Below, piece after piece: positions 1-64,000 of a stretch of 64,000 bases of DNA. The first letter of the stretch is position 1. The number at the start of each line of letters is the position of its first letter. The notes beneath the pieces are model-generated. The model searched no databases. It was not told where the DNA came from and saw only the letters and a program-made list of their open reading frames with translations. The stretch comes from Bacteroidia bacterium (GTDB taxonomy: Bacteria; Bacteroidota; Bacteroidia; J057). The stretch covers positions 1-64,000 of the forward strand of contig JAUIKF010000044.1 in NCBI GenBank assembly GCA_030430575.1. The letters are read 5' to 3'. A program made the position numbers and the translations under genes.

Positions 1-13
1 CACCACGCTAAGT

Positions 14-111
14 TAGTACGACTTTATGAGCTTTGCACCTAGCACGACTTAATGAGCCTCAACCTTAGCACGACTTAGTGAGCCTTTTGCCTAGCACGAC
101 TTAGTGAGCCT
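14..111. repeat. 26-bp-period tandem repeat (20-bp unit, 6-bp spacers)
   Basis: Four copies of a 20-bp unit, consensus TAGCACGACTTAGTGAGCCT, start at 14, 40, 66 and 92. They are separated by 6-bp spacers that differ each time. The copy at 14 is the most divergent; the last two are identical. The array lies downstream of the minus-strand oadB stop and may continue beyond the left edge. Spacers are far too short for a CRISPR array. Confidence 0.85.
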
Positions 112-116
112 TGACA

Positions 117-141
117 ACCCTGAACCCTGAACCCTGAACCC
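117..141. repeat. CCCTGAA heptad repeat
   Basis: Three and a half tandem copies of CCCTGAA end directly at the oadB stop codon. The same heptad occurs next to the oadG stop at 3934-3960. It belongs to a wider set of short word arrays that sit at gene ends across the window. Confidence 0.8.
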
Positions 142-1593
142 TTATCCCAAAAACGAAATCAACACCCCGGCAGCTACGGCTGACCCAATAACTCCAGAAA
201 TATTGCTGGCCATGGCGTATTGGAGGAGATGGTTGCTGGGGTCGTGTCTGAGGGAAATTTCATTGGCGACGCGGGAGGCCATAGGCACAGCGCTGAGGCC
301 GGTGGCTCCGATGAGGGGATTAATCTTCTTTTTGGCAAAACGGTTGTAAATCTTGACGGCAAAAATGCCGCCCGTGATAGAGATCGCAAAAGCGAAAAAT
401 CCGCCGATGATGATGCCTAATGTCTCAAAATTGATGAAGGTATCTGCCGTCATGGTGGCGCCTACACACAGGCCGAGGAAGATGGTCGCTGCATTGAGAA
501 TGCCTTCAGAGACAGACTTGTGCAGGCGTTTGGTGATCACAGGGACGCCACTTTCTTTGATCAAATTTCCCAATAACAACATGCCCACAAGGGGAACGGC
601 TGAAGGAACCAGGATCGAGACAATCAGTCCCAGCATCAGAGGGAAAATGATCTTAATCGTTTTCATATTTTGGATCTTATGCCTTGGCGGAAATTGCTTG
701 TCCTGCTGGCGCATGTTGATGAGCAACTCATTTTTGGTCATGGTGAAGCGCACCACGAGCGGAATGATCACGGGCACAAGGGCCATATAGGAATACGCTG
801 CTATCGCAATAGGTCCCAGCAGGTCTGGCGCCAGCATGATCGTCGTGTAGATGGCCGTGGGCCCGTCAGCCCCACCGATGATGGAAAGCGAGGCCGCCTC
901 GTTCATTTCAAATCCAAAGGCCAGTGCTAGCAGTAGGACGGTGAAGATGCCAATCTGGGCAGCAGCCCCAAAAAATGCCAGACGCAGGTTCCGCAGCATC
1001 GGCCCAAAATCCGTCAACGCGCCTACGCCCATAAAGATGATCGGTGGCAGGAGCCCCGTTTTGATCAATGCATAATAGAGATAGCTCATGATGCCAGCCT
1101 CCTTGGCAATGGTCAGCATGGGAATGCTCGCGACCATCAAGTCTTTTTGCTTAGCATCCAACTGGTCTACAAACGGATGTACCAGGTCCAAGCGACTTTG
1201 TTGCAACGCTTCAATCTGAGCCGTGAGTGATTCCTTCAACGTGGCATCTGTCAATCCTTTAATTTGATTCATTAGCCCATGAATCTGTCCATCAAGACCT
1301 TGTAACTCTCCCAGCAATTGCTCAGGGAGCAAACTCAAGAACATGGTTCGCAGGGTATCGTTTGCAAGGATGTTGGATAAAAGTTCTTCCACGGGCATGA
1401 CATTCATCTGGCCGCCAGGAAAGTTGGCGAGCAGGAGTCCAAACCCAATCGGCACCAGCAACAACGGCTCAAATCGCCTTTTTATCCCCAGATAGAGCAG
1501 CAAAAAGCCCAGGGCTAGCATCAGCAGCACCAAGGGGTTGCTGATCAGCTCATCCAGGGCAGTCATCTTATATAGTTCTTGGAAGATATTCAT
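142..1593 (-). CDS. oadB: Na+-translocating oxaloacetate decarboxylase, beta subunit
   Basis: This is the integral-membrane subunit that couples decarboxylation of carboxybiotin to Na+ export. The 483-residue protein is strongly hydrophobic. It carries GALTDFGP (about 191-198) and GGADGPT (about 240-246), whose Asp is the Na+ ligand known in the family, and a hydrophobic C-terminus. A soluble, Q/L-rich stretch at about 60-165 separates the first two membrane helices from the rest. Family members I know are nearer 375-430 residues, so this looks like an insertion. It is the last gene of an oadG-oadA-oadB operon; 260 bp of repeat separate it from oadA. Substrate could be oxaloacetate or methylmalonyl-CoA, but the alpha subunit next door favours oxaloacetate. 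Confidence 0.93.
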   Translation of the reverse strand: MNIFQELYKMTALDELISNPLVLLMLALGFLLLYLGIKRRFEPLLLVPIGFGLLLANFPGGQMNVMPVEELLSNILANDTLRTMFLSLLPEQLLGELQGLDGQIHGLMNQIKGLTDATLKESLTAQIEALQQSRLDLVHPFVDQLDAKQKDLMVASIPMLTIAKEAGIMSYLYYALIKTGLLPPIIFMGVGALTDFGPMLRNLRLAFFGAAAQIGIFTVLLLALAFGFEMNEAASLSIIGGADGPTAIYTTIMLAPDLLGPIAIAAYSYMALVPVIIPLVVRFTMTKNELLINMRQQDKQFPPRHKIQNMKTIKIIFPLMLGLIVSILVPSAVPLVGMLLLGNLIKESGVPVITKRLHKSVSEGILNAATIFLGLCVGATMTADTFINFETLGIIIGGFFAFAISITGGIFAVKIYNRFAKKKINPLIGATGLSAVPMASRVANEISLRHDPSNHLLQYAMASNISGVIGSAVAAGVLISFLG

Positions 1594-1609
1594 GTGGTTT
1601 ATGTTAAAA

Positions 1610-1855
1610 GAGACCGTTCGTCGCTTCGCTCCTCACTGCGAGACCGCTCAGGCCGAAGACGGCCTTCGCTGCGAGATCGTTCGCTGGCGCTCACTGCGAG
1701 ACCGCTCGAAGACTCGCTACGAGACTAAAGGCAACGCCAAGGCCTCTTTTCATGTCTCGAAGCGAGGCGAGTCTTCGAGCCGAGCGGTCTCGCAGTGAGG
1801 CCTTTAGGCCGAACGATCTCGCCTCTCGCAGCGAGCCCGCAGGGCGAGCGGTCTC
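1610..1855. repeat. GAGACC giant inverted-repeat array, copy A
   Basis: A 246-bp array of roughly 20-30 bp units beginning GAGACCGCTC or GAGATCGTTC. Units point one way in the left half and the opposite way in the right half, so the whole can fold on itself around an unpaired centre near 1720-1760. The right end, GGTCTCAC on the plus strand, supplies the TGA stop of oadA. The array fills the gap between oadA and oadB, so it should be transcribed within the operon. Related copies are at 38343-38620 and 39416-39663. Confidence 0.9.
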
Positions 1856-3743
1856 ACTTGACCTTAGCGATTACATCGTCTTCGTCGACGGCGCTGCCTA
1901 CGTCTGCCAGCCAAGAGATGGTGCCATCTGTTTCAGCCGTGATGGCATTATAAGATTTCATCGCTTCTATATAGCCTATCACATCTCCTTTTTTTACGGT
2001 TTGGCCTACCTCCTTTGCCTTCTCTTGGTTGTCTTTGACCAGATAAAAAGTGCCTTCTAATGGCGCAATGACCTCCGCGCCAGTCGCATCTGCCACGGCT
2101 GGTGGAGGGGCTACGGCATTTGCATAGGCTTGGCTCTGAGGATCTGCTGCCGCACTTTCGCCATAAGAGACTTTTACCTCATAGCTCGCTCCATTGACTT
2201 CAATCTGAAGGTTTTTGGGTTGAGCAGGGAAAGCGTGTCCATTTTCATTGATCAAAGAATGATCGGCAGGTGCAGGGGCTTCTTCTGCCTTCTTTTTGGC
2301 TAATGTTTCTTCAAAGTCCGATTTGGCTTTGCCTGACTTATAGTTTTTGTATTGGGCTGCATGCATTGCGAACTCAAATAATTCTTCTTCATCTTGACCT
2401 AGATCCCAGCCGTTTTCCTGCATTTCTGCGCGAAATTGAGGGAGGGCGTCAGGATAAAGCGTCTGGGGATCTTCTTTGAAGAATTCTCGGTTTTGTGCTT
2501 TGGCCAGTTCCACTAGCTCAGGCGCCAAGGGGCCTGGCAAGCGGCCTGCACGCCCCATCATCATGTCCCACGTATTGTCATCGATAATGGTCCAGCGATC
2601 ACGTCCTTTGATCATTTGAAGCACATTCATCAACGCAGTATTCTTCACATACTGGCTGAAAGGCGTCACGAGTGGCGGATAGCCCATTTTGGGCCAGATA
2701 TAAGCTACTTCGTCAAAGAGTTTGATCAATACTTCTTCCGTAACGAGTTCTTCTAGGCCTTTTTTGCGACGAGATTTATTCAATTTCTCAACCCGCTCTT
2801 CGAGGTCTGTCATGAGGCTGCCCATCATGCCACCTGGCAAGCCAGGCTTGATAATCAGCGAATTCATTCGACGGTTGGCTGGCGGACTAAAGTATTTCAG
2901 GAAGTCTTCCAGAAATTCCATAGAAAGCGAACGCGCTTTCATATAGGCTTCCATATTGATGTCTTCGACTTCATAACCAGCATCGCGCAGCATTTCGTGA
3001 ACGGACAGCAAGTCTGCGTGGCCTGTGCCCCAAGAAAGAGGTTCCATGCCTACATCTACGATGTTGGCGCCACCGCGAACAGCCTCCAGGGTGGAGACGA
3101 TGGAGAATCCTGTCGTAGAGTGGCCGTGGTACTGGATCGTAATATCTGGATGGCGTTCGCGAATGCCCGCAACTATTTTTCCAATAAAAACGGGCCTTCC
3201 AACACCTGCCATATCCTTGATGCAGATTTCTTCTGTCCCCATCTCAATCAGGTCATCGGCCATTTTTACAAAATAGTCGACTGTATGGATAGGAGAGTAA
3301 GTAATGGACAAGGCCCCTTGAGAAATCATGCCTGCCTCTTTGGCGTAGTCAATGGAAAGCTGAAGGTTTCGGACGTCATTCAGCCCATCAAAAGACCTGG
3401 CGATGTCGGTGCCTTGGGCCTTTTTTACCTTGAACATCATCCGCCGTACATCCTTCGGAACAGGATTCATGCGAATTCCATTGAGGCCCCGCTCCAACAT
3501 CTGTGTCTGGATGCCTGCATCGTGAAAAGGCTTTGTCCAGGCACGAACGGAGTGGTTGGGGTTTTCTCCATAGAGCAGGTTGATTTGTTCAAATCCTCCA
3601 CCATTTGTCTCTACACGATGAAAACATCCCATCTCTACAATGGCCTCGGCGATGCGTACCAATTGGTCTTTGCGAGGCATGTATTTTCCTGAGGATTGCC
3701 ACATGTCGCGGTACACGAGGCACAGTTTAATCTTTTGTCCCAT
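1854..3743 (-). CDS. oadA: Oxaloacetate decarboxylase alpha subunit (biotin carboxyltransferase)
   Basis: It transfers the carboxyl group of oxaloacetate to biotin. The N-terminal TIM barrel has RDMWQS (about 12-17), a carbamylation-type Lys in CIKDMAG (about 176) and the metal-binding HGH motif (about 206-208). A conserved carboxylase domain follows, then a Pro/Ala linker and a biotinyl domain with AMK; the biotinylated Lys is about residue 596 of 629. I place the start at ATG 3743 (MGQKIKLCLVYRD). The open frame runs to 3845, but those 34 extra residues are an Ile/Phe run read from an intergenic GAAAAT repeat. The stop codon TGA lies inside the GAGACC array. The pyruvate carboxylase B subunit is related, but the oadG and oadB neighbours decide the call. 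Confidence 0.93.
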   Translation of the reverse strand: MGQKIKLCLVYRDMWQSSGKYMPRKDQLVRIAEAIVEMGCFHRVETNGGGFEQINLLYGENPNHSVRAWTKPFHDAGIQTQMLERGLNGIRMNPVPKDVRRMMFKVKKAQGTDIARSFDGLNDVRNLQLSIDYAKEAGMISQGALSITYSPIHTVDYFVKMADDLIEMGTEEICIKDMAGVGRPVFIGKIVAGIRERHPDITIQYHGHSTTGFSIVSTLEAVRGGANIVDVGMEPLSWGTGHADLLSVHEMLRDAGYEVEDINMEAYMKARSLSMEFLEDFLKYFSPPANRRMNSLIIKPGLPGGMMGSLMTDLEERVEKLNKSRRKKGLEELVTEEVLIKLFDEVAYIWPKMGYPPLVTPFSQYVKNTALMNVLQMIKGRDRWTIIDDNTWDMMMGRAGRLPGPLAPELVELAKAQNREFFKEDPQTLYPDALPQFRAEMQENGWDLGQDEEELFEFAMHAAQYKNYKSGKAKSDFEETLAKKKAEEAPAPADHSLINENGHAFPAQPKNLQIEVNGASYEVKVSYGESAAADPQSQAYANAVAPPPAVADATGAEVIAPLEGTFYLVKDNQEKAKEVGQTVKKGDVIGYIEAMKSYNAITAETDGTISWLADVGSAVDEDDVIAKVK

Positions 3744-3779
3744 TTTGATGCTGTTGTAGATATGGAAAAAAGAGGAGAA

Positions 3780-3838
3780 AAAGGAGGAAATGAAAATGAA
3801 AATGAAAATTAAAATGAAAGTTGAAATGAAAATAGGAA
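3780..3838. repeat. ATGAAAAT word repeat upstream of oadA
   Basis: About eight degenerate copies of the hexamer GAAAAT/TAAAAT lie just ahead of the real oadA start. Similar arrays occur at 14525-14559, 32773-32806, 33692-33746 and 63543-63585. Read in frame it gives a false hydrophobic N-terminus. Confidence 0.75.
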
Positions 3839-3933
3839 CTGACATGTTTCATTTTTGTCCCTTAATTATTCCTGCCTCTATTTTTCATATTTGTTATGTA
3901 AACTACTGACTATCAATAAAATATCATTTTTGA

Positions 3934-3960
3934 ACCCTGAACCCTGAACCCTGAACCCTC
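3934..3960. repeat. CCCTGAA heptad repeat
   Basis: Almost four tandem CCCTGAA heptads lie immediately before the oadG stop codon (minus strand), the same word and position as at the oadB end (117-141). Confidence 0.8.
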
Positions 3961-3961
3961 C

Positions 3962-4231
3962 TCATTTCTCCTTCTGTTCGATGTGCGTGACATTTCCTTT
4001 TCCATGAGTGACAACTTCCACGGTTGCCACGATTGCAGCGACAATGTCAGGTGACAATTCACCTGATTGGGGAAGCTTAGTTATAGGAAGGGGAGATGAA
4101 GTAGGGGAGGGAAAATAGCGGTCTACAATGCGTATTAGCACGTTTCCAGAAACAACTACCAAGGTGAGGATAGCAAATACCGTAGTCATACCCACCGCCA
4201 TTAGCATCCAAGCTGTGTTCATATTTTCCAT
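3962..4231 (-). CDS. oadG: Oxaloacetate decarboxylase gamma-type small membrane subunit
   Basis: A small 89-residue protein with one transmembrane helix at about 8-30 and a polar cytoplasmic tail ending in Lys/Glu residues. This is the build of OadG, which assembles alpha with beta. Sequence conservation in this family is weak, so the call rests mainly on size, topology and position as first gene of the operon. A 218-bp gap to oadA contains heptad and GAAAAT repeats. Confidence 0.75.
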   Translation of the reverse strand: MENMNTAWMLMAVGMTTVFAILTLVVVSGNVLIRIVDRYFPSPTSSPLPITKLPQSGELSPDIVAAIVATVEVVTHGKGNVTHIEQKEK

Positions 4232-4365
4232 AGGCTCCCTAATTGAAGCGTCTAAGATAAGGAAAATTCGAAAAAGAGTGGGAAAATAGGCGGGTTTATC
4301 GATTTAGTTCTCAAATTGTGGCCCTCAATTGATGGTATAAAAACTTCCAGATGGTACCCCTTGAG

Positions 4366-4551
4366 TACAATGTAAATTAAGTTCTAGCATAACAGCTCTG
4401 CTGTCATTTCGACGAGTCTTCGAGGAGAAATCTAACAGTTTGGTCTAGAAGCCTGGAAATAACCACTCAAAAGGGACTATTAGATTTCTCCCTTTGGTCG
4501 AAATGACAACTGTGTTGTGAGGAAAGGCCCAAAAATTTCTGTTACACTGTA
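4366..4551. mobile_element. MITE-like inverted repeat, copy 1
   Basis: The element has near-terminal inverted repeats (TACAATGTAA left, TTACACTGTA right). Inside them are paired arms TGTCATTTCGAC / GTCGAAATGACA and GGAGAAATCTAACA / TATTAGATTTCTCC, and a core with TGGTCTAGAAGCCTGG. Copies 2 and 3 lie at 28750-28968 and 33437-33655. It has no coding capacity. It occupies most of the 440-bp gap between oadG and the ABC-F gene, with the ABC-F promoter beyond it. Confidence 0.75.
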
Positions 4552-4589
4552 TTGAACCTCAGACCGATTAAACTCTTGAACTTTCTTTT

Positions 4590-4616
4590 TTGAAAAAAAA
4601 GAATTCCCTACCTTTG
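4590..4616 (+). promoter_or_regulatory. Bacteroidota-type promoter of the ABC-F gene
   Basis: TACCTTTG at 4609-4616 matches the TAnnTTTG -7 element of this phylum. A TTG at 4590-4592 could be the -33 element; the 16-nt spacing is slightly short. The ABC-F start is at 4673, leaving a leader of roughly 50 nt. Confidence 0.5.
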
Positions 4617-4672
4617 CGCGATTTTTGCACAGAAAATCGTAAGAATAGAACCTTTTAAAAACAGTCATATAC

Positions 4673-6298
4673 ATGCTTACAGTAAACAACCTGAGCCTCC
4701 AATTTGGCAAACGCATCTTGTTTGAAGACGTGAATATCAAGTTCACGCAGGGCAATTGTTATGGAGTGATCGGTGCCAATGGGGCCGGGAAGTCTACATT
4801 TCTCAAGATCATCAGTGGAGACATTGACCCTACAGGGGGCAGCATTTCCCTCAAGCCTGACAACCGCATGGCAGTGCTCAAGCAGAACCACTTTGAGTTT
4901 GAGGAGGAGCAAGTCCTCAATACCGTCATCATGGGCCACCGTGAGATGTATGACATCATGATTGAGAAGGATGCCATCTATATGGACCCCGATGCGACAG
5001 AGGCGGATGGCTTACGTGCGGCGGACCTTGAGGATAAATTTGGACAAATGGGGGGCTGGACCTCAGAGAGTGATGCGGCAGAATTGCTGAGCCAGATGGG
5101 CATCCGAGAGGATTTGCATTATAAATTGGTAAAGGAACTCAGTGGTCCTGAGAAGGTGAAAGTCCTGCTCGCGCAAGCGCTCTTTGGCAGTCCTGACCTA
5201 CTCGTCCTCGATGAGCCTACTAACGACCTGGATGCGCAGACCATCAGCTGGTTGGCAGATTTCCTGGCAGGATTTCCCAATACGGTGATTGTTGTGTCTC
5301 ACGACCGTTACTTCCTGGATATGGTCTGTACCCATATTGTGGACATTGATTTCAGCAAAATCCGCCTCTTCTCAGGAAATTATACTTTTTGGTACGAATC
5401 CAGTGAATTGCTCACCAAGCAACTCTCTGATAAGAATAAGAAGATCGCCCAAAAGCGCAAGGAGCTCCAAGAGTTTGTGGCGCGATTCAGTGCCAATGCT
5501 TCTAAGTCGCGTCAAGCGACTAGCCGTAAAAAAGCCCTCGAAAAACTCACCCTCGAAGACCTCCAGCCTTCCAGCCGTAAGTATCCTTACATTCAATTCA
5601 ATCCTGAGCGTGCGCCAGGTGGGCAGATTCTGGAAGTGGAGAACCTCAGTGCACATTCTGCTACGGGAGAACTGCTGTTCGAAAATGTGAGTTTCTCTAT
5701 GAATAAAGGCGATAAAATCGGGGTGGTGGGTAGCAACTCTGCTGCGATTACAGCTTTCTTTGAGGTGATGGCAGGGGAAAAGGAACCTACAACGGGCAAA
5801 ATCAATTATGGCCAGACCATCACGATGGATTATCTGCCCAATGAAAATGAGGCCTACTTCGCAGGCGCCAATGATATGAACCTCGTAGACTGGCTGCGCC
5901 AGTTTTCGGAGGAGAAAGACGAGCAGTTTATCCGCGGTTTCCTGGGGCGTATGCTCTTCTCTGGGGACGAAGTTCACAAAAAATCGAGTGTCCTCTCTGG
6001 GGGCGAAAAGGTGCGTTGCATGCTCTCCAAAGTCATGCTCAGCCACCCTAACTTCGTTTTGCTAGATGAGCCAACTAACCACCTAGACCTGGAGTCGATC
6101 ACTGCCCTCAACAATGCCCTCCGCGATTTTGAAGGCAACCTGATCATGGCATCTCATGACTACAAACTCATGAACACAGCGGCCAACCGTATCCTGGAGA
6201 TCGGCCCTGATGGCTTTGCTGATCGTCTGTTGACGTTTGAAGACTACCTCGCGCGTAAGCGCGAAGAGGCGGAAGCGGCAGCGCTTGCGCTGGCGTAG
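4673..6298 (+). CDS. ABC-F family ATPase (YbiT/EttA-like translation factor)
   Basis: A soluble 541-residue protein with two ATPase domains and no membrane segment, joined by a Lys/Arg-rich helical linker (about 235-310). This is the build of ribosome-associated ABC-F proteins. Domain 1 has Walker A GANGAGKS (about 34-41), signature LSGPE (156-160) and Walker B LLVLDEPTN (176-184). Domain 2 has a ruined Walker A, GSNSAAIT (about 352-359, no Lys), but an intact LSGGEK (about 441-446) and FVLLDEPTN. ATPase sites pair Walker A of one domain with the signature of the other, so one site is consensus and the other degenerate on both sides. A role in antibiotic resistance cannot be read from the sequence. 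Confidence 0.9.
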   Translation: MLTVNNLSLQFGKRILFEDVNIKFTQGNCYGVIGANGAGKSTFLKIISGDIDPTGGSISLKPDNRMAVLKQNHFEFEEEQVLNTVIMGHREMYDIMIEKDAIYMDPDATEADGLRAADLEDKFGQMGGWTSESDAAELLSQMGIREDLHYKLVKELSGPEKVKVLLAQALFGSPDLLVLDEPTNDLDAQTISWLADFLAGFPNTVIVVSHDRYFLDMVCTHIVDIDFSKIRLFSGNYTFWYESSELLTKQLSDKNKKIAQKRKELQEFVARFSANASKSRQATSRKKALEKLTLEDLQPSSRKYPYIQFNPERAPGGQILEVENLSAHSATGELLFENVSFSMNKGDKIGVVGSNSAAITAFFEVMAGEKEPTTGKINYGQTITMDYLPNENEAYFAGANDMNLVDWLRQFSEEKDEQFIRGFLGRMLFSGDEVHKKSSVLSGGEKVRCMLSKVMLSHPNFVLLDEPTNHLDLESITALNNALRDFEGNLIMASHDYKLMNTAANRILEIGPDGFADRLLTFEDYLARKREEAEAAALALA

Positions 6299-6304
6299 GA
6301 CAAT

Positions 6305-6376
6305 GTTTTGAGTTTAGGGTTTTGGGTTTAGTGTTTCAGAAATAACTCAAAACCCAAAACTTAAAACCTAAAACTT
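6305..6376. repeat. AAAACCT word-array hairpin
   Basis: The left arm is built of GTTTTGAGTTT words and the right arm of AACCCAAAAC and AACCTAAAAC words, so the two arms pair imperfectly around a short loop. It fills the gap between the ABC-F stop and the glycosyltransferase start. Confidence 0.75.
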
Positions 6377-6381
6377 CCTTT

Positions 6382-7449
6382 ATGCCCATCATTTTATTTG
6401 CCAATCTCTCCCGCGAATGGGGAGGCGGAGAAAAATGGTTTCTCACGGTGGGCTTAGCCCTGCGTGCAAGAGGGCATGATGTGCGGCTCCTGGTGTATCC
6501 TGGGTCGGTGTTGGAAAGGCGAGCCATAGCGGCGGAGGTGCCGTGTTATCCTATCGCTGCCCGCACAAGCAGTTTATTGAATCCCGTGAAGCTTTGCCGC
6601 CTGAAGCGCTTCGTTAAGCGCCTCCGGCCTGAAGCCGTAATGCTGAATGCGTCGCATGAGCTGAAGGTGATCGGCTTGGTTGCCCATTGGGCGAAGGTGC
6701 CGAAGGTGATATTTCGACGAGGGGTATCCTACGCTGTCAGCCAAAATCTGTTTAACCGATGGGTGATCCGCCACGCTGTCACCCACTTCCTCGCCAATTC
6801 AAACGCAACGTTTGAAGCAAATGTGAAGGCATTTCCTTCCCTTAATCAGAAAAAACACCTCACCGCTTACAATGCCATCGACCTCACGGCCTGGCAAACG
6901 GTGGAACCTGCCCCTGAGCCAGGACTGATCGTGATGTCTGCCCGATTATCGCCCGAAAAGGGCATTGAGCGTGCCATAGAGGCCATGCATTTGCTTCAAC
7001 ATAAAGGTGCTAATGCACATTTGTTGATCCTGGGCGAAGGCCCCGAATTGGCAAATCTGCAAGCGTTGGTTGCTAAATATGAGCTTGAGTCGGAGGTCAC
7101 TTTTGCGGGCTTTTTGGAGGATATTCGGCCGCAACTTAAACGAGCGAGTATTTTCCTCTTCACGCCTCATTTTGGCGAAGGGACGAGTATTGCCTTGATC
7201 GAGGCCATGGCATTGGGCATTCCTTGCGTCGCCTTTGAGACGCCAGCGATGAATGAGGTAATCATTCATGGAGAAACGGGCTTTCTGGCGCCTGATGGGG
7301 ATATTGAGGCGCTGAGTGGTTTTCTACAACAGTTGTTGAATGATGAGGCGATGCGGCAGGAGATGGGCCAGAAGGCTCAACAGCGTGCGGAGAAGCATTT
7401 TTCTTTTGATCGACTGGTCGATCAGGTGGAGGGGTTCTTAGAGTTGTAA
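6382..7449 (+). CDS. Glycosyltransferase family 4
   Basis: A 355-residue GT-B enzyme expected to transfer a sugar from a nucleotide-sugar to a cell-envelope glycan. The N-terminal half has a Gly-rich loop (WGGGEKW, about 13-19) and the C-terminal domain opens with ARLSPEKGIERAI. The EGTSIALIEAMA stretch is the donor-binding E-x7-E motif typical of GT4. No membrane segment. The only same-strand neighbour upstream is the ABC-F gene, and downstream lies convergent jetD, so the acceptor and sugar cannot be inferred. Confidence 0.85.
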   Translation: MPIILFANLSREWGGGEKWFLTVGLALRARGHDVRLLVYPGSVLERRAIAAEVPCYPIAARTSSLLNPVKLCRLKRFVKRLRPEAVMLNASHELKVIGLVAHWAKVPKVIFRRGVSYAVSQNLFNRWVIRHAVTHFLANSNATFEANVKAFPSLNQKKHLTAYNAIDLTAWQTVEPAPEPGLIVMSARLSPEKGIERAIEAMHLLQHKGANAHLLILGEGPELANLQALVAKYELESEVTFAGFLEDIRPQLKRASIFLFTPHFGEGTSIALIEAMALGIPCVAFETPAMNEVIIHGETGFLAPDGDIEALSGFLQQLLNDEAMRQEMGQKAQQRAEKHFSFDRLVDQVEGFLEL

Positions 7450-7483
7450 TGCATCAATTACCGTGAATATTTCTTTCAACAAT

Positions 7484-7537
7484 GGTTTTTTCCACTATTG
7501 CGACGGGTTTAAACCCGTCGCAATAGTGGAAAAAACC
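7484..7537. terminator. Perfect 54-bp palindrome at convergent gene ends
   Basis: Each half of 27 bp is the exact reverse complement of the other, centred on GGGTTTAAACCC with no loop. It starts with GGTTTTTT and ends with AAAAAACC, so it could act as a terminator in both directions for the convergent glycosyltransferase and jetD genes. The last codons of jetD lie inside it. A second 54-bp perfect palindrome is at 62697-62750. Confidence 0.8.
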
Positions 7538-8655
7538 TCTTCATGCAAAATCCGCTCTTGCTCCAGCCGAAAAGTATTCGCCTTGACTACATCATAAGCA
7601 GCCTCCTCGGCTGGCGTAAGGCCCTCCGGATCGCTCGCCCGATCTTCTACCCCAGTCACCACAAATGCTTCATAGCGTCTCAAGGTCTCTTGATCCATAA
7701 AGACGGACGCAACTTGCGGATATCGCTGCCGTACCTGCGCGAGGAAACGAAAGCCTTGCTGATCGAGGTCCCCCCAATAAAGGATGGAAGCATCTTCCAA
7801 CCAAGGAGCATGTAAACTTGCTACCGCATTGCCTTCCCCAAATATGCCTATGCCCCTCACCATAGCCGGCAACGTCAAAAACGGCATCAGATTTTCTGAA
7901 ATTACCACTTGCACATCGCGAAATGGCAAACGCCCAAAGTCTTCCATGGGAAGGCTCAGGTCATCAGAGGGTAAGCCCAGTTCGGTCACTAGGGCTGGAT
8001 CAAGGATTCGAAACCGCACCGTAATCGGTGCTTTTTTTACCCCAAACCGCGATTCAAAGTCGGTGGCATTCGCCAAGATCCCTTCATCTGGCAACAGGAC
8101 ATTCAGTAGGCGGCGCAAGATGTCTTTGTGTTGCTCGATGAATTTGCTGTGGACAGCGATGGGGAGTTCTCGGAGGTAGAGATTGGGGTTGGGATGTTGG
8201 AGAAAATAGGCGCATACTTTCAGCAAATCAGGCCATTGGCCTGCATATTGGATGACACTTTCTGGCCGTGCTTGCAGCCAGCTCTCTAGCTGCGGATACA
8301 CTTGTCGTATCAAGGCTACGTCTTCTATAAACTGCTGAAATTCAGCTTGTTTGTCGTGATAGCGCAAGAAGTCGTCTTGGGTGTCGAAAACAATTTTTTC
8401 GGGCAGACTTTGGGTGCCGTGACTGCGGGTTCGCGTGGGCGGGCCCAGTACCACGGTATAGCCATAGCCCACAGCTTGTTTGGAGGCTGCAATCAAACTG
8501 CGCTGCCAAGTACGGAGGCTGTCCCAGTCTGTGCGGCTAGAGGCCATCTTTGCAGGGATGCGAAGGGGAAAGAATGGCTCGTCTGCCAGCCATGCTTTGA
8601 GAAAGGCGGTGTATTTTTTACGGCTTTTTGCTTTTATTTCACTTGGCTTAATCAT
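7495..8655 (-). CDS. jetD: Wadjet type I nuclease subunit JetD (DUF3322/DUF2220)
   Basis: JetD is the Toprim-fold nuclease that cuts circular DNA captured by the JetABC loop extruder. The N-terminal half (about 1-190) fits DUF3322. The C-terminal half fits DUF2220, with ISENLMPFL, GIFGEGNAV and the acidic WGDLDQQGF motif near 293-301, the expected metal site. At 386 residues it is of normal length. It is the last gene of jetABCD; 90 bp containing an inverted repeat separate it from jetC. Its last dozen residues are encoded inside a perfect palindrome, so the C-terminus has been shaped by that repeat. Confidence 0.92.
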   Translation of the reverse strand: MIKPSEIKAKSRKKYTAFLKAWLADEPFFPLRIPAKMASSRTDWDSLRTWQRSLIAASKQAVGYGYTVVLGPPTRTRSHGTQSLPEKIVFDTQDDFLRYHDKQAEFQQFIEDVALIRQVYPQLESWLQARPESVIQYAGQWPDLLKVCAYFLQHPNPNLYLRELPIAVHSKFIEQHKDILRRLLNVLLPDEGILANATDFESRFGVKKAPITVRFRILDPALVTELGLPSDDLSLPMEDFGRLPFRDVQVVISENLMPFLTLPAMVRGIGIFGEGNAVASLHAPWLEDASILYWGDLDQQGFRFLAQVRQRYPQVASVFMDQETLRRYEAFVVTGVEDRASDPEGLTPAEEAAYDVVKANTFRLEQERILHEEVFSTIATGLNPSQ

Positions 8656-8666
8656 GCTTTAATTTG

Positions 8667-8743
8667 AACCATATAAGGCATTTAAGGGCATAGAAGTTGA
8701 AAGATATAGATTTCTTACATGTACTTATATGCCTTATATGGTT
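8667..8743. repeat. AACCATATAAGGCAT inverted repeat, copy 1
   Basis: The ends AACCATATAAGGCAT and ATGCCTTATATGGTT are perfect inverted repeats bounding 77 bp. It fills the jetC-jetD gap and stops 2 bp short of the jetC stop codon. Copy 2 is at 12900-12977 in the jetA-jetB gap. Both share the inner word CATAGAAG. Confidence 0.85.
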
Positions 8744-8745
8744 AT

Positions 8746-11700
8746 TCATCCTGACACTGAAAAACCCTCCTTCCTCTCCTGATACTCCTGCATCGTCAGG
8801 TTGTAGATGCGGGAATGCCGCTTCTCCTTGGCTTCCACGTAGTGGCAAGCGTGGATATATGGCTCTGCGACATGGATCTTGTCGAGGGGAGTGACCACCA
8901 ACAGCTGGAGATGAAGCTGCGCGCAGAGGTCCATGAGGTAGCGGGATTTCTCGGGATCGAGCTTGCTGAAGGCTTCATCGACGACGATGAAGCGGAAGGA
9001 CTTGTCCTGGAATCCGCCTCTGTCAATGCCAAACTGGTAAGCCAAGGCAGCCCCAAGGATGGTATAGGTGATTTGGGCCTTTTCTCCCCCCGAAAGATGC
9101 CCTGTACTTTCATACACCATATACTGCTCATCTGTCTCTTGGAAATGCTCCGTAGCACGGAAGACCAGCCAGTTGCGCACATCGAGGAGGCGCTTACGGC
9201 GGTTTTCGTCAGATTTCAGCTCCTCGATGATGCCTTTGATCTTGAGGAAGCTTTGCTCCAACAACTGCATGTCCTTGGTGCGCTCATATTCGCCCGTGTC
9301 AAACTTCCAGTCGGATTTGAGCCGCTGTTGGAAGTCGCGGATTTCGGGACGGGTTTGTGGGCGAATGACCAGTTGGATGTAAGTGCGGGGATTTTTGCGA
9401 AAATCGATTTTTTTTAAGGAATGATTCAACTCGTAGATACCTTCCTTGATAAGTTCCAATCGATTGTCGAGCGCGGTCTGGAAATTGCCCATGTCTCCCA
9501 CCATTTTTTCATCCAAATACTCCCGAAACCGACGCTCATACGTCAGCAGTTTTTCGCTTTTGATCCGCTCATAGATCGACAGGTATTCACTCACCCCCTC
9601 TCGCTCCAGTGAGAGATCCTGCGTTTCACCCATCCAAGAGCGAAAGTTCTCCCGCACCTCCTCTGGGGGATTTTTAAAGCCGTGCATGGCTTGGCGGAGT
9701 TTCGACTCTGCGTGAGAAAGCTGACTTTGTAGCTTTTCCCTTTCTTGCCCAAAGCGGTCAAAAGTGATTTGCTCGTATTTGTCAATCGTGTCGAGGTTCA
9801 GCTCTTGCGAAAAATCGCTGAACCGCTTATCTAGCGCTTCTTTGATGGTAACAGGAAATTCTCCTGCTGCCTTCAATAAAGTTTCCTTTTCCCCTAATAG
9901 ATGCTTCCATTTATCCATAGCATCTTCCAGCCGCGTCTCTTGCCTCAGCGCCTCCGACCGTTGCTGGTCCATTTGCCCAAGTCGTTTGTTCTGTTCCTTG
10001 AGTTGTTGTTCCAATTCTTTCAACTGATTGCTGGTCTCTTGCAAGGTCGTCAGTCGCTTTTCCAATTCTGCAATCTGAACAGAAATAGCCTGCCAGTCGA
10101 TTTCTTGGAAGGAAGTCAGCTTGCTGAAGTCGCGTAGGTTTTCCCCTTGGTGCTCCGCTGCTTTGAGTTCCTTTTTTAGGCTTTTAAGCAGCCTTGTATG
10201 AGTCTCAATGGCCTGTTTCAACTCCCGCAACTGCTGCTTGAGCAACCGTATTTTATCCTGATTATCCCATCCCAATACATAATTCGCTCGCCCCATCCGA
10301 TGTGCGCGATCATCTTTCTCATGGCGGTCTTTTTCCTTGCTTAATCCGCTCGGCGTCAGCGCTTTATCGTATTGCCGAAATTCCTTGAGGTCTTCTGTAC
10401 AGAAGTGATCATAGCGTCGTCGGATCTGGTTTTCGAGCCAGTTGGCATAAGGGGTTTTGGGGTAAATGGCCAGTTTGCTGTAAAGGGCATCAGGTTCTGT
10501 ATGGGTAAATAAAAAGCCATCGCTGCCTTTCGGAACGCGGTGATAGACCACGCGGCCATTGAGTCGATTGCCATTGACAAACTGGTTCACCTTCGCATAT
10601 AAGGCATCGGGGACCAGGAGTCTCAGGGCAAAATTGTGGAGGATCCGCTCAATAGCTCCTTCCCATACTTCGGCTTCCTCTTTCCGGACCTGGAGCAGCT
10701 CTCCAATAAAAGGAATCTCTTTTTCGCTAGCCCCTACGGCTTCCAAGATTTTGGCGCGGAGGGTGATATTGTGAGAAGGAATCTGGTTTTTTCGTTCGCT
10801 AAGGGAGGTGAGCTCCGTTTCTAGGGCGGTTTGTTGATCCAATAATTTCCGCAACTTGATTTCTCCTTCAATCCTCGCTTCGCTGAGTTCGTCCTTCAGC
10901 TGCTCATTAGCTGCTTGGAGGGAGGTCGTTTTCCGTAGATTTTCGAGAAATTCTGCTTCGTTGGGATTTTCTTTCAGGGAAAGAGCAGCCGCGAGTTTGT
11001 TGTAACGCGCATGGGCTGCCTTGGCGCGGTTTAGGTCTTTTTCCAGCGTGCGGAGATCCTTTTGCAAGGCTTTGATTCGTCGCCCCGTTTCATCTCCTTC
11101 TATGGAAGCCATGAGCCGCGCCTTCTCCTCATTGCCTGCTTCGATGCGTTCCGCCAGGTCCGCCAGTTTCTCTCGGCAGATAGTCAGTTCTTGGGTATGT
11201 TGGCTGATGCCTGTGCGGAGCATGGTGGCATGGCGCTGCGCAAACCAGATCGGCAAGCCCTCCCGATTCGCTTCTAACGCACTATATTGGTCAGAGAGTG
11301 TTGACCACACCCCATTTGCCTCCACCACAGGCTCCAAGAGTGCCAACTGCTTACGCGCCATCTCAAATGCGCGATAAGAACTCAGTAGCGTCTCAAAACT
11401 GCTCACCAATTGGCTGAATTCCTCCTCGGGATTGCCCGGCTCTATCATCTGCTCCCGGATAAAGTCATCCAATTTGCCCAATACCTTGATGCCGATGGTC
11501 TGGTTGAACAAATTAAGTGCCTTTTCCGACCGCATGCCGAAGGCCCGCATGAAGTAGGCTTGGTACTGACTGAAGCTTTTGTGAAAATCTATGTTGTAGT
11601 TTTTGCGCAGCTTCTCCTTCCAGTTTCTACCAGGGTTGTAGCGGATCTCATTGTCCAGGATGTCTAGGGCTGAATTGGCAGAGAAAAATTCCTGGTTGAG

Positions 11701-12144
11701 CTTTCCACCTGGAGAAAACCAGCGAATCTGGCCGATAGAGAGGTACTGTTGCAGGCCTTCGTTGTAAAAGCAGGCTAAAATGACGGAGTAGACCCCCTCT
11801 GCGCTTCTGAGGTATTGGGTGGTCGCGCCCAAGCGCCCTTCCTCCTGTGTCTGCCCGAAGGCACCACGCACATAGCTCGCCTCTGTGCGGTCGCGTCGCG
11901 TCTCGGTTCCCGAAGACTGGTTGTAAAAGCGCAAGCGCGTGGGTACCAGTAGGGTAAGGAGGGCATCGACCAAGGTCGTTTTTCCTGAACCATTGGTGCC
12001 TGTCAATAAGGAGGTCTGTCCTTCGGGCTGGAGCGTCCACACGCGGTTTTCCCCAAAGGTGCCCCAGTTGTATACTTGGAGGTATTGCAAGCGGTAGCCT
12101 GACTCGGCGGCTCCCTTGCTAAAGATGGTTTGTTGGGGGCTCAT
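8746..12144 (-). CDS. jetC: Wadjet SMC-like ATPase JetC
   Basis: A 1132-residue SMC/MukB/SbcC-type ATPase, the motor of the Wadjet DNA-loop extruder. It has a Walker A GTNGSGKTT (49-57), long Leu/Glu/Lys/Gln-rich coiled coils on either side of a hinge-like globular part (about 470-600), a signature LSGGEKAQ (about 1014-1021) and a Walker B FIVVDEAFSKLD (about 1050). All ATPase residues look intact, so the system is probably active. Its start overlaps the end of jetB by 26 bp, indicating translational coupling. The neighbours jetA, jetB and jetD separate it from MukB and SbcC. Confidence 0.93.
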   Translation of the reverse strand: MSPQQTIFSKGAAESGYRLQYLQVYNWGTFGENRVWTLQPEGQTSLLTGTNGSGKTTLVDALLTLLVPTRLRFYNQSSGTETRRDRTEASYVRGAFGQTQEEGRLGATTQYLRSAEGVYSVILACFYNEGLQQYLSIGQIRWFSPGGKLNQEFFSANSALDILDNEIRYNPGRNWKEKLRKNYNIDFHKSFSQYQAYFMRAFGMRSEKALNLFNQTIGIKVLGKLDDFIREQMIEPGNPEEEFSQLVSSFETLLSSYRAFEMARKQLALLEPVVEANGVWSTLSDQYSALEANREGLPIWFAQRHATMLRTGISQHTQELTICREKLADLAERIEAGNEEKARLMASIEGDETGRRIKALQKDLRTLEKDLNRAKAAHARYNKLAAALSLKENPNEAEFLENLRKTTSLQAANEQLKDELSEARIEGEIKLRKLLDQQTALETELTSLSERKNQIPSHNITLRAKILEAVGASEKEIPFIGELLQVRKEEAEVWEGAIERILHNFALRLLVPDALYAKVNQFVNGNRLNGRVVYHRVPKGSDGFLFTHTEPDALYSKLAIYPKTPYANWLENQIRRRYDHFCTEDLKEFRQYDKALTPSGLSKEKDRHEKDDRAHRMGRANYVLGWDNQDKIRLLKQQLRELKQAIETHTRLLKSLKKELKAAEHQGENLRDFSKLTSFQEIDWQAISVQIAELEKRLTTLQETSNQLKELEQQLKEQNKRLGQMDQQRSEALRQETRLEDAMDKWKHLLGEKETLLKAAGEFPVTIKEALDKRFSDFSQELNLDTIDKYEQITFDRFGQEREKLQSQLSHAESKLRQAMHGFKNPPEEVRENFRSWMGETQDLSLEREGVSEYLSIYERIKSEKLLTYERRFREYLDEKMVGDMGNFQTALDNRLELIKEGIYELNHSLKKIDFRKNPRTYIQLVIRPQTRPEIRDFQQRLKSDWKFDTGEYERTKDMQLLEQSFLKIKGIIEELKSDENRRKRLLDVRNWLVFRATEHFQETDEQYMVYESTGHLSGGEKAQITYTILGAALAYQFGIDRGGFQDKSFRFIVVDEAFSKLDPEKSRYLMDLCAQLHLQLLVVTPLDKIHVAEPYIHACHYVEAKEKRHSRIYNLTMQEYQERKEGFSVSG

Positions 12145-12706
12145 TTTCGGGCGTTATTTTCTGGAGAATGTTCGCGAGTTCATCGCTATTGAAGCGCGCC
12201 TTGATGATGCGCTTCACTTCGTACCTGCTTTGGGTGGAGTCTTGTAACAGGCTGGCACTCACAGGCTTGAGGTAGCCAAGGTCTACCACCTGCTTGATAT
12301 ATCCGTCGAGTTTTTCGAGCAAGCGGGATCGGTTATTTTCTTCTTCAAAGAATAATTCTATCTCCGCTTTCAATTCTTCTTTATTCAAAAAAAGCTTTCG
12401 ACTGTCGGTATCTTTTAGGTCAAATTCCTCCAACTTCTGCCGTAATAGCACACACAGCAAGGTTACTTCCCACGAAAGCTTTCGCTTACTCATCAAGCGC
12501 GGCAGGGCCTGCCCTTCTTCCTCCATTTGCCGCAGATAGGCAAAGCCTTCAGGCTCATTTAGGATCACTTCCAAGCCTATTTTCCCCAAATACATCCGCA
12601 CCTCCTCAAAATACAACAATAGCTCACTCCATTCCTTCCGCTGATCGTCGTACAGCGGCCCTTTGAACAGGCGAATGACTGTGGGTGCGAAGGGGGCTAT
12701 TTGCAT
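12119..12706 (-). CDS. jetB: Wadjet KITE subunit JetB (DUF4194)
   Basis: JetB is the small winged-helix KITE-type subunit, comparable to MukE, that binds the JetA kleisin. The 195-residue acidic protein has the repeated helical pattern of DUF4194 (for example LSWEVTLLCVLLRQKLEEF) and no membrane segment. It overlaps jetC by 26 bp. The 361-bp gap to jetA is unusually wide for this tight operon and is packed with repeats. The call depends on size, composition and its invariant place between jetA and jetC. Confidence 0.88.
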   Translation of the reverse strand: MQIAPFAPTVIRLFKGPLYDDQRKEWSELLLYFEEVRMYLGKIGLEVILNEPEGFAYLRQMEEEGQALPRLMSKRKLSWEVTLLCVLLRQKLEEFDLKDTDSRKLFLNKEELKAEIELFFEEENNRSRLLEKLDGYIKQVVDLGYLKPVSASLLQDSTQSRYEVKRIIKARFNSDELANILQKITPENEPPTNHL

Positions 12707-12707
12707 G

Positions 12708-12771
12708 AATTTTGAATGATTGAATGTTGAATTTTGAATGGGGGGATGATAAATTTTGAATGGGAAATTAA
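12708..12771. repeat. TTTTGAATG word array
   Basis: Degenerate repeats of TTTTGAATG/GATTGAATG sit immediately upstream of jetB. The 361-bp jetA-jetB gap holds this array, a half GGATT element (12811-12852), an AACCATATAAGG inverted repeat and an AAAACCT word array, and nothing else I can recognise. Confidence 0.65.
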
Positions 12772-12810
12772 GTTTGTTTAATCAAAAATCGAAATACGTT
12801 TTTCTCTCAA

Positions 12811-12852
12811 AAAAAGAGGAACGCGGATTTGGCGGATTAAGCAGATTTTCGC
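12811..12852. repeat. Half copy of a GGATT palindromic element
   Basis: The sequence beginning AAAAAGAGGAACGCGGATT is close to the reverse complement of one arm of the element at 24240-24327. The partner arm is missing here. Confidence 0.6.
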
Positions 12853-12899
12853 AGAGCTAAGTTGCATACTTTAGACTAGGTAAAATATCCTGTTAATCA

Positions 12900-12977
12900 A
12901 ACCATATAAGGCATATAAGAACATAGAAGAAAACAGCCTTTTTTGACCTTATATGCCCTTAAATGTCTTATATGGTT
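12900..12977. repeat. AACCATATAAGGCAT inverted repeat, copy 2
   Basis: A 78-bp element with the same left end (AACCATATAAGGCAT) and near-identical right end (TGTCTTATATGGTT) as copy 1 at 8667-8743. The two copies bracket jetB and jetC. Confidence 0.85.
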
Positions 12978-13025
12978 CAAAATATGACCGTAAGTCTAAA
13001 CAGACAATTCATCAGGTCTAAAGAA

Positions 13026-13065
13026 TAATTAACCTAAAACACAGAACCCAAAACCTAAAACTTTT
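13026..13065. repeat. AAAACCT word array downstream of jetA
   Basis: Tandem degenerate words (AACCTAAAAC, AACCCAAAAC) end 2 bp from the jetA stop. The same words form a hairpin at 6305-6376; here I see only one arm. Confidence 0.65.
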
Positions 13066-13067
13066 CC

Positions 13068-14513
13068 CTACGGATGTCCAAATATAAGTTGAGGGATGGA
13101 GATGCTGCGCTGATTTTCTGGATCGAGGAAGACCGTTGCGGCTTCTTTTTCATGGATGAAGTGGTTCGAAGAAGCAGAGGCAATGGCAAAGTAGGTCAAT
13201 AGCTCGGACAAGCCCTGCTGCAAGGGGAATACTTCCAGCAATTCGGTGAGGCTGAGCTGGGCGCGGCCGCGCAAGAGGGAAGAAATATTCCCTTCGAGGC
13301 GCTGTCTGTCAACAAAAAACTGAGTGAATAAGTCTGCGATTCCCGCTTCCGTCAACGACGGTATATCGGCCAAAGGCGTAGCCGTTTGGATGGGGGCGCT
13401 GGGCGGTTCGCCAAGCGGACGATCTAGGGGCAAGGAGACTTCAACGGTCTCGGGTACCGTCCCAAAATGACGGCTAGGGATCTTCCCACCCGCCTCCATC
13501 GCCTGCTGGCGTATCTGATCGATGAGCTGCAAAGCTCGCTTCTGTTCCTTGAGGTTCCGCTCCGAGACGATGCGGTTGAGCTTTTCCGCCAGCAATTGAT
13601 TGGAGCTGAAGATGGCCTGTCCACTAGCGTATAATTGGCGTTTCAAGCTGGGGAGCAAAGGATCTTTCAGTTCCAGCGAGCGACTCTCCAATAGCGTGAG
13701 CAGCCCTTGGATGCCTTCACTCAACTCCTCCTGCCTTTGGCTAGAGATGAGGAATGCCCAGAAGGCATAGAAGCTCTTGCCCTGATCGCTGAGTTTCAGC
13801 GCATCGATCTGGTCGAGGGCGTAGCCCACGAGTTCGCCTTTGAGAAGCTGCTGCTCCGCCTGCTTTTTGTAGATGGTGCGGGTGATTTCTTTGAAGTTTT
13901 GGGCTACTTCTTTGAAGTCGCTGAGGAGTTCACGGGTAGCTTTGCTCAGCTCAAAGGTCCGCTCTTTGAGTTGGGTGTCGCTGAGGACTTCTACCTGGCC
14001 AGTTCGTTTGATTTCCTTGATCTCAGCCTTGAGTTCTGCGATTTTATCCGTAAGGGTTTGAATCTTTTCTTGGGGGTTTTCACGGCTGCCTTCAACCATC
14101 TCTTGCAGCTTGCGCAAGATGTCTTTGAAGCGCGATTCGGTGCCAACAAATTCCTGACGCTCCAGCGACTGGGCAAAAAGCAAGGCTTTTTCGCTATGGG
14201 AACTGAGTTCCAGCATGTCCTGACCCAAGTCATTGGGGAACTTGCGGAGCCAGCCGTGGCTGACCCACTGGTTGAGCAAGCGCGCTGCTTGGCTGCGCGT
14301 GGCCTCTAGTTCCTTCTCCTCAGCCATCTTTGATTGGCTGTATGTGAGAAAGTCCTCCAGGGCGATCTCCGCTTCAAACCAAGGCAGCACTTGCTGCTGG
14401 GCGTCTTTGAACACATGGGCAAAAAACGCGAGAATCGCAGGCGATGAGCGCGCCCGCAGGAGGCCCCATGCGGGTGATTGGCGGTAGTATTGCTGGTAGG
14501 TGTCCAGGTTCAT
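13068..14513 (-). CDS. jetA: Wadjet kleisin-like subunit JetA (DUF3375)
   Basis: JetA is the kleisin-type subunit that bridges the SMC heads of JetC. From the start chosen here it has 481 residues, the usual DUF3375 length, opening MNLDTYQQYYRQSPAWGLLR, a recognisable DUF3375 beginning. Long helices with a coiled coil (about 150-260) follow, then a Pro-rich linker and a C-terminal domain. The open frame extends 63 codons upstream to 14702, but that part is low-complexity hydrophobic sequence read from an AAAATT repeat and overlaps the divergent gene, so I reject it. First gene of jetABCD. Confidence 0.92.
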   Translation of the reverse strand: MNLDTYQQYYRQSPAWGLLRARSSPAILAFFAHVFKDAQQQVLPWFEAEIALEDFLTYSQSKMAEEKELEATRSQAARLLNQWVSHGWLRKFPNDLGQDMLELSSHSEKALLFAQSLERQEFVGTESRFKDILRKLQEMVEGSRENPQEKIQTLTDKIAELKAEIKEIKRTGQVEVLSDTQLKERTFELSKATRELLSDFKEVAQNFKEITRTIYKKQAEQQLLKGELVGYALDQIDALKLSDQGKSFYAFWAFLISSQRQEELSEGIQGLLTLLESRSLELKDPLLPSLKRQLYASGQAIFSSNQLLAEKLNRIVSERNLKEQKRALQLIDQIRQQAMEAGGKIPSRHFGTVPETVEVSLPLDRPLGEPPSAPIQTATPLADIPSLTEAGIADLFTQFFVDRQRLEGNISSLLRGRAQLSLTELLEVFPLQQGLSELLTYFAIASASSNHFIHEKEAATVFLDPENQRSISIPQLIFGHP

Positions 14514-14524
14514 GGAGGGGGGAA

Positions 14525-14559
14525 TGAAAGTGAAAATTAAAATTAAAATTAAAATTTCC
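14525..14559. repeat. AAAATT word repeat between divergent genes
   Basis: Five near-perfect AAAATT hexamers lie between the jetA start and the divergent membrane-protein gene. The promoters for both genes must lie in this 91-bp space, but no clear TAnnTTTG was found. Confidence 0.7.
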
Positions 14560-14604
14560 CTAAATTCATCTGGTGAGATTTTGGTTTTTAAGATAAACCT
14601 GGAT

Positions 14605-15156
14605 ATGAGAGATAGGAAAATAAATGTCAAAAGGTCAATTGAAACAGAAAAAGTTGTGCAAAAGCATTCGTCTATTGATACCTTTTTTAGGTATGTAGGC
14701 AATTTCTTCTTTGTTGGACTCTTTCCTTTGATGAGTGGTTTTTTGCTATATCTTGAACTGCACCGGAAAGACTATTTATCTATCGCCATTTTCCTTTTTA
14801 TTATTTCCTTACTGATTAGCTCAATCCTCCTGCTTTCAATTCGTCAACTTGGCAGGCTTAGAAGGATTCCTGGTACTTCACAAGCGCAAAATCGGGCATT
14901 TATCCTCTCCGCGATTGAAAAATTGGAATGGAAAGTCTTAACTAATTATCAGCAGATTACGGTTATTTCACCTCCATGGGGTTGGTTATCTTTCCATTGG
15001 GGGCGACGAATCGTAGTCATTTATGATAAAGAGGATATACTGGTTAATTGCACGACTTATACTGCTTTTGATGATGAATCTCCTTTTCATTGGATCGGAG
15101 ATAGGAGGCTAGAAAAAGAGTTAATTCAAGAATTTGAGAAAGAGAAATTTTCTTAA
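14605..15156 (+). CDS. Hypothetical membrane protein
   Basis: Not recognised. It has 183 residues from the ATG at 14605 (MRDRKINVKRS). Two closely spaced transmembrane helices at about 30-50 and 57-78 are followed by a soluble C-terminal domain with WGWLSFHWGRR and IVVIYDKEDILV, possibly a small beta-rich fold. The open frame reaches back to 14500, but the extension is a Lys/Ile repeat read from AAAATT words. It is AT-richer than the jet genes. It is divergent from jetA and codirectional with the next two genes, so a three-gene operon is possible. Nothing ties it to Wadjet beyond position. Confidence 0.7.
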   Translation: MRDRKINVKRSIETEKVVQKHSSIDTFFRYVGNFFFVGLFPLMSGFLLYLELHRKDYLSIAIFLFIISLLISSILLLSIRQLGRLRRIPGTSQAQNRAFILSAIEKLEWKVLTNYQQITVISPPWGWLSFHWGRRIVVIYDKEDILVNCTTYTAFDDESPFHWIGDRRLEKELIQEFEKEKFS

Positions 15157-15197
15157 CTTGAATTCAATTTGTAGTTATTCAAATATTGCCTCCCCTC

Positions 15198-15920
15198 ATG
15201 AAATACCTAGCCCTTTTACAAGACATTGATTACCTCACCTACATAGGGGGATTTATAAAATGGAGTTTGGTATTTCTGGCGGTAAGCATCGTCTTGCTTC
15301 TTTTAGGCAGGCGGTTCAAATTATTTCGCCGAAATAAAAAAGCCTTCAATCTTCTCGCCAAGGCATATTATGTGATCATTCCGATCTACTTCCTTGTTTT
15401 TGCTTTTCAATTTGCGCCGATAAAAATTGTCCAGACGGAATTTAACGATGCCTTGGATGACAATAAGCAGGTAATTGTCGCATATACTCATCAATTGCTG
15501 GATTCGCTTGATGTGGACCATTTGCTGGATCGGAAGCATTCTATTAAAGAGGTGGTGGAATCTCAACTGAAGCAAATAGTTGTGACAACTCCACAAACTG
15601 AAGGAGAAGAAAAATCCTTTTTTGAACAGATGTTGGACAAAATAATGGCCATGGGGGCAGTGAGTTATGTGAGTGACTTGGTGGAATCCCAGCTCTCTGA
15701 GCAGACTGCTACCATGACAGGCCTGAGTGAGGAGACAAGTGCTTCTGTTTATAACAAGAGTTTATCGTCCCTATTTGAAGAAGGGGAAATTGTGGAAATA
15801 TTTAGGAAAGAAGTGGATGGCTTCTTTGGGGGATATTACACATCACTTTTTGTCGTTTTTCTGATTGGGTTTTTGATTTTTTTAGCGGAAATTGTACTAG
15901 CTAAGGTTTATAAGTATTAA
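15198..15920 (+). CDS. Hypothetical membrane protein
   Basis: Not recognised. 240 residues from ATG 15198 (MKYLALLQDIDYLTYIGG); a TTG four codons upstream is a weaker alternative. Hydrophobic segments lie at about 17-37, 52-72 and near the C-terminus (about 213-235). Between them is a 130-residue, mostly helical extracytoplasmic region with many Asp, Glu, Ser and Thr. It lies 41 bp after the previous membrane gene and 4 bp before the next lipoprotein gene, which suggests cotranscription. Confidence 0.7.
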   Translation: MKYLALLQDIDYLTYIGGFIKWSLVFLAVSIVLLLLGRRFKLFRRNKKAFNLLAKAYYVIIPIYFLVFAFQFAPIKIVQTEFNDALDDNKQVIVAYTHQLLDSLDVDHLLDRKHSIKEVVESQLKQIVVTTPQTEGEEKSFFEQMLDKIMAMGAVSYVSDLVESQLSEQTATMTGLSEETSASVYNKSLSSLFEEGEIVEIFRKEVDGFFGGYYTSLFVVFLIGFLIFLAEIVLAKVYKY

Positions 15921-15924
15921 TATC

Positions 15925-16548
15925 ATGGTTCGATTTTTTACCTACTTCCTTCTTATATCTGTTGCCTTCAGTTGTCAAAAATCTACTTCGACCCTTCCTG
16001 CTAAGATATACATTCATAACGATAACCGTTTCTCCTTCCTCGGAGAAGAGTTTGCTGGGGAGTCAGACTTTACACAAATTTTTGATGCTAACGACAAACT
16101 GCAAGCGAAGGGGGATTTTGCTTTTTCCCAAGATGGGAAACTCAGCGAACTGAGAGTGAAGCTTTGGTCAGAATATTATTCCAATGGGCAATTGAAATCT
16201 GAGGGCAATTACCAGTTAGGGTCATACATTCAATGTTGTTTTTCAGGCCCATGCCGACAATTTTACCATTACAAAGTAGGAGAATGGCGATATTATTATT
16301 CAAATGGAACATTAAGAGCTATTGGTGAATATATAAATGCCAAGTTGCATATAGATACGAGTTGTAAAGGAGGAGATTCTTTACTTTTTGGCCTTATTTC
16401 AGATAATTGGAAATATTATGACTTAGATGGTAGCCAGGAAATAATCGTGGATTCTATTAGAAAAACACTTGAAAAAGTCCAAGTAGGAGATCGATATTTA
16501 GTCCCTAATGCTCAACAGAAAAAAATAGAAATGGAATGGGAGGATTAA
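15925..16548 (+). CDS. Lipoprotein with YwqK/MORN-like repeats
   Basis: 207 residues with a lipoprotein signal whose lipobox is VAFSC near residue 17. The body has YwqK/MORN-type repeats, for example [13 protein letters not shown] and [13 protein letters not shown], separated by Cys-containing linkers. Such repeats are short beta-hairpins; automated annotation often calls them antitoxins of the YwqK family, but a surface-exposed lipoprotein is more likely here. A larger protein of the same type is at 20047-21123. Confidence 0.75.
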
Positions 16549-16579
16549 TCTTTATGCTAGCAAGTCAATACATGTCCCT

Positions 16580-17998
16580 ATGAAAACCAGAAAAGAAATA
16601 GACCTACTAGGGGAAATGGAGATTTCCAACGACCTATATTATGGCATCCATACCCAAAGGGCCATTGATAATTTCAAGATTTCTCAAGCCAAAATAGGCG
16701 ACTACCCCCTATTCATCAAGGGCTTGGTGATCACCAAGAAGGCTTGCGCCTACGCCAATAAGGAGATCGGGACGATCCCCCAGGAGAAGGCTGACATGAT
16801 CATCCAGGCTTGTGACGAGATCCTCAATAATTTGGATAAGTATACTCCCTACTTCCCCTCGGATGTTTTTCAAGGCGGCGCAGGCACCTCCGTCAATATG
16901 AATGCCAACGAGGTCATCGCCAATGTAGCCCTGGAGCTTAACGGATTTGAGCTGGGGCGGTACGATATCCTTCACCCCAATGACCATGTGAACAAGTCCC
17001 AATCCACCAATGATGCCTATCCTACAGGCTTCCGCGTGGCCATTTATTACTATATCAACCAACTCCTGGAAAGCATCAATCACCTCAATACCAAGCTCGA
17101 TAGGAAGGCGGCGGCCTTTAATGACGTGATCAAGATGGGCAGAACTCAACTGCAAGATGCCGTGCCGATGTCGTTGGGCGATGAATTTGCGGCCTGGTCA
17201 GCGAATCTCAAGGAAGAGATCAAGAACCTGAAACATACCAGAGACTTGATTTTGGAGGTGAATCTGGGCGCTACGGCGATCGGAACGGGCGTCAATGCGC
17301 CTAAGGGTTTTACCGACTTGTCGATTGGCTATTTGCAAACCTTTACCAAGGTAGATTTTGTCAAAGCGCCCAATCTGATCGAAGCCACTTCCGATTGTGG
17401 GGCCTATGTGATGATCTCAGGGGCGCTGAAACGCACAGCTGTCAAGCTCTCCAAGATTTGCAATGACCTGCGCCTGCTCTCCTCGGGTCCCAGATGTGGC
17501 CTCAATGAAATCAACCTGCCCGAAATGCAGGCGGGCTCATCTATCATGCCTGCCAAGGTAAACCCCGTCATCCCTGAAGTAGTCAACCAGGTCTGTTTCA
17601 AAGTCATGGGCAACGACGTGACGATCTCCTTTGCAGCCGAAGGCGGCCAGTTGCAGCTCAATGTCATGGAGCCTGTCATCGCTCAGGCGTTGTTTGAGTC
17701 GGTAGAGCTCCTTTCCAATGCCACCATCACCCTGGCAGACAAGTGTATAGCAGGCATCACGGCCAACGCTGAACACACCAAGCAGATGGTGCTGAACTCC
17801 GTGGGATTGATCACTTTCCTCAACCCATATATTGGGCATCATATGGGAGATGTGATTGGCAAGGAAGCTGTCGCTACAGGCAAAACCATTCGAGAACTGG
17901 TGATCGAGAAGGAACTTCTGTCAGAAGCGCAGTTGGATGAAATTCTCAGCATTGAGAATTTGATGCATCCCGTTTATCGGGCGAATTTGGAGAAATGA
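16580..17998 (+). CDS. aspA: Aspartate ammonia-lyase
   Basis: It catalyses reversible deamination of aspartate to fumarate. The 472-residue protein matches the aspartase/fumarase superfamily over its full length. The signature [15 protein letters not shown] carries the catalytic Ser loop (about 318-332). Other conserved blocks are [23 protein letters not shown] and [14 protein letters not shown]. The all-alpha central helices and final small domain are complete. Fumarase is the main alternative, but the start [12 protein letters not shown] is typical of aspartase. It is a single-gene unit followed by a hairpin at 18013. Confidence 0.92.
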
Positions 17999-18012
17999 AA
18001 TGGTTCTATATC

Positions 18013-18041
18013 GTTGGTCCGACTTTGAAAGTCGGACCAAC
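18013..18041. terminator. GTTGGTCCGACTTT palindrome after aspA
   Basis: Two perfect 14-bp arms (GTTGGTCCGACTTT / AAAGTCGGACCAAC) with a 1-nt loop, 15 bp after the aspA stop. It has the place of a terminator but no T-run, and resembles the other perfect palindromes in this window. Confidence 0.6.
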
Positions 18042-18071
18042 AACCCCCAATCAAGTTGATTCCCATTTTTT

Positions 18072-18662
18072 ATGAAAAAACTACGCATCACCTTGTTGCT
18101 GGTACTTATCAGCAGTTGGGCCATGGGCCAGACAGCCCCCAAAAAGATACCTATTTCGGTGGCATATATGGGCCATTTCCTTTACCAACCTGGATTGAAA
18201 ATTGGTACTCATTTTTCGCTAAAGGACTGGGAAGTAGAGAAGGACCGAAAAAAAGGCAGTTTTACCCAAACAAAAACCCTTTACCTAAGCCCTCAAATCG
18301 GCCTTTATACACGTCCTGAAAATCATACGAGCCTCTTGTTAAATGCAGATCTGGGAATCAGAAAGGATCGAGAAGGACGGAAATCTTTCACGACTTTCGG
18401 GGTTGGCTTGGGATACCTTTCTCAAGCGACCTTACTCTCTTTTATCGTCAACCTTTCGGACGGGTCTACTCAAGAGAAAATACGTGATAGACGAGGGTAT
18501 TTTATGCCCACCGTTCACTATGCCTACGGCAAAAAAATATCGCCGTCCCTCGAATGGTACAGCAAAATATCCGTCGGAGGAAAGCTCTCAGCTAATTATG
18601 CAGGAGCCATCGTGACGTTTGTGGAATTAGGCTTTACCTTCAATTTACCCAAGAAAAAATGA
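18072..18662 (+). CDS. Secreted outer-membrane beta-barrel-like protein
   Basis: 196 residues with a clear signal peptide ending AMG/QTAPK (about residue 19). The mature part alternates polar and aromatic residues in strand-length segments (SVAYMGHFLYQPGLKIG, LYLSPQIGLYT) and ends in an amphipathic strand VTFVELGFTFNLP, as small outer-membrane barrels do. Family not recognised. The stop overlaps the start of the amine oxidase gene by 4 bp (ATGA), so the two are translationally coupled. Confidence 0.7.
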   Translation: MKKLRITLLLVLISSWAMGQTAPKKIPISVAYMGHFLYQPGLKIGTHFSLKDWEVEKDRKKGSFTQTKTLYLSPQIGLYTRPENHTSLLLNADLGIRKDREGRKSFTTFGVGLGYLSQATLLSFIVNLSDGSTQEKIRDRRGYFMPTVHYAYGKKISPSLEWYSKISVGGKLSANYAGAIVTFVELGFTFNLPKKK

Positions 18663-19855
18663 CCCGAATAGAATTTATCAAAAACTGCGCTGTTCTGGGG
18701 ATCGGAACACCTTTTTTCACTTCTCTGATTACTTCCTGTACCAGCGGCATCGATTTCTTTGAAGATTTTGAGGTAAATTTTTCGGGAAAAGTGCTCATCA
18801 TCGGGGCCGGCGCAGCTGGGTTGACAGCCGGACATGTCCTCAAACAACATAACATTGAGTTTGAGATATTGGAGGCTTCTGGCGTTCACGGTGGAAGGGT
18901 GAAAAAAACGGATGATTTCGCTGATTTTCCCATAGACTTGGGGGCCGAATGGATTCACACAGATCCTGCCATTTTAGCCAAATTGCTCAATGACCCTAGC
19001 CAAACGATGACCATTGAGCCGATCATCTATAGTCCAGAGTCCATGTACTTTTGGAATGATGGTAAGCTGCAAAAGCGAAATTTCTTCAGCAATTTTTATG
19101 GAGAATATAAATTTAAACATACCACTTGGTACGACTTTTTTGAGCAGTATATCGTGCCTGGAATCCGAGATCAGATTACTTATAACAGTCCCGTGACCGA
19201 GATAGATTACACAGGCGATAAAGTCTATGTGAGGAATGTGGACGGAGACTTGTTTGAGGCAGATAAGGTAATTGTTACGGTTCCCCTGCCCATTCTCCAA
19301 AACGATTCTATCACTTTTCAACCTGCACTTCCTGCGGAAAAAGTCAACGCCTTGACACAAGTGGATGTGCCGCCTGGGATCAAGGTGTTCATTGAATTTT
19401 CAGAGAAATTTTACCCAGACATTGTGTCGATAGGGGGCGTAAGTTCTGCTGGAGAAGAGATCTTCTACGATGCCGCTTTCCGGAAAGATACGCAGCGAAA
19501 TGTGCTTGCCCTGTTTAGCGTGGGTGATCAGGCGGGCGCATATACCAACCTGGATACAGAAGAAGAAATCATCAATCTGATATTGAGTCAATTAGATGAA
19601 ATGTTTGAAGGAAAGGCTTCCGAGACGTATATGAAGCATATCATCCAAAACTGGTCAAAAGAACCCTTTATTCAAGGGTCTTATTCCCACTATGGTGCCT
19701 CCGAAATGGAAAACATTAACACCCTGGCACAAGCAATAGACAATAAAGTCTATTTTGCAGGAGAAGCCTATACGTATGAATCGAGCTCTACGGTACATGG
19801 CGCAGGAGAGTCTGCCTATGTGGCGGTTGAAGCGTTATTAAGTGATGGGGGCTGA
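18659..19855 (+). CDS. Flavin-containing amine oxidase (NAD(P)/FAD-binding)
   Basis: It is expected to oxidise an amine using FAD. The N-terminus has a signal with a likely lipobox (SLITSC, Cys 27), so it is probably membrane-anchored outside the cytoplasm. The FAD dinucleotide-binding motif is GAGAAGLTAG (49-58), followed by the EASGVHGGRV motif. The C-terminal FAD motif is YFAGEAY...VHGAGESAY. At 398 residues it is shorter than typical monoamine oxidases (about 450), mostly in the substrate domain. Coupled by 4 bp to the upstream outer-membrane protein. Confidence 0.88.
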   Translation: MTRIEFIKNCAVLGIGTPFFTSLITSCTSGIDFFEDFEVNFSGKVLIIGAGAAGLTAGHVLKQHNIEFEILEASGVHGGRVKKTDDFADFPIDLGAEWIHTDPAILAKLLNDPSQTMTIEPIIYSPESMYFWNDGKLQKRNFFSNFYGEYKFKHTTWYDFFEQYIVPGIRDQITYNSPVTEIDYTGDKVYVRNVDGDLFEADKVIVTVPLPILQNDSITFQPALPAEKVNALTQVDVPPGIKVFIEFSEKFYPDIVSIGGVSSAGEEIFYDAAFRKDTQRNVLALFSVGDQAGAYTNLDTEEEIINLILSQLDEMFEGKASETYMKHIIQNWSKEPFIQGSYSHYGASEMENINTLAQAIDNKVYFAGEAYTYESSSTVHGAGESAYVAVEALLSDGG

Positions 19856-19856
19856 A

Positions 19857-20012
19857 GACGTACCAGGTTGATTCAACCCTTGTACGTCTTTGAGGCCACC
19901 GACATCCAACAGATTTTCTTCAATCTGTTGGATGTCCAAGCTACGCGTCCTGAATTAACACCTTGCCCAATCAGTAATGAAAGCTCCCAGCCAATTATGG
20001 TAGGAAGCTTTC
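19857..20012. terminator. Three consecutive hairpins after the amine oxidase gene
   Basis: Stem 1 is at 19857-19888 (GACGTAC/GTACGTC). Stem 2 at 19901-19936 has perfect 15-bp arms GACATCCAACAGATT / AATCTGTTGGATGTC and a 6-nt loop. Stem 3 is at 19979-20012 (GAAAGCTCC / GGAAGCTTTC), followed by GTTATTTTTG. Stem 3 is the best terminator candidate. Confidence 0.55.
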
Positions 20013-20046
20013 GTTATTTTTGAAAGGACCCTAAATCGATAACCAC

Positions 20047-21123
20047 ATGAGATTGCTAAACTCTTTACCCAATTTCCACTTGTTAAAGGGGCTTAATTCC
20101 TCATTTTTACTCCTCCTCCTCATCGGTTGCAGTTCCTCTCCATATCTGGAATATTGGCCCAATGGTCAGGTTAAAGAAAAACGCATGTATGCACCAGAAG
20201 AGGATGGAGACGAGGGCAAATATGCAGTTTGGAGATATTCTGAAGCAGGCGTTTTATTGGCTGAAGGGCAAATGTTATTGGGGGAAAGGCATGGGAAATG
20301 GGAGGCATTTTATGAAAATGGAACGCCTAAGTTAATTGCTACTTACCGAGAAGGGGTACCAATAGGTCCCTTTGCCGAATATCATAAATCGGGCAAAATG
20401 AAGTCTTCCTGCTTTTATTCTGAGATTGGAGAGCTCGACAGTGCCTACCAAGTGTGGGACGAAACAGGCAGGCCGCTTATAGCTGGTACCTATGACAATG
20501 GGGTACCTATTGGGACCTGGCAGGACATCACCTATACTGCTGGTAGCCTCACCAAAGAGGAAGTGGACTATACTGCAAATGGCCTTGCTGTTATGGAACG
20601 GACGTATGACGACCCTTCTGATAGGACTTTTTTTAAATTTACAGCAAGAAATCGATTCGGATTTTTGGACTCTATTGGGGAAATGAGACGAGGTCATCGA
20701 GACGGAAATTGGGTGTTTTATGAAGAGCAAGAGGACGAATTGCCATCTTCAGGGACTTTTATTCGATCATCAGGGACTTTTGTTAACGGGTTGAAGCATG
20801 GCTTTTGGCAAGAATGGACAGGTGATAGTGTATTGGTTGCCGAAGGGGAATTTGCAGCAGGAGAGAAGATTGATATTTGGTTCTATTATTATCAGGGGGG
20901 TACGATACAGCAGAATATTGAACACACCCTTAGCGGGACAAAAATAAACAGTCACATTGAAGGGGATGTCCAAACGCTCTATAATGGGAATGGCTATATT
21001 GACACCATAATCCGTAGAAACGATGACTCTTTTATTTATGGGACCAGGTATCGGTCACATTATAAAAATGGGCAAAGGCAACGGATAAGTAAGAAGGTAT
21101 TGATAAAGTATAGAGATCAATGA
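20047..21123 (+). CDS. Lipoprotein with multiple YwqK/MORN-like repeats
   Basis: 358 residues with a lipoprotein signal (LLLIGC, Cys near residue 29). At least seven YwqK/MORN-type hairpin repeats follow, such as YLEYWPNGQVKEKRMY, GKWEAFYENGTPKLIATY and GFWQEWTGDSVLVAEGEF. It probably forms an elongated beta-sheet rod on the cell surface or periplasmic side. Same architecture as the 207-residue protein at 15925 but nearly twice as many repeats. No toxin partner is adjacent, so the YwqK antitoxin name would mislead. Confidence 0.75.
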   Translation: MRLLNSLPNFHLLKGLNSSFLLLLLIGCSSSPYLEYWPNGQVKEKRMYAPEEDGDEGKYAVWRYSEAGVLLAEGQMLLGERHGKWEAFYENGTPKLIATYREGVPIGPFAEYHKSGKMKSSCFYSEIGELDSAYQVWDETGRPLIAGTYDNGVPIGTWQDITYTAGSLTKEEVDYTANGLAVMERTYDDPSDRTFFKFTARNRFGFLDSIGEMRRGHRDGNWVFYEEQEDELPSSGTFIRSSGTFVNGLKHGFWQEWTGDSVLVAEGEFAAGEKIDIWFYYYQGGTIQQNIEHTLSGTKINSHIEGDVQTLYNGNGYIDTIIRRNDDSFIYGTRYRSHYKNGQRQRISKKVLIKYRDQ

Positions 21124-21202
21124 ATCTCTGATCATTTGAAATACCTTAGGTTGCCCATTCGACAGTTTTTTTCGACCTTAGGCTTTTACAATCCTCTCTC
21201 CT

Positions 21203-22156
21203 ATGAAAGCTGCCACACATTCTCCCCCCGCCTTTTCCTGGCAAGCCTGGTATGATGGGCTAGGGGGGCGCACCATCAACATCCCCGAAGTAGAAGACCT
21301 TCTCCACCAAATCTATCACGAACAATTTCCGCGCTTTGAAGGCGCTGTTGCGTCCCACAAACGACAGTTTGACTCACCAGCGGAGGCTGCTAGCCACCTC
21401 AAAACCAAGGCTCAGGAGCTGGGCGCAGATATAGTGGGGATCTGTGAAATAGAACCATCAGATATTTATCGGGGACGTTCTATTGAGGAAAAATTTGCCA
21501 TAGCTGTTGGTGCAAGGATGCGCTATCGCGCATTTCAGACAGTGCCTTCCAGAGAATCTGCCATAGAGTGTGTGCGGGTCTACCATCAATTAGGCGAAAC
21601 GGTCATTGCCTTGGCCCAATACATCCGCAGCCTGGGATATAGCTGTGAGATAGAGCATCCCATCGGCGATAGCAATCTGCTCCATATCCCCATCGGCCTG
21701 AAGGCCGGATTTGGAGAGCTGGGAAGGCATGGCTCCATTATCCACCCCAAACTGGGACCCCTGTTTCGGATGGGTTCTGTAGCTACCTCGATACCGCTTG
21801 CTATCGATCATCCGATCGATGCGGGGATTGCCGCTTTTTGCGACAATTGCAGGGCTTGCAGGAAATACTGTCCTGCCAAGGCGGTGCCCGATGAGCGAAG
21901 CCCAGAGGCTGGGAAAGACCACCTCGGCAATGACCGATATATCGTCGATACAGGCAAGTGTTTTCCCTATTTCCGCAAATACAACTACTGCTCGGCTTGC
22001 CTCCCTGTCTGTGTCTACAACCACAAAGAATGGGCAAAGGACTTTGAAGGATATCCCACCAAAAAATTTCCTGAAGTGATTTTTGAAGAACCGCCAGCAC
22101 CCTTTGACGAGGTGCCTGAGGAGGAAAAACATGCCTATGGGAAAGTGGGAAGGTAG
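21203..22156 (+). CDS. Double 4Fe-4S protein, QueG/reductive-dehalogenase-like
   Basis: 317 residues. The C-terminal part carries two 4Fe-4S motifs: CDNCRACRKYCP (about 213-224) and a second set ending YCSACLPVC (about 262-270). The middle has the cobalamin-binding-domain style of epoxyqueuosine reductase and reductive dehalogenases (GFGELGRHGSIIHPKLGP). True QueG is about 310-380 residues and has a conserved catalytic Asp and a HEAT-type C-terminus; I could not confirm these. I therefore call it QueG-like, not QueG. No signal peptide. The esterase gene starts 22 bp downstream. Confidence 0.75.
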   Translation: MKAATHSPPAFSWQAWYDGLGGRTINIPEVEDLLHQIYHEQFPRFEGAVASHKRQFDSPAEAASHLKTKAQELGADIVGICEIEPSDIYRGRSIEEKFAIAVGARMRYRAFQTVPSRESAIECVRVYHQLGETVIALAQYIRSLGYSCEIEHPIGDSNLLHIPIGLKAGFGELGRHGSIIHPKLGPLFRMGSVATSIPLAIDHPIDAGIAAFCDNCRACRKYCPAKAVPDERSPEAGKDHLGNDRYIVDTGKCFPYFRKYNYCSACLPVCVYNHKEWAKDFEGYPTKKFPEVIFEEPPAPFDEVPEEEKHAYGKVGR

Positions 22157-22178
22157 ATGTCTAAGGAATAGATTTAAC

Positions 22179-23000
22179 ATGAAAAATAATATCAAATGGC
22201 TAGCATTTTTGCTGCTATTTCAGGTCGCAAATACCTTTGCTGCACGTGTGGACACCTTCCTGTTAGAAAGTAAATCGATGCATGTCACTATCTCCAATTG
22301 GGTAATTCTTCCCGATAGCCATGCCATTTCTTCCAAGAACTTCCCTGTTCTCTACCTGCTCCATGGCGCATTTGGAACCCATCAAGACTGGCTCACCAAA
22401 GTGCCAACCTTACGCACTTATGCAGATGCTTACCAAATGATCATTGTTTGCTCGGATGGAGGAGATAATAGCTGGTATTTTGACAGCCCAGTAGATCCGC
22501 AGATGCGCTATGAGACTTACATCTCCCTCGAATTGGTCGCTGCCATCGACCAGCAGTACCAGACACGTGCGGTCCGAACATCGCGCGCCATCACAGGGCT
22601 CAGCATGGGCGGTCATGGGGCCTTTTATTTGGCCTTTCGGCACCAAAAAATATGGGGCGCTGCAGGCAGCATGAGCGGGGGACTAGATTTACGACCGTTT
22701 CCAACCAGTTGGGACATCCCTAAGCGGCTAGGGGAATACGCGAGCCATAGCGAGAACTGGGAGGCACATACTGTGATCAATATGGTACAGATGCTTAACG
22801 GAGATCACCTCAAGCTAACCTTCGACTGCGGCGTAGATGACTTCTTTTATAAAGTCAACCAACAATTCCACCAAAAGCTATTGGAACTAAATATCCCCCA
22901 TGACTATGCTGAACGACCTGGTGCGCATGACTGGGACTATTGGGCGAATGCGATTAAGTATCAGCTGGTGTTTTTTGATGGGTATTTTAGGGGGGAATGA
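22179..23000 (+). CDS. Secreted esterase, esterase D/antigen 85 family
   Basis: 273 residues from ATG 22179 (MKNNIKWLAFLLLF). The frame runs back to 22083, but that part overlaps the upstream Fe-S gene and hides the signal peptide. The signal peptide is about 1-20. The alpha/beta hydrolase fold shows the nucleophile elbow GLSMGGHGAF, an oxyanion-side VLYLLHGAFG, and a C-terminal GAHDWDYW that supplies the His. An Asp in TFDCGVDDFF can complete the triad. Substrate unknown; the family includes S-formylglutathione hydrolase and acyl-transferases. Confidence 0.85.
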   Translation: MKNNIKWLAFLLLFQVANTFAARVDTFLLESKSMHVTISNWVILPDSHAISSKNFPVLYLLHGAFGTHQDWLTKVPTLRTYADAYQMIIVCSDGGDNSWYFDSPVDPQMRYETYISLELVAAIDQQYQTRAVRTSRAITGLSMGGHGAFYLAFRHQKIWGAAGSMSGGLDLRPFPTSWDIPKRLGEYASHSENWEAHTVINMVQMLNGDHLKLTFDCGVDDFFYKVNQQFHQKLLELNIPHDYAERPGAHDWDYWANAIKYQLVFFDGYFRGE

Positions 23001-23057
23001 ATGGCATTCTTTTCACATAAAATTCTTTATTTTTAGGGTTTTTATATCCATTGTGGT

Positions 23058-23156
23058 GTTACTTTTTTTAGAAAAAAGTAACCAAAAAATCGAAACGGGC
23101 CAACCAAGGCCATCGCTTCTATCCATCCGCCCGCGCCCGTTTCATCCCAGCCGCAC
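23058..23156 (+). repeat. 99-bp interspersed element, copy 1
   Basis: The sequence runs from GTTACTTTTTTTAGAAAAAA to CATCCCAGCCGCAC. Its left end is a terminator-like hairpin (GTTACTTTTTT / AAAAAAGTAAC). A second copy in inverted orientation at 26811-26909 differs at only two positions. The remainder of the 23001-23274 gap is AT-rich and featureless. Confidence 0.9.
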
Positions 23157-23274
23157 AAGTTTTTAAATGGGAGTTGATGGGCATTTTGTTAATCTTTAGG
23201 GTTATTAATGGTGTGATAATTGAATTATAGGGAAGGAAAAATATTAGCTTCATTTTCCCTAAATCACAAGAAAA

Positions 23275-24189
23275 ATGGTACACATCGTTGGAATAGACTG
23301 CGCCGCACAAGATGAAAATATTGGCATTACTTACTCAGAGTGGAAAGGAGTAGGCAAATTTCAGATCAAGGAAGTCTATCAAGGTTTTTGTTATTGTAAA
23401 TTGTTCGACTACATAAAAAAAAACGCAACACCTAATGGCGAAGAACTCGAATTCCTAATTGCATTTGATGCGCCTTTGGGATGGCCACAAGGGCTTGGAG
23501 AGTTCCTTTGTGAGCAAAGTGCGGGGAACCCTGATTTCCCAATAGATTTCACTTATGACGCTAAGGCTGATTGTCTATTTACAAGGGCGACTGATAGGAT
23601 TGTCAAAAAAAGGATGGTAAAAGAAAATGGGAAGGCAGGTGTTCTCCCTTTATCTGTTGGTGCAGATAAAATCGCCAGAGCATCATTTAAGGCATTAGAA
23701 ATTATTAACAACCTGCGGAACTTTATTCAGGCTGAATTTCAAGTAGATAAATTTTCCTTAACCTGGACTCACGATGCAAAAAAAATCCCAAAGTTTTCTA
23801 TGATAGAAGTTTATCCAGCAGCAACACTTTTTTCCTGGAACAAGACTTTTAAAGGATATAAATCAGATGAAAAGGTTAAAGAAAGAATTCTTGAATTTTT
23901 GGGGGAATCGGATGAAATATGGTCTGCTAATCGATGTGATGTAAAACCAATGGATCACCTAGATGTTTGCAAATGGGAGAAAGCGGGCTCCAAAAAAGAA
24001 TATAAAAAAACAAAGTTATCAGAAAACAAAAATACAGACGCCTTTGATTCTCTCATCTGCGCCTTTACAGGAAAAGAATTTTTGGAAGGAAATTTAACGG
24101 GCCCAGATAAATGGGTATCAGACGGGATAATATCAGAGGAAAGACTAAAAAAGGAAGGATGGATTTGGACTAACCTTAATCTCGGCTAA
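23275..24189 (+). CDS. DUF429 domain protein
   Basis: 304 residues. The start VHIVGIDCAAQDENIG is the acidic first strand of the RNase H-like DUF429 fold, and FLIAFDAPLGWP carries the second conserved Asp. A third block, FSMIEVYPAATLF, and the late NTDAFDSLICAFTG carry the rest of the family pattern. DUF429 proteins are predicted nucleases without a firm role. Its sequence is AT-richer, with runs of A, than its neighbours. It lies between the two inverted 99-bp elements. Acquired DNA is possible. Confidence 0.8.
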   Translation: MVHIVGIDCAAQDENIGITYSEWKGVGKFQIKEVYQGFCYCKLFDYIKKNATPNGEELEFLIAFDAPLGWPQGLGEFLCEQSAGNPDFPIDFTYDAKADCLFTRATDRIVKKRMVKENGKAGVLPLSVGADKIARASFKALEIINNLRNFIQAEFQVDKFSLTWTHDAKKIPKFSMIEVYPAATLFSWNKTFKGYKSDEKVKERILEFLGESDEIWSANRCDVKPMDHLDVCKWEKAGSKKEYKKTKLSENKNTDAFDSLICAFTGKEFLEGNLTGPDKWVSDGIISEERLKKEGWIWTNLNLG

Positions 24190-24239
24190 ATTCGTGAGTT
24201 TATGAGCACTCACCAATTCAATCACTGGTAAACTGAATA

Positions 24240-24327
24240 TAACACGGATTAGACTGATTTGACAGATATAGCGGATCAGAAAAAAAGAAATCCGTCTAAT
24301 CCGCCCAATCCGCGTTCCCTCTTTTTC
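24240..24327. repeat. GGATT palindromic element
   Basis: The left arm AACACGGATTAGACTGATTT pairs imperfectly with a right arm containing ATCCGTCTAATCCGCC and CGCGTTC. It lies between the DUF429 gene and the convergent LuxR-type gene; a half copy is at 12811. Confidence 0.65.
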
Positions 24328-24374
24328 TTTTGAACTTGAACTTGAACTTGAACTTGAGTTTGATCTTGAATTTT
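24328..24374. repeat. GAACTT word array
   Basis: Four perfect GAACTT hexamers followed by degenerate ones end 14 bp from the LuxR-type regulator stop. A longer array of the same word is at 43759-43829. Confidence 0.75.
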
Positions 24375-24387
24375 CTCCCTGCTTTCC

Positions 24388-25032
24388 TCACAACATCCCC
24401 CAATCCACTGCCTTCTTAATCATCCCCACCGAATTCTTCACATCCATCTTCACGAAGAGGTTGCGCTTGTGGGTCGCCACGGTATTGGTACTCACAAACA
24501 GGGCATCTGCGATTTGCTGGGTCGTGTATTGCTCCGCAATCAATTTCACCACTTGAAGCTCTCGTTTGGTGATTTTGGGAATTTCTCCCTGCTTAGGTTT
24601 GGCGGGCTCGCTGAGGCTCTCGATCATCTTGGCGGTGAGATGAGGACTCAGGACTTTTTTCCCTGCGTAGGCGTCTTTGATACCTTGGATGAGGACTTCT
24701 TGGGAAGTGTTTTTGAGTAAATAACCTGTTGCACCTTTTTTGAAAATGGAGGTGATGATGCTGCCCTCGTCATTGGTGGTGAGCATCAGGATTTTCAGAT
24801 CGGGATACTGATCTTTTGCGCGTTGTGTCGTCTCAAGCCCGTCCATGACAGGCATCTGCAAGTCGAGCAGGAGGACATCGACAGATTCCTTTTTTAGCAA
24901 GTCCAAGACTTCCTGACCATTGCCAGCTGTCCCAACTACCTCCAGTTCGGGGTCTCGCTCCAAGATGGCTTTTATGCCATCGAGCAGAATGTGGTGATCA
25001 TCAGCAAGTAATACCCTTATCATGGGAATCAA
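24388..25032 (-). CDS. NarL/LuxR-type response regulator (orphan)
   Basis: 214 residues. Receiver domain about 4-120 with the acidic pair in LLADDHH, the phospho-acceptor Asp in VLLLDLQMP (about 57), and the switch Thr/Lys in MLTTND and GYLLK. LuxR-type helix-turn-helix at about 150-210 (TKRELQVVKLIAEQ, QIADALFVSTNTVATHKRN). It is expected to bind DNA on phosphorylation. No histidine kinase is next to it. A CBS-domain gene lies 22 bp upstream on the same strand and is probably cotranscribed. Confidence 0.9.
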   Translation of the reverse strand: MIPMIRVLLADDHHILLDGIKAILERDPELEVVGTAGNGQEVLDLLKKESVDVLLLDLQMPVMDGLETTQRAKDQYPDLKILMLTTNDEGSIITSIFKKGATGYLLKNTSQEVLIQGIKDAYAGKKVLSPHLTAKMIESLSEPAKPKQGEIPKITKRELQVVKLIAEQYTTQQIADALFVSTNTVATHKRNLFVKMDVKNSVGMIKKAVDWGML

Positions 25033-25054
25033 TTAATTAATAATCAAGAACTTT

Positions 25055-25534
25055 TCAATCTTCCCTTGGGCCGTATTTAGCCTTCCAATATTCTCCTTTT
25101 AGTCCGCCTCCATAGACATCCTTCTCTAGCTCCCGGATTCTATCTTCTTTCTCCTTGATGAGGTGCTGAACGACATCTCCTATCGTCACAATGCCATGGA
25201 GCTTGCCCCGTTCCATCACTGGAAGGTGGCGAATTCGTTTCATAGACATTAAGACCATACAGTCATCTAGGGTCTTATCGGGAGAAATAAAATAAACCTT
25301 GGTGGTCATGAGGTCACTGACAGGAATTTCTTTAGAGGATTTTCCCAATAATACGACTTTGCGGGCGTAGTCTCTTTCGGAAAAAATGCCTACCAGTTTT
25401 TCTCCCTCCAATACCAATAAAGCCCCAATATTCTTCTCAGCCATTAATTCTAGCGCCTCAAAAACAGTTGCACCTGGGTGAATAGACCACAGGTCACTGC
25501 TCTTCGTTTTCAAAAAGTTTTTTACAGAAGACAT
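25055..25534 (-). CDS. CBS-domain pair protein
   Basis: 159 residues made almost entirely of two CBS motifs (about 10-65 and 75-130), which form a Bateman module that binds adenosyl nucleotides. Motifs seen are GALLVLEGEKLVGIFSERDYAR and RHLPVMERGKLHGIVTIGDVV. A short charged C-terminal tail follows. No catalytic domain is attached. It is 22 bp upstream of the LuxR-type regulator, suggesting an energy- or nucleotide-responsive input, but that link is inference. Confidence 0.88.
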   Translation of the reverse strand: MSSVKNFLKTKSSDLWSIHPGATVFEALELMAEKNIGALLVLEGEKLVGIFSERDYARKVVLLGKSSKEIPVSDLMTTKVYFISPDKTLDDCMVLMSMKRIRHLPVMERGKLHGIVTIGDVVQHLIKEKEDRIRELEKDVYGGGLKGEYWKAKYGPRED

Positions 25535-25537
25535 AGA

Positions 25538-25646
25538 AATTATTAATTATAGATTGAATTATTATTGATTGAAGAGAATGGCAACTCTGGGATAAATAGA
25601 ATCTAGCTAATTAATAATCATTCAATGAATCAATCAATAATTCTCC
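25538..25646. repeat. AATCAATAATT word-array hairpin
   Basis: The left arm holds TTAATTATAGATTGAATTATT words and the right arm AATAATCATTCAATGAATCAA words, so they pair imperfectly. It fills the gap between the MoxR stop and the CBS gene start. Confidence 0.6.
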
Positions 25647-25677
25647 TTGTCCGATTTTAGGGAAAATTTGGGAAAAA

Positions 25678-26757
25678 TCAAACAATCTCTTTACAAGCCC
25701 GATACAAATCTTTCCACCCTTCGCGCTCTTTCACAATCGTCTCAAGGTATTCTTGAAAAATCACTTTGTCCTGCCCAGGGTCTTTGACTACAGCCCCTAC
25801 CAGTCCCCCTGCCAAGTCTGGTGCTTTGAGCGCCCCATCCCCAAAATGCGCGGCAAGGCTCAGCCCATTGGTCACCACAGATATGGCCTCCGCTGTGCTG
25901 AGGGTGGAGGAAGGCGATTTGAGTTTTGTTTTTCCGTCAGTCGTTTTCCCTCCACGCAATTCTCGAAATATGGTCACCAGTCGCTCAATCTCCTTGAGCG
26001 CGGGCGCTTCGGCAGGAATCTCAAGCGACTTCCCCAAGCTAGTGACGCGGGTCTGCACGATGCGCGCCTCTTCTTCCAGCGTGGCTGGCAAAGGCAGAAT
26101 GACCGTATTGAAACGCCGTTTCAGGGCACTAGATAGCTCATTGACGCCTTGGTCGCGGTTATTGGCCGTCGCAATCACATTAAAGCCCTTCATGGCTTGT
26201 ACTTCGGTGTCCAGCTCAGGGATGGGGATGATTTTTTCGGAAAGTAACGTGATCAACGTATCCTGTACATCTGCCGAGATACGCGTGAGTTCTTCTACGC
26301 GTGCGACCTGCCCTGCCTGCATGGCACGCATGATGGGACTCGGAATCATCGCTTCGAGAGAAGGGCCTTTGGACAGGAGTTGGGCGTAGTCCCAACTGTA
26401 GCGAAGGGCGTCTTCACTCGCCCCTGCGGTGCCTTGCACCAGCATCGTCGAATCGCCAGAAATGGCTGCCGCCAAGTGTTCTGAGACCCAGGTTTTGGCG
26501 GTGCCAGGCACGCCTACCAGGAGTAAGCCACGGTCCGTGGCCAGCGTCGCGACTGCGATCTCTATAACCCGCGAATTGCCGATATACTTGGGCGAAATCT
26601 CCGTCCCATCTTCTAGCGTCCCACCCATTAAGTAGCGCAATACCGCCCAAGGCGATAGCTTCCAATTGGGCGGCTTGGGATAGGAATCCTGCGCGGCAAG
26701 CGCCGCCAATTCCACCTCAAATTCTTGTTCTGCATGCTGTCGTATGACTTCCTTCAT
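25678..26757 (-). CDS. MoxR-family AAA+ ATPase
   Basis: 359 residues. The AAA+ core has Walker A GVPGTAKT (about 78-85), a typical MoxR insert, IPELDTEV, sensor 1 FNVIATANNRDQG and an arginine-rich LSSALKRRFN. MoxR ATPases act as chaperones that mature or load cofactors on partner proteins, usually with von Willebrand A partners. No VWA gene is present here. The next gene upstream on the same strand is DUF5691, a common companion of this ATPase. Between them lies copy 2 of the 99-bp element. Confidence 0.88.
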   Translation of the reverse strand: MKEVIRQHAEQEFEVELAALAAQDSYPKPPNWKLSPWAVLRYLMGGTLEDGTEISPKYIGNSRVIEIAVATLATDRGLLLVGVPGTAKTWVSEHLAAAISGDSTMLVQGTAGASEDALRYSWDYAQLLSKGPSLEAMIPSPIMRAMQAGQVARVEELTRISADVQDTLITLLSEKIIPIPELDTEVQAMKGFNVIATANNRDQGVNELSSALKRRFNTVILPLPATLEEEARIVQTRVTSLGKSLEIPAEAPALKEIERLVTIFRELRGGKTTDGKTKLKSPSSTLSTAEAISVVTNGLSLAAHFGDGALKAPDLAGGLVGAVVKDPGQDKVIFQEYLETIVKEREGWKDLYRACKEIV

Positions 26758-26810
26758 AAGGGGAGCAAATTAATACAATTCATCCCAATTGATCACAAAA
26801 CACAAAGTAA

Positions 26811-26909
26811 GTGCGGCTGGGATGAAACGGGCGCGGGCGGACGGATAGAAGCGTTGGCCTTGGTTGGCCCGTTTCGATTTTTTGGTTACTTTTTTCTAAA
26901 AAAAGTAAC
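26811..26909 (-). repeat. 99-bp interspersed element, copy 2 (inverted)
   Basis: The reverse complement of the element at 23058-23156 with two mismatches over 99 bp. It sits between the MoxR and DUF5691 genes; its terminator-like hairpin (GTTACTTTTTT / AAAAAAGTAAC) would lie at the DUF5691 side. Confidence 0.9.
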
Positions 26910-26939
26910 ATAACAAAAGAAAAAATTCTAAAAGATTCC

Positions 26940-28451
26940 TCAATTAATAATTCTCAACTGATACCTCAAAGACAAAATTTCCAACAACTCATCAATCGGC
27001 GCCTGATACCACCTTTCCCCCAACACATCCGCATTCAACAATTTCGCAATTGCCCCATAACTTTCCACAGGCACCCGTAGCGCCAGCATAGGAAGGTCCG
27101 CATACAGGAGTGACCGGAAATGGTAATTCGTGGATTTGGCCCTTTGTTGGAGGGTATGGGCCAATAATTGGATAAAGGAAACGGCCAGTTGCTCGGTTAA
27201 CATAAATTCACTGAGCAGCATCATTTTAAACAAGGAAAGGTGCTGGTTGCTTTTGTATACTTCCTTGATCTTTTTAAGAAAAAAAATGGATCGCCTTTCT
27301 ATTGGAAGCAAATCAATCATTTGGCCCAATTCCTTGTCTTTGATGACGTCGAGTAGGGGAGGGGTGTCCAGGATCTGTTGTAAGATCGCCAGGATCCAGT
27401 CTTCATCTCGATACGTGATCGCACTTAAGGTCCACCCCAAGATCAAGGCATCTTTCCATTCACTTTGGCCCGCCAAGGCGAGCAATTGCTTAGGCGTCTT
27501 ATCCCACTTTTGGCACCAAAAAGTTGACGGAAGGGAGCTAAGCATCGCACAGAGGTAACCGGCTTTTTTCCCTAGCCCCGAAGCGGCAAACGACCGCTCA
27601 TGCACCTGGTCTTGCTTCATTCCATCATCCATTAGGGGCAATTCTACGATCAATTTACGCCCTTTCAACTGAATCAATTCTTCCAGGCGCGTCTGCATCC
27701 GCGCTACGTATTCACTTTCCGCTATTTGGCCCAATAATCCACTCACGATCAGCCTTACTTCCTTTCGCCGATGGCTAAGCAAAGGTGCCAGCAATGCCTC
27801 ATCTTCAGGCCCCAAGCCTTCTTCCATCAAGGGCAGAAACTTCACCAAAGCTGTGGAAGCCTCCGTCGCTTTAAGTTCCTCAAACCGCATGCGGCTTTCC
27901 GCCAACTTGTGCTTCCGCAAATGCAGAAACCATTTCAAGCGTTGATCCACCGTGCCTGTCTCCCAGACTTCCCCCGTGAGGGGGAGTAGACTTCGCCAGC
28001 TTTCATGCTGAGCTGCTAGCCAAGGGCCGCGGTTTCCGGCGGCCTTGAGCAAGACATCGGCAGGAATATCGATCTGCATGGCTTGGCGAAACAAGACGGG
28101 CAAATATTCTGGAGGGACCAAATAGTCATTTTCAACACACAGTTGAAGCGCTTCGGTGATCAGCCGCCCAGAATTGGTGCTCATGGTTTGGTGGACGAGG
28201 TTGGCCGCTTGGGTGGAGAGATAAATCCCCGTCTCTGCAGGTGCTGGAGAAGGTATACGCCCTTCAACGGTTTCAGGCGTCCAGCCCACCCGACGAGCCA
28301 GCGCATAAGCTGCTGTCAGTTCCAACAGATTGATGGAGGTGTCTGCGGTTTCGCCCAGACCTTCCAACCACGGTTCTTTCCCCTCTTTAGAGAAAGGGAC
28401 GCGGTTTAAGCCCAGCATAGCCGCTTTGATCAAGTGTTTCCAAGTGTCCAC
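26940..28451 (-). CDS. DUF5691 family protein
   Basis: 503 residues, no signal peptide and no membrane segment. It is rich in Leu and helical throughout, with HEAT-like repeats suggested by the middle part (LLAPLLSHRRKEVRLIVSGLLGQI). The N-terminus WKHLIKAAMLGLNRVPF is what I recognise of DUF5691. In other genomes I know this family beside MoxR ATPases, SWIM zinc-finger and VWA proteins. Here only the MoxR gene is adjacent. Function unknown; a scaffold or substrate adaptor for the ATPase is a guess. Confidence 0.75.
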   Translation of the reverse strand: MDTWKHLIKAAMLGLNRVPFSKEGKEPWLEGLGETADTSINLLELTAAYALARRVGWTPETVEGRIPSPAPAETGIYLSTQAANLVHQTMSTNSGRLITEALQLCVENDYLVPPEYLPVLFRQAMQIDIPADVLLKAAGNRGPWLAAQHESWRSLLPLTGEVWETGTVDQRLKWFLHLRKHKLAESRMRFEELKATEASTALVKFLPLMEEGLGPEDEALLAPLLSHRRKEVRLIVSGLLGQIAESEYVARMQTRLEELIQLKGRKLIVELPLMDDGMKQDQVHERSFAASGLGKKAGYLCAMLSSLPSTFWCQKWDKTPKQLLALAGQSEWKDALILGWTLSAITYRDEDWILAILQQILDTPPLLDVIKDKELGQMIDLLPIERRSIFFLKKIKEVYKSNQHLSLFKMMLLSEFMLTEQLAVSFIQLLAHTLQQRAKSTNYHFRSLLYADLPMLALRVPVESYGAIAKLLNADVLGERWYQAPIDELLEILSLRYQLRIIN

Positions 28452-28573
28452 AAGGGAAAATTAATAAAAATATTAGTATAATTACTCAAAAAAATGGATA
28501 TTTATGCCCATATAATTAGCGAAAGATTAAAAGAGGGTGCGATTTTTCACCTTTTGCCATTAAGGAAAAGTGG

Positions 28574-28733
28574 AAAAATAATTTTTCGATTTTAAGGGGG
28601 CTGGATTACCCTACATGCCCACACTCGATTCCAGAAATCCAGCCCAGCAATGTTATTGCGCTGTCACGGATTTTGGCTAGTGCGCCGGTCTATGGGTAAT
28701 CCGCGACCATGCCTAAATCGAAAGGTTATTTTT
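28574..28733. repeat. 160-bp imperfect inverted repeat
   Basis: The left arm AAAAATAATTTTTCGATTTT...GGATTACCCTACAT pairs with a right arm CTATGGGTAATCCGCG...TAAATCGAAAGGTTATTTTT. It lies upstream of the DUF5691 gene within a 570-bp gap that otherwise holds only MITE copy 2 and a short AATCAAT array. Confidence 0.6.
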
Positions 28734-28749
28734 AACCCATCACTTTATT

Positions 28750-28968
28750 ATCATGTAAATTAAATTTCTTGTCTTTACAACTGAGTTGTCATTTCGACCA
28801 ACGGGAGAAATCTAACATGCTGGTCTAGTAAATAAGTCGAAGCGCATGGGCTAAACATTATATAGCCAGTACAAAAGGGCGTGTTAGATTTCTCCTCCCT
28901 TCGCAAAGCCTCCGGTCGTCGAAATGACAGTAAGACTGTTATGGTAAGAAACTTTGTTTACAGTGTAC
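28750..28968. mobile_element. MITE-like inverted repeat, copy 2
   Basis: It shares TGTCATTTCGAC / GTCGAAATGACA and GGAGAAATCTAACA / TGTTAGATTTCTCC with copies 1 and 3 and ends TTACAGTGTA at 28958-28967. The left terminal repeat is decayed (TCATGTAAA). The core differs from the others and is longer. Confidence 0.75.
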
Positions 28969-29021
28969 TATCATCAGTTGCAAATTAATAATCAATCAAT
29001 TAATAACTCATAATTTCCCCC

Positions 29022-30179
29022 ATGCTTCCCTCCCCAGATACCATCGCACATTTCGACCTGGATAGCTTCTACGTGTCCGTGGAGCGGCTGAAGGACAGTC
29101 GTTTGGTGGGGAAACCAATCATGATTGGGGGGAAAAGTGACCGAGCTGTCGTGGCATCATGCAGCTATGAAGCGCGCGCCTTCGGCGTGCGATCGGCGAT
29201 GCCGATGAAGCTAGCAAAGCGCCTATGTCCTGAAGCGACCTGCATTTCGGGGGATTTTGAGGCCTATAGCCATCATTCCAAGGTGGTGACAGACGTCATC
29301 CGAGAGGCTGCGCCTCTTTATGAAAAAGCGTCAATCGACGAGTTCTACCTGGACCTCACAGGCATGGATCGTTTTTTTGGTTCGTGGAAATGGGCCAAAG
29401 AACTGCGGGGGCGCATCATAAACGAGACGGGTTTACCCATCTCCCTGGGCGTATCTGTGAACAAGATGGTGGCCAAAGTCGCCACAGGTGAAGCCAAGCC
29501 CAACGGGCAGCGTCAGATACCGCGCCAGGAGGTCGAAGGCTTTTTAGCACCGATGCACATCCGCAAACTGCCCTTTGTAGGGCCTAAGATGTCGCAAAAA
29601 CTGGCGCAGATGGGCATCCAGCAAGTCGCTGACTTGCGAGAGATTCCCAAAGAATTATTGATCCATGTATTTGGGAAAAATGGGAAGATGCTCTGGGAGC
29701 GTTCGCGGGGCATTGATCACTCGCCCGTCGTGCCCGATAGGTCGCGCAAATCTATCTCTATGGAGCGCACATTTGAGACCGACATTATCGATGTCGAACG
29801 CATGTCCGCGATCCTGACCCGCATGGCCGGTCAACTCGGCCATCGCCTGCGTGTCACAGACCAGCAGTTTGGCTGCGTCGCCCTCAAAATGCGCTACGCC
29901 AATTTCGATACTGTGACCCGTCAGGTCAGCGTTCCGCTGACCTCTCGTGACGACGTCATCATCGAAAAAGCGCTTCAGCTCTTCGAAAAGCTCTACCAGC
30001 GGCGCCTGCGCGTCCGCCTCATCGGCCTACGACTCACCAATTTACACTACGGAAACCACCAAGTCTCCCTCTTCGAAGACACCCCACAGCAATTGGAACT
30101 CTACCAAGCCATCGACCACCTCAAAACCAAATTTGGGGAGAAGGTGATTGGGAGAGGAAGCGAGATGTATAGGAGGTGA
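29022..30179 (+). CDS. dinB: DNA polymerase IV (Y-family)
   Basis: An error-prone translesion polymerase of 385 residues. Palm motifs are AHFDLDSFYVSVE (about 9-21) and SIDEFYLDLTG (about 104-114), holding the catalytic acids. The helix-hairpin-helix region LPFVGPKMSQKLAQMGI and a little-finger domain follow. The C-terminus ends near residue 385 without a clear beta-clamp motif of the QLxLF kind, though QVSLFEDTP (about 355) is a good candidate. It stands alone; no LexA-type operator was seen. Confidence 0.93.
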   Translation: MLPSPDTIAHFDLDSFYVSVERLKDSRLVGKPIMIGGKSDRAVVASCSYEARAFGVRSAMPMKLAKRLCPEATCISGDFEAYSHHSKVVTDVIREAAPLYEKASIDEFYLDLTGMDRFFGSWKWAKELRGRIINETGLPISLGVSVNKMVAKVATGEAKPNGQRQIPRQEVEGFLAPMHIRKLPFVGPKMSQKLAQMGIQQVADLREIPKELLIHVFGKNGKMLWERSRGIDHSPVVPDRSRKSISMERTFETDIIDVERMSAILTRMAGQLGHRLRVTDQQFGCVALKMRYANFDTVTRQVSVPLTSRDDVIIEKALQLFEKLYQRRLRVRLIGLRLTNLHYGNHQVSLFEDTPQQLELYQAIDHLKTKFGEKVIGRGSEMYRR

Positions 30180-30184
30180 GAAGG

Positions 30185-30361
30185 GATTGCAGAATAATGA
30201 TTGCGGAACAAGGATTTTTGAAGGAAGACTCCCCTGAAAAAGATCAAGTGTCAAGCGCAAACTCAAGTTCAAAAAGAAGAAAAACTGCACTTGACACTTG
30301 TCCTTGAGTTTGAACTTTCATATTTCTTCAATCATCAATCCTTGTTCGATAGTCTGCAATC
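30185..30361. repeat. Nested inverted repeat between dinB and the esterase gene
   Basis: The outer arms are GATTGCAGAATAATGATTGC...GGAACAAGGAT and ATCCTTGTTCGATAGTCTGCAATC. The inner arms are CAAGTGTCAAG...CAAACTCAAGTTCAA and CTTGACACTTG...TTGAGTTTGAAC. The outer arm sequence recurs at 46827-46920. Confidence 0.75.
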
Positions 30362-30373
30362 TTTTTTTCTCCC

Positions 30374-32764
30374 TTACCGCAAAACCTCCACCTTCCGCAC
30401 CGCTTCTCCCTCAGCGGTCTTCAACCTCAAAAGATAAGAACCTACAGCAAATCCGCGTAAATCCACTTCATGTACGGTAGATGGAGCCGCCAGCGGAATC
30501 GTCACACGTAGCAACTCTCGACCTGTTAAATCCATGACGGACACTTGTATAGGTTCGAGCAGGAAGCCGTCGGGGAGGGAGATAAATAGCGCTCCTTGTG
30601 TCGGGTTGGGGAAAATGCTTATTTCTCTAAAGAAAATTGGCGACTCGATGTCTGTACTAAGGATAGTGATAGAATCACAAAACATGCTAGTGCATCCTTC
30701 GCGGTTCCTGGCGGTCAGGCAGGCGTAGTAGGTGCCTGGCTGGTAGGTATGCATGGGCGAAAAGGTTGAGTCTGTGGTTCCATCGCCAAAGTCCCATACC
30801 CAAGACGTACTGCTCAAGGAACGGTTGGTAAAGTCTGCGATCATCCCATTCACATTGACGGTATAAGCTGTTGTAGGCAAGGGAAGGACGGTCACAGTCG
30901 TGGAATCAGGAAGGCTTTCGCAGCCATTGGTGTCGGTAGCGACAGCGACATAAAGCGTCGTCACAGCAGGAGCTGCTGTGGGGTTATTGCACCGCACACA
31001 ACTCAAGCCTGTTGAGGGCGACCAATGAATCGGATTCCTCGCGGTGCCCAACAACTGGGTACTATCTCCCAAACAAATGTCTTGATCACGCCCTGTAACG
31101 ATCATTGGTAAAGACATTACCGTGATGGTCACTGACTCAGGTGGACTTAAACACCCGTTACCGTCTTTTGTGATAGCTGTATAAGTGGTAGTGGTCGTTG
31201 GTGAAGCATTTGGATTGGGGCATTTGGTACAGCTCAAACCCGTTCCAGGTCCCCAGATCGTCGTGTCACTGCCCATAGACATGAGCCGAATGCTTTGCCC
31301 CAAACACACCGAATCATCGGGGCTGATGGTCAAGGTAGGCAAGGGAATGACGGTGACCCGTACAGAGTCGGGCAGGCTTTGGCAGCCATTGGCATCGATT
31401 GTGACGACGTGGTACGTCGTGGTTACGGATGGCGAAGCCAGCGGATTGATGCATTTGGCACAATTCAAATCCACCGACGGCGTCCAGCAAATCGTGTCAC
31501 TGCCTGTCGCAGAGAGTTGAACGGCACTGCCTGCGCAGACGAGCGTATTGGGACTGGCGGTCACCATAGGTAGCGAAAGGACACTGACAGTGACCGACTC
31601 AGGGGTGCTCTGGCAGCCAAAGCCATCGGTCGCGACAGCGCTATAGGTCGTCGTCGCCGTAGGCGTTGCGACGGGATTGGCACAATTGGTACAACTCAAA
31701 CTCGCCGAAGCATTCCAGGTAATGGTGCCTGTACTGTTAGCCGTGAGTTGAATATTTTGCCCGATACAAACAGAATCATTCGCCGATACCGTCAAGGAAG
31801 GCGGTGCAATCACTGTCACCGTCGCCTGAGAAGTAGAAACCTGATTTTTCCCGTCTGTGACAGTCAGCGTATAGGTGGTATTGCTGGTAGGATTGGCCAA
31901 TGGATTGGGATCGGTGGTAGAGCTAAGGCCCGTCGATGGACTCCACGAATAGGTGTAGGGACATTGTCCGCCTGCGGCAGCCACTGACGCACCGATATTC
32001 ACCCCAACACCTGCACAAGAATTGAAAGCTGTGCCCGCATCCGCTTGCAGCGGAGCCGTATTAACAGAATCGATCCATTGAAAGGCAGTGGTGAGGATCT
32101 GGTTGCGGTTGGGGAAATCAATGGTGTGGCCTACGCCACTCATTAAAAGGGAGTTAAGAATGGCACCTGCATTGATCAGGGCAGTTCGTACAGGCGTGTA
32201 GCGCGTATTTGGGCTATCAAAACTTCCGTGTAAAATGTACACTGGCCTACAATTGCTATTGGCCTGTAAGGTGGCATTCACCTCGTTAAGGCCACTGATA
32301 GCAGCACCAATGGGCATATACCCGCCAAAGACATTGGGGTGGGCGAGGCCATAGGTATAAGTAGCTCTTCCGCCCATTGAGAAGCCCATGATGTAGGTTC
32401 TATCGGTGTCGATATTGTACCAATTTCTCACTGAATCCAGCAACGCAGTCGTAAAGGCATAATCGATGGCATCGGTAATATTGCCATTGGAACCGCCATC
32501 GGGACAGACTAGTAGCAGGTTATTGGCTTCCGCGAAGGCGATCAGGGTATCGCACCAGGAGATCGCGTTCCAACGCGAAGTGTTGAAAGGATGCATGCCC
32601 ACCATCATCGCATTTGGCGTAGCCGCGCTGTAGTTCGACGGGATGTAAAGCGAGTATTTTTTGCTGGGATTGGTTTGGAAGGCAAAATTGCCATTGATGC
32701 GCACTTGTGCCATAAGGGCTGTGGTCGCAAGCAACAGGATGAGTAGGGTAGAGAGCTGTTTCAT
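30374..32764 (-). CDS. Secreted esterase with Ig-like repeats, PKD domain and T9SS sorting tail
   Basis: 796 residues from ATG 32764 (MKQLSTLLILLLATTALMAQ, a signal peptide); the frame to 32830 adds a false tail read from an ATGAAAAT repeat. The N-terminal domain (about 20-250) is an alpha/beta hydrolase of the polyhydroxybutyrate depolymerase/feruloyl esterase type, with nucleophile elbow GFSMGG and a later GVGHTIDF His. Then come five roughly 80-residue Ig-like repeats, four with a CxxC pair (LSCTNC, LNCAKC, LSCTKC, LSCVRC). A PKD domain (WDFGDGT) and a C-terminal domain (FPNPTQGALFIS) of T9SS type A follow. Probably surface-bound, acting on an ester-linked polymer. Confidence 0.88.
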   Translation of the reverse strand: MKQLSTLLILLLATTALMAQVRINGNFAFQTNPSKKYSLYIPSNYSAATPNAMMVGMHPFNTSRWNAISWCDTLIAFAEANNLLLVCPDGGSNGNITDAIDYAFTTALLDSVRNWYNIDTDRTYIMGFSMGGRATYTYGLAHPNVFGGYMPIGAAISGLNEVNATLQANSNCRPVYILHGSFDSPNTRYTPVRTALINAGAILNSLLMSGVGHTIDFPNRNQILTTAFQWIDSVNTAPLQADAGTAFNSCAGVGVNIGASVAAAGGQCPYTYSWSPSTGLSSTTDPNPLANPTSNTTYTLTVTDGKNQVSTSQATVTVIAPPSLTVSANDSVCIGQNIQLTANSTGTITWNASASLSCTNCANPVATPTATTTYSAVATDGFGCQSTPESVTVSVLSLPMVTASPNTLVCAGSAVQLSATGSDTICWTPSVDLNCAKCINPLASPSVTTTYHVVTIDANGCQSLPDSVRVTVIPLPTLTISPDDSVCLGQSIRLMSMGSDTTIWGPGTGLSCTKCPNPNASPTTTTTYTAITKDGNGCLSPPESVTITVMSLPMIVTGRDQDICLGDSTQLLGTARNPIHWSPSTGLSCVRCNNPTAAPAVTTLYVAVATDTNGCESLPDSTTVTVLPLPTTAYTVNVNGMIADFTNRSLSSTSWVWDFGDGTTDSTFSPMHTYQPGTYYACLTARNREGCTSMFCDSITILSTDIESPIFFREISIFPNPTQGALFISLPDGFLLEPIQVSVMDLTGRELLRVTIPLAAPSTVHEVDLRGFAVGSYLLRLKTAEGEAVRKVEVLR

Positions 32765-32772
32765 AAGGAGGG

Positions 32773-32806
32773 AATTAAAATGAAAATTAAAATCAAAATG
32801 AAAATA
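32773..32806. repeat. ATGAAAAT word repeat upstream of the esterase gene
   Basis: Degenerate AAAATGAAAATTAAAATC words lie a few bases from the esterase start on the minus strand, the same family as at 3780 and 14525. Confidence 0.7.
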
Positions 32807-32866
32807 TGATGGTTCTAGTTTTCTGATCATAACTCACCATAATAATCAGCACTAAATGTCATCTTA

Positions 32867-33406
32867 TCAAGAAGTCAATTTACCAAAGCCCTTCACCAAA
32901 TGCTGCCGCATATCCGACAATTCCCTAAAGGCGAAATCTGCTTTTATTTCTTTATCTATTTCTCCAATATACACCGTCTGGCAACCTACATATTTTCCCG
33001 CATCGAGGTCTCGCTGCCGATCTCCTAGCATATAGCTATGCGGCGCAGAAATCCCAAAGCGCGCAATGGCACGCTCCAGCATCATACTGCCAGGCTTTCG
33101 GCAAAAACAGCGGCCTGTAAAGTCCTGATGATGAGGGCAGTAGTAGATTGCATCAAAGGAGATACTTTTTTTAATAAATAAAGAGGCCATATAGTGATGC
33201 AAAGACTCCACGTCCTTATGGCCGTATAAGCCGCGTGCTATGCCCCCTTGATTAGTAATGACAATCAACCGATAACCTTGGGCAACAGCCGTTTCACATA
33301 AATCCAATATGCCAGGCATCAGAATAAAATCTTCCTGCCGCCAGGTATAAGTCCCTCGGTCGATATTAATAATGCCGTCTCGGTCTAGGAATAATGCGCG
33401 ATTCAT
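32867..33406 (-). CDS. gmhB: HAD-IIIA phosphatase, GmhB-like
   Basis: 179 residues. Motif I is FLDRDGIIN (about 6-14) with the nucleophile and acid Asp. Motif II is VITNQGG. A zinc loop, CPHH...CFC, matches D,D-heptose 1,7-bisphosphate phosphatase, and motif III/IV is MLGDRQRDLDAG. It would make the heptose-1-phosphate used for lipopolysaccharide core. No other heptose genes are nearby, and histidinol-phosphatase of the same fold is an alternative. Confidence 0.82.
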   Translation of the reverse strand: MNRALFLDRDGIINIDRGTYTWRQEDFILMPGILDLCETAVAQGYRLIVITNQGGIARGLYGHKDVESLHHYMASLFIKKSISFDAIYYCPHHQDFTGRCFCRKPGSMMLERAIARFGISAPHSYMLGDRQRDLDAGKYVGCQTVYIGEIDKEIKADFAFRELSDMRQHLVKGFGKLTS

Positions 33407-33436
33407 TGATTATTAATTATTTAGGGAGATAGTGAA

Positions 33437-33655
33437 TACAGTGTAACCAAAGTTTTTCGCCATAACAACATTGTTGTCATTTCGACGACCGTAGGCTTTG
33501 CGGAGGGAGGAGAAATCTAACAATGTGGTCTAGAAGCCTGGAAATAACCACTCGAAATGGCGTGTTGGATTTCTCCTCCCCTCGCAAAGCCTCAGGTCGT
33601 CGAAATGACAACTTTGTTGTAGTGAAAAGGCACAGAAAATTTTTACCCATAGATA
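33437..33655. mobile_element. MITE-like inverted repeat, copy 3
   Basis: It has the left end TACAGTGTAA, the arms TGTCATTTCGAC / GTCGAAATGACA and the core TGGTCTAGAAGCCTGGAAAT, nearly identical to copy 1. The right terminal repeat is decayed. It fills the centre of a 483-bp gap that also contains ATGAAAAT-type words (33692-33746, 33811-33850) and the leucine dehydrogenase promoter. Confidence 0.75.
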
Positions 33656-33790
33656 TGAAGAGGCATCATAACACTGTTTTACCAACTAACATTTTCATTT
33701 TCATACTTCGATAAACTCAGCACAAATTTTAACTTTCATTTTCATTCACCCCTTATCTTGTAGCCTCCTACCAATTTTCAAAAAGTATCG

Positions 33791-33798
33791 TATTTTTG
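33791..33798 (+). promoter_or_regulatory. TAnnTTTG -7 element for leucine dehydrogenase
   Basis: TATTTTTG matches the phylum's -7 consensus and is followed by GC. The gene starts at 33890, implying a leader near 85 nt. A suitable -33 TTG at the right spacing was not found. Confidence 0.4.
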
Positions 33799-33889
33799 CC
33801 GAGTTAAAGACTCCATTTTTCATTTTTCATTTTTCATTCTCCATTCTTAATTCGTTTCTCTCCATCAGCCACACAACAAACAACAAAAT

Positions 33890-34957
33890 ATGCTATTCGA
33901 CAAACTCACCACTTACGACCATGAACAGGTCCTTTTTTGCAATGATAATGCGACAGGCCTGCGCGCCATCATTGCCATCCACAATACCACACTGGGCCCT
34001 AGTCTAGGGGGCATCCGCATGTGGAATTATGCTTCGGACGAGGAAGCGTTGACGGATGTCCTCCGCCTCTCCCGTGGGATGACCCTCAAGTCATCAGCGG
34101 CAGGACTTAACCTAGGCGGTGGCAAAGCCGTCATCATCGGGGATGCACGCACGCAGAAGAGTGAAGCCTTGATTCGTCGTATGGGGAAGTTTGTTAATAA
34201 CCTAGGGGGGAAATACATCGCTGCTGAAGATGTCGGGATGACAGAGCGCGACATGATAGATGTGCGGGCAGAAACCCCTCACGTCACAGGCCTGCCCGAA
34301 TTTGCAGGGGGGAGTGGAAATCCCTCGCCTATCACAGCCTACGGCGTCTATGTGGGGATGAAAGCAGCGATGAAGCACCAGACAGGAAGTGATTCAATGG
34401 AAGGAAAGCGCGTGATCGTACAAGGAGCCGGTTCTGTAGGGCGTGGATTGATTGAATTATTGGCAAAAGAAGGGGCTGAGATTTTGGTGTATGACATCTA
34501 TCAGCCATCGCTGGATGCCGTTGCCAAAGCCCACAAAGTGACGATTATCTCAGCGGAAGAGGTATACACCACTCAGGCTGATGTGTACGCGCCTTGTGCC
34601 CTTGGGGGAACCGTAAACCCCGACACCATTTCCCAACTTAACTGTAGCATTGTGGCCGGCGCTGCCAACAACCAATTGTTGGACGAAGTCCGAGATGGTC
34701 AAGCTTTGATAGATCGAGGTATCATCTATGCGCCAGACTTTGTGATAAATGCTGGGGGCGTGATCAATATCATCCAGGAAGTAGAAGGGGTAGCTTATAG
34801 CAAAGAGCGAGCGCTCAGCATGTGCGATCGCATTTATGATACGACTTTAAATATCTTGAAGACGGCTGATTCCAGCGGGATTACCCCCCATGAGGCGGCC
34901 CTCAAAATCGCCCAGGCACGGATCGATGCAATCGGCCATAATCGTTTGTTCATGTAA
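33890..34957 (+). CDS. Leucine dehydrogenase (Glu/Leu/Phe/Val family)
   Basis: It catalyses NAD-dependent reversible deamination of branched-chain amino acids. 355 residues. Substrate-site motif GPSLGGIRMW (about 36-45) and the catalytic Lys in LNLGGGKAVI (about 74-83). The NAD fold has VQGAGSVGRGLIELL (about 179-193). Late block APDFVINAGGVINI is typical of Leu/Val dehydrogenases. Phenylalanine and valine dehydrogenases are close alternatives, so the substrate is inferred. It precedes nusB by 77 bp. Confidence 0.88.
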   Translation: MLFDKLTTYDHEQVLFCNDNATGLRAIIAIHNTTLGPSLGGIRMWNYASDEEALTDVLRLSRGMTLKSSAAGLNLGGGKAVIIGDARTQKSEALIRRMGKFVNNLGGKYIAAEDVGMTERDMIDVRAETPHVTGLPEFAGGSGNPSPITAYGVYVGMKAAMKHQTGSDSMEGKRVIVQGAGSVGRGLIELLAKEGAEILVYDIYQPSLDAVAKAHKVTIISAEEVYTTQADVYAPCALGGTVNPDTISQLNCSIVAGAANNQLLDEVRDGQALIDRGIIYAPDFVINAGGVINIIQEVEGVAYSKERALSMCDRIYDTTLNILKTADSSGITPHEAALKIAQARIDAIGHNRLFM

Positions 34958-35034
34958 GGCAAAATATTTGCGTCATAAAATAAGTATGTATAGATTGCGC
35001 TTACAATTTGCGATAAGCAAGATTACTCAGATCT

Positions 35035-35601
35035 ATGATAACTAGAAGGCAAATCAGAGCCAAAGTAATGCAGGCTATTTATGCATGCACAGCCTCCCTT
35101 CAGGAGCCTAAGACAGTGTTTGATTTATTGTTAAAAGAGGCTGAAGAAGAGCTCAAGGAGATTGAAAAAAAGAAGAAACTGGTAGGAGATACCCGATTGT
35201 TGAGTTCCTTGTTTTACAATTGCCTGGAAAATGGCGATTGGTATGATGAGTTCATCAAGAGCAAAGCCGAAAACTGGGAATTGGACAGGATCGCTAAGAT
35301 CGACCGCATTCTCATGCATATGGGCATTTGTGAAATGCTCAATTTTGAGGAAATCCCAGTCAAGGTGACTATCAACGAATACCTCGAACTCGCCAAGACG
35401 TATAGTACGCCGAAAAGTAGCAAGTTCATTAATGGCATTCTTGATAGCTTATACAACGACTTCAGAGCTTCTGGTAGAATCCAAAAGTCGGGTAGGGGAC
35501 TGATCGAGCGGAGCATGCCGAAAACACCTCCACCCGCAAAAACACCTGAGCCTGCTGCTGAGAAAACAGAGGTCCCAGAAGAGTCACCCAGCAATCCATA
35601 G
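35035..35601 (+). CDS. nusB: Transcription antitermination factor NusB (compact form)
   Basis: 188 residues. The N-terminus RRQIRAKVMQAIYA is helix 1 of the NusB fold, and NWELDRIAKIDRILMHMGICEML with PVKVTINEYLELAKTYSTPKSSKFINGILD is the conserved core. NusB of many relatives has a long central insertion (near 300 residues in all); here that part is short. A Pro-rich tail of about 35 residues follows the fold. NusB binds boxA RNA with NusE. Next genes are DUF1573, yajC, ybbR and coaE. Confidence 0.88.
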   Translation: MITRRQIRAKVMQAIYACTASLQEPKTVFDLLLKEAEEELKEIEKKKKLVGDTRLLSSLFYNCLENGDWYDEFIKSKAENWELDRIAKIDRILMHMGICEMLNFEEIPVKVTINEYLELAKTYSTPKSSKFINGILDSLYNDFRASGRIQKSGRGLIERSMPKTPPPAKTPEPAAEKTEVPEESPSNP

Positions 35602-35619
35602 CATAGTTTTTTATAAAAA

Positions 35620-35665
35620 ATCCAAAAGGATCAAAAAAATCTCTATTTTTGCGAACCTTTTGGAT
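35620..35665. terminator. Hairpin after nusB with a TAnnTTTG in its loop
   Basis: Arms ATCCAAAAGG / CCTTTTGGAT are followed by TTTTTG, as for an intrinsic terminator with a large 26-nt loop. The loop contains TATTTTTG (35644-35651), a match to the phylum -7 element, which could instead start the DUF1573 transcript. The two readings cannot be separated by eye. Confidence 0.45.
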
Positions 35666-35763
35666 TTTTGCCCGTTCAAAGGGCTATAACTAAATCTTTA
35701 GGAGTAAAACATTAACATTTCACCGTTTTATACAAAACAACCCACATCAATTACTTTTTTATC

Positions 35764-36309
35764 ATGAAAAATTTTGCAATCGCTCTAGTCTCTCTCGTAT
35801 TTGTAATCGGCATGGCCGCTTGTAATTCTGAAGCAGGTGCAGGTGCAGACAAATCTGCCAATGGAGAACCTACTGCTGCTGCTACTGCAGACAATCCTAC
35901 TGCTACTACTGACAACCCAGCTGCTACTGCTACCCCTCCAGCTCCTAAGAAGCCAGGATGGCAAGAAAAAGCAGAAGCCATGGCCAAAACCAATGCCACT
36001 TTCGAAACTGAAGAGCATGACTTCGGTAAAGTAACCGACGGCGATATCGTACGCCACACCTTTACCTTCACTAATACAGGTGACAATCCTTTGGTCATCC
36101 AGCGCGCCAAAGCTTCTTGTGGCTGTACCGTACCTCAGTGGACCAAAGAGCCAGTCGCACCCGGTGAAAAAGGTGAAATCAACGTAGAATTTAACTCTAA
36201 AGGCAAAGTAGGTATGCAGACTAAGACGATCACAGTCACTGCCAACTTTGACGGAGGCATCAATAAAGTACTTCGCATCAAAGGTGAAGTAGCGCCAGCA
36301 GCTAACTAG
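35764..36309 (+). CDS. DUF1573 lipoprotein
   Basis: 181 residues with a lipoprotein signal (IGMAAC, Cys about 20). A low-complexity Ala/Thr/Pro/Asn linker (about 25-62) precedes one DUF1573 domain (about 78-178): FETEEHDFGKVTDGDIVRHTFTFTNTG and CGCTVPQWTKEPVAPGEKG. The domain is an ASH/MSP-type beta sandwich on the cell envelope of this phylum; function unknown. It lies between nusB and yajC as in many relatives. A strong terminator follows at 36368. Confidence 0.9.
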   Translation: MKNFAIALVSLVFVIGMAACNSEAGAGADKSANGEPTAAATADNPTATTDNPAATATPPAPKKPGWQEKAEAMAKTNATFETEEHDFGKVTDGDIVRHTFTFTNTGDNPLVIQRAKASCGCTVPQWTKEPVAPGEKGEINVEFNSKGKVGMQTKTITVTANFDGGINKVLRIKGEVAPAAN

Positions 36310-36367
36310 AAAACGCTATAAGAATTATTGATTGATAAATTATTGATTATTAATTCCTTATAAATCT

Positions 36368-36405
36368 GCAAAAAACGCCGAGAATTTCTTCTCGGCGTTT
36401 TTTGC
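36368..36405. terminator. Strong intrinsic terminator after DUF1573 gene
   Basis: A perfect 17-bp stem (GCAAAAAACGCCGAGAA / TTCTCGGCGTTTTTTGC) with loop TTTC. With A-run and T-run on either side, it can work in both directions. It is the clearest classical terminator in the window. Confidence 0.9.
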
Positions 36406-36462
36406 ATTATGAACTTTGTGCTTTCTTTGTAGCCGAACAAAAATGCAGATAACCATAAACAC

Positions 36463-36777
36463 ATGAATATCTTAACTATTTTTTTACAAGAAACTCCATC
36501 AGCAGGATTCGGAATTCAGAATATGCTATTCTTCCTGGGGATCATCCTAATCTTCTATTTCTTCATGATTCGTCCTCAGACCAAGCGCCAAAAAGAAGAG
36601 CGTATCTTTAGAGAGTCTTTGGGCAAAGGAGATAAGGTGCACACCATTGGTGGAATCCATGGAATAATCGTCACATTGGAAGAGAATACGGTGATTCTCA
36701 AAATTGATGATACCACCAAAATCAGGATAGAAAAATCCGCTTTGCGCGCTGCCCCAGCACCTGCTGAAAAGAAGTAA
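36463..36777 (+). CDS. yajC: Preprotein translocase accessory subunit YajC
   Basis: 104 residues: one transmembrane helix (about 18-40, MLFFLGIILIFYFFMIRPQ) followed by the conserved RPQTKRQKE motif and a small basic cytoplasmic domain (VHTIGGIHGIIVTL). YajC associates with the SecDF/SecYEG translocon. The ybbR-like gene starts 3 bp after its stop. Confidence 0.92.
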   Translation: MNILTIFLQETPSAGFGIQNMLFFLGIILIFYFFMIRPQTKRQKEERIFRESLGKGDKVHTIGGIHGIIVTLEENTVILKIDDTTKIRIEKSALRAAPAPAEKK

Positions 36778-36780
36778 CCC

Positions 36781-37770
36781 GTGGTTCCCCACAGGTATTC
36801 CCTCCGGCACCGATTTGGCTTCCTTTGGACCAAAGGCGTATGGCATCAATGGTTTAGGCTATTGGTCTTTTTCTGCATTTCCCTGGTTTTATGGGTTTTG
36901 GTTACCCTCAATCGTCCACATGAAACTCAGTTTAGCTTCCCTATTAGCATCAAGAATGTACCTGCCAATGTGAAGTTGACCTTCCCCCTCCCTACAGAGT
37001 TGGCTGTTACTTCCAGAGGAGAAGGGATGGACTTGCTGTTGACCCATTTGCGCCAAAAGAAAGATACTTTCCCCATCTTTTTCCCCTCTGAATCCAATCG
37101 GGAGGTCTTTTCAACGCAAGATTATTTGCCCAATATTCAACAATACTTCAGGCATCTTTCGACCAAGGGAATTCAGGTCATATCAGTTGATCCAGATGAG
37201 ATTGTAGTGGAGTTTGAGCCACAAGGTAAAAAGCGGGTAGCCCTGCGCAACCGCTTGCGATATGAGTTTCCCGCTGCCTACCAATTAGAATACGCTGAAA
37301 TCGTAAGTCCTGACTCTGTGAACCTGATGGGGCCTGAGAGGATGTTGGATTCTATTAACGAATGGTACACCTCTGATAGAGTGGTGAAGGTAGGTAAGAC
37401 GGCAGAAGATTTTAACGTGTCATTGGATACATTGGGAGGATTATTTGTCTCGCCCAACCAAGCCACTGTACATATCAAGCCCAGTGCCTATACCCAAAAG
37501 GAATTGTCGCTTTCCTTAATTATCAATGACCTCCCGGAAGATATCCAGGTGAACCTGAGCCATCAGGCCTTGAAGTTAGTATGCGTGGTGCCTTTGGATC
37601 AATATGATGAACTGGCAGCCAACTATGTATTGGAAATTTCCTATGGGGAGTTGGACCAGACCATTCCCTATTTTGTTCCAGATGCAGAGAAAGTCTTACC
37701 GCCTGCTGTCAAGATCGTAAGCAGATCACCTTTGCAAGTTTCCTATGTAATCGTCAATATGACCCCATGA
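36781..37770 (+). CDS. YbbR-like domain protein
   Basis: 329 residues starting at GTG 36781. One N-terminal transmembrane helix (about 24-45) is followed by a periplasmic part with two or more YbbR-like domains, seen as repeated beta patterns (ISIKNVPANVKLTFPLPTELAVTSRG, VSPDSVNLMGPERMLDSI). In other phyla YbbR (CdaR) regulates the diadenylate cyclase, but no cyclase gene is nearby. It overlaps coaE by 4 bp (ATGA). Confidence 0.82.
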   Translation: MVPHRYSLRHRFGFLWTKGVWHQWFRLLVFFCISLVLWVLVTLNRPHETQFSFPISIKNVPANVKLTFPLPTELAVTSRGEGMDLLLTHLRQKKDTFPIFFPSESNREVFSTQDYLPNIQQYFRHLSTKGIQVISVDPDEIVVEFEPQGKKRVALRNRLRYEFPAAYQLEYAEIVSPDSVNLMGPERMLDSINEWYTSDRVVKVGKTAEDFNVSLDTLGGLFVSPNQATVHIKPSAYTQKELSLSLIINDLPEDIQVNLSHQALKLVCVVPLDQYDELAANYVLEISYGELDQTIPYFVPDAEKVLPPAVKIVSRSPLQVSYVIVNMTP

Positions 37771-38360
37771 AAAAAATCGGAATTACAGGTGGGATAGGGA
37801 GTGGAAAAAGTACGGTGGCACGTGTTTTTCAAGCGTTGGGGTATGCAGTATATGTTTCAGATGAAAGGGCCAAATGGTTGATGGTGAATGACTTGGAGGT
37901 TGTAGCCTCATTGAAAGCAGCCTTTGGTCCAGCTACCTTTCACCCCGACGGCCAACTCAATCGAGAGCATCTCGCCCATATCGCCTTTCGCGATGCGGCT
38001 CAGCTCCAAGTGCTGAATGGAATTGTCCATCCTGCGGTAGCACGAGACTTTGACCACTGGATTGAATCGCTTCCCCGGGACTATGATAAAGCATTTGTCT
38101 TGAAGGAAGCAGCCATCCTCTACGAATCAGGGGCAGCTTCTCAGACTGATGGTGTCATCACTGTCTATGCACCTAAATCCCTGCGCATCCAGCGCGTTAT
38201 CAATCGTGATGGCACGTCTGAAGCGGCCGTCCTCGCACGTATGGATAAACAATGGCCTGACCTTGAGAAGATCCGCAGAGCGACATTCACCATCTATAAT
38301 GATGGGAAGCACCCAATCACCAAACAGGTGATCAAAGCTATAGAGACCGCTCGGGCCTAA
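37767..38360 (+). CDS. coaE: Dephospho-CoA kinase
   Basis: It catalyses the last step of coenzyme A synthesis. 197 residues with P-loop GGIGSGKST (about 8-16), the CoA-domain segment YVSDERAK, HPAVARDF and the LID-type VINRDGTSE. The C-terminus ends IETARA: the codons for ETARA and the TAA stop lie inside the GAGACC array (copy B), so the native C-terminus has been replaced or extended by repeat sequence. Last gene of the nusB cluster; convergent with cysQ. Confidence 0.92.
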   Translation: MKKIGITGGIGSGKSTVARVFQALGYAVYVSDERAKWLMVNDLEVVASLKAAFGPATFHPDGQLNREHLAHIAFRDAAQLQVLNGIVHPAVARDFDHWIESLPRDYDKAFVLKEAAILYESGAASQTDGVITVYAPKSLRIQRVINRDGTSEAAVLARMDKQWPDLEKIRRATFTIYNDGKHPITKQVIKAIETARA

Positions 38361-38620
38361 GAAGGCCCTCGCTGTCAGATCGTTCGTCGCGTTCGACTGG
38401 GCTCACGCCGAAGTCTTCGCTCCTCACTGTCAGACCGCTGTGCTACGAGACCGTTCGGCTCGAAGACTCGCTTCACTGTCAGACAAAGGCACCTCTTCTT
38501 CGTCTCTTGTCTGACAGCGAGACCCGTCTTCGGGTCGAGCGATCTGACTTCTGACAGTGAGTGCCGTAGGCGCGAACGATCTGACAGCGAGGGCTGAGTC
38601 TTCGAAGCCTGAGCGGTCTC
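38343..38620. repeat. GAGACC giant inverted-repeat array, copy B
   Basis: 278 bp between convergent coaE and cysQ; both stop codons lie within it. Units here carry TGTCAGAC on the left arm and GTCTGACA on the right arm, where copies A and C carry TGCGAGAC and GTCTCGCA. The change is made consistently in nearly all units and on both arms, so pairing is kept. The unpaired centre is near 38484-38508. Confidence 0.9.
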
Positions 38621-39392
38621 ACCGCTTTCCAAACGCCACAAAATGTGGGTTTAACAAATTCTCCTTATTATAAGTCAGCGGTAGCTGAGTTTCGTGATTG
38701 ATGACGCTGCCGCCAGCGGCCTCAAGGACAGCTTGTGCTGCACCGGTGTCCCATTCCATGGTAGGGGCCAGGCGCGGATAGATATCCGCTTTTCCCTCTG
38801 CCACCACCATGAATTTCAGCGAACTGCCCATGCTGACAATCTGCGGATTCGCGAATTGCTTGACGTAGGCTTCTACTTCTGGACTCATGTGCGACCGTGA
38901 AGCCACTAGTCGGAGGCTTGAGGCATGCATGTGCACTTGATTGGGTTCAAGGCTATTGATCTGATTATCACCGTTTTTGATAAAAGCCCCTTTCCCTGCT
39001 TCTCCGTAATAGGTCGTCCCTTGTACAGGTACATGGACCACGCCCATCACAGGCTTGCCTGCAGAAATCAAGGCGATATTCACAGTGAATTCACCGTTAC
39101 GCTTGATGAACTCTTTGGTGCCATCCAATGGATCTACGAGCCAGAATTGCTGCCAGTGGCGGCGGGTCTCATAAGGGATGGATTTTCCTTCTTCTGAAAG
39201 CAAGGGAATGTCGGGCGTAAGCTGGGCAAGGCCTGCAGCAATGACTTCATGGGCCGCTTGGTCGGCTAAGGTTAAGGGTGAATCGTCAGCCTTAAAGTCG
39301 ACTACGTCAAAGCGGGCCTCATCTGCGTAGACCTCTAGGATTTTGGCCCCTGCGGCCTCTGAAAGAGAAATGATATCTTGTATTGAAAACAT
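38619..39392 (-). CDS. cysQ: 3'(2'),5'-bisphosphate nucleotidase
   Basis: 257 residues of the inositol-monophosphatase superfamily. Metal-binding motifs are LLSEEGK (about 64-70), WLVDPLDGTKEF (about 84-95) and WDTGAAQAVLEAAGG (about 213-227). It removes the 3' phosphate of PAP from sulphate assimilation. DPLDGTKEFIKR is more typical of CysQ than of inositol monophosphatase. Repeat arrays lie on both sides: copy B supplies its TGA stop, copy C lies just upstream of its start. Confidence 0.9.
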   Translation of the reverse strand: MFSIQDIISLSEAAGAKILEVYADEARFDVVDFKADDSPLTLADQAAHEVIAAGLAQLTPDIPLLSEEGKSIPYETRRHWQQFWLVDPLDGTKEFIKRNGEFTVNIALISAGKPVMGVVHVPVQGTTYYGEAGKGAFIKNGDNQINSLEPNQVHMHASSLRLVASRSHMSPEVEAYVKQFANPQIVSMGSSLKFMVVAEGKADIYPRLAPTMEWDTGAAQAVLEAAGGSVINHETQLPLTYNKENLLNPHFVAFGKR

Positions 39393-39415
39393 GTATGAAG
39401 AAATTACGAATTAAT

Positions 39416-39663
39416 AGACCGCTCAGGCTCGAAGACTCGCCTTCGCTGCGGGACCGGTCGCCCTTCGGGCTCCCTGCGAGATCGTTCGTCGCGAAGCTCC
39501 TCACTGCGAGACCGCTCAGCTCGAAGACTCGCCTCGCTGCGAGACAAGAGAAAAAAATGCCTTTAGTCTCGCAGCGAGCCTGAAAGGCGAGCGATCTCGC
39601 AGTGAGTGCCGAAGGCGCGAACGATCTCGCCTCTCGCAGCGAGCCCGAAGGGCGAGAGGTCTC
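39416..39663. repeat. GAGACC giant inverted-repeat array, copy C
   Basis: 248 bp between the LegB-like gene and cysQ, both on the minus strand. Left-arm units (GAGACCGCTCAGCTCGAAGA) pair with right-arm units (GGCGAGCGATCTCGCAGTG) around a loop at about 39546-39567. The right end supplies the TGA stop of the LegB-like gene, in the same way as copies A and B. Confidence 0.9.
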
Positions 39664-40639
39664 ACCGCCGGTAACCTGTTCCAGGCTCATGATGAGACCT
39701 CATCCAATCGATAGTCGCTTGGAGGCCATCCTCAAGCGATACCTCAGCTTGCCATTCCGTCAGGTCTTTAGCCTTTTGTGCACTTGCCAACAAGTGCATG
39801 ACTTCCGATTGGGCAGGTCTTAATCTTGCTTGATCTTGTATTATTTGAGGATTTCGCCCCATCATTTTTGCCAATAATATATAGAGATCTCCGATAGAAA
39901 TAGCAGTTCCTGCGCCGAGATTAAAAGTCTCACCATTAGCATTCTCGTGGGTTCCCACTTCCCAAAACCCCCTTACAGTGTCTTTTACATAGAGAAAATC
40001 TCGTTGAGGCAGCAGGTTTCCGAGCTTCAATTCTTCTCCTTCAAGAAGCTGAGAGATAATGGTGGGAATCACAGCCCGGGTAGACTGGCGAGGGCCATAG
40101 GTGTTAAACGGACGAATGGTCGTGACAGGAAGGTCATACGACAAGGCATAGGCGTTAACTACGGCGTCAGCACCTACCTTGCTGGCGGCATAGGGAGACT
40201 GGGGATGCAAGGGATGGCTTTCGCCTATAGGCAAAGTCTGTGCTGTTCCATATACCTCTGATGTAGAGGTGTGTATGAAGCGCTTTAGGCTCATTTCCTT
40301 CCGCGCAGCGTTGAGCAGATGGGTTGTCCCAAGAATATTGGTTTGAATGACATCCGTGGGGTTTTGGTACGAATAAGGAATGGAAATCAATGCGCCCAGG
40401 TGAAAGATATATTGGCACCCTGCAACGGCCTTTTGACAAAACTCAGGGTCTTTCAAATCGCCTCGGACCCATTCTATTTTCTCCTGTTTCTCTTTAGACA
40501 AAAACCTCAAATTCCCTAAGTGTGGATAAGAGGTGTAGCGCGTCATGGCCCTGACATCGAGTCCTTTATCTAATAAATGTTCTACCAAGTGGCTGCCAAT
40601 AAATCCGCTTGCGCCAGTTACTAATACGATTGGATTCAT
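39662..40639 (-). CDS. SDR-type sugar nucleotide 4,6-dehydratase, LegB-like
   Basis: 325 residues of the extended short-chain dehydrogenase family. NAD motif TGASGFIGSHL (about 8-18); active-site Thr/Ser in HTSTSEVYG and YAASK catalytic pair (about 151-155); NTYGPRQSTRAVIP follows. The pattern is that of LegB, which makes a 4-keto-6-deoxy sugar nucleotide for legionaminic-acid-like sugars, though a UDP-sugar epimerase cannot be excluded. It overlaps the upstream CBS-nucleotidyltransferase gene by 4 bp. Its last codons run into the GAGACC array. Confidence 0.82.
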   Translation of the reverse strand: MNPIVLVTGASGFIGSHLVEHLLDKGLDVRAMTRYTSYPHLGNLRFLSKEKQEKIEWVRGDLKDPEFCQKAVAGCQYIFHLGALISIPYSYQNPTDVIQTNILGTTHLLNAARKEMSLKRFIHTSTSEVYGTAQTLPIGESHPLHPQSPYAASKVGADAVVNAYALSYDLPVTTIRPFNTYGPRQSTRAVIPTIISQLLEGEELKLGNLLPQRDFLYVKDTVRGFWEVGTHENANGETFNLGAGTAISIGDLYILLAKMMGRNPQIIQDQARLRPAQSEVMHLLASAQKAKDLTEWQAEVSLEDGLQATIDWMRSHHEPGTGYRR

Positions 40640-41685
40640 GGGCGTTTGGGTAAAAATTGAATGTCCGTTTGTGCGCGTGCGTAGTCTTCCATATTGCCGA
40701 TATCCAGCCAGTAATCCAGGACTGGAAAAGCGGTCACGTGCTGCCCCCCAGCGATAGCTGCATCGATCAGGTCTGTCGCATCAAAGGGCTGATTTTGAGG
40801 AACTAAGTCTACCAATTCTTTTTTGATTAGATAAATACCCGCATTGGTTTGGTAGGTGAAATTGGGCTTTTCCTTAACCCCATGAACCGCTAGCTGATCG
40901 TCCACCTCCATTACCCCAAAAGGCAAGGAAACGCTATATGGTCGTGTTGCAACCGCCATCGCAGCGCCGCTTGCAAGAAAGTGGCTATAAAAAGCATCCA
41001 AGTCAATCCTTGTCAGCAAGTCTGCATTCATCAGCAGGATCGTATCATGCTGATACTCATCAATCAGCCCCAATGCACCGATCGTCCCTATCGGATGATC
41101 CTCCATGACATAGCGGATGCTCACCCCTCGGTCTTCTCCATTGCCCAATAGGCTGGAAATTTTGTAAGCGAGAAAATGCACAGAGATGGAATAATCAGTG
41201 AGTCCAAATTGGCTCAGATGGTCGATATTGTGTTCTAAAAGGGTCTGATCGCCTATTTTCAGAAGAGGCTTGGGAAGGCTCTCTGTCAGCGGGTGTAGCC
41301 GACTGCCTTTGCCGCCTGCCATGAGTACCACGTCCAAAGGAAGCAGCGCGCTGAGCTTGGTAGTATCTAGTAAACGGACCAATCGTTCTTCTTCGTCCAA
41401 AACCGGGACCCACCGTTTTTTGCTCTGGCCAAGACTTGCAGAGGAAAGGTAATCTTGCAGGTGTAAATGGTAAAAAGAGCGGTCTAAAAAGGCAGTCACC
41501 GGACTGTCCAAACTCAGCCCATTTGCCAAGCCTTTGCGCAGCTCATGGTCGTCAAAAGTGCCAATGAGGCGGTTGTCCCATTCCACGACAAAAAGCATAG
41601 GAGCTTCCTGCTCATCCAGCTCGGATAGCAGCGTTATCGCTTTGGAGACACTGAGAGTATGGGGAATAATGTTTTCAAGCACCAT
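40636..41685 (-). CDS. CBS-domain nucleotidyltransferase, PtmE-like
   Basis: 349 residues from ATG 41685 (MVLENIIPHTLSVSKAI); a start at 41730 is possible but overlaps the divergent promoter. N-terminal CBS pair (about 5-115), then a nucleotidyltransferase with VVLMAGGKGSRLHPLTE (about 121-137), PKPLLKIGD and the metal Asp in LLMNADLLT. The layout is that of PtmE, which makes GDP-glucosamine for the legionaminic acid route; the coupled LegB-like gene fits. The rest of that pathway is not in the window, so the final sugar is unknown. Confidence 0.83.
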   Translation of the reverse strand: MVLENIIPHTLSVSKAITLLSELDEQEAPMLFVVEWDNRLIGTFDDHELRKGLANGLSLDSPVTAFLDRSFYHLHLQDYLSSASLGQSKKRWVPVLDEEERLVRLLDTTKLSALLPLDVVLMAGGKGSRLHPLTESLPKPLLKIGDQTLLEHNIDHLSQFGLTDYSISVHFLAYKISSLLGNGEDRGVSIRYVMEDHPIGTIGALGLIDEYQHDTILLMNADLLTRIDLDAFYSHFLASGAAMAVATRPYSVSLPFGVMEVDDQLAVHGVKEKPNFTYQTNAGIYLIKKELVDLVPQNQPFDATDLIDAAIAGGQHVTAFPVLDYWLDIGNMEDYARAQTDIQFLPKRP

Positions 41686-41715
41686 AGAAGCATACAAAAG
41701 TAGCGTTTTTTTTCT

Positions 41716-41723
41716 TACATTTG
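41716..41723 (+). promoter_or_regulatory. TAnnTTTG -7 element for the LOG-family gene
   Basis: TACATTTG is a perfect match to the -7 consensus, 25 bp ahead of the ATG at 41748. It favours 41748 over the in-frame upstream codon at 41721, which overlaps the element. Confidence 0.55.
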
Positions 41724-41747
41724 CAGGCATTTTTAATCATTACCCAT

Positions 41748-42455
41748 ATGTCAGAACGAGAAAACACATACTTTTCCGATAAGCGCAACGAGTGGAAAAA
41801 GCGTAGCATGAACAATTCCTGGACCGTTTTTAAGGTCATGGCGGAGTTTGTGGAAGGCTTTGAAAAAATGTCAGAGATTGGCCCTTGCGTCTCCATTTTT
41901 GGCTCGGCACGTACCAAGCCTGGCACCAAATACTACGACCTGGCGCGAGACATCGCTCAAAAACTCACTGATTCAGGGTTTGGAATTATCACTGGAGGAG
42001 GGCCAGGTATCATGGAAGCAGGAAACCGTGGAGCAAAGGATACAGGAGGACCATCTGTAGGCTTGAACATCGAACTGCCCTTTGAACAGCAACCCAATTC
42101 ATTTATCGACAAAGACAAGTCTATTGACTTTAATTATTTCTTCGTGCGTAAGGTGATGTTTGTGAAATTCGCCCAAGGATTTGTGGTACTTCCAGGCGGA
42201 TTTGGGACTTTGGATGAACTCTTTGAATCATTGACCCTGATTCAGACGCATAAGATTGCACAGTTTCCAGTGATCCTGGTTGGGAGTGATTTTTGGGGTG
42301 GATTGGTAGATTGGATCAAAGAAGTTTTGCTGGAAAAGGAAGGAAATATCTCGGCCAAAGACATGGATCTATTTCAAATCGTCGACACCCCAGAGGAGGT
42401 GGTAGAGGCGATCAATAAGTTCTATACCAAGCACTTGATCAAACCAAATTTCTAA
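41748..42455 (+). CDS. LOG-family protein (Rossmann fold nucleotide-binding)
   Basis: 235 residues from ATG 41748 (MSERENTYFSDKRNEW). The LOG signature PGGFGTLDELFE (about 146-157) and the nucleotide loop GGGPGIMEAGNRGA (about 82-95) are present. Members hydrolyse cytokinin nucleotides or other nucleoside 5'-monophosphates to base and ribose phosphate; the bacterial role is mostly in purine turnover. No signal peptide. Single gene, divergent from the PtmE-like gene. Confidence 0.88.
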   Translation: MSERENTYFSDKRNEWKKRSMNNSWTVFKVMAEFVEGFEKMSEIGPCVSIFGSARTKPGTKYYDLARDIAQKLTDSGFGIITGGGPGIMEAGNRGAKDTGGPSVGLNIELPFEQQPNSFIDKDKSIDFNYFFVRKVMFVKFAQGFVVLPGGFGTLDELFESLTLIQTHKIAQFPVILVGSDFWGGLVDWIKEVLLEKEGNISAKDMDLFQIVDTPEEVVEAINKFYTKHLIKPNF

Positions 42456-42642
42456 AATTACGTTTAGTAAGCGCATAGAACGACCGATTAAGTGATGTGA
42501 CTTATCAATTATTCGACGTCCTAATGAAAAAATCGGGTTGAACTTGTAAGAATTTGTTTGTTCTTCCCGTTTCAAGAAACAGCCGAAAACGCCATGTTTG
42601 CATCGTCCGCCATGACTTGCAAACTACACAACGCCAAACACC

Positions 42643-43707
42643 ATGTCTAAGCTAGTTTATTTTATTGTTCCTATAAGCCTATTGCTTGGGGGCATGACCC
42701 TTCTCAACAGCCGCGACCTCTCAGATCATCCTGACCTCCGCAGCATCTCAGGCCACCTGACAGTCATGTCAGCAGAGCCTCCCTCAGATCTCAACTTCTG
42801 CGACCAACGAGTTCCCCTCGAAAATTTTGACGTGAAAGAACGCGTAGACCGTGAACTCCAACGTAATGTATATTATCATTCTTCTACTGTCCTGCTCCTC
42901 AAGCGCATGGCGCGCTATCACGATCAGTTTTTACAGATCCTAAAGGAGAATGAAATCCCTGAAGACTTCCTTTATCTTTCAGTAGCTGAAAGCGGCCTAT
43001 CCAATGCCATCTCTCCAGTCGGTGCCAAAGGCTTCTGGCAGTTTATGCGCCCTACAGGCAAGCACTACGGGCTTGAAATATCTGAAACGGTAGATGAACG
43101 CTTTCACCCAGAAAAGGCTACACAGGCAGCCGCTAATTACCTCAATGATCTCTATAAGCAATTTGGAGACTGGTCTCTCGTGGCAGCCTCTTATAATATG
43201 GGCCCTTCAGGCGTTAAAAGAGCGATGCGTGTCCAGGAAGTGGATAATTATTTTGACCTGCACCTCAATAGAGAGACAAGCGCATACCTATTCCGCATTT
43301 TGGCCTTCAAAACGATCATGGAACAGCCTTACCAATATGGCTTCCATGTCAATAACCCCTATAAGCCGGTTCCTTATTATGCCGTTAGTGTTTCAAAAAG
43401 TATCGCTAACCTGGCCGCTTTTGCCAAAGAAAATGGATCTACCTATCGCATGCTGAAGATCATGAACCCTTGGTTGATTTCTACTCGTCTGACAGTTCAA
43501 CCTGGTAAAACCTATGAGATTCGCTTCCCTTTAAATGACGATTTACTCGCTAATGAAATGGCCATTGATGACCAATTGCCAGAAGCAGAAGATCGAATCG
43601 AAGATATTCAGCCTGATACAACCGTGAAGCGGGCGTTGATCGGTACCAAAAATAGCATTCCAGATAGCATTCCATTGCTACCGAAAGCTGCTCCCGTTGG
43701 GAGATAA
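42643..43707 (+). CDS. Membrane-bound lytic transglycosylase (SLT domain)
   Basis: 354 residues with an N-terminal hydrophobic anchor or signal (about 1-20). The SLT domain (about 95-230) has the catalytic Glu in SVAESGLSNAISPVGAKGFW and the later GDWSLVAASYNMGPSGVKRA. The C-terminal part (about 260-310) resembles a single degraded LysM. It cleaves peptidoglycan glycan strands in the MltD manner, but MltD usually has more LysM repeats. A 330-bp gap of word repeats and the uvrA promoter follows. Confidence 0.87.
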   Translation: MSKLVYFIVPISLLLGGMTLLNSRDLSDHPDLRSISGHLTVMSAEPPSDLNFCDQRVPLENFDVKERVDRELQRNVYYHSSTVLLLKRMARYHDQFLQILKENEIPEDFLYLSVAESGLSNAISPVGAKGFWQFMRPTGKHYGLEISETVDERFHPEKATQAAANYLNDLYKQFGDWSLVAASYNMGPSGVKRAMRVQEVDNYFDLHLNRETSAYLFRILAFKTIMEQPYQYGFHVNNPYKPVPYYAVSVSKSIANLAAFAKENGSTYRMLKIMNPWLISTRLTVQPGKTYEIRFPLNDDLLANEMAIDDQLPEAEDRIEDIQPDTTVKRALIGTKNSIPDSIPLLPKAAPVGR

Positions 43708-43710
43708 GAA

Positions 43711-43829
43711 AAATTCAAATTCAAACTCAAACTCAAGTTCAACCTCAAGCGTTCTTCCATGAACTTGAACTTGAACTTGAACTTGAACTTGAACTTGAAC
43801 TTGAACTTGTATTTGCGCTTGAACTTTGC
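43711..43829. repeat. GAACTT word-array hairpin
   Basis: The left arm is made of CAAACTCAAGTTCAA words and the right arm of seven nearly perfect GAACTT hexamers plus degenerate ones, pairing around CGTTCTTCCAT. It begins 4 bp after the transglycosylase stop. Confidence 0.8.
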
Positions 43830-43881
43830 TTTCTTCCGCTAAATTCATTCTTCCTCCATTTCAGCTTGCGGGATAAGTTTG

Positions 43882-43889
43882 TAACTTTG
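43882..43889 (+). promoter_or_regulatory. TAnnTTTG -7 element upstream of uvrA
   Basis: TAACTTTG matches the -7 consensus and is followed by C. It lies 148 bp ahead of the uvrA start. The leader would include an AATCAATAATT word-array hairpin (43905-44010). Confidence 0.45.
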
Positions 43890-43904
43890 CCCGCCCTTTG
43901 CTAA

Positions 43905-44010
43905 TTATTGATTAATAGATTAGTAATTGATTAATTGTAAATCGTTGACAACCAGTAGTTAATGTGTTTCTATTCAATCAATAATCAGTCAATTTATTAA
44001 TTAATAATTC
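43905..44010. repeat. AATCAATAATT word-array hairpin
   Basis: The left arm TAATTATTGATTAATAGATT pairs with a right arm of CAATCAATAATCAGTCAATT and TTATTAATTAATAATT words. It fills the uvrA leader. Confidence 0.65.
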
Positions 44011-44036
44011 CTCTGCTAACCCTGAAAGGATACACT

Positions 44037-46823
44037 GTGGAAGAATTCATCGAGATTTATGGTGCGCGGGAACACAACCTGCAAGACATTGACCTAAACA
44101 TCCCCCGAAATAAGCTAGTCGTCATCACAGGCGTAAGCGGATCTGGTAAAAGCTCGCTGGCTTTTGATACCCTGTATTCTGAAGGCCAAAGGCGCTACCT
44201 GGAGAGCTTTTCCGCCTATGCACGTCAATTCCTAGGAGACCTCAAAAGTCCTGATGTCGACAAGATCAATGGCCTCAGTCCGGTCATTGCCATTGAACAA
44301 AAAACGACTTCTCGCAACCCCCGCTCAACCGTAGGAACTGTTACAGAGATTTATGACCTCTTCCGTCTCTTATTTGCCCGTGCAGGAGATGCCTACAGCC
44401 ATGTCACAGGGAAGAAAATGGTCAGAATGACCGATGAGCAGGTTGTCCAGACGATTACCGCGCAGTTTGAGGGGAAAAAAATGCTGGTGCTGGCACCCCT
44501 CATCAAGTCTCGTAAAGGGCATTACCAGGAGCTATTTAAGAACCTGGCGAAGCAGGGGTATAGCTATGTCCGGGTAGACGGAGAGGTGCAAGAGATCAAG
44601 TCAGGCATGAAGCTGGACCGTTATAAGATTCACGATGTAGAGCTGGTCGTAGATAGGGTAAAAGTAGGGTCAAGCGAAAAGCGATTATTTGAAAGCGTTT
44701 CCTTGGCAATGGGAACTGGGGACGGAACGGTATTGCTCGTCGATATAGAAACGGATGAAGGCTATTGGTATAGCCGAAACCTCATGGACCCAGAGTCAGG
44801 CATTAGTTATGACATTCCTTCTCCCAATACCTTTTCTTTCAACTCTCCCTATGGGGCCTGTCCCCGCTGCAATGGCCTGGGGCAAATATATGAAGTAGAT
44901 GAGGCAGAGGTCATCCCAGACCGAACCGTTTCCATCAATAAAGGAGGAATCCTCCCTGTAGGCGAATTCCGCGACATCTGGATGTTTCGCCAATTGCGGA
45001 AGATCGCCGAGCACTACGGTTTTAACCTGACCCAACCCATCAATGACATCCCTCATGATGCGCTACGCTTCATCCTAGAAGGAAAAGCCAATGGCGCTGG
45101 CAAGGGAATCCGCGTGCGTTTCCAAGGGGTAAAGGATTTTGTCTACGATTCGTATCACAACTCTTCTTCTGAAAAGATCAAGACCTGGGCAGAAGCCTTC
45201 ATGCGCATCAACACCTGCCCCGAATGCGAAGGGGCCCGCCTCAAAAAAGAGAGCCTTTATTTCAGAATAGGGGATAAGAACATTTTTGAGCTGTCTAGCA
45301 TGGACATCGGAACGCTCCATAATTGGATCAATGACCTGGATGGCAAGCTGAGTGAACGTCAACAGACGATCGGTGTGGAGGTGCTCAAGGAGTTGAGAAA
45401 ACGAATCGGCTTTCTGATGGAAGTAGGATTGGACTACTTGGCCTTAGATCGCCCAGCGAAGACACTCTCTGGCGGAGAAGCTCAGCGCATTCGCCTAGCG
45501 ACCCAGATCGGGTCCCAGCTCGTGAATGTCCTTTACATCCTCGACGAGCCGAGTATCGGCTTGCACCAGCGCGACAATGAGAAACTCATTCAGTCTCTCA
45601 TCAAATTGCGTGATCTTGGCAACTCTGTTTTGGTCGTAGAGCACGACAAAGACACGATGCTCGCATCAGATCACATCATAGATTTTGGCCCGGGAGCGGG
45701 CATACATGGGGGACATATCGTAGCCGAAGGCACGCCTAAGCAGGTTCTCGCTTCTGGCTGCCCAACAGCAGACTACTTGGCAGGTCGCAAGGAAATCGAA
45801 GTGCCAAAAGAGCGGCGAGAAGCCCAAGAAGGCCAATATTTGGAACTAAAAGGAGCGAGTGGAAATAACCTCAAGTCTGTGGACCTGAAAGTCCCTTTGG
45901 GTATTTTTATCTGTGTGACAGGGGTATCGGGAAGCGGAAAATCTACGTTGATCAATGAAACGCTTTTTCCCATTATCAGCCAGGCCATGTATCGCTCCAA
46001 GAAGAAGCCGATGGCCTATGAGAGTTTCGATGGCCTCGAAAAAATCAATAAGGTCGTTCGGATCGACCAGTCTGCTATTGGACGTACGCCTCGAAGCAAC
46101 CCTGCCACCTACACCGGTTTATTTACCTTTATCCGCCAACTATTTGCCCAACTTCCAGAAGCACAAATCCGGGGATACAAAATTGGCCGATTTTCTTTCA
46201 ATGTAAAAGGCGGTAGGTGTGAAGAATGTCAGGGCGCAGGGGTGCGTACCATTGAGATGAATTTCCTGCCTGATGTCTATGTGCAATGTGAAAAGTGCCA
46301 AGGCAGACGGTACAATCGCGAGACCTTGGAGGTGCGATTTAAGGGGAAATCTATCAGTGATGTGTTGGAGATGAATGTGACGGATGCCCTTGAATTTTTT
46401 GATAGTCAACCGCGTATCAAACGCAAACTCAAGACAATCCACGACGTGGGGCTTGGCTACATCAAGCTAGGCCAGCCTGCAACCACCCTGTCGGGAGGAG
46501 AAGCGCAACGCATCAAGATTGCCACAGAACTCAGCCGCAAAGACACGGGCAATACCTTTTACATACTCGATGAGCCTACCACAGGCCTTCACTTCCAGGA
46601 CATCGAGATGCTCCTTTCCGTCCTCAACCAGCTCGTGGTTCGCGGCAATACTGTGCTTGTCATCGAGCACAATATGGACGTCATCAAGGTGGCAGACCAT
46701 GTGATAGACCTCGGCCCCGAAGGGGGCGAGCGTGGCGGCACCATTGTGGTTGAAGGCACACCTGAGAAGGTGGCCAAAAGCCGAAAGTCCCATACGGGAC
46801 GGTTCTTGAAGAAGGAACTCTGA
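44037..46823 (+). CDS. uvrA: Excinuclease ABC subunit A
   Basis: The damage-recognition ATPase of nucleotide excision repair, 928 residues, starting at GTG 44037. Two ABC ATPase halves: Walker [10 protein letters not shown] (about 33-41) and GVSGSGKST (about 630-638), each with a zinc knuckle (CPRC...CPEC and CEEC...CEKC). Signatures LSGGEAQRI occur in both halves, and [16 protein letters not shown] form the Walker B elements. All features are intact. Single gene with its own promoter. Confidence 0.97.
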
Positions 46824-46826
46824 GTA

Positions 46827-46920
46827 GATTGCAGAATATTGATTGATGAACAAGGATTGGGGAAGTAAAGAGGCTTTACCTCTTCTTCAATCTTAATTCC
46901 TTGTTCGATATTCATAAATC
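46827..46920. repeat. Inverted repeat with GATTGCAGAAT / CTTGTTCGAT arms
   Basis: The arms GATTGCAGAATATTGATT...GAACAAGGATTG and CAATCTTAATTCCTTGTTCG pair around GTAAAGAGGCTTTAC. The outer arm is shared with the element at 30185-30361. Confidence 0.7.
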
Positions 46921-46921
46921 A

Positions 46922-46950
46922 AAAGACCGCCCCTTCAGGGACGGCCTTTG
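46922..46950. terminator. GC-rich terminator-like hairpin
   Basis: AAAGACCGCCCC / AGGGACGGCCTTT forms a stem with G-U pairs and a very short loop, flanked by A and T runs, about 100 bp after uvrA. Confidence 0.6.
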
Positions 46951-47000
46951 GCTTCCTAAGTCAGGAAGCAGACTTTGCGGCTAAGCAAGAGTGGAAAGTA

Positions 47001-47104
47001 TGAATCAATGAGAGAATGATAGAAGGGAGAGAGAAGAGGTAAGGCATTTTTCCCTTCTCCCTTTTCTCCTTCAATTATTCATTCTCCATTTTCCATTCTC
47101 AATT
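47001..47104. repeat. Purine/pyrimidine word-array hairpin
   Basis: The left arm has AGAGAATGATAGAAGGGAGA words and the right arm CCCTTCTCCC, CAATTATTCATTCTCC and CCATTCTC words, so the arms pair imperfectly. It ends at the susD stop. Confidence 0.6.
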
Positions 47105-48536
47105 AATCCTCCGTGCCATCTTGGAACCAAGTTGGGTCCAGGATAGTCGTAGCAGGCACGTTGGATGCATTTAGCTGAATTTCAGATTCTGGATATGGGA
47201 AGCGTACAGGAATGACGCCACCAGTGATATTGTTATCAGCAGGAGTGAGGGCAGGAATGCCTGTACGACGCCAGTCAGTCCATGACTCTGCACCTTGTGT
47301 AAACATGGCGATGTATTTCTGAGTCATGATATGCTCCATTGTTAATCCAGCTTGGCCAGGATCAACTTCAGTCTGGGCTACGTAGTCAGTGTAAGAAGTA
47401 TCAATTCCTAACTTGTCAAAGTTGGCTTTGATGCCATCAATGTAGGCTGCATAGGCACGGTCTTGCTGACCTGCACGCATAGCTGCTTCTGCCTCGATGA
47501 ATTTCTGCTCATAAAAAGTACCTAGCGGTACTGGAGAAGCAGAAGAGCCATAGTAAGAACCTAGGCCAGAGAAAACCAAGTGTGGCTGATCCTGTACGGT
47601 GGTTCCATTAGGAGCACCTGTATAAGTAACTCCATCGGCAATTGGATTGGCGTATAGCGGTACACGTGGGTCATTGAGTGGGTTCATGAGTTCGTCAAGT
47701 ACCACATCACTGACAGCCATCTGGCCACGCTGCTGCTCAAACTGGAAGTGTGGGTTGCCTGAGTTGGGTACGTTAAAAAACGGGTGATCCGCATCATCTC
47801 CAATGCTCTCAAAGCTTGCAGAGTTTCCATCAATGTGATTTAGGATGGCAGTAGCTGAAGCAGCACCATTCTGGACACTGGTATGATTCCAGTACCGTAG
47901 CTTCAAGAAATTGGCAAACTTGGTCCAAGCAGCCAAATTTCCTCCATATACCAGGTCATCAGCCCCAGGAGAAAACACTGAAGTTGTTTGACCGAGATCT
48001 ACGATCGCTTCATCCAACAAGCCCTGAACAGTGTTGTAAATATCTTCCTGATTGTCATAGCTTGGAGTGATATTATCACTGAACTGGAAAGCTTCGCTAT
48101 AAGGAACACGGCCAAACAAGTCAGCCATTACCCCAATACCGTATGCCATGATGATTTTTGCTACGCCTGCATAATGAGGACTGCCATTGGCGCCTGCTTC
48201 ATTCATGATCAAGCTGGCATCTCCTAATGCGCCTGCATACATGCCAAAACGCCAGAAGTTGTTGGTTTCGTCATCGCCAAAATTGTAGATGTCATACTCT
48301 TCCTGGGCCTGGCCCTGGACACCAGCAAAATGCTGGACAAAAGTCCCTGAATAGCGGTTGACATCGCCCCCCATGGTATACCCCAGATAAGACTGTGAAC
48401 TTGTCAATAGAAGGCTTAAAGGCACTTCCGTAGGGTTGTTGGGGTCTGTGTTCACATCTAAGAATTTGTCGCATGAGGTCAGCCCAATCATGGACACCAT
48501 CAGCGCAAATACGGTGAGTTTATATAAGATTTTCAT
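47103..48536 (-). CDS. SusD/RagB-family outer-membrane lipoprotein
   Basis: 477 residues from ATG 48536 (MKILYKLTVFALM). Lipoprotein signal with lipobox GLTSC (about 22). The N-terminus DKFLDVNTDPNNPTE is typical of the SusD-like_2 branch, as is the helical TPR-like core and the late WTDWRRTGIPALTPADNN. It forms the surface lid that binds a nutrient over its SusC partner. No glycosidase or peptidase gene is adjacent, so the ligand is unknown. It follows susC by 24 bp. Confidence 0.92.
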   Translation of the reverse strand: MKILYKLTVFALMVSMIGLTSCDKFLDVNTDPNNPTEVPLSLLLTSSQSYLGYTMGGDVNRYSGTFVQHFAGVQGQAQEEYDIYNFGDDETNNFWRFGMYAGALGDASLIMNEAGANGSPHYAGVAKIIMAYGIGVMADLFGRVPYSEAFQFSDNITPSYDNQEDIYNTVQGLLDEAIVDLGQTTSVFSPGADDLVYGGNLAAWTKFANFLKLRYWNHTSVQNGAASATAILNHIDGNSASFESIGDDADHPFFNVPNSGNPHFQFEQQRGQMAVSDVVLDELMNPLNDPRVPLYANPIADGVTYTGAPNGTTVQDQPHLVFSGLGSYYGSSASPVPLGTFYEQKFIEAEAAMRAGQQDRAYAAYIDGIKANFDKLGIDTSYTDYVAQTEVDPGQAGLTMEHIMTQKYIAMFTQGAESWTDWRRTGIPALTPADNNITGGVIPVRFPYPESEIQLNASNVPATTILDPTWFQDGTED

Positions 48537-48560
48537 GATTAACATTTTTTGGAAAAAAAC

Positions 48561-51500
48561 TTAGAAAGTTAAATTGACCGTAAAGGTGTAGCCTTTGGTA
48601 TTAGGAGGAGACATGTACTCTAGCCCCTGACCGAAGTTGGCACCTGTAAGGCTGACTTCTGGGTCAAAGTTGGGGAAGTTGGTGCTCAACCATAGGTTAC
48701 GACCAGCAGCGCTAATGCTAAGGCCCTGGAATGGCGTCTTAGAAACGACATTTGCTGGCAAAGAATAAGTCAAGCTGATCTCACGAAGACGAACCCAAGA
48801 GGTCTCAAAAACATTCGCTTCATCCAGGTTACTGATGATGTTCTGGTAATAGGTCTGGCCCAAAGGAACAGCAATGTCATTTACCCCACCATCTGATTGC
48901 TTAACACCAGGAAGTACCTGAGGCGTTTCACGATCTTCAGTTTCTTTTGCAGCACCATACAGGCGAAGCAGGCGAGTAGTACCGCCATATAACTCACCCC
49001 CTTCACGAATATCTAGCAGAGCAGAAAGGGTAAGCCCTTTATAAGAAAAAGTATTTCTGATACCCAACATGAAATCAGGCTGAGAATTACCAATGATCTT
49101 GTTGACTGGGTCAATGATTGGTAGTCCATAGAATGGAGAGTTCACATCGTCATCGATGATGATGTCGCCATTGTCATTGCGGAGGTAGCCAGAACCAAAG
49201 ATCGCTCCATAAGGCTGACCTTTTGCAATCACTACCTGAGGCGCGGTAAAGCCACCTACAGAAAGCTGAGAGATGGCATCTTCATCGTCAATAGAGACAA
49301 CATTACTCACGTTGCGAGAGAAGTTGGCGAGGATGTCCCAACGGAAGTCACCAGACTTCACAGGAGTAGCGTATAGGGTGATCTCAAATCCATTATTGGT
49401 GATCTCACCTGCATTGACGAGTCGAGCTACAGCACCAGAAGCGGCAGAAAACTGCTGAGAGAAAATCTGGTCAGTGGAGGTCTGCTGGTAGTAAGAGAAG
49501 TCCAATCCTAAGCGGTTGCTCAAGAATTTCAATTCTAGGCCAACTTCAACAGCAGAGGTAAACTCAGGGGTCAAATTAGGGTTACCAACAGTAGAACTCA
49601 AGGTAAAGCCAGGGATAGTACCTGTTAAGGGGAAAAGTAGCCCATTTGTCCACCCATCGCCAGGAGTAGAAGGAACATAAACTGATTGAGTAGCATATAC
49701 GGGTGCACCATTACCTGTTCTTGCATAGCTCAAACGAAGCTTACCATAGGGAAGAATGTTGTTCTGAGACATGTCAAAGGCGTCTGTGAAAACAAAACCC
49801 AAAGACTCAGAGTGATAGAAGAATGAGCGGTTCTCAGCACTCAAGGTAGAAGTCCAGTCATTACGTCCTGTAACACTTAAAAATAAGTAATTTTTGTAGC
49901 TAGCGCGTGCATCAAAGTATCCCGAAACCCCGCGTGAGCGACCTACATAGTCAGTAGTGATGATAGAAGTAGCATTGGCAAGATTATAGAATCCAGGAAT
50001 AGTCAGCCCATCGCCTTGAACAAATAGACGCTGAAAATTCTGGATGTTGATGTTTTGACCTACAGTCAAAGAAGTGGAAATATCATCCCCAAAGTCATGG
50101 GAGGCAGTAACAATCAAATCAGAGTTGACTTCTGTGCTAGTGAGTTGCTCTTCATAGACACGACCAATGGTGTTTGCTTCCCAAGATCCAATTGCTTGGA
50201 TTTGTTTGCGACGATCAGCGTAGAAGTCTGTACCAATTCGATAGGTGACATTCAACCAGGAAGTAGGATCATAAATCAACTGGAAATTACCCAAAATACG
50301 ATCCACATCGTCTGTAAATGGGTTTTTCTCTACAGCCCAGCGTGGGTTGTCAAAGAAGTTACGATAGTTATTCATCGTACCATCAGCATTTTCATAAGGA
50401 ATCCCATACAAATCCCAAGTAGCAGGTGCAGGCCATAGGGTAAAGAGCGGATTCGACAGGTTGGATCCTTGCTGGATACGCTGACCACCAGAATTGGTGT
50501 AGTTGGCAGAAATTCGGGTTCTGAGTTTAGAAGCCACTTTGGATTCAGCATTTAAGCGAACAGAAAGACGGCTAAAATCAGTATTAGGAATTACCCCAGT
50601 TTGGTGGGTATGACCAATAGATGCGTAGAAGTTGTTGTCAATATTTCCTCCTCTAAGACTCAGGCTATTGTCTGTCGTCATACCCGTCTCAAAGAAATTG
50701 TTGAAATCATTTTCATAAGCTTGTGCCGTTACGGTTTCGCCTATAGGGTTGATTACCTCACCAAGGCCTTCAATTTTTGGCCCCCAAGAAAGAGAGGTAC
50801 GGTTGTTATAAGTTTCTCTAGAACCTTGTGCATACGTTTTCTGAACTTCAGGTAAGCGATTCACTTGGTTGAAACCTAGAGATGTTTTGAACCCAACTTC
50901 CATTTTTCCACCTTGTGCGCCACCGCGCTTGGTGGTAATCATGATCGCACCATTGGCAGCACGAGAACCATAAAGAGCTGCAGCAGCAGGACCTTTCAAG
51001 ACAGTAATGTCTTCGATGTCATTAGGGTTGATGTCAATCCCGCGGTTGGAATTGGTTACCCCTTGTAGGTTGTTGTTACGCGCTCCATTATTAGGGTCTC
51101 CAGTGTAGTTGGTGGAGTTGTCAATAGGTACCCCGTCAATCACGATAAGGGGTTGGTTGTTGTCCAAAAAGGAAGTACTACCACGAAGGGTAATGTACGT
51201 TCCCGCCCCAGGCATACCGTTAGAAGAAGTAACTGTAAGACCTGCCACTTTACCAGAAAGGGCGCTCATCATGTTGACTTCTTGGGCACCGACAATCTCG
51301 TCACCACCTAGCTCCTGTACAGAGTAGCCAAGCGACTTTTTGCCACGCTCGATACCGATCGCCGTTACGACGACTTCGTCTACCTGGAAAACATCTTCTG
51401 CCAATTTTACATCAATGACAGAACGGCCATTGATCGCAATGGTTTGCTTGAGTTTTCCTACAAAATTGAATTCAAGTTCCTCGCCTGTGGCAGGAACTTG

Positions 51501-51683
51501 GAGGCGATACTTACCTTCATCATCCGTCAGGATGCCGATGGTAGTACCTTTGACGACTACGGCTACACCTTCTAGGGCATTGCCAGTTTCATCATCTGTG
51601 ACCGTTCCAGATACCACCGACTGTGCGTGCAGTAAGTGAAGACCCAGAAAGCTCACTAGGACCAATAAAATGATCTTTTTCAT
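48561..51683 (-). CDS. SusC/RagA-family TonB-dependent transporter
   Basis: 1040 residues. Signal peptide (about 1-20), a carboxypeptidase-regulatory-like domain (VVSGTVTDDETGNALEGVAVVVKG), a TonB box region, a plug domain with LRGSTSFLDNNQPLIVIDGVP and AALYGSRAANGAIMITTKRG (about 185-250), then a beta barrel ending in an aromatic strand (GYTFTVNLTF). It imports the ligand handed over by SusD. No FecR/sigma pair lies nearby. It has a long, structured 5' region (51684-52404). Confidence 0.94.
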   Translation of the reverse strand: MKKIILLVLVSFLGLHLLHAQSVVSGTVTDDETGNALEGVAVVVKGTTIGILTDDEGKYRLQVPATGEELEFNFVGKLKQTIAINGRSVIDVKLAEDVFQVDEVVVTAIGIERGKKSLGYSVQELGGDEIVGAQEVNMMSALSGKVAGLTVTSSNGMPGAGTYITLRGSTSFLDNNQPLIVIDGVPIDNSTNYTGDPNNGARNNNLQGVTNSNRGIDINPNDIEDITVLKGPAAAALYGSRAANGAIMITTKRGGAQGGKMEVGFKTSLGFNQVNRLPEVQKTYAQGSRETYNNRTSLSWGPKIEGLGEVINPIGETVTAQAYENDFNNFFETGMTTDNSLSLRGGNIDNNFYASIGHTHQTGVIPNTDFSRLSVRLNAESKVASKLRTRISANYTNSGGQRIQQGSNLSNPLFTLWPAPATWDLYGIPYENADGTMNNYRNFFDNPRWAVEKNPFTDDVDRILGNFQLIYDPTSWLNVTYRIGTDFYADRRKQIQAIGSWEANTIGRVYEEQLTSTEVNSDLIVTASHDFGDDISTSLTVGQNINIQNFQRLFVQGDGLTIPGFYNLANATSIITTDYVGRSRGVSGYFDARASYKNYLFLSVTGRNDWTSTLSAENRSFFYHSESLGFVFTDAFDMSQNNILPYGKLRLSYARTGNGAPVYATQSVYVPSTPGDGWTNGLLFPLTGTIPGFTLSSTVGNPNLTPEFTSAVEVGLELKFLSNRLGLDFSYYQQTSTDQIFSQQFSAASGAVARLVNAGEITNNGFEITLYATPVKSGDFRWDILANFSRNVSNVVSIDDEDAISQLSVGGFTAPQVVIAKGQPYGAIFGSGYLRNDNGDIIIDDDVNSPFYGLPIIDPVNKIIGNSQPDFMLGIRNTFSYKGLTLSALLDIREGGELYGGTTRLLRLYGAAKETEDRETPQVLPGVKQSDGGVNDIAVPLGQTYYQNIISNLDEANVFETSWVRLREISLTYSLPANVVSKTPFQGLSISAAGRNLWLSTNFPNFDPEVSLTGANFGQGLEYMSPPNTKGYTFTVNLTF

Positions 51684-51805
51684 AATAAGATACTTACTTT
51701 AGGTTGAAAAAAATAGGTTAAAAAAGGGGGAAAGAACAGGTGATTACAGGGGATAATCATTTGCGAGAAATGCCGTTTTGAATAGAAAAAATGGAGCAAA
51801 CTATC

Positions 51806-51910
51806 CCCTGCTGCGTCAGCATAGACGCAGGTATGCACAGCTCTTAGCACGAGGCTATAGCCGTGACTTTATGATTGACTACCTACCAGGTAGCCTGTAT
51901 ACAGGTAGAA
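51806..51910 (-). other. Structured region upstream of susC
   Basis: The 720-bp gap 51684-52404 holds several small perfect hairpins in a row: CTGCGTC / GACGCAG, CACGAGGCTATAGCCGTG, CTACCTACCAGGTAG and CCTGTATACAGG. This clustering suggests a folded RNA leader of the susC transcript or a small RNA, but no known family was recognised and no clear -7 element was found for it. The rest of the gap is AT-rich. Confidence 0.35.
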
Positions 51911-52061
51911 TTTGTGTGCGGGAAAATCGCTAGGGAAGAGATAATGTAAATACGTTTCATAGGCGATACCTTTGGGATAAAAGTGGCTAACTTTTAGATG
52001 TGAGCTTTTGGTTAGGTTCAGATACTTCCAGTTAAATAGTGGGTCCTTCTTCTTAAAAGTA

Positions 52062-52092
52062 GGTGTCAGACACAGCCGGTTTGTCTGACACC
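52062..52092. repeat. GGTGTCAGACA hairpin
   Basis: Perfect 11-bp arms GGTGTCAGACA / TGTCTGACACC with a 9-nt loop (CAGCCGGTT). It lies between susC and the Uma2-like gene and has no T-run, so it looks more like a REP-type unit than a terminator. Confidence 0.6.
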
Positions 52093-52308
52093 CTTTAAAC
52101 CCAAAGCTTATCCAAGATTTGAATTACAAACCTTGTTTTACATGATAGATCAAAGCTCAGCATTTGACAGAATGATGTCTAACACCGACGTCCCAAAAGC
52201 TGACTTCATTGTCCCAAATGCCATTTTTTCTATAGGCCACATATTTCCCAAAGCCCTTCGGGATTAACACATTTTTCCCAGATCATGCCACATTTGTTCC
52301 AAAAAGAT

Positions 52309-52366
52309 GTTTTGAGTTTTGGGTTTAATGTTTTGTGTTCAAAACCCAAAACCCCAATTTGGGGTT
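52309..52366. repeat. AAAACCC word-array hairpin
   Basis: The left arm GTTTTGAGTTTTGGG and right arm CAAAACCCAAAACC pair around TTTAATGTTTTGTGTT, followed by CCCCAATTTGGGG. Same word family as 6305-6376. Confidence 0.7.
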
Positions 52367-52404
52367 GCTAAGGGGATTCCGTATTTTTAGTAAAAAATTA
52401 ACAC

Positions 52405-52986
52405 ATGGCTGAAAAAGCATTATCCAATCATTCTTATGAAACCTACCTGACGTTAGAAAAAGAGTCAGAGCAGAAGTATGAATTCCATGATGGATTCATA
52501 TCAGCGATGGCAGGAGGCACGCCTGAACACAGTTTGATTGCAGGGAATTTTATCGGAAAATTAAACAGGTTTTTAGAAGATAGTGCTAAAAACTGCGCTA
52601 CTTATACCAGTGATCTAAGAGTAAGAATTGAAGCAACTAACAGAACCTACCACCCCGATGCCGCAGTCATCTGCGGCAAAGCTGATAGAAGTGCAAAAGA
52701 CACACTCGCTGTCACCAACCCTATCTTGATCCTAGAAGTCCTTTCGGACAGTACGTCTTCCTTTGACCGTGGGACCAAGTTTTCCCATTACCGCACCCTC
52801 CCTTCCCTTCGCGAATACGTACTTATCAGCCAATCCGAACCCATGGTCGATACCTATTATCGCACCGAAGAGGGAACCTGGATTATCAATACCGTCACCG
52901 ACCTTGACAGTACAGTAGCATTCCAGTCTCTTGGATGTGAGGTAAATATGCGTGACATCTATCGAATGGTAGAAGGAATAGGGTGA
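52405..52986 (+). CDS. Uma2-family (DUF820) putative endonuclease
   Basis: 193 residues of the PD-(D/E)XK-like Uma2 family. YEFHDGFISAMAGG is the N-terminal pattern, and YHPDAAVICGK...PILILEVLSDSTSSFDRGTKFSHYR carries the D...ExL core and the downstream Asp/Lys. Family members occur singly and in many copies in some phyla; their targets are unknown. Not linked to any neighbour by overlap. Confidence 0.85.
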   Translation: MAEKALSNHSYETYLTLEKESEQKYEFHDGFISAMAGGTPEHSLIAGNFIGKLNRFLEDSAKNCATYTSDLRVRIEATNRTYHPDAAVICGKADRSAKDTLAVTNPILILEVLSDSTSSFDRGTKFSHYRTLPSLREYVLISQSEPMVDTYYRTEEGTWIINTVTDLDSTVAFQSLGCEVNMRDIYRMVEGIG

Positions 52987-52987
52987 C

Positions 52988-53121
52988 GTTTTGAGTTCAG
53001 GGTTCTATGTTCAGAGTTCTATGACTTAGCTAAATGAAAAATTTAGTGGAATGGATGAGTTTTTTTCTTCTAATAATGCGCTAACCCTGAACTATAAGCT
53101 CTGAACCTCGAACCCCTAAAC
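52988..53121. repeat. CCTGAAC / GTTCAGG word-array hairpin
   Basis: The left arm has GTTTTGAGTTCAGGGTTCT words and the right arm AACCCTGAACTATAAGCTC and CTGAACCTCGAACCCC words. It fills most of the gap to ftsH; from 53122 to 53286 I see only an AT-rich leader with no definite promoter. Confidence 0.65.
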
Positions 53122-53286
53122 CTTTCCTTTCCTCTCTGGTTTGCTCATTTAACTGCAATTTTGGCAGGAAATAATTGTGGGAATGGTAATTGTAGCAAAA
53201 TGCCTAGCATTTCGTTGGGGTTACCAACAATTAAGCGTACTTTTAAGGTTGAAAAACCAATTTTTCATTGGTTTGAATTAAACTAT

Positions 53287-55278
53287 ATGGCAGACACGAA
53301 CAACAACGACCGAAACACAAACGACAGTCCCAAGGGTGGCGGTAACATCTATTGGATCTATGTAGCTGTTTTTGTATTCATCATACTAGCCGCATTTGTC
53401 CTCAATACAGATAAAGGGGCAAAGGCTCAAAAAAGTGAGTATGAATTTTTGTCTGAAGATATCCCTAAAGGATATGTAGATAAGGCAATCATTTATAAAA
53501 ACGGAAGCACTGGGGATACAGAGCGAGTCGAAGTGTATCTTAATGAAGGGGGCTTAAGTGCCAAAGGCATGAAAAATAATGGTGGCCGCTCTCCCCATTA
53601 TGAATTCAAAGCTTCTTCAAAAGATCTTGAAAAGATCTTACTAGAAAAAAAAGTAGCGTACGACGTCAAAACGGCAAAAGACTATAGCGCAGTCCTCCAA
53701 ATATTGGTTCCAATCGCCATTTTGGTCGCTTTATGGTTTTTCTTTATGCGCCGTGTAGGCGGAGGCGGAGCTGGCGGCCAAATATTTAATATTGGCAAAA
53801 GCCGCGCAAGCCTCTATGACAAGGAGAATAAAGTAAATGTGACTTTTGACGATGTAGCTGGCCTGGAAGAGGCTAAAGTGGAAGTTCAGGAAGTAGTGGA
53901 ATTTCTAAAATACCCTCAAAAATTTACCAAACTTGGGGGACACATCCCCAAAGGTGTCCTTCTGGTAGGCCCTCCTGGAACAGGTAAAACCCTATTGGCT
54001 AAAGCTGTGGCTGGGGAAGCCAAAGTACCATTCTTCTCCTTGAGTGGTTCTGACTTTGTGGAAATGTTTGTAGGAGTAGGAGCAGCCCGTGTGCGTGACC
54101 TCTTTAAACAAGCCAAAGAAAAAGCGCCTTGTATCATCTTTATAGATGAGATTGATGCGGTCGGTCGAAGCCGTGGCCGCATGAATATGACGGGAGGAAA
54201 TGATGAGCGGGAAAATACCCTCAACCAGTTGCTGGTAGAGATGGACGGATTTAGTAGTGATTCTGGAGTAATCATCATGGCAGCTACCAACCGCCCCGAT
54301 GTCCTTGACCCAGCCTTGCTGCGAGCAGGTCGTTTTGACCGCCAGATCGGTGTGGATCGCCCTGATCTAAAAGCACGAGAAGCTATCTTCTCTGTTCATT
54401 TGAAAAAACTCAAATTGGCTCAGACCGTTGATATCGCCAAATTGGCCTCTCAGACGCCTGGATTTGTGGGAGCTGACATCATGAATGTGTGCAACGAATC
54501 TGCCTTGATCGCTGCTAGGAAGAACAAGGAGGCGGTGGAAATGGATGATTTTCAGGATGCCATCGACCGAGTGATCGGTGGATTGGAGAAAAAGAATAAG
54601 ATCATTTCACCAGAAGAAAAACGTATCGTCGCTTTCCACGAAGCAGGCCACGCCATTGCTGGTTGGTTTATGGAACATGCGCATCCATTGGTGAAGGTAT
54701 CGATTGTACCGCGTGGCCTAGCTGCATTGGGCTACGCTCAATACCTCCCCAAAGAGCAATATCTCTACACCATGGCCCAAATGATGGATACCATGTGTAT
54801 GACCCTAGGGGGAAGAGCGGCAGAGGATATTGTCTTCAATGAAATCTCTACTGGTGCTCAAAATGACTTAGAACGCATTACGCAAACTGCCTATGCCATG
54901 GTGACACTTTATGGCATGAATCTCCGAGTCGGGCAGGTGTCATTTAAAGCAGATAACGAATATTCTTTTGGAAAGCCTTATTCAGAGGATTTGGCTAAAA
55001 CCATTGATGAAGAAGTGAAGAAAATCATTGATGGCGCATATGAGCGTACAAAGGCGCTCTTGATAGAAAAGCGAACAGAATTGAATGCTGTTGCAAAGGA
55101 ATTGTTGGAAAAAGAGGTGATATTTAAAGATGATCTTGAGCGCCTAATAGGCCCAAGGCCATTCGCTGAAGAGAGTGTGGCAGAGGAACTCACAGAGAAA
55201 GTCTCTCCTAATGGGACAGGCAGTACAGAGGCGCCTCAGGTTTCGGATACACAAGATCCTCCTGAAAGCGAATCATAG
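53287..55278 (+). CDS. ftsH: ATP-dependent zinc metalloprotease FtsH
   Basis: Membrane protease degrading misfolded and regulatory membrane proteins. 663 residues from ATG 53287 ([10 protein letters not shown]); the frame extends to a TTG at 53161 but the extra 42 residues look non-coding. Two membrane helices (about 21-41 and 140-158), AAA domain with Walker A GPPGTGKT (about 226-233), Walker B IIFIDEID, the second region of homology RFDRQI, and zinc site HEAGH (about 451-455). A low-complexity Glu/Ser/Pro tail ends the protein. Confidence 0.96.
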
Positions 55279-55340
55279 ATTATTGCCCCCTTTACTTACG
55301 TAAATGATAAGCCTGTTTGCAGGCTTGGGATACTCAGACT

Positions 55341-55403
55341 AGCGCCTCCTAAAAGGGGGCGCTTCTTTTTTGAAAAAGATTTTATCTTTTTCAAAAAAGA
55401 AGC
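55341..55403. terminator. Double hairpin terminator after ftsH
   Basis: AGCGCCTCC...GGGGGCGCT (55341-55363) is followed by a perfect 20-bp stem GCTTCTTTTTTGAAAAAGAT / ATCTTTTTCAAAAAAGAAGC (55361-55403) with loop TTT. The two share bases and cannot both form fully. Suitable for stopping transcripts from both ftsH and the convergent AraC gene. Confidence 0.7.
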
Positions 55404-55497
55404 GGTTTAAGCGTTTAACAGGAGTTTAAGGGTTTAAAGGGAATTCCCTTGAACGAATTGAACGCTTGAACTTTGGACCTGCTGAGAGTGAACATTC

Positions 55498-56631
55498 TCA
55501 GAACTCTGAAGGCAACTTCCCATACTGTTTGCGGAAGCATTTGGCAAAGTAAGAGAGATTGTTGAATCCTACTTCATAGGCGATCTCGGAGACATTGCCA
55601 TGTTTTCCTTGAAGGAGCTCTTCAGCCCGAGCCAAGCGCAAGGTGCGGATGTACTGCCCAGGGGATTGAGCAGTCAGGGCATGCAGTTTTCGGTAAAATT
55701 GTGTTTTACTCATGCCCATTTCTTCTCGAAAGGCCTCTGCATTAAATGACGCATCCCCCAAATTGTCCACGACTACTTGGTGTGCTTTGGTCAGAAAGGT
55801 CTGATCCGCGACGGGTAAGGCAGGAGAGGCCTTCTTGCCGTTAGTTGGTATAGGAATGGTGGGGCTATCATTGCCATTCGAAGAAGGAAGGTGTTCTACA
55901 TTTGAAGGGGCTTTTTCTGGAGGAGTAGCAGGTGAATCTTTGATTAAGGCATGGGGCAAGGCAAGAATAAATTCAAGCCCTTGCTCGGGATTCCCCTCGA
56001 CTGTTAATACTGAACCTGGGTTCGTGGCCATCTCATGCGCCATTTGCAAGCTGACCGCTTCTCCATCATAGCCAGGAGGTGAAAAAACTTTGATGGCGAG
56101 CTTTTCATCAGCTAAAACGGTTAGTTGTAGCTTAACTAGGTGGCGCAATTCTTCATATGGCAAGAGGTTGCTCAATAAATTATGGACGATTCCCTCAGCC
56201 GTACCATAAGTAGTTGATGGAAAAGGAAGTTCAACATTCTGTTGAAGTTCTGTCAACTGTTTATTGGCGGCTTTTATATGCTTTTGTAAAAGCACTTGAG
56301 GAACGGGAGAAGTCACCAAGGCTTGCTTTTTCTTCCGATAAATCAGAACCCAAATGGTACTTCCTGCCAATAATAGCATTAAGCCGAATAAGGACCATTT
56401 GAGAAATGTGAGGTTATTTGAAGGAATTTCCTCCTCTATGGGTTTCCATGCCTCACTTTGATATAAATGTTCAGGATAAGAAATGCGCTGCTTTTCCAAT
56501 TCTTCCAGCTCTTTTTTGATGACAAGCATCTTCTCCGACTCCCATTGGTCGTCGGTTTTTTGCCCTTTTAAGGGCGGAAGAAGGGCAAGACTGACAAATG
56601 TCAGGCATATAATAAGTAAAGCTCGCGTCAT
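55498..56631 (-). CDS. Membrane-bound AraC regulator with degenerate kinase ATPase domain
   Basis: 377 residues. Signal or first helix (about 1-22), a short extracytoplasmic part, a transmembrane helix (about 77-98), then a domain that still shows the plan of a histidine-kinase ATPase: an N-box-like IVHNLLSN, a G1 position reduced to SPPGYDG, and a terminal GLEFILALP. The H-box and receiver domain are missing. The C-terminal AraC domain (about 275-377) is intact (FREEMGMSKTQFYRKLHALT, SEIAYEVGFNNLSYFAKCFRKQYG). It looks like a reduced hybrid two-component regulator. What it senses is unknown; no target operon is adjacent beyond convergent ftsH. Confidence 0.82.
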   Translation of the reverse strand: MTRALLIICLTFVSLALLPPLKGQKTDDQWESEKMLVIKKELEELEKQRISYPEHLYQSEAWKPIEEEIPSNNLTFLKWSLFGLMLLLAGSTIWVLIYRKKKQALVTSPVPQVLLQKHIKAANKQLTELQQNVELPFPSTTYGTAEGIVHNLLSNLLPYEELRHLVKLQLTVLADEKLAIKVFSPPGYDGEAVSLQMAHEMATNPGSVLTVEGNPEQGLEFILALPHALIKDSPATPPEKAPSNVEHLPSSNGNDSPTIPIPTNGKKASPALPVADQTFLTKAHQVVVDNLGDASFNAEAFREEMGMSKTQFYRKLHALTAQSPGQYIRTLRLARAEELLQGKHGNVSEIAYEVGFNNLSYFAKCFRKQYGKLPSEF

Positions 56632-56760
56632 ATAATCCGGCTGAAAAACGAGATGCTCCTTGGGTAATTAGACTAATCCACTACTATATTAAGCATTTTG
56701 CACGATACCACCACCACACATGTGTGTGGGATTATGTTAAATGCATGTTAAAGTCAATGA

Positions 56761-56905
56761 CAGAATGATAGGATGAGGGAAGGATAGAAATGGAAGAAGA
56801 TGATAAGATGACTAAATGATTAGATGAGTAAATAAGGGAGCAGGTGGGCTTGGACTTCCATTTTATCATTTTCGCATATATTCATTTAATTATTTCATTC
56901 TCACC
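56761..56905. repeat. GATGATAAGATGA word-array hairpin
   Basis: The left arm has GAATGATAGGATGAGGGA, GATGATAAGATGACTAAATG words; the right arm has TTCCATTTTATCATTTTCGC and TTCATTTAATTATTTCATTC words, partly complementary. It ends directly at the response-regulator stop codon. Confidence 0.6.
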
Positions 56906-57535
56906 CTACACCCAATTATTCCTCAGTGCCTTCGCCACAGCCTCTGACTTAGAATTGACTGTCAGCTTCTTATAAATACTCTTGATATGTGATCGGACGG
57001 TATCTTGGCTAATAAATAACACATCCGCAATCATCTTATAACTCTTTCCCTGACAGAGCTGTTCTAGTACTTCTTTTTCTCTGCGCGTAAGGTCATGCCG
57101 ATGTTTTCTTTGGAATGAGCCCACCACCATTCTGGCAATATCAGTGCTCATAGGAGCGCCGCCAGCATGGACTTCTTGGATGGCATCTAAGATGCGCTGG
57201 GGAGAGGTATGTTTGGTCAGGTACCCACATGCTCCGGCACATAAGGAGTCAAAGACGAGTTGGTTATCTTGGTGAACAGTGAGCATGATGACTTCTACAG
57301 AAGGCGTTTGCGCTTTTAATTGACGCACGCCTTCAATCCCAGACATCCCTGGCAAGGAGATGTCCATCAAGACAACATCAGGTGTATCATAGCGCATTTC
57401 TTCAATGGCTTTTTCAGCGCAATCATAGGTGGCTAGGCAGTCAAATCCGGGACTCCTATCGATGATATAAGAGAGATTTTCCCTTATCTCTTGGTCATCT
57501 TCCACAATGGAAATGTGAATTTTTTCAGGCCTCAT
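56906..57535 (-). CDS. NarL/LuxR-type response regulator
   Basis: 209 residues. Receiver (about 5-120) with the acidic pair in IVEDDQE, phospho-Asp in VLMDISLPGMSG (about 56), and MLTVHQD / GYLTK. LuxR-type helix-turn-helix (about 145-205): LTRREKEVLEQLCQGKSYKMIADVLFISQDTVRSHIKSIY pattern. It lies 98 bp downstream of the sensor kinase gene on the same strand and is its likely partner. Confidence 0.92.
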   Translation of the reverse strand: MRPEKIHISIVEDDQEIRENLSYIIDRSPGFDCLATYDCAEKAIEEMRYDTPDVVLMDISLPGMSGIEGVRQLKAQTPSVEVIMLTVHQDNQLVFDSLCAGACGYLTKHTSPQRILDAIQEVHAGGAPMSTDIARMVVGSFQRKHRHDLTRREKEVLEQLCQGKSYKMIADVLFISQDTVRSHIKSIYKKLTVNSKSEAVAKALRNNWV

Positions 57536-57633
57536 AATGGTAGGTTGGTTTCTATATGTATTTCGGCTAATTCTCTAAAATCTATAAGATACACAAGGGG
57601 GGCAAGGTCATTTGTCAGGATGAATTACGCAGT

Positions 57634-60600
57634 TTATGTGATAAGTCCCCTAAAGGCAATTACCGTCCCGCCAGCTGGTCTGCTGGCAATTTCCAGCTGA
57701 GAACCAAGCTGCTCTGCCCTTGCGCGCATATTGCGCAGACCATATCCTTTGGATTGTTGTTGGAGGTCAAAACCTTGCCCATCATCAGCAAGCTTGATGG
57801 AGAGGTGGCTATCCTCCAGGGAAAACGATAGCCAGACATTTTCCCCTTTTGAATACTTAAGCGTATTGTGCATCGCCTCTTTGAATATCAAGGCCAAATG
57901 GCGTTTCCAATCCATAGACAAGGCTGTGCCTTGCAAAGCGTCTTCTAAACCCGATATGCGAAAATCGATTCCGCTTCTGTCAAATAGCTCATCGCCAAAG
58001 TCTTTCAGCAAGACCGCCAATTCGAATACAGAGTCCCGTTCTGGGTCGAGTGCCCATAAGAAGTCACGCATCGTGTGATACAGGGCGCCTGTATTGTCTT
58101 TTACCTTTCGGAAATAGTCTGCCAGGTCAATCTGAGACAGGGAAGGCTTCCGTTCGGTGACTTCTGTCAACAAGGAGATCCGGGTGAGTTTATGCCCCAT
58201 TTCATCATGAAAATCGGCAGCAGCCTTTTGACGGACTTGCTGAATCTGCTCGATCTTATGAATCTTGGCGCGAAGGCGCAAGTGGTGGGCTAAAAGTATC
58301 ATCCCGATCAGGCAGCATCCCAAAAGGACGGAAAACCAGGCCGTTTGCCAAAATGGCGGTTCTATGTGAATAGGAAGAATGGCTTTTTTTACGGTCCATT
58401 CTCCGTCGTGATTGGCTGCTTTTACTTCAAAGGTATAGGCCCCTGGTGGAAGGTTGGTATAAGTGACTTTACGGTCTTGACCGGCAGGTATCCATTGATT
58501 TTCCAATCCCTTCAATCGATAGGCATACCTGGTCCGTAGGCGATGGTTAAACCCAAGACTGACGAACTCTATCGAAAAAAAATTTTCTTGATGACTCAAG
58601 CAGATCGGCTCTGCCTGCGTCAATGGATAAGGGAGGTCTATTCTCTTCCCTAGTACCGTAAAAGTAGTCAGTAGGGGAGAGGGGGTAGGAGGGTCATTTT
58701 GGATTTCGGAGGGGAAAAAGCAATTCAGACCATTGATGCCGCCAAAGTACAACTTGCCATAATTATCCTTGTGAAAAGCGCCAATGTTGAATTCATTGTT
58801 CTGAAGGCCATCGCCCATATCAAATCGTTTGAGGTGATTGTTGCGAGGGCAATATCGATAGAGGCCATCATTGGAACTGATCCAGAGATTGTGGGCGGAA
58901 TCCTCTACAATGCCGGCAATGTTGGGGATGGGGGAACGATCAGCACCTAAGGGACGAGTCATCTCTAAGGACTGTTTATTGACCTGCAATAACCCTCTAC
59001 TATAACTGCCTACCCATAACCTTTCCTGGCTGTCTTCATAAATGGCATTGACTGTCATGCGATTGTCTGTACTAAACCCAAAACGCGCTATCGACATGGT
59101 ATCTGCTGCTGAATCCCAGGTCATTTTATTCATTTTCCCCACAATATTTCCAACCCAATACACCCCTTCATGGTCCTGATAGATGCATCGGAAGTGAGTA
59201 GAAGAAAAACTATTGGGATTATCAGGGGAATGGGTATAATGCCGAAACGTGTGTAGAGAATCTATCCATCTATGCAGGCCTCGGTCGGTGCAGGCCCAGA
59301 TATTGCCCGACCGATCTTCATAGACCTGCCAGATATTGCCAGAAAGCAAGGCTTCCCGGTTCTCAGGCCCTAGACTCAATGAGTTCAGGACTTGCCTGTC
59401 TGGACCTAGAATGGTAATGCCCTCTGTATGCGCTACCCACAACCGACTGTGCCGGTCTTCCATAAGGCCACGGATAAAGCGCCATTGGAGGTGGTCACTT
59501 GTCTCAAGGACCTTAAATTGTTCCGATAGCGGATCGAAATACCGGACCCCACAGCCAGTACCTATCCATAGTCGGTTCTTGCGGTCACGTAAGATAGCCA
59601 TGACGTGATTGTTGCCAGGCCTATCTGATTCCCATTTCTTGAAATGTGTGAACTTTTGACGACTGGGGCGTAATTGATAAAACCCATCTCCAGTAGTCCC
59701 AATCCATACGGTGCCATATTTGCCGGAAGCGATCGAGGTGGGACGAAGCATTTGGACATTGCTATACCCTTCTCTGTCAAGAGTCAATTGACTGGTTTTG
59801 AGTGGGTTGGGGACGATATAAGTAAAGTGGTTGTCAGGCGCAAGAACCCACGCTCGCCCCAATTCATCCATAAAGGCATAGCGTTTTCTGGGAGGGAGAT
59901 GCAAGGAATCGTCTAACCGGATAAAGGCCTCTGCTTTTGGCGACTTGACAAATAACCCTTTTTCCCAAAAGCACGCCCATATCGAGCCTGATTCATCTTT
60001 ACCTAAGCCAGATAACCTCCCTCCCTGGTCATTTGGCAGGGGGTGAGATAATATACTGTCTACATCGGTTGTTGCCAAGAGCCCCCAACCATTGGTACCA
60101 ATCCATAATCGATGATCATCTCCTTCAACCAATCTGGTGGTCTGGTGCTGAAAAGGCGCTAAGGTATCCCCTTGTAGTACATAGAAAGATGATAACTGGT
60201 AGGTAGCTGGGTCAAAACGGAATAACCCACGGTCAGTTCCCATCAGGATGTCTCCTTCATGGCTATTGAGGATGGTCAGGATCGTGAAATTGTTCTGAAG
60301 TGTTGGGTTGCTGAATGAGATGGGGGAATAGGTACGGCTGGCCTCATCTACCAAATGAATCCCTTCGGCGGTCGAAATCCATGTATGGCCAAGGTCATCA
60401 AAAAATATGCGACGGGCAAAGTTATGCGGAGCCAGGGCATCTGTGTGATCTGCTGCATAGAAATCAAATGTTTCTGTGGAGCGATCAAACCGGCTGACGC
60501 CACCTGCTGCCATGATCACCCAGATGTCCCCTTCAGGGCTTTCACATATTCCGCTGATATAATTGGCGCGGATGGAAGAGGTATCTGTGGGGTGATGGCG

Positions 60601-60819
60601 AAAAACAGTGATCTCATATCCGTCATACCGATTGAGTCCATGTTCCGTGGCGATCCATAAGAAGCCATACTTATCCTGATGCAAGTCGCGGACTCCGCTA
60701 TTGGAAAGGCCTTCAGCAAGCGAGAAATGGTCCAGATGGAGCTCTTGAGCACCAGAAGGCATGATGGTAAGGCAAAAGAAAAATAGAAAATTTGATGCCG
60801 CTAGTAGCAGTCGAAGCAT
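57634..60819 (-). CDS. Two-component sensor kinase with beta-propeller sensor (HisKA_3)
   Basis: 1061 residues. Signal peptide (about 1-24); two seven-bladed-type propellers of Reg_prop repeats (GLWIATEHGLNRYDG-like, GNIWACTDRGLHRW); a Y_Y_Y domain (about 700-780, YRLKGLENQWIPAGQDRKVTYTNLPPGAYTF pattern); one transmembrane helix (about 795-815); HisKA_3 domain with the phospho-His in FHDEMGHKLTR (about 870); and an HATPase domain with HNTLKYSKG and LADDGQGFDL. It senses an extracellular, perhaps glycan-derived, ligand and signals to the LuxR-type partner downstream. Confidence 0.93.
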   Translation of the reverse strand: MLRLLLAASNFLFFFCLTIMPSGAQELHLDHFSLAEGLSNSGVRDLHQDKYGFLWIATEHGLNRYDGYEITVFRHHPTDTSSIRANYISGICESPEGDIWVIMAAGGVSRFDRSTETFDFYAADHTDALAPHNFARRIFFDDLGHTWISTAEGIHLVDEASRTYSPISFSNPTLQNNFTILTILNSHEGDILMGTDRGLFRFDPATYQLSSFYVLQGDTLAPFQHQTTRLVEGDDHRLWIGTNGWGLLATTDVDSILSHPLPNDQGGRLSGLGKDESGSIWACFWEKGLFVKSPKAEAFIRLDDSLHLPPRKRYAFMDELGRAWVLAPDNHFTYIVPNPLKTSQLTLDREGYSNVQMLRPTSIASGKYGTVWIGTTGDGFYQLRPSRQKFTHFKKWESDRPGNNHVMAILRDRKNRLWIGTGCGVRYFDPLSEQFKVLETSDHLQWRFIRGLMEDRHSRLWVAHTEGITILGPDRQVLNSLSLGPENREALLSGNIWQVYEDRSGNIWACTDRGLHRWIDSLHTFRHYTHSPDNPNSFSSTHFRCIYQDHEGVYWVGNIVGKMNKMTWDSAADTMSIARFGFSTDNRMTVNAIYEDSQERLWVGSYSRGLLQVNKQSLEMTRPLGADRSPIPNIAGIVEDSAHNLWISSNDGLYRYCPRNNHLKRFDMGDGLQNNEFNIGAFHKDNYGKLYFGGINGLNCFFPSEIQNDPPTPSPLLTTFTVLGKRIDLPYPLTQAEPICLSHQENFFSIEFVSLGFNHRLRTRYAYRLKGLENQWIPAGQDRKVTYTNLPPGAYTFEVKAANHDGEWTVKKAILPIHIEPPFWQTAWFSVLLGCCLIGMILLAHHLRLRAKIHKIEQIQQVRQKAAADFHDEMGHKLTRISLLTEVTERKPSLSQIDLADYFRKVKDNTGALYHTMRDFLWALDPERDSVFELAVLLKDFGDELFDRSGIDFRISGLEDALQGTALSMDWKRHLALIFKEAMHNTLKYSKGENVWLSFSLEDSHLSIKLADDGQGFDLQQQSKGYGLRNMRARAEQLGSQLEIASRPAGGTVIAFRGLIT

Positions 60820-60889
60820 AGGAGAAAGATGGATTTATGCGAAGAGTAATTGAAAATCAAAGCGTATTTCTTTTCCTGTATAAACGCGT

Positions 60890-60897
60890 TACTTTTG
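60890..60897 (+). promoter_or_regulatory. TAnnTTTG -7 element for the DUF4296 gene
   Basis: TACTTTTG fits the -7 consensus, 63 bp ahead of the ATG at 60961, in the divergent gap with the sensor kinase gene. Confidence 0.45.
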
Positions 60898-60960
60898 TAG
60901 AGAGAAGCTTTTCCTTAAATAAATACCTGTTAAACTAACTAAAAGCCTGATTTCGATCAC

Positions 60961-61404
60961 ATGAGAAAAATATTTTTTTTCCTTCTCGGTACTCTGTCCT
61001 TGATAATGGCGGGCTGTTCCAGCCAGGAAACTCCTCAGAACCTGCTGAATGTTCCAGATATGGTGGACATCCTCACAGAGTTTCACTTAGCTGAGGCGGC
61101 GATCACGCGTGAGAACATGTCGGTCAAAGACAGAGAAGTTAGGCGTCATTATTATCAGGATGTGATTCTAAAGGAAAAAGAAGTGGATCGGGAGGCATTT
61201 TTTCAAAGTTACCATTATTACCTCACCCGCCCAGAACTCATCGACACGATTTACTCTCGTATGATAGATGACCTGAATCAATTGGTTCCAGTAGAGCAAG
61301 AAAAGCGATTTAAGCAAAAAGAAAAGGAGAAGACAAAGCCAAAATGGAAAATTGAGCGGGAGGCAAGGCTGAACCAACAGAAAGAGGCAGCTAAGAAGAA
61401 ATGA
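60961..61404 (+). CDS. DUF4296 lipoprotein
   Basis: 147 residues with lipobox IMAGC (Cys about 19). DUF4296 (about 30-115) is a small all-helical domain opening VPDMVDILTEFHLAEAAI and containing the conserved FFQSYHYYLTRPE. The tail is a Lys/Glu/Gln/Arg-rich coiled coil. Found across this phylum; function unknown. The OmpA-family gene starts 16 bp later, so the two are probably one transcript. Confidence 0.88.
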   Translation: MRKIFFFLLGTLSLIMAGCSSQETPQNLLNVPDMVDILTEFHLAEAAITRENMSVKDREVRRHYYQDVILKEKEVDREAFFQSYHYYLTRPELIDTIYSRMIDDLNQLVPVEQEKRFKQKEKEKTKPKWKIEREARLNQQKEAAKKK

Positions 61405-61420
61405 AAATTAAGCATGAATA

Positions 61421-62650
61421 ATGGAAAAAGAAATTAGGCGATGGTCCTTCCTTATAGCATTTCATTTTCTCCTTTTTACCCTTGTATTTGCTCAAGATCA
61501 CGGTGACTGCATCGATGCGCGCGAACTGGTGCTGAAGCTTGATCAGCGGATTTTTGACATTCCAGTCCCTGCCGAAGGGCCAGGGCAGGTCAATGAAATC
61601 TCCGCCCCTCGCGGCGACAAATACTTTTTTCGCCAAGAGCATCATACCCATTGGTATACATTTGTTGTGCCTTTTAACGGTATGTTGAGCTTGGAAATTC
61701 GCCCCTATGTAGCGGCTGACGACTATGACTTCTTGCTGTTTCAAGACAGTACTGGGCGAATTTGTGAACAAATTCAAGAAAAATCAATTCTGCCGATTCG
61801 TTCAGTCATTTCAAGAAATGACAAGCGGCTGGCAAGCCGTACAGGCTTGGATGCTTATGCCAAAACTGTACACCAAGAAGAAGGCCCTGGACCTTCTTTT
61901 GCCCAGGCGATTCAAGTCAAAAAAGGTCAGCGCTTTTACCTGCTCATTGACAATGTCTATGGGGGAGGGGAGGGCTACGAATTGGCTTTTAAATTCTTCT
62001 ACCAGCCTAAGCTGTTTGGGCAAGTAATAGATGCGGAGACCAAGGAACCATTAGATGCCAAAGTCTATGTAGAGTATTGGGAGCAGCCCATCCAATTGGA
62101 TTCTATCCTCACAAATCCTTCAGACGGTAAATACGCCGCTAAGGAGCCTTTAGAATTCAAAACAGACTATAAATTGGTTTTCACCTCAGACGGATATTTC
62201 ACCAAAGTCCGTAAGGTCAATTACCCCATCCTGCGTGAAAACCGAGGAAAACCCATCAATATGGCCTTGACGCCCCTGAAAGAAGGGGTGACCCTTACCT
62301 TAGAAGATATCAATTTTCTTCCTGGAGTAGCTGACTTTACGCGGGCTACCAGGCCCCGCCTGCGAGAGACCCTCGACCTGATGCAGCGATATCCCAAAAT
62401 GGTGGTACAACTGGAAGGACATGTCAACGGCGTCCTCACGCCCAATTGTGAACAAGACACATTTTCCATCAACCTCTCCTGGCGTCGAGCAGGTGCGGTA
62501 AAACGCTACCTCGTCGAAAATAGAATCGACCCAAATCGAATGACCATCAAAGGCTTTGGCTGCACCCAAATGTTGTTTCCCCATTCACAAAGACAAAGCG
62601 ACATGGCCAAAAACCGTCGCGTAGAGCTGAAGGTGATACGGCTGAAATAA
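61421..62650 (+). CDS. OmpA-family outer-membrane protein
   Basis: 409 residues. Signal peptide (about 1-25). A jelly-roll-like N-terminal domain (about 40-195) with WYTFVVPFNGMLSLEI and a Lys/Gly-rich strand follows. Then a carboxypeptidase-regulatory-like domain (about 200-280, LFGQVIDAETKEPLDAKVYV) and a C-terminal OmpA domain (about 295-409, VVQLEGHVNG, SWRRAGAVKRYLVENRID, NRRVELKVI) that binds peptidoglycan. It links envelope and cell wall; partner lipoprotein DUF4296 is just upstream. Confidence 0.9.
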   Translation: MEKEIRRWSFLIAFHFLLFTLVFAQDHGDCIDARELVLKLDQRIFDIPVPAEGPGQVNEISAPRGDKYFFRQEHHTHWYTFVVPFNGMLSLEIRPYVAADDYDFLLFQDSTGRICEQIQEKSILPIRSVISRNDKRLASRTGLDAYAKTVHQEEGPGPSFAQAIQVKKGQRFYLLIDNVYGGGEGYELAFKFFYQPKLFGQVIDAETKEPLDAKVYVEYWEQPIQLDSILTNPSDGKYAAKEPLEFKTDYKLVFTSDGYFTKVRKVNYPILRENRGKPINMALTPLKEGVTLTLEDINFLPGVADFTRATRPRLRETLDLMQRYPKMVVQLEGHVNGVLTPNCEQDTFSINLSWRRAGAVKRYLVENRIDPNRMTIKGFGCTQMLFPHSQRQSDMAKNRRVELKVIRLK

Positions 62651-62696
62651 GAAATTATTGATTATTAAATTAATAATCAGTCAATCAATAATTATT

Positions 62697-62750
62697 AATT
62701 TTAATCGCAGTAGGGTCAGGACATGTCCTGACCCTACTGCGATTAAAATT
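62697..62750. terminator. Perfect 54-bp palindrome at convergent gene ends
   Basis: Two exact 27-bp halves centred on GGTCAGGACA / TGTCCTGACC, with AATTTTAATC and GATTAAAATT at the ends. It overlaps the TAA stop of the SDR gene and follows the OmpA gene and an AATCAATAATT array (62653-62696). Same length and position type as the palindrome at 7484-7537, with unrelated core sequence. Confidence 0.8.
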
Positions 62751-63510
62751 ACCGCACATAGCTCCCCGCATTGATATCGATCGTACAGCCCGTTGCATGG
62801 TCCATGTAGCCACTAAGCAAAAACGCAACAGTCGGCGCAATGTCCTTCGGTTCTGTCAATTCATCCAAGGCTAAATCGTTGAGGGCATAGCTTTCGCCGT
62901 AATCCTCGATGAATTGCTGGGCCATATCTGTGCGCGTGAAGCCTGGTGCCACGACAAAGGATTTGATTCCTTGCTTGCCATATCCCCTGGCAAGGGAACG
63001 GCTCATCGCCACCATGCCGCCTTTGGAGGCGGCATAGGCCAGGTAATCGGGCGTATCGCCTCGAAAAGCAGCGCGCGAAGCGATGTGTACAAGCCTGCCA
63101 CCCCCTGACTGGATCATGGATGGAAGAATCTTCTTGCATAATAGACTGGATGCCAGGAGATTAGTACTCATGGTATGCTGCCACTCATCTACCCAGCGTG
63201 CGTCATCTGCCTGGTCCATCTCTGTGCAGATGGCTACGCCTGCATTGTTCACTAGGCCATGTACATGGTCATAAGTTGATAGGACTTGCTCAGCCAAAGT
63301 GATGGTCGCTTTGGGATCAGAAAGGTCTGCCTGGAAGGCTTTGGAATCATTTCCCACTGCCTCGGCAAGTAGGTGAGCAGCCTGGGCTTGCTTGTGGTAG
63401 TGAATGGCGACAGTCGCGCCTACACCCGCCAAAGTTTTGACGATGGCTTCGCCAATGCCTCGGCTTCCACCAGTCACGAGGATGAATTGTCCAGTAAAAT
63501 CTATTCGCAT
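62749..63510 (-). CDS. SDR oxidoreductase, FabG-like
   Basis: 253 residues of the classical short-chain dehydrogenase family. Cofactor motif TGGSRGIGEAI (about 13-23), NNAG (about 88-91), catalytic Ser in HIASRAAFRG and the YAASK pair (about 157-161). 3-oxoacyl-ACP reductase is the best guess because fabD lies next to it in divergent orientation, but other keto-reductases of this family look alike. Its stop lies in the palindrome at 62697. Confidence 0.83.
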   Translation of the reverse strand: MRIDFTGQFILVTGGSRGIGEAIVKTLAGVGATVAIHYHKQAQAAHLLAEAVGNDSKAFQADLSDPKATITLAEQVLSTYDHVHGLVNNAGVAICTEMDQADDARWVDEWQHTMSTNLLASSLLCKKILPSMIQSGGGRLVHIASRAAFRGDTPDYLAYAASKGGMVAMSRSLARGYGKQGIKSFVVAPGFTRTDMAQQFIEDYGESYALNDLALDELTEPKDIAPTVAFLLSGYMDHATGCTIDINAGSYVR

Positions 63511-63592
63511 ATAGGATAAAATTGAGGTTGTCAGGAAGGAATGGAAATATATGTTTTGATTTTAATTTTCATTTAGATTTTGATTTCTTCCT

Positions 63593-63600
63593 TATCTTTG
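63593..63600 (+). promoter_or_regulatory. TAnnTTTG -7 element for fabD
   Basis: TATCTTTG matches the -7 consensus and is followed by C, 38 bp ahead of the fabD start. The sequence upstream is an ATGAAAAT-type word array (63543-63585), so no clear -33 element is visible. Confidence 0.5.
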
Positions 63601-63638
63601 CCCAAAATTTTTCACACAAAAGCTAAAATCGGAATTCT

Positions 63639-64000
63639 ATGAAAGCACTGGTATTTCCTGGACAAGGCGCCCAATACGTAGGGATGGGCAAAGAATTATA
63701 CGACGCTTCCGCAGAAGCGCAGGCCCTCTTTGCCAAAGCCAACGACATCTTAGGCTTTGATATTCAGTCACTTATGTTTGAAGGGACTGATGAAGACCTT
63801 CGTAAAACCTCTGTCACCCAGCCCGCTATCTATATCCATTCGGTAGTAGCAGCGATGGTACATGATTTGGGAAAAGACGCAGGAATGGTCGCTGGTCATT
63901 CCCTAGGCGAATTTTCAGCCTTGACAGTGGCAGGTGCATTAAGCTTTGAAGACGGGCTTCGCCTTGTCTCAACCAGAGCGAATGCGATGCAGAAAGCGTG
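63639..64000 (+). CDS. fabD: Malonyl-CoA:ACP transacylase (partial, runs off the window)
   Basis: Only the first 120 codons are present. The protein opens MKALVFPGQGAQYVGMGKEL, with the GQGAQ oxyanion loop, and carries the nucleophile GHSLGEFSAL near residue 89. It loads malonyl groups on acyl carrier protein at the start of fatty acid synthesis. Start chosen at ATG 63639, 38 bp after a good -7 element. The C-terminal two thirds lie beyond the right edge. Confidence 0.95.
   Translation, partial: MKALVFPGQGAQYVGMGKELYDASAEAQALFAKANDILGFDIQSLMFEGTDEDLRKTSVTQPAIYIHSVVAAMVHDLGKDAGMVAGHSLGEFSALTVAGALSFEDGLRLVSTRANAMQKA

Follow-up and report, generated by a model that had tools for sequence, protein, structure and literature searches.

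Introduction

The closest known kind of repeat to the arrays described here is the REP/BIME element. In the portions of one study that we draw on (PMC3733652), REPs lie mostly between convergent and unidirectional genes, their GTAG ends often supply the TAG of a stop codon, and the majority of convergent REPs of P. entomophila and S. wittichii are at most 20 bp from both ORF 3' ends. Heptamer tandem repeats have also been described beside start and stop codons in Beggiatoaceae and some Bacteroidetes (PMC4679880, again drawn on in part).

We analysed a 64,000-nt stretch of DNA (the window) from a draft Bacteroidia genome of 127 contigs (8.16 Mb, rated 99% complete). The original prediction for this window was of three inverted repeat arrays fused at their right ends to stop codons. 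Judged against the portions cited, the arrays resemble REP/BIME elements: they consist of high-copy, extragenic palindromic units of about 20-40 bp, and they lie near the 3' ends of convergent or unidirectional genes, with ends that supply stops. They are unlike them in being about 250 bp long, usually with 3-4 units per arm, and in making contact mostly inside the stop codon, with many convergent gaps wholly filled. Because we saw no GTAG/CGTC tag and found no associated RAYT, we do not class the arrays as REP/BIME members and call them a variant. Like the heptamer repeats, they place short words near starts and sometimes across stops, and occur in a member of a group where such repeats are found in some species; those repeats, however, are described in the part cited as mainly direct and built of one word, whereas here the arrays are inverted, hairpin-forming and written in many vocabularies. 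Intrinsic terminators are also hairpins 3' of stop codons, but the arrays are about 250 nt long and one of them lies between oadA and oadB.

Results

All three arrays were confirmed in the window sequence, and none of 200 dinucleotide shuffles folded as well as array A (z = -8.7), array B (z = -10.1) or array C (z = -7.9). Array A (1610..1855) is a full inverted array in the oadA/oadB gap. Its left arm (1610..1720, plus strand) has four units (1610-1639, 1640-1672, 1673-1697 and 1698-1720) with the pattern GAGAYCGYTC, an inner stretch and TCRCTGC, the final unit ending in TCGCTAC. The apex (1721..1758) reads GAGAC TAAAGGC ... CTCTTTTCAT GTCTC, and the outer end of the three-unit right arm (1759..1855, minus strand) gives the GA of the oadA stop. 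This oadA-like alpha subunit gene (1854..3845, minus strand; NCBIfam oadA score under that model's cut-off) stops at a TGA (1856-1854) overlapping the array by 2 nt, and its protein ends at the conserved C-terminus, level with four of the 5 relatives compared and a single residue short of the fifth. The oadB-type beta subunit gene of a sodium-pump decarboxylase (142..1593, minus strand) starts 16 nt from the left end of the array. The aligned oadA-oadB gap spans 3-55 nt in five relatives and here holds the 246-bp array, so that array A splits a normally tight gene pair.

Array B (38343..38620), also a full inverted array, lies in a convergent gap. A swap to TGTCAGAC on both of its arms had been predicted, and most units do carry this variant, with at least one TACGAGACC retained. 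A dephospho-CoA kinase (coaE-like) ORF (37767..38360, plus strand) runs 18 nt into its left end and has its TAA stop inside the array. On the other side, cysQ (38619..39392, minus strand) stops at a TGA (38619-38621) that overlaps the array by 2 nt; the CysQ C-terminus is 2 residues short of that of the sister protein. Array C (39415..39663, full inverted) begins with TAGACC, 1 nt before the predicted position 39416, and lies 22 nt from the cysQ start. Its right end overlaps by 2 nt the TGA (39662-39664) of a LegB-like NAD-dependent dehydratase gene (39662..40639, minus strand; below the NCBIfam cut-off). The stops of oadA, cysQ and the LegB-like gene are thus shared with arrays as predicted, and in the window stop fusion occurs at right ends only. 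A terminator scan of arrays B and C found no site inside either, and a scan of the window with Rfam 15 gave no match above any family's gathering cut-off; we therefore rejected a known Rfam RNA.

A search of the whole genome and of relatives had been proposed. The motif CTGCGAGAYCGYTC matches 348 times genome-wide (its reversed-pattern control has 0 matches), 0 times in the one same-genus genome available, and once each in 5 of 99 relatives. We counted 104 arrays in 1.24 Mb picked around motif matches on contigs C1-C86, using greedy ORFs as gene calls and leaving out clusters with fewer than 3 seeds; extrapolation gives about 163 arrays genome-wide. A scan of genome contigs with the innermost unit returned 0 records, a search from which records of this or a very near genome were possibly omitted. 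Among the best 80 of 588 CysQ relatives none exceeds 58% identity, and Phaeodactylibacter and several Saprospiraceae rank high. A literature search covering titles, abstract openings and open-licence papers found no description of such arrays in this group.

An array typically consists of two inverted arms, each with 3-4 mini-hairpin units, and a short apex. Most units measure 23-38 bp, rather than the predicted 20-30 bp, and all unit counts refer to the 439 units matched by a strict regular expression. For comparisons between arms we kept the 69 of 104 clusters with at least 2 seeds per arm (full arrays), in which unit orientation is opposed as in BIMEs. In 45 arrays inspected by eye, units mostly start with GAGAYC or CAGAYC and end with TGC, TGT or a one-base variant, and no GTAG/CGTC tag was noticed; the 439 units are no independent test for a tag, because the regular expression fixes the unit start.

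Precise contact with stop codons, for which a genome-wide tabulation had been suggested, held up when tabulated. An outer array end faces 108 gene 3' ends, and 73 of these lie at -3..0; another 13 are at +1..+5 nt, 10 read 17-53 nt into the facing array, and 12 are at least 16 nt away. The overlap is 2 nt at 35 ends and 1 nt at 18 ends; in a parallel count the 2-nt class comprised 34 TGA and 1 TAA, and the 1-nt class 17 TAG and 1 TGA. Stops at the 86 flush ends are TGA (41), TAG (34) and TAA (11), as compared with 313, 223 and 362 in 898 ORFs. Half arrays abut a stop by their outer end in 19 of 27 cases. Among 13 proteins comparable with a sister protein (at least 38% identity and at most 25 unaligned end residues; 34 of the 108 genes had a hit), 7 share the exact end point of the sister protein and 12 finish no more than 5 residues from it.

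Of the sampled gaps, 33 of 162 between convergent genes carry an array, compared with 54 of 535 between co-directional and 11 of 140 between divergent genes (convergent versus divergent, Fisher p = 0.003); the 11 divergent gaps have no facing stop, and several are probable ORF artefacts. Fourteen of 26 convergent full arrays are flush (-3..+5) at both sides, and 5 are flush at one side with the opposite ORF reading into the array. The remaining 7 are not flush at two sides, and some of them resemble seeding or ORF artefacts. At gene starts, unlike at stops, the arrays leave a gap unfilled: the 56 non-negative distances have a median of 42 nt, with 10 at 13 nt or less (8 at 11-13 nt) and none below 7 nt.

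Substitutions in the unit stems come in matched pairs. Unit set A1 (35 units) has 50 double changes, 0 one-sided changes and 6 unpaired cells; set A2 (62 units) has 65 double and 2 one-sided changes, and 80 of its 496 cells are unpaired, 61 of them at two inner pairs. The Y8-R pair is intact in 418 of the 439 units. Pair types are no more numerous than in shuffles in either set, and the same holds for changed pairs in set A1. Between the arms of the 69 full arrays, the CG/TC variant matches at 130 of 153 linker pairs (shuffled mean 0.656, sd 0.030). The C/T alternative at GAGAY matches at 99 of 153 (shuffled mean 0.680), and we rejected between-arm compensation at this position. The idea that pairing is maintained and units are homogenised together is thus upheld by the matched stem changes and the CG/TC variants shared by arms, but not by GAGAY C/T.

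We also counted arm mismatches by strand, using only gaps that passed both a word test and an alignment-score filter, among them 15 of the 29 co-directional gaps with arrays. In co-directional gaps sense G-T and A-C mismatches number 23 and 32 in these arrays, 42 and 45 in other word arrays of this genome, and 17 and 22 in word arrays of the sister genome. The G-U signature of sense RNA is absent from co-directional gaps in this test of limited power. In convergent array gaps, where both strands are transcribed, G-T outnumbers A-C (61 versus 40, p = 0.046).

Inverted arrays of unrelated words occur in 67 of 421 other gaps of this genome and 31 of 368 gaps of the sister genome, as against 1 of 102 gaps in three other family members. 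The word test combined direct and inverted words against one mononucleotide shuffle per gap; on mixed named loci it was positive for 13 of 200, and for 5 of 200 in shuffles. Whole-gap hairpins were found in 19 of 77 convergent gaps here, 11 of 62 in the sister and 4 of 31 in the named genomes. As a discriminator, whole-gap folding alone was rejected: it separated the genomes poorly, and the combined word test did better. The folding, word-array and mismatch analyses covered gaps of 60-300 nt, with at most 90 per class for folding. The unrelated arrays in this genome and the sister start at a median of 4-5 nt past stops; contact is sharper for GAGACC arrays (median 0 versus about 4 nt), a comparison in which the word-array gaps were chosen for high repeat coverage, a choice that alone shortens edge distances.

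Target-site duplications of 2-10 bp were sought at 74 arrays. No size was clearly enriched over shuffled flanks, the highest being 4 bp (4 observed; shuffled mean 1.3, maximum 5), and a transposon or MITE with target duplication was rejected on this ground. Nor is any of the genome's three Y1_Tnp matches flanked by the array units, although one is situated 210 bp from the end of its contig with the upstream side unseen, so that it may be a split copy. The REP-type gene among the three has different repeats of its own, and true REPs of this genome are not flush with stops, so stop contact is not common to all repeats. We rejected a RAYT-driven REP, having found no RAYT carrying array units nearby.

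Discussion

The reading we favour, to which we give just short of an even chance, is that species-specific compound palindromes fill dispensable intergenic DNA, with stop contact incidental and pairing kept at the DNA level. The arrays would be a high-copy family occupying dispensable DNA between genes, and their outer ends would meet stops because dispensable DNA ends where coding sequence begins, with selection retaining junctions that leave an in-frame stop. On the start side, where arrays stay 7 nt or more away and usually tens of nt, a leader or promoter may be needed. A similar gap-filling habit, with unrelated short words, would operate in this genome and its sister. Paired changes that hardly ever pass through G-U, together with the lack of a sense-RNA mismatch bias, favour maintenance of the palindromes at the DNA level; hairpin-templated correction is one candidate mechanism and gene conversion between units another. 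Copy number, junction positions, C-termini, paired changes, the missing G-U signature and the other word arrays are direct observations, whereas this process and the sequence in which events took place are inferred, as would be any influence on mRNA 3' ends or read-through.

The original prediction also raised a mobile or copying element targeting stop codons, which in our terms would be a REP/BIME-like element whose terminal GAGACC is fitted to the stop. The sharp 1-nt and 2-nt junctions, the skewed stop usage at flush ends, the half arrays abutting stops, the 348 motif matches against none in the same-genus genome and the presence of array A in a gap that is short in five relatives are all consistent with it. 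We nevertheless consider it unlikely: more than half of the convergent full arrays are flush at both sides, some divergent gaps contain arrays although no stop faces them, unrelated repeats also lie near stops, an excess of target duplications is not clear, and no transposase linked to the units was found, since array units are near none of the three Y1_Tnp matches. The sharper contact of GAGACC arrays than of other word arrays could nonetheless point to a specific junction mechanism. A broader alternative, rather unlikely in our view, is that a lineage-wide DNA process (hairpin-templated synthesis with slippage) rewrites gaps into inverted tandem-word arrays of many vocabularies, up to stops and into leaders, with the GAGACC arrays as its most elaborate product.

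Selection on RNA, as a structured 3' UTR or insulator serving mRNA stability, translation termination or bidirectional termination, would suit the very stable folds and the preference for convergent over divergent gaps, and ribosome stalling has been reported, in the part of the source cited, for E. coli REPs lying no more than 15 nt from stops (PMC12306157). We think it quite improbable: one-sided stem changes are nearly absent, array A sits inside a normally tight gene pair, and selection on a one-strand transcript is unsupported by the G-U test with its limited power. Intrinsic terminators specifically were rejected, arrays B and C containing no terminator-like site and apexes of the 69 full arrays having T5 runs in just 16 and A5 runs in 8. 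A chance or assembly artefact might be suspected in a draft of 127 contigs, but is exceedingly improbable given the empty reversed-pattern control and arrays that are internal to contigs with flanks that differ between copies.

Filling of dispensable DNA that ends at stops and targeting of stop codons are two easily confused readings of REP-like repeats that can be told apart here, and counting G-U intermediates, which are scarce here, is a simple way to ask whether RNA selection or DNA copying maintains intergenic hairpins. If the lineage-wide process is real, the DNA between genes would act as a palindromic filler that renews itself, with edges that trace selective constraint to the single base. 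Array edges would then show how much sequence a gene needs: often nothing past the stop, and ahead of the start a leader of variable length, 7 nt or longer.

Genome-wide distribution and structure of GAGACC arrays

The genome that contains the window is 8.16 Mb long in 127 contigs (the window is contig C68), and its CysQ protein places it near the Saprospiraceae; the top named match, among the best 80 of 588 relatives, is Phaeodactylibacter xiamenensis with 56% identity. All three arrays noted in the window, A (1610..1855), B (38343..38620) and C (39415..39663), are present in the sequence and fold far better than shuffled versions of themselves. A genome-wide search for the unit motif CTGCGAGAYCGYTC bore out its wide distribution, with 348 matches compared to 0 for a reversed-pattern control. 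Among 99 other genomes examined, the motif had 0 matches in the sole genome from the same genus and a single match in each of five genomes.

We sampled 60 regions around motif matches, together with the window (1,239,337 bases in total), and defined array clusters by the presence of at least three unit seeds. The sample holds 104 clusters. Of the 348 exact motifs it includes 222, from which we extrapolate about 163 arrays for the genome. Because the regions were picked for motif matches (on contigs C1–C86), per-gap array rates overestimate those of the whole genome, and comparisons within the sample are fairer.

Each unit comprises GAGAYCGYTC, an inner self-complementary stretch and TCRCTGC. 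One arm carries the units in direct and the opposite arm in inverted orientation, and between the arms is a central apex of the type GAGAC TAAAGGCA...TTTTCTCTT GTCTC. Outer ends are mostly GAGACC-like (by eye, about 16 of 179 are GAGATC-like), and inner units often use both forms. One gap (region L055, 7403-7827) contains two arrays, a mostly TGTC-type one followed by one of TGCG-type. In 27 clusters the seeds have a single orientation, and the outer end of 19 of these half arrays adjoins a stop codon (our own count; a few may be pieces of larger decayed arrays).

Arrays abut stop codons more closely than start codons

The contact with stop codons that was originally noted is real: 73 of the 108 gene 3' ends that face an outer array end lie at −3 to 0 nt from it and 13 lie at +1 to +5 nt, while another 10 extend into the array and the remaining 12 lie at least 16 nt from it. 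The stops at the 86 flush ends (−3 to +5 nt) are TGA in 41 cases, TAG in 34 and TAA in 11; the numbers for all 898 sampled ORFs are 313, 223 and 362, respectively. When 13 of the proteins were compared to those of a related (sister) genome, seven C-termini were at the identical position and 12 were within five residues, so the array is mostly at or near the native gene end. In the remaining comparison, a long tail encoded by repeats is present on the sister protein. For the gene matched by L065:10115-10769, the sister protein (L253) has a C-terminal run of repeated REARTES residues, which is encoded by a tandem repeat at the end of the gene.

Of the 26 full (two-armed) arrays in convergent gaps, 14 are flush with the genes at both ends; in five more one side is flush and the opposite ORF runs into the array. 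The median length of array-free convergent gaps is 109 nt. The fit is looser at start codons. Leaving aside six strongly negative values among 62 array-to-start distances, which we judged to be ORF artefacts, none of the remaining 56 is below 7 nt, 10 are at most 13 nt (eight of them 11–13 nt), and the median is 42 nt.

Array A lies between oadA-like and oadB-type genes. A close oadA was found in five of ten relatives searched, with an aligned oadA-oadB gap of 3–55 nt (measured on the segment that adjoins the oadB start); here the gap consists of the 246-bp array plus 16 nt. The C-terminus of OadA is level with four of the five relatives and one residue short of the fifth. Since a large palindrome sits inside a normally tight gene pair, a terminator role for array A cannot be assumed. 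E. coli REPs near stops have a reported effect on translation (PMC12306157).

Base-pairing is maintained within units and partly between arms

Watson-Crick pairing between positions Y (in CGYTC) and R (in TCRC) is seen in 418 of 439 units (C-G in 238, T-A in 180). Fourteen inner stretches are seen with both states of Y, and 130 of the 138 units that carry them retain the pair. Our analysis of paired changes took in 97 of the 251 distinct units. Among 35 with an 11-nt inner stretch, 97.1% of cells pair (74.2% when shuffled), with 50 double changes and 0 one-sided; among 62 with a 16-nt stretch, 83.9% pair (71.3% when shuffled), with 65 double changes and two one-sided. In both sets the covariation scores are higher than in any of 500 shuffles, a result that kinship among units may inflate; the number of pair types is not above shuffles in either set, and changed pairs in the 11-nt set are likewise no more numerous than in shuffles. 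Compensatory changes between arms, also noted earlier, hold for the CG/TC linker variant, for which 130 of 153 pairs match (shuffled mean 0.656, SD 0.030), but not for the GAGAY position, where the arms agree no more often than in shuffles.

RNA helices usually change via G-U steps; the unit stems hardly ever do. Selection on one transcript strand should tolerate G-U over A-C, and in co-directional gaps the between-arm counts of G-T and A-C are 23 to 32 for GAGACC arrays, 42 to 45 for arrays of other words in this genome, and 17 to 22 in the sister. Convergent gaps with GAGACC arrays lean the opposite way (61 to 40, P = 0.046), a lean whose sign has no clear meaning because both strands there belong to transcripts; other convergent gaps have 22 to 15 in this genome and 10 to 12 in the sister. 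We suggest, with modest confidence, that the palindromes are made or kept at the DNA level.

Proposed palindromic filling of intergenic gaps

In this genome, many of the gaps that lack the GAGACC unit contain other short words arranged as inverted arrays, such as GATAGAATGA/TCATTCTATC, TTGAAC and GGTTTTA; an example in the sister is GGGTTTC. In the window, the convergent gap at 30179-30373 folds as a single hairpin over most of its length, with words unrelated to GAGACC. Scoring gaps of 60–300 nt as positive if direct and inverted 7-mer coverage were each at least 0.3, we found word arrays in 67 of 421 non-array gaps here, 31 of 368 in the sister and 1 of 102 in three other genomes of the family, with 0 positives in one shuffle of each gap set. 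Few divergent gaps contain such arrays (2 of 74 and 0 of 85). Their median distance past the stop is 4–5 nt, and where the gap is co-directional their median distance to the start of the next ORF is 11–12.5 nt, both values being subject to a coverage filter that favours short edges.

The REP precedent places stop-codon contact among the established traits of an established class of repeats: in two species, most convergent REPs are described as lying no more than 20 bp from the ORF end on either side, and GTAG REP ends as often supplying TAG stops (PMC3733652). Direct repeats of heptamers close to start codons, in some cases overlapping stops, are described from genomes that include Bacteroidetes (PMC4679880). 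We do not file the GAGACC arrays as REPs, because no REP tag was seen in them and none of three Y1_Tnp matches in the genome has the units nearby. In contrast to the word arrays, the true RAYT-linked REP of this genome is not flush with gene ends: 15 sampled copies yielded 14 distances from core motif to gene end below 400 nt, of which one is within 5 nt. A REP-associated tyrosine transposase (L093:1414-1956) is flanked on each side by multiple members of its own REP family (GGCGGATTACGC...ATCCGGAAATCCGCC), most of whose sampled copies are not close to stops. Another region (L091:1501-1860) has a match to an IS200-type transposase with an internal stop.

The best explanation for the contact of GAGACC arrays with stop codons is the position at which dispensable DNA ends: the arrays would occupy dispensable DNA between genes, a stretch that would end at stop codons. 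Our verdict is that they are a species-specific, compound, REP-like palindrome family occupying dispensable gaps, and the proposed lineage-wide palindromic filling of gaps is the more novel part of the result.
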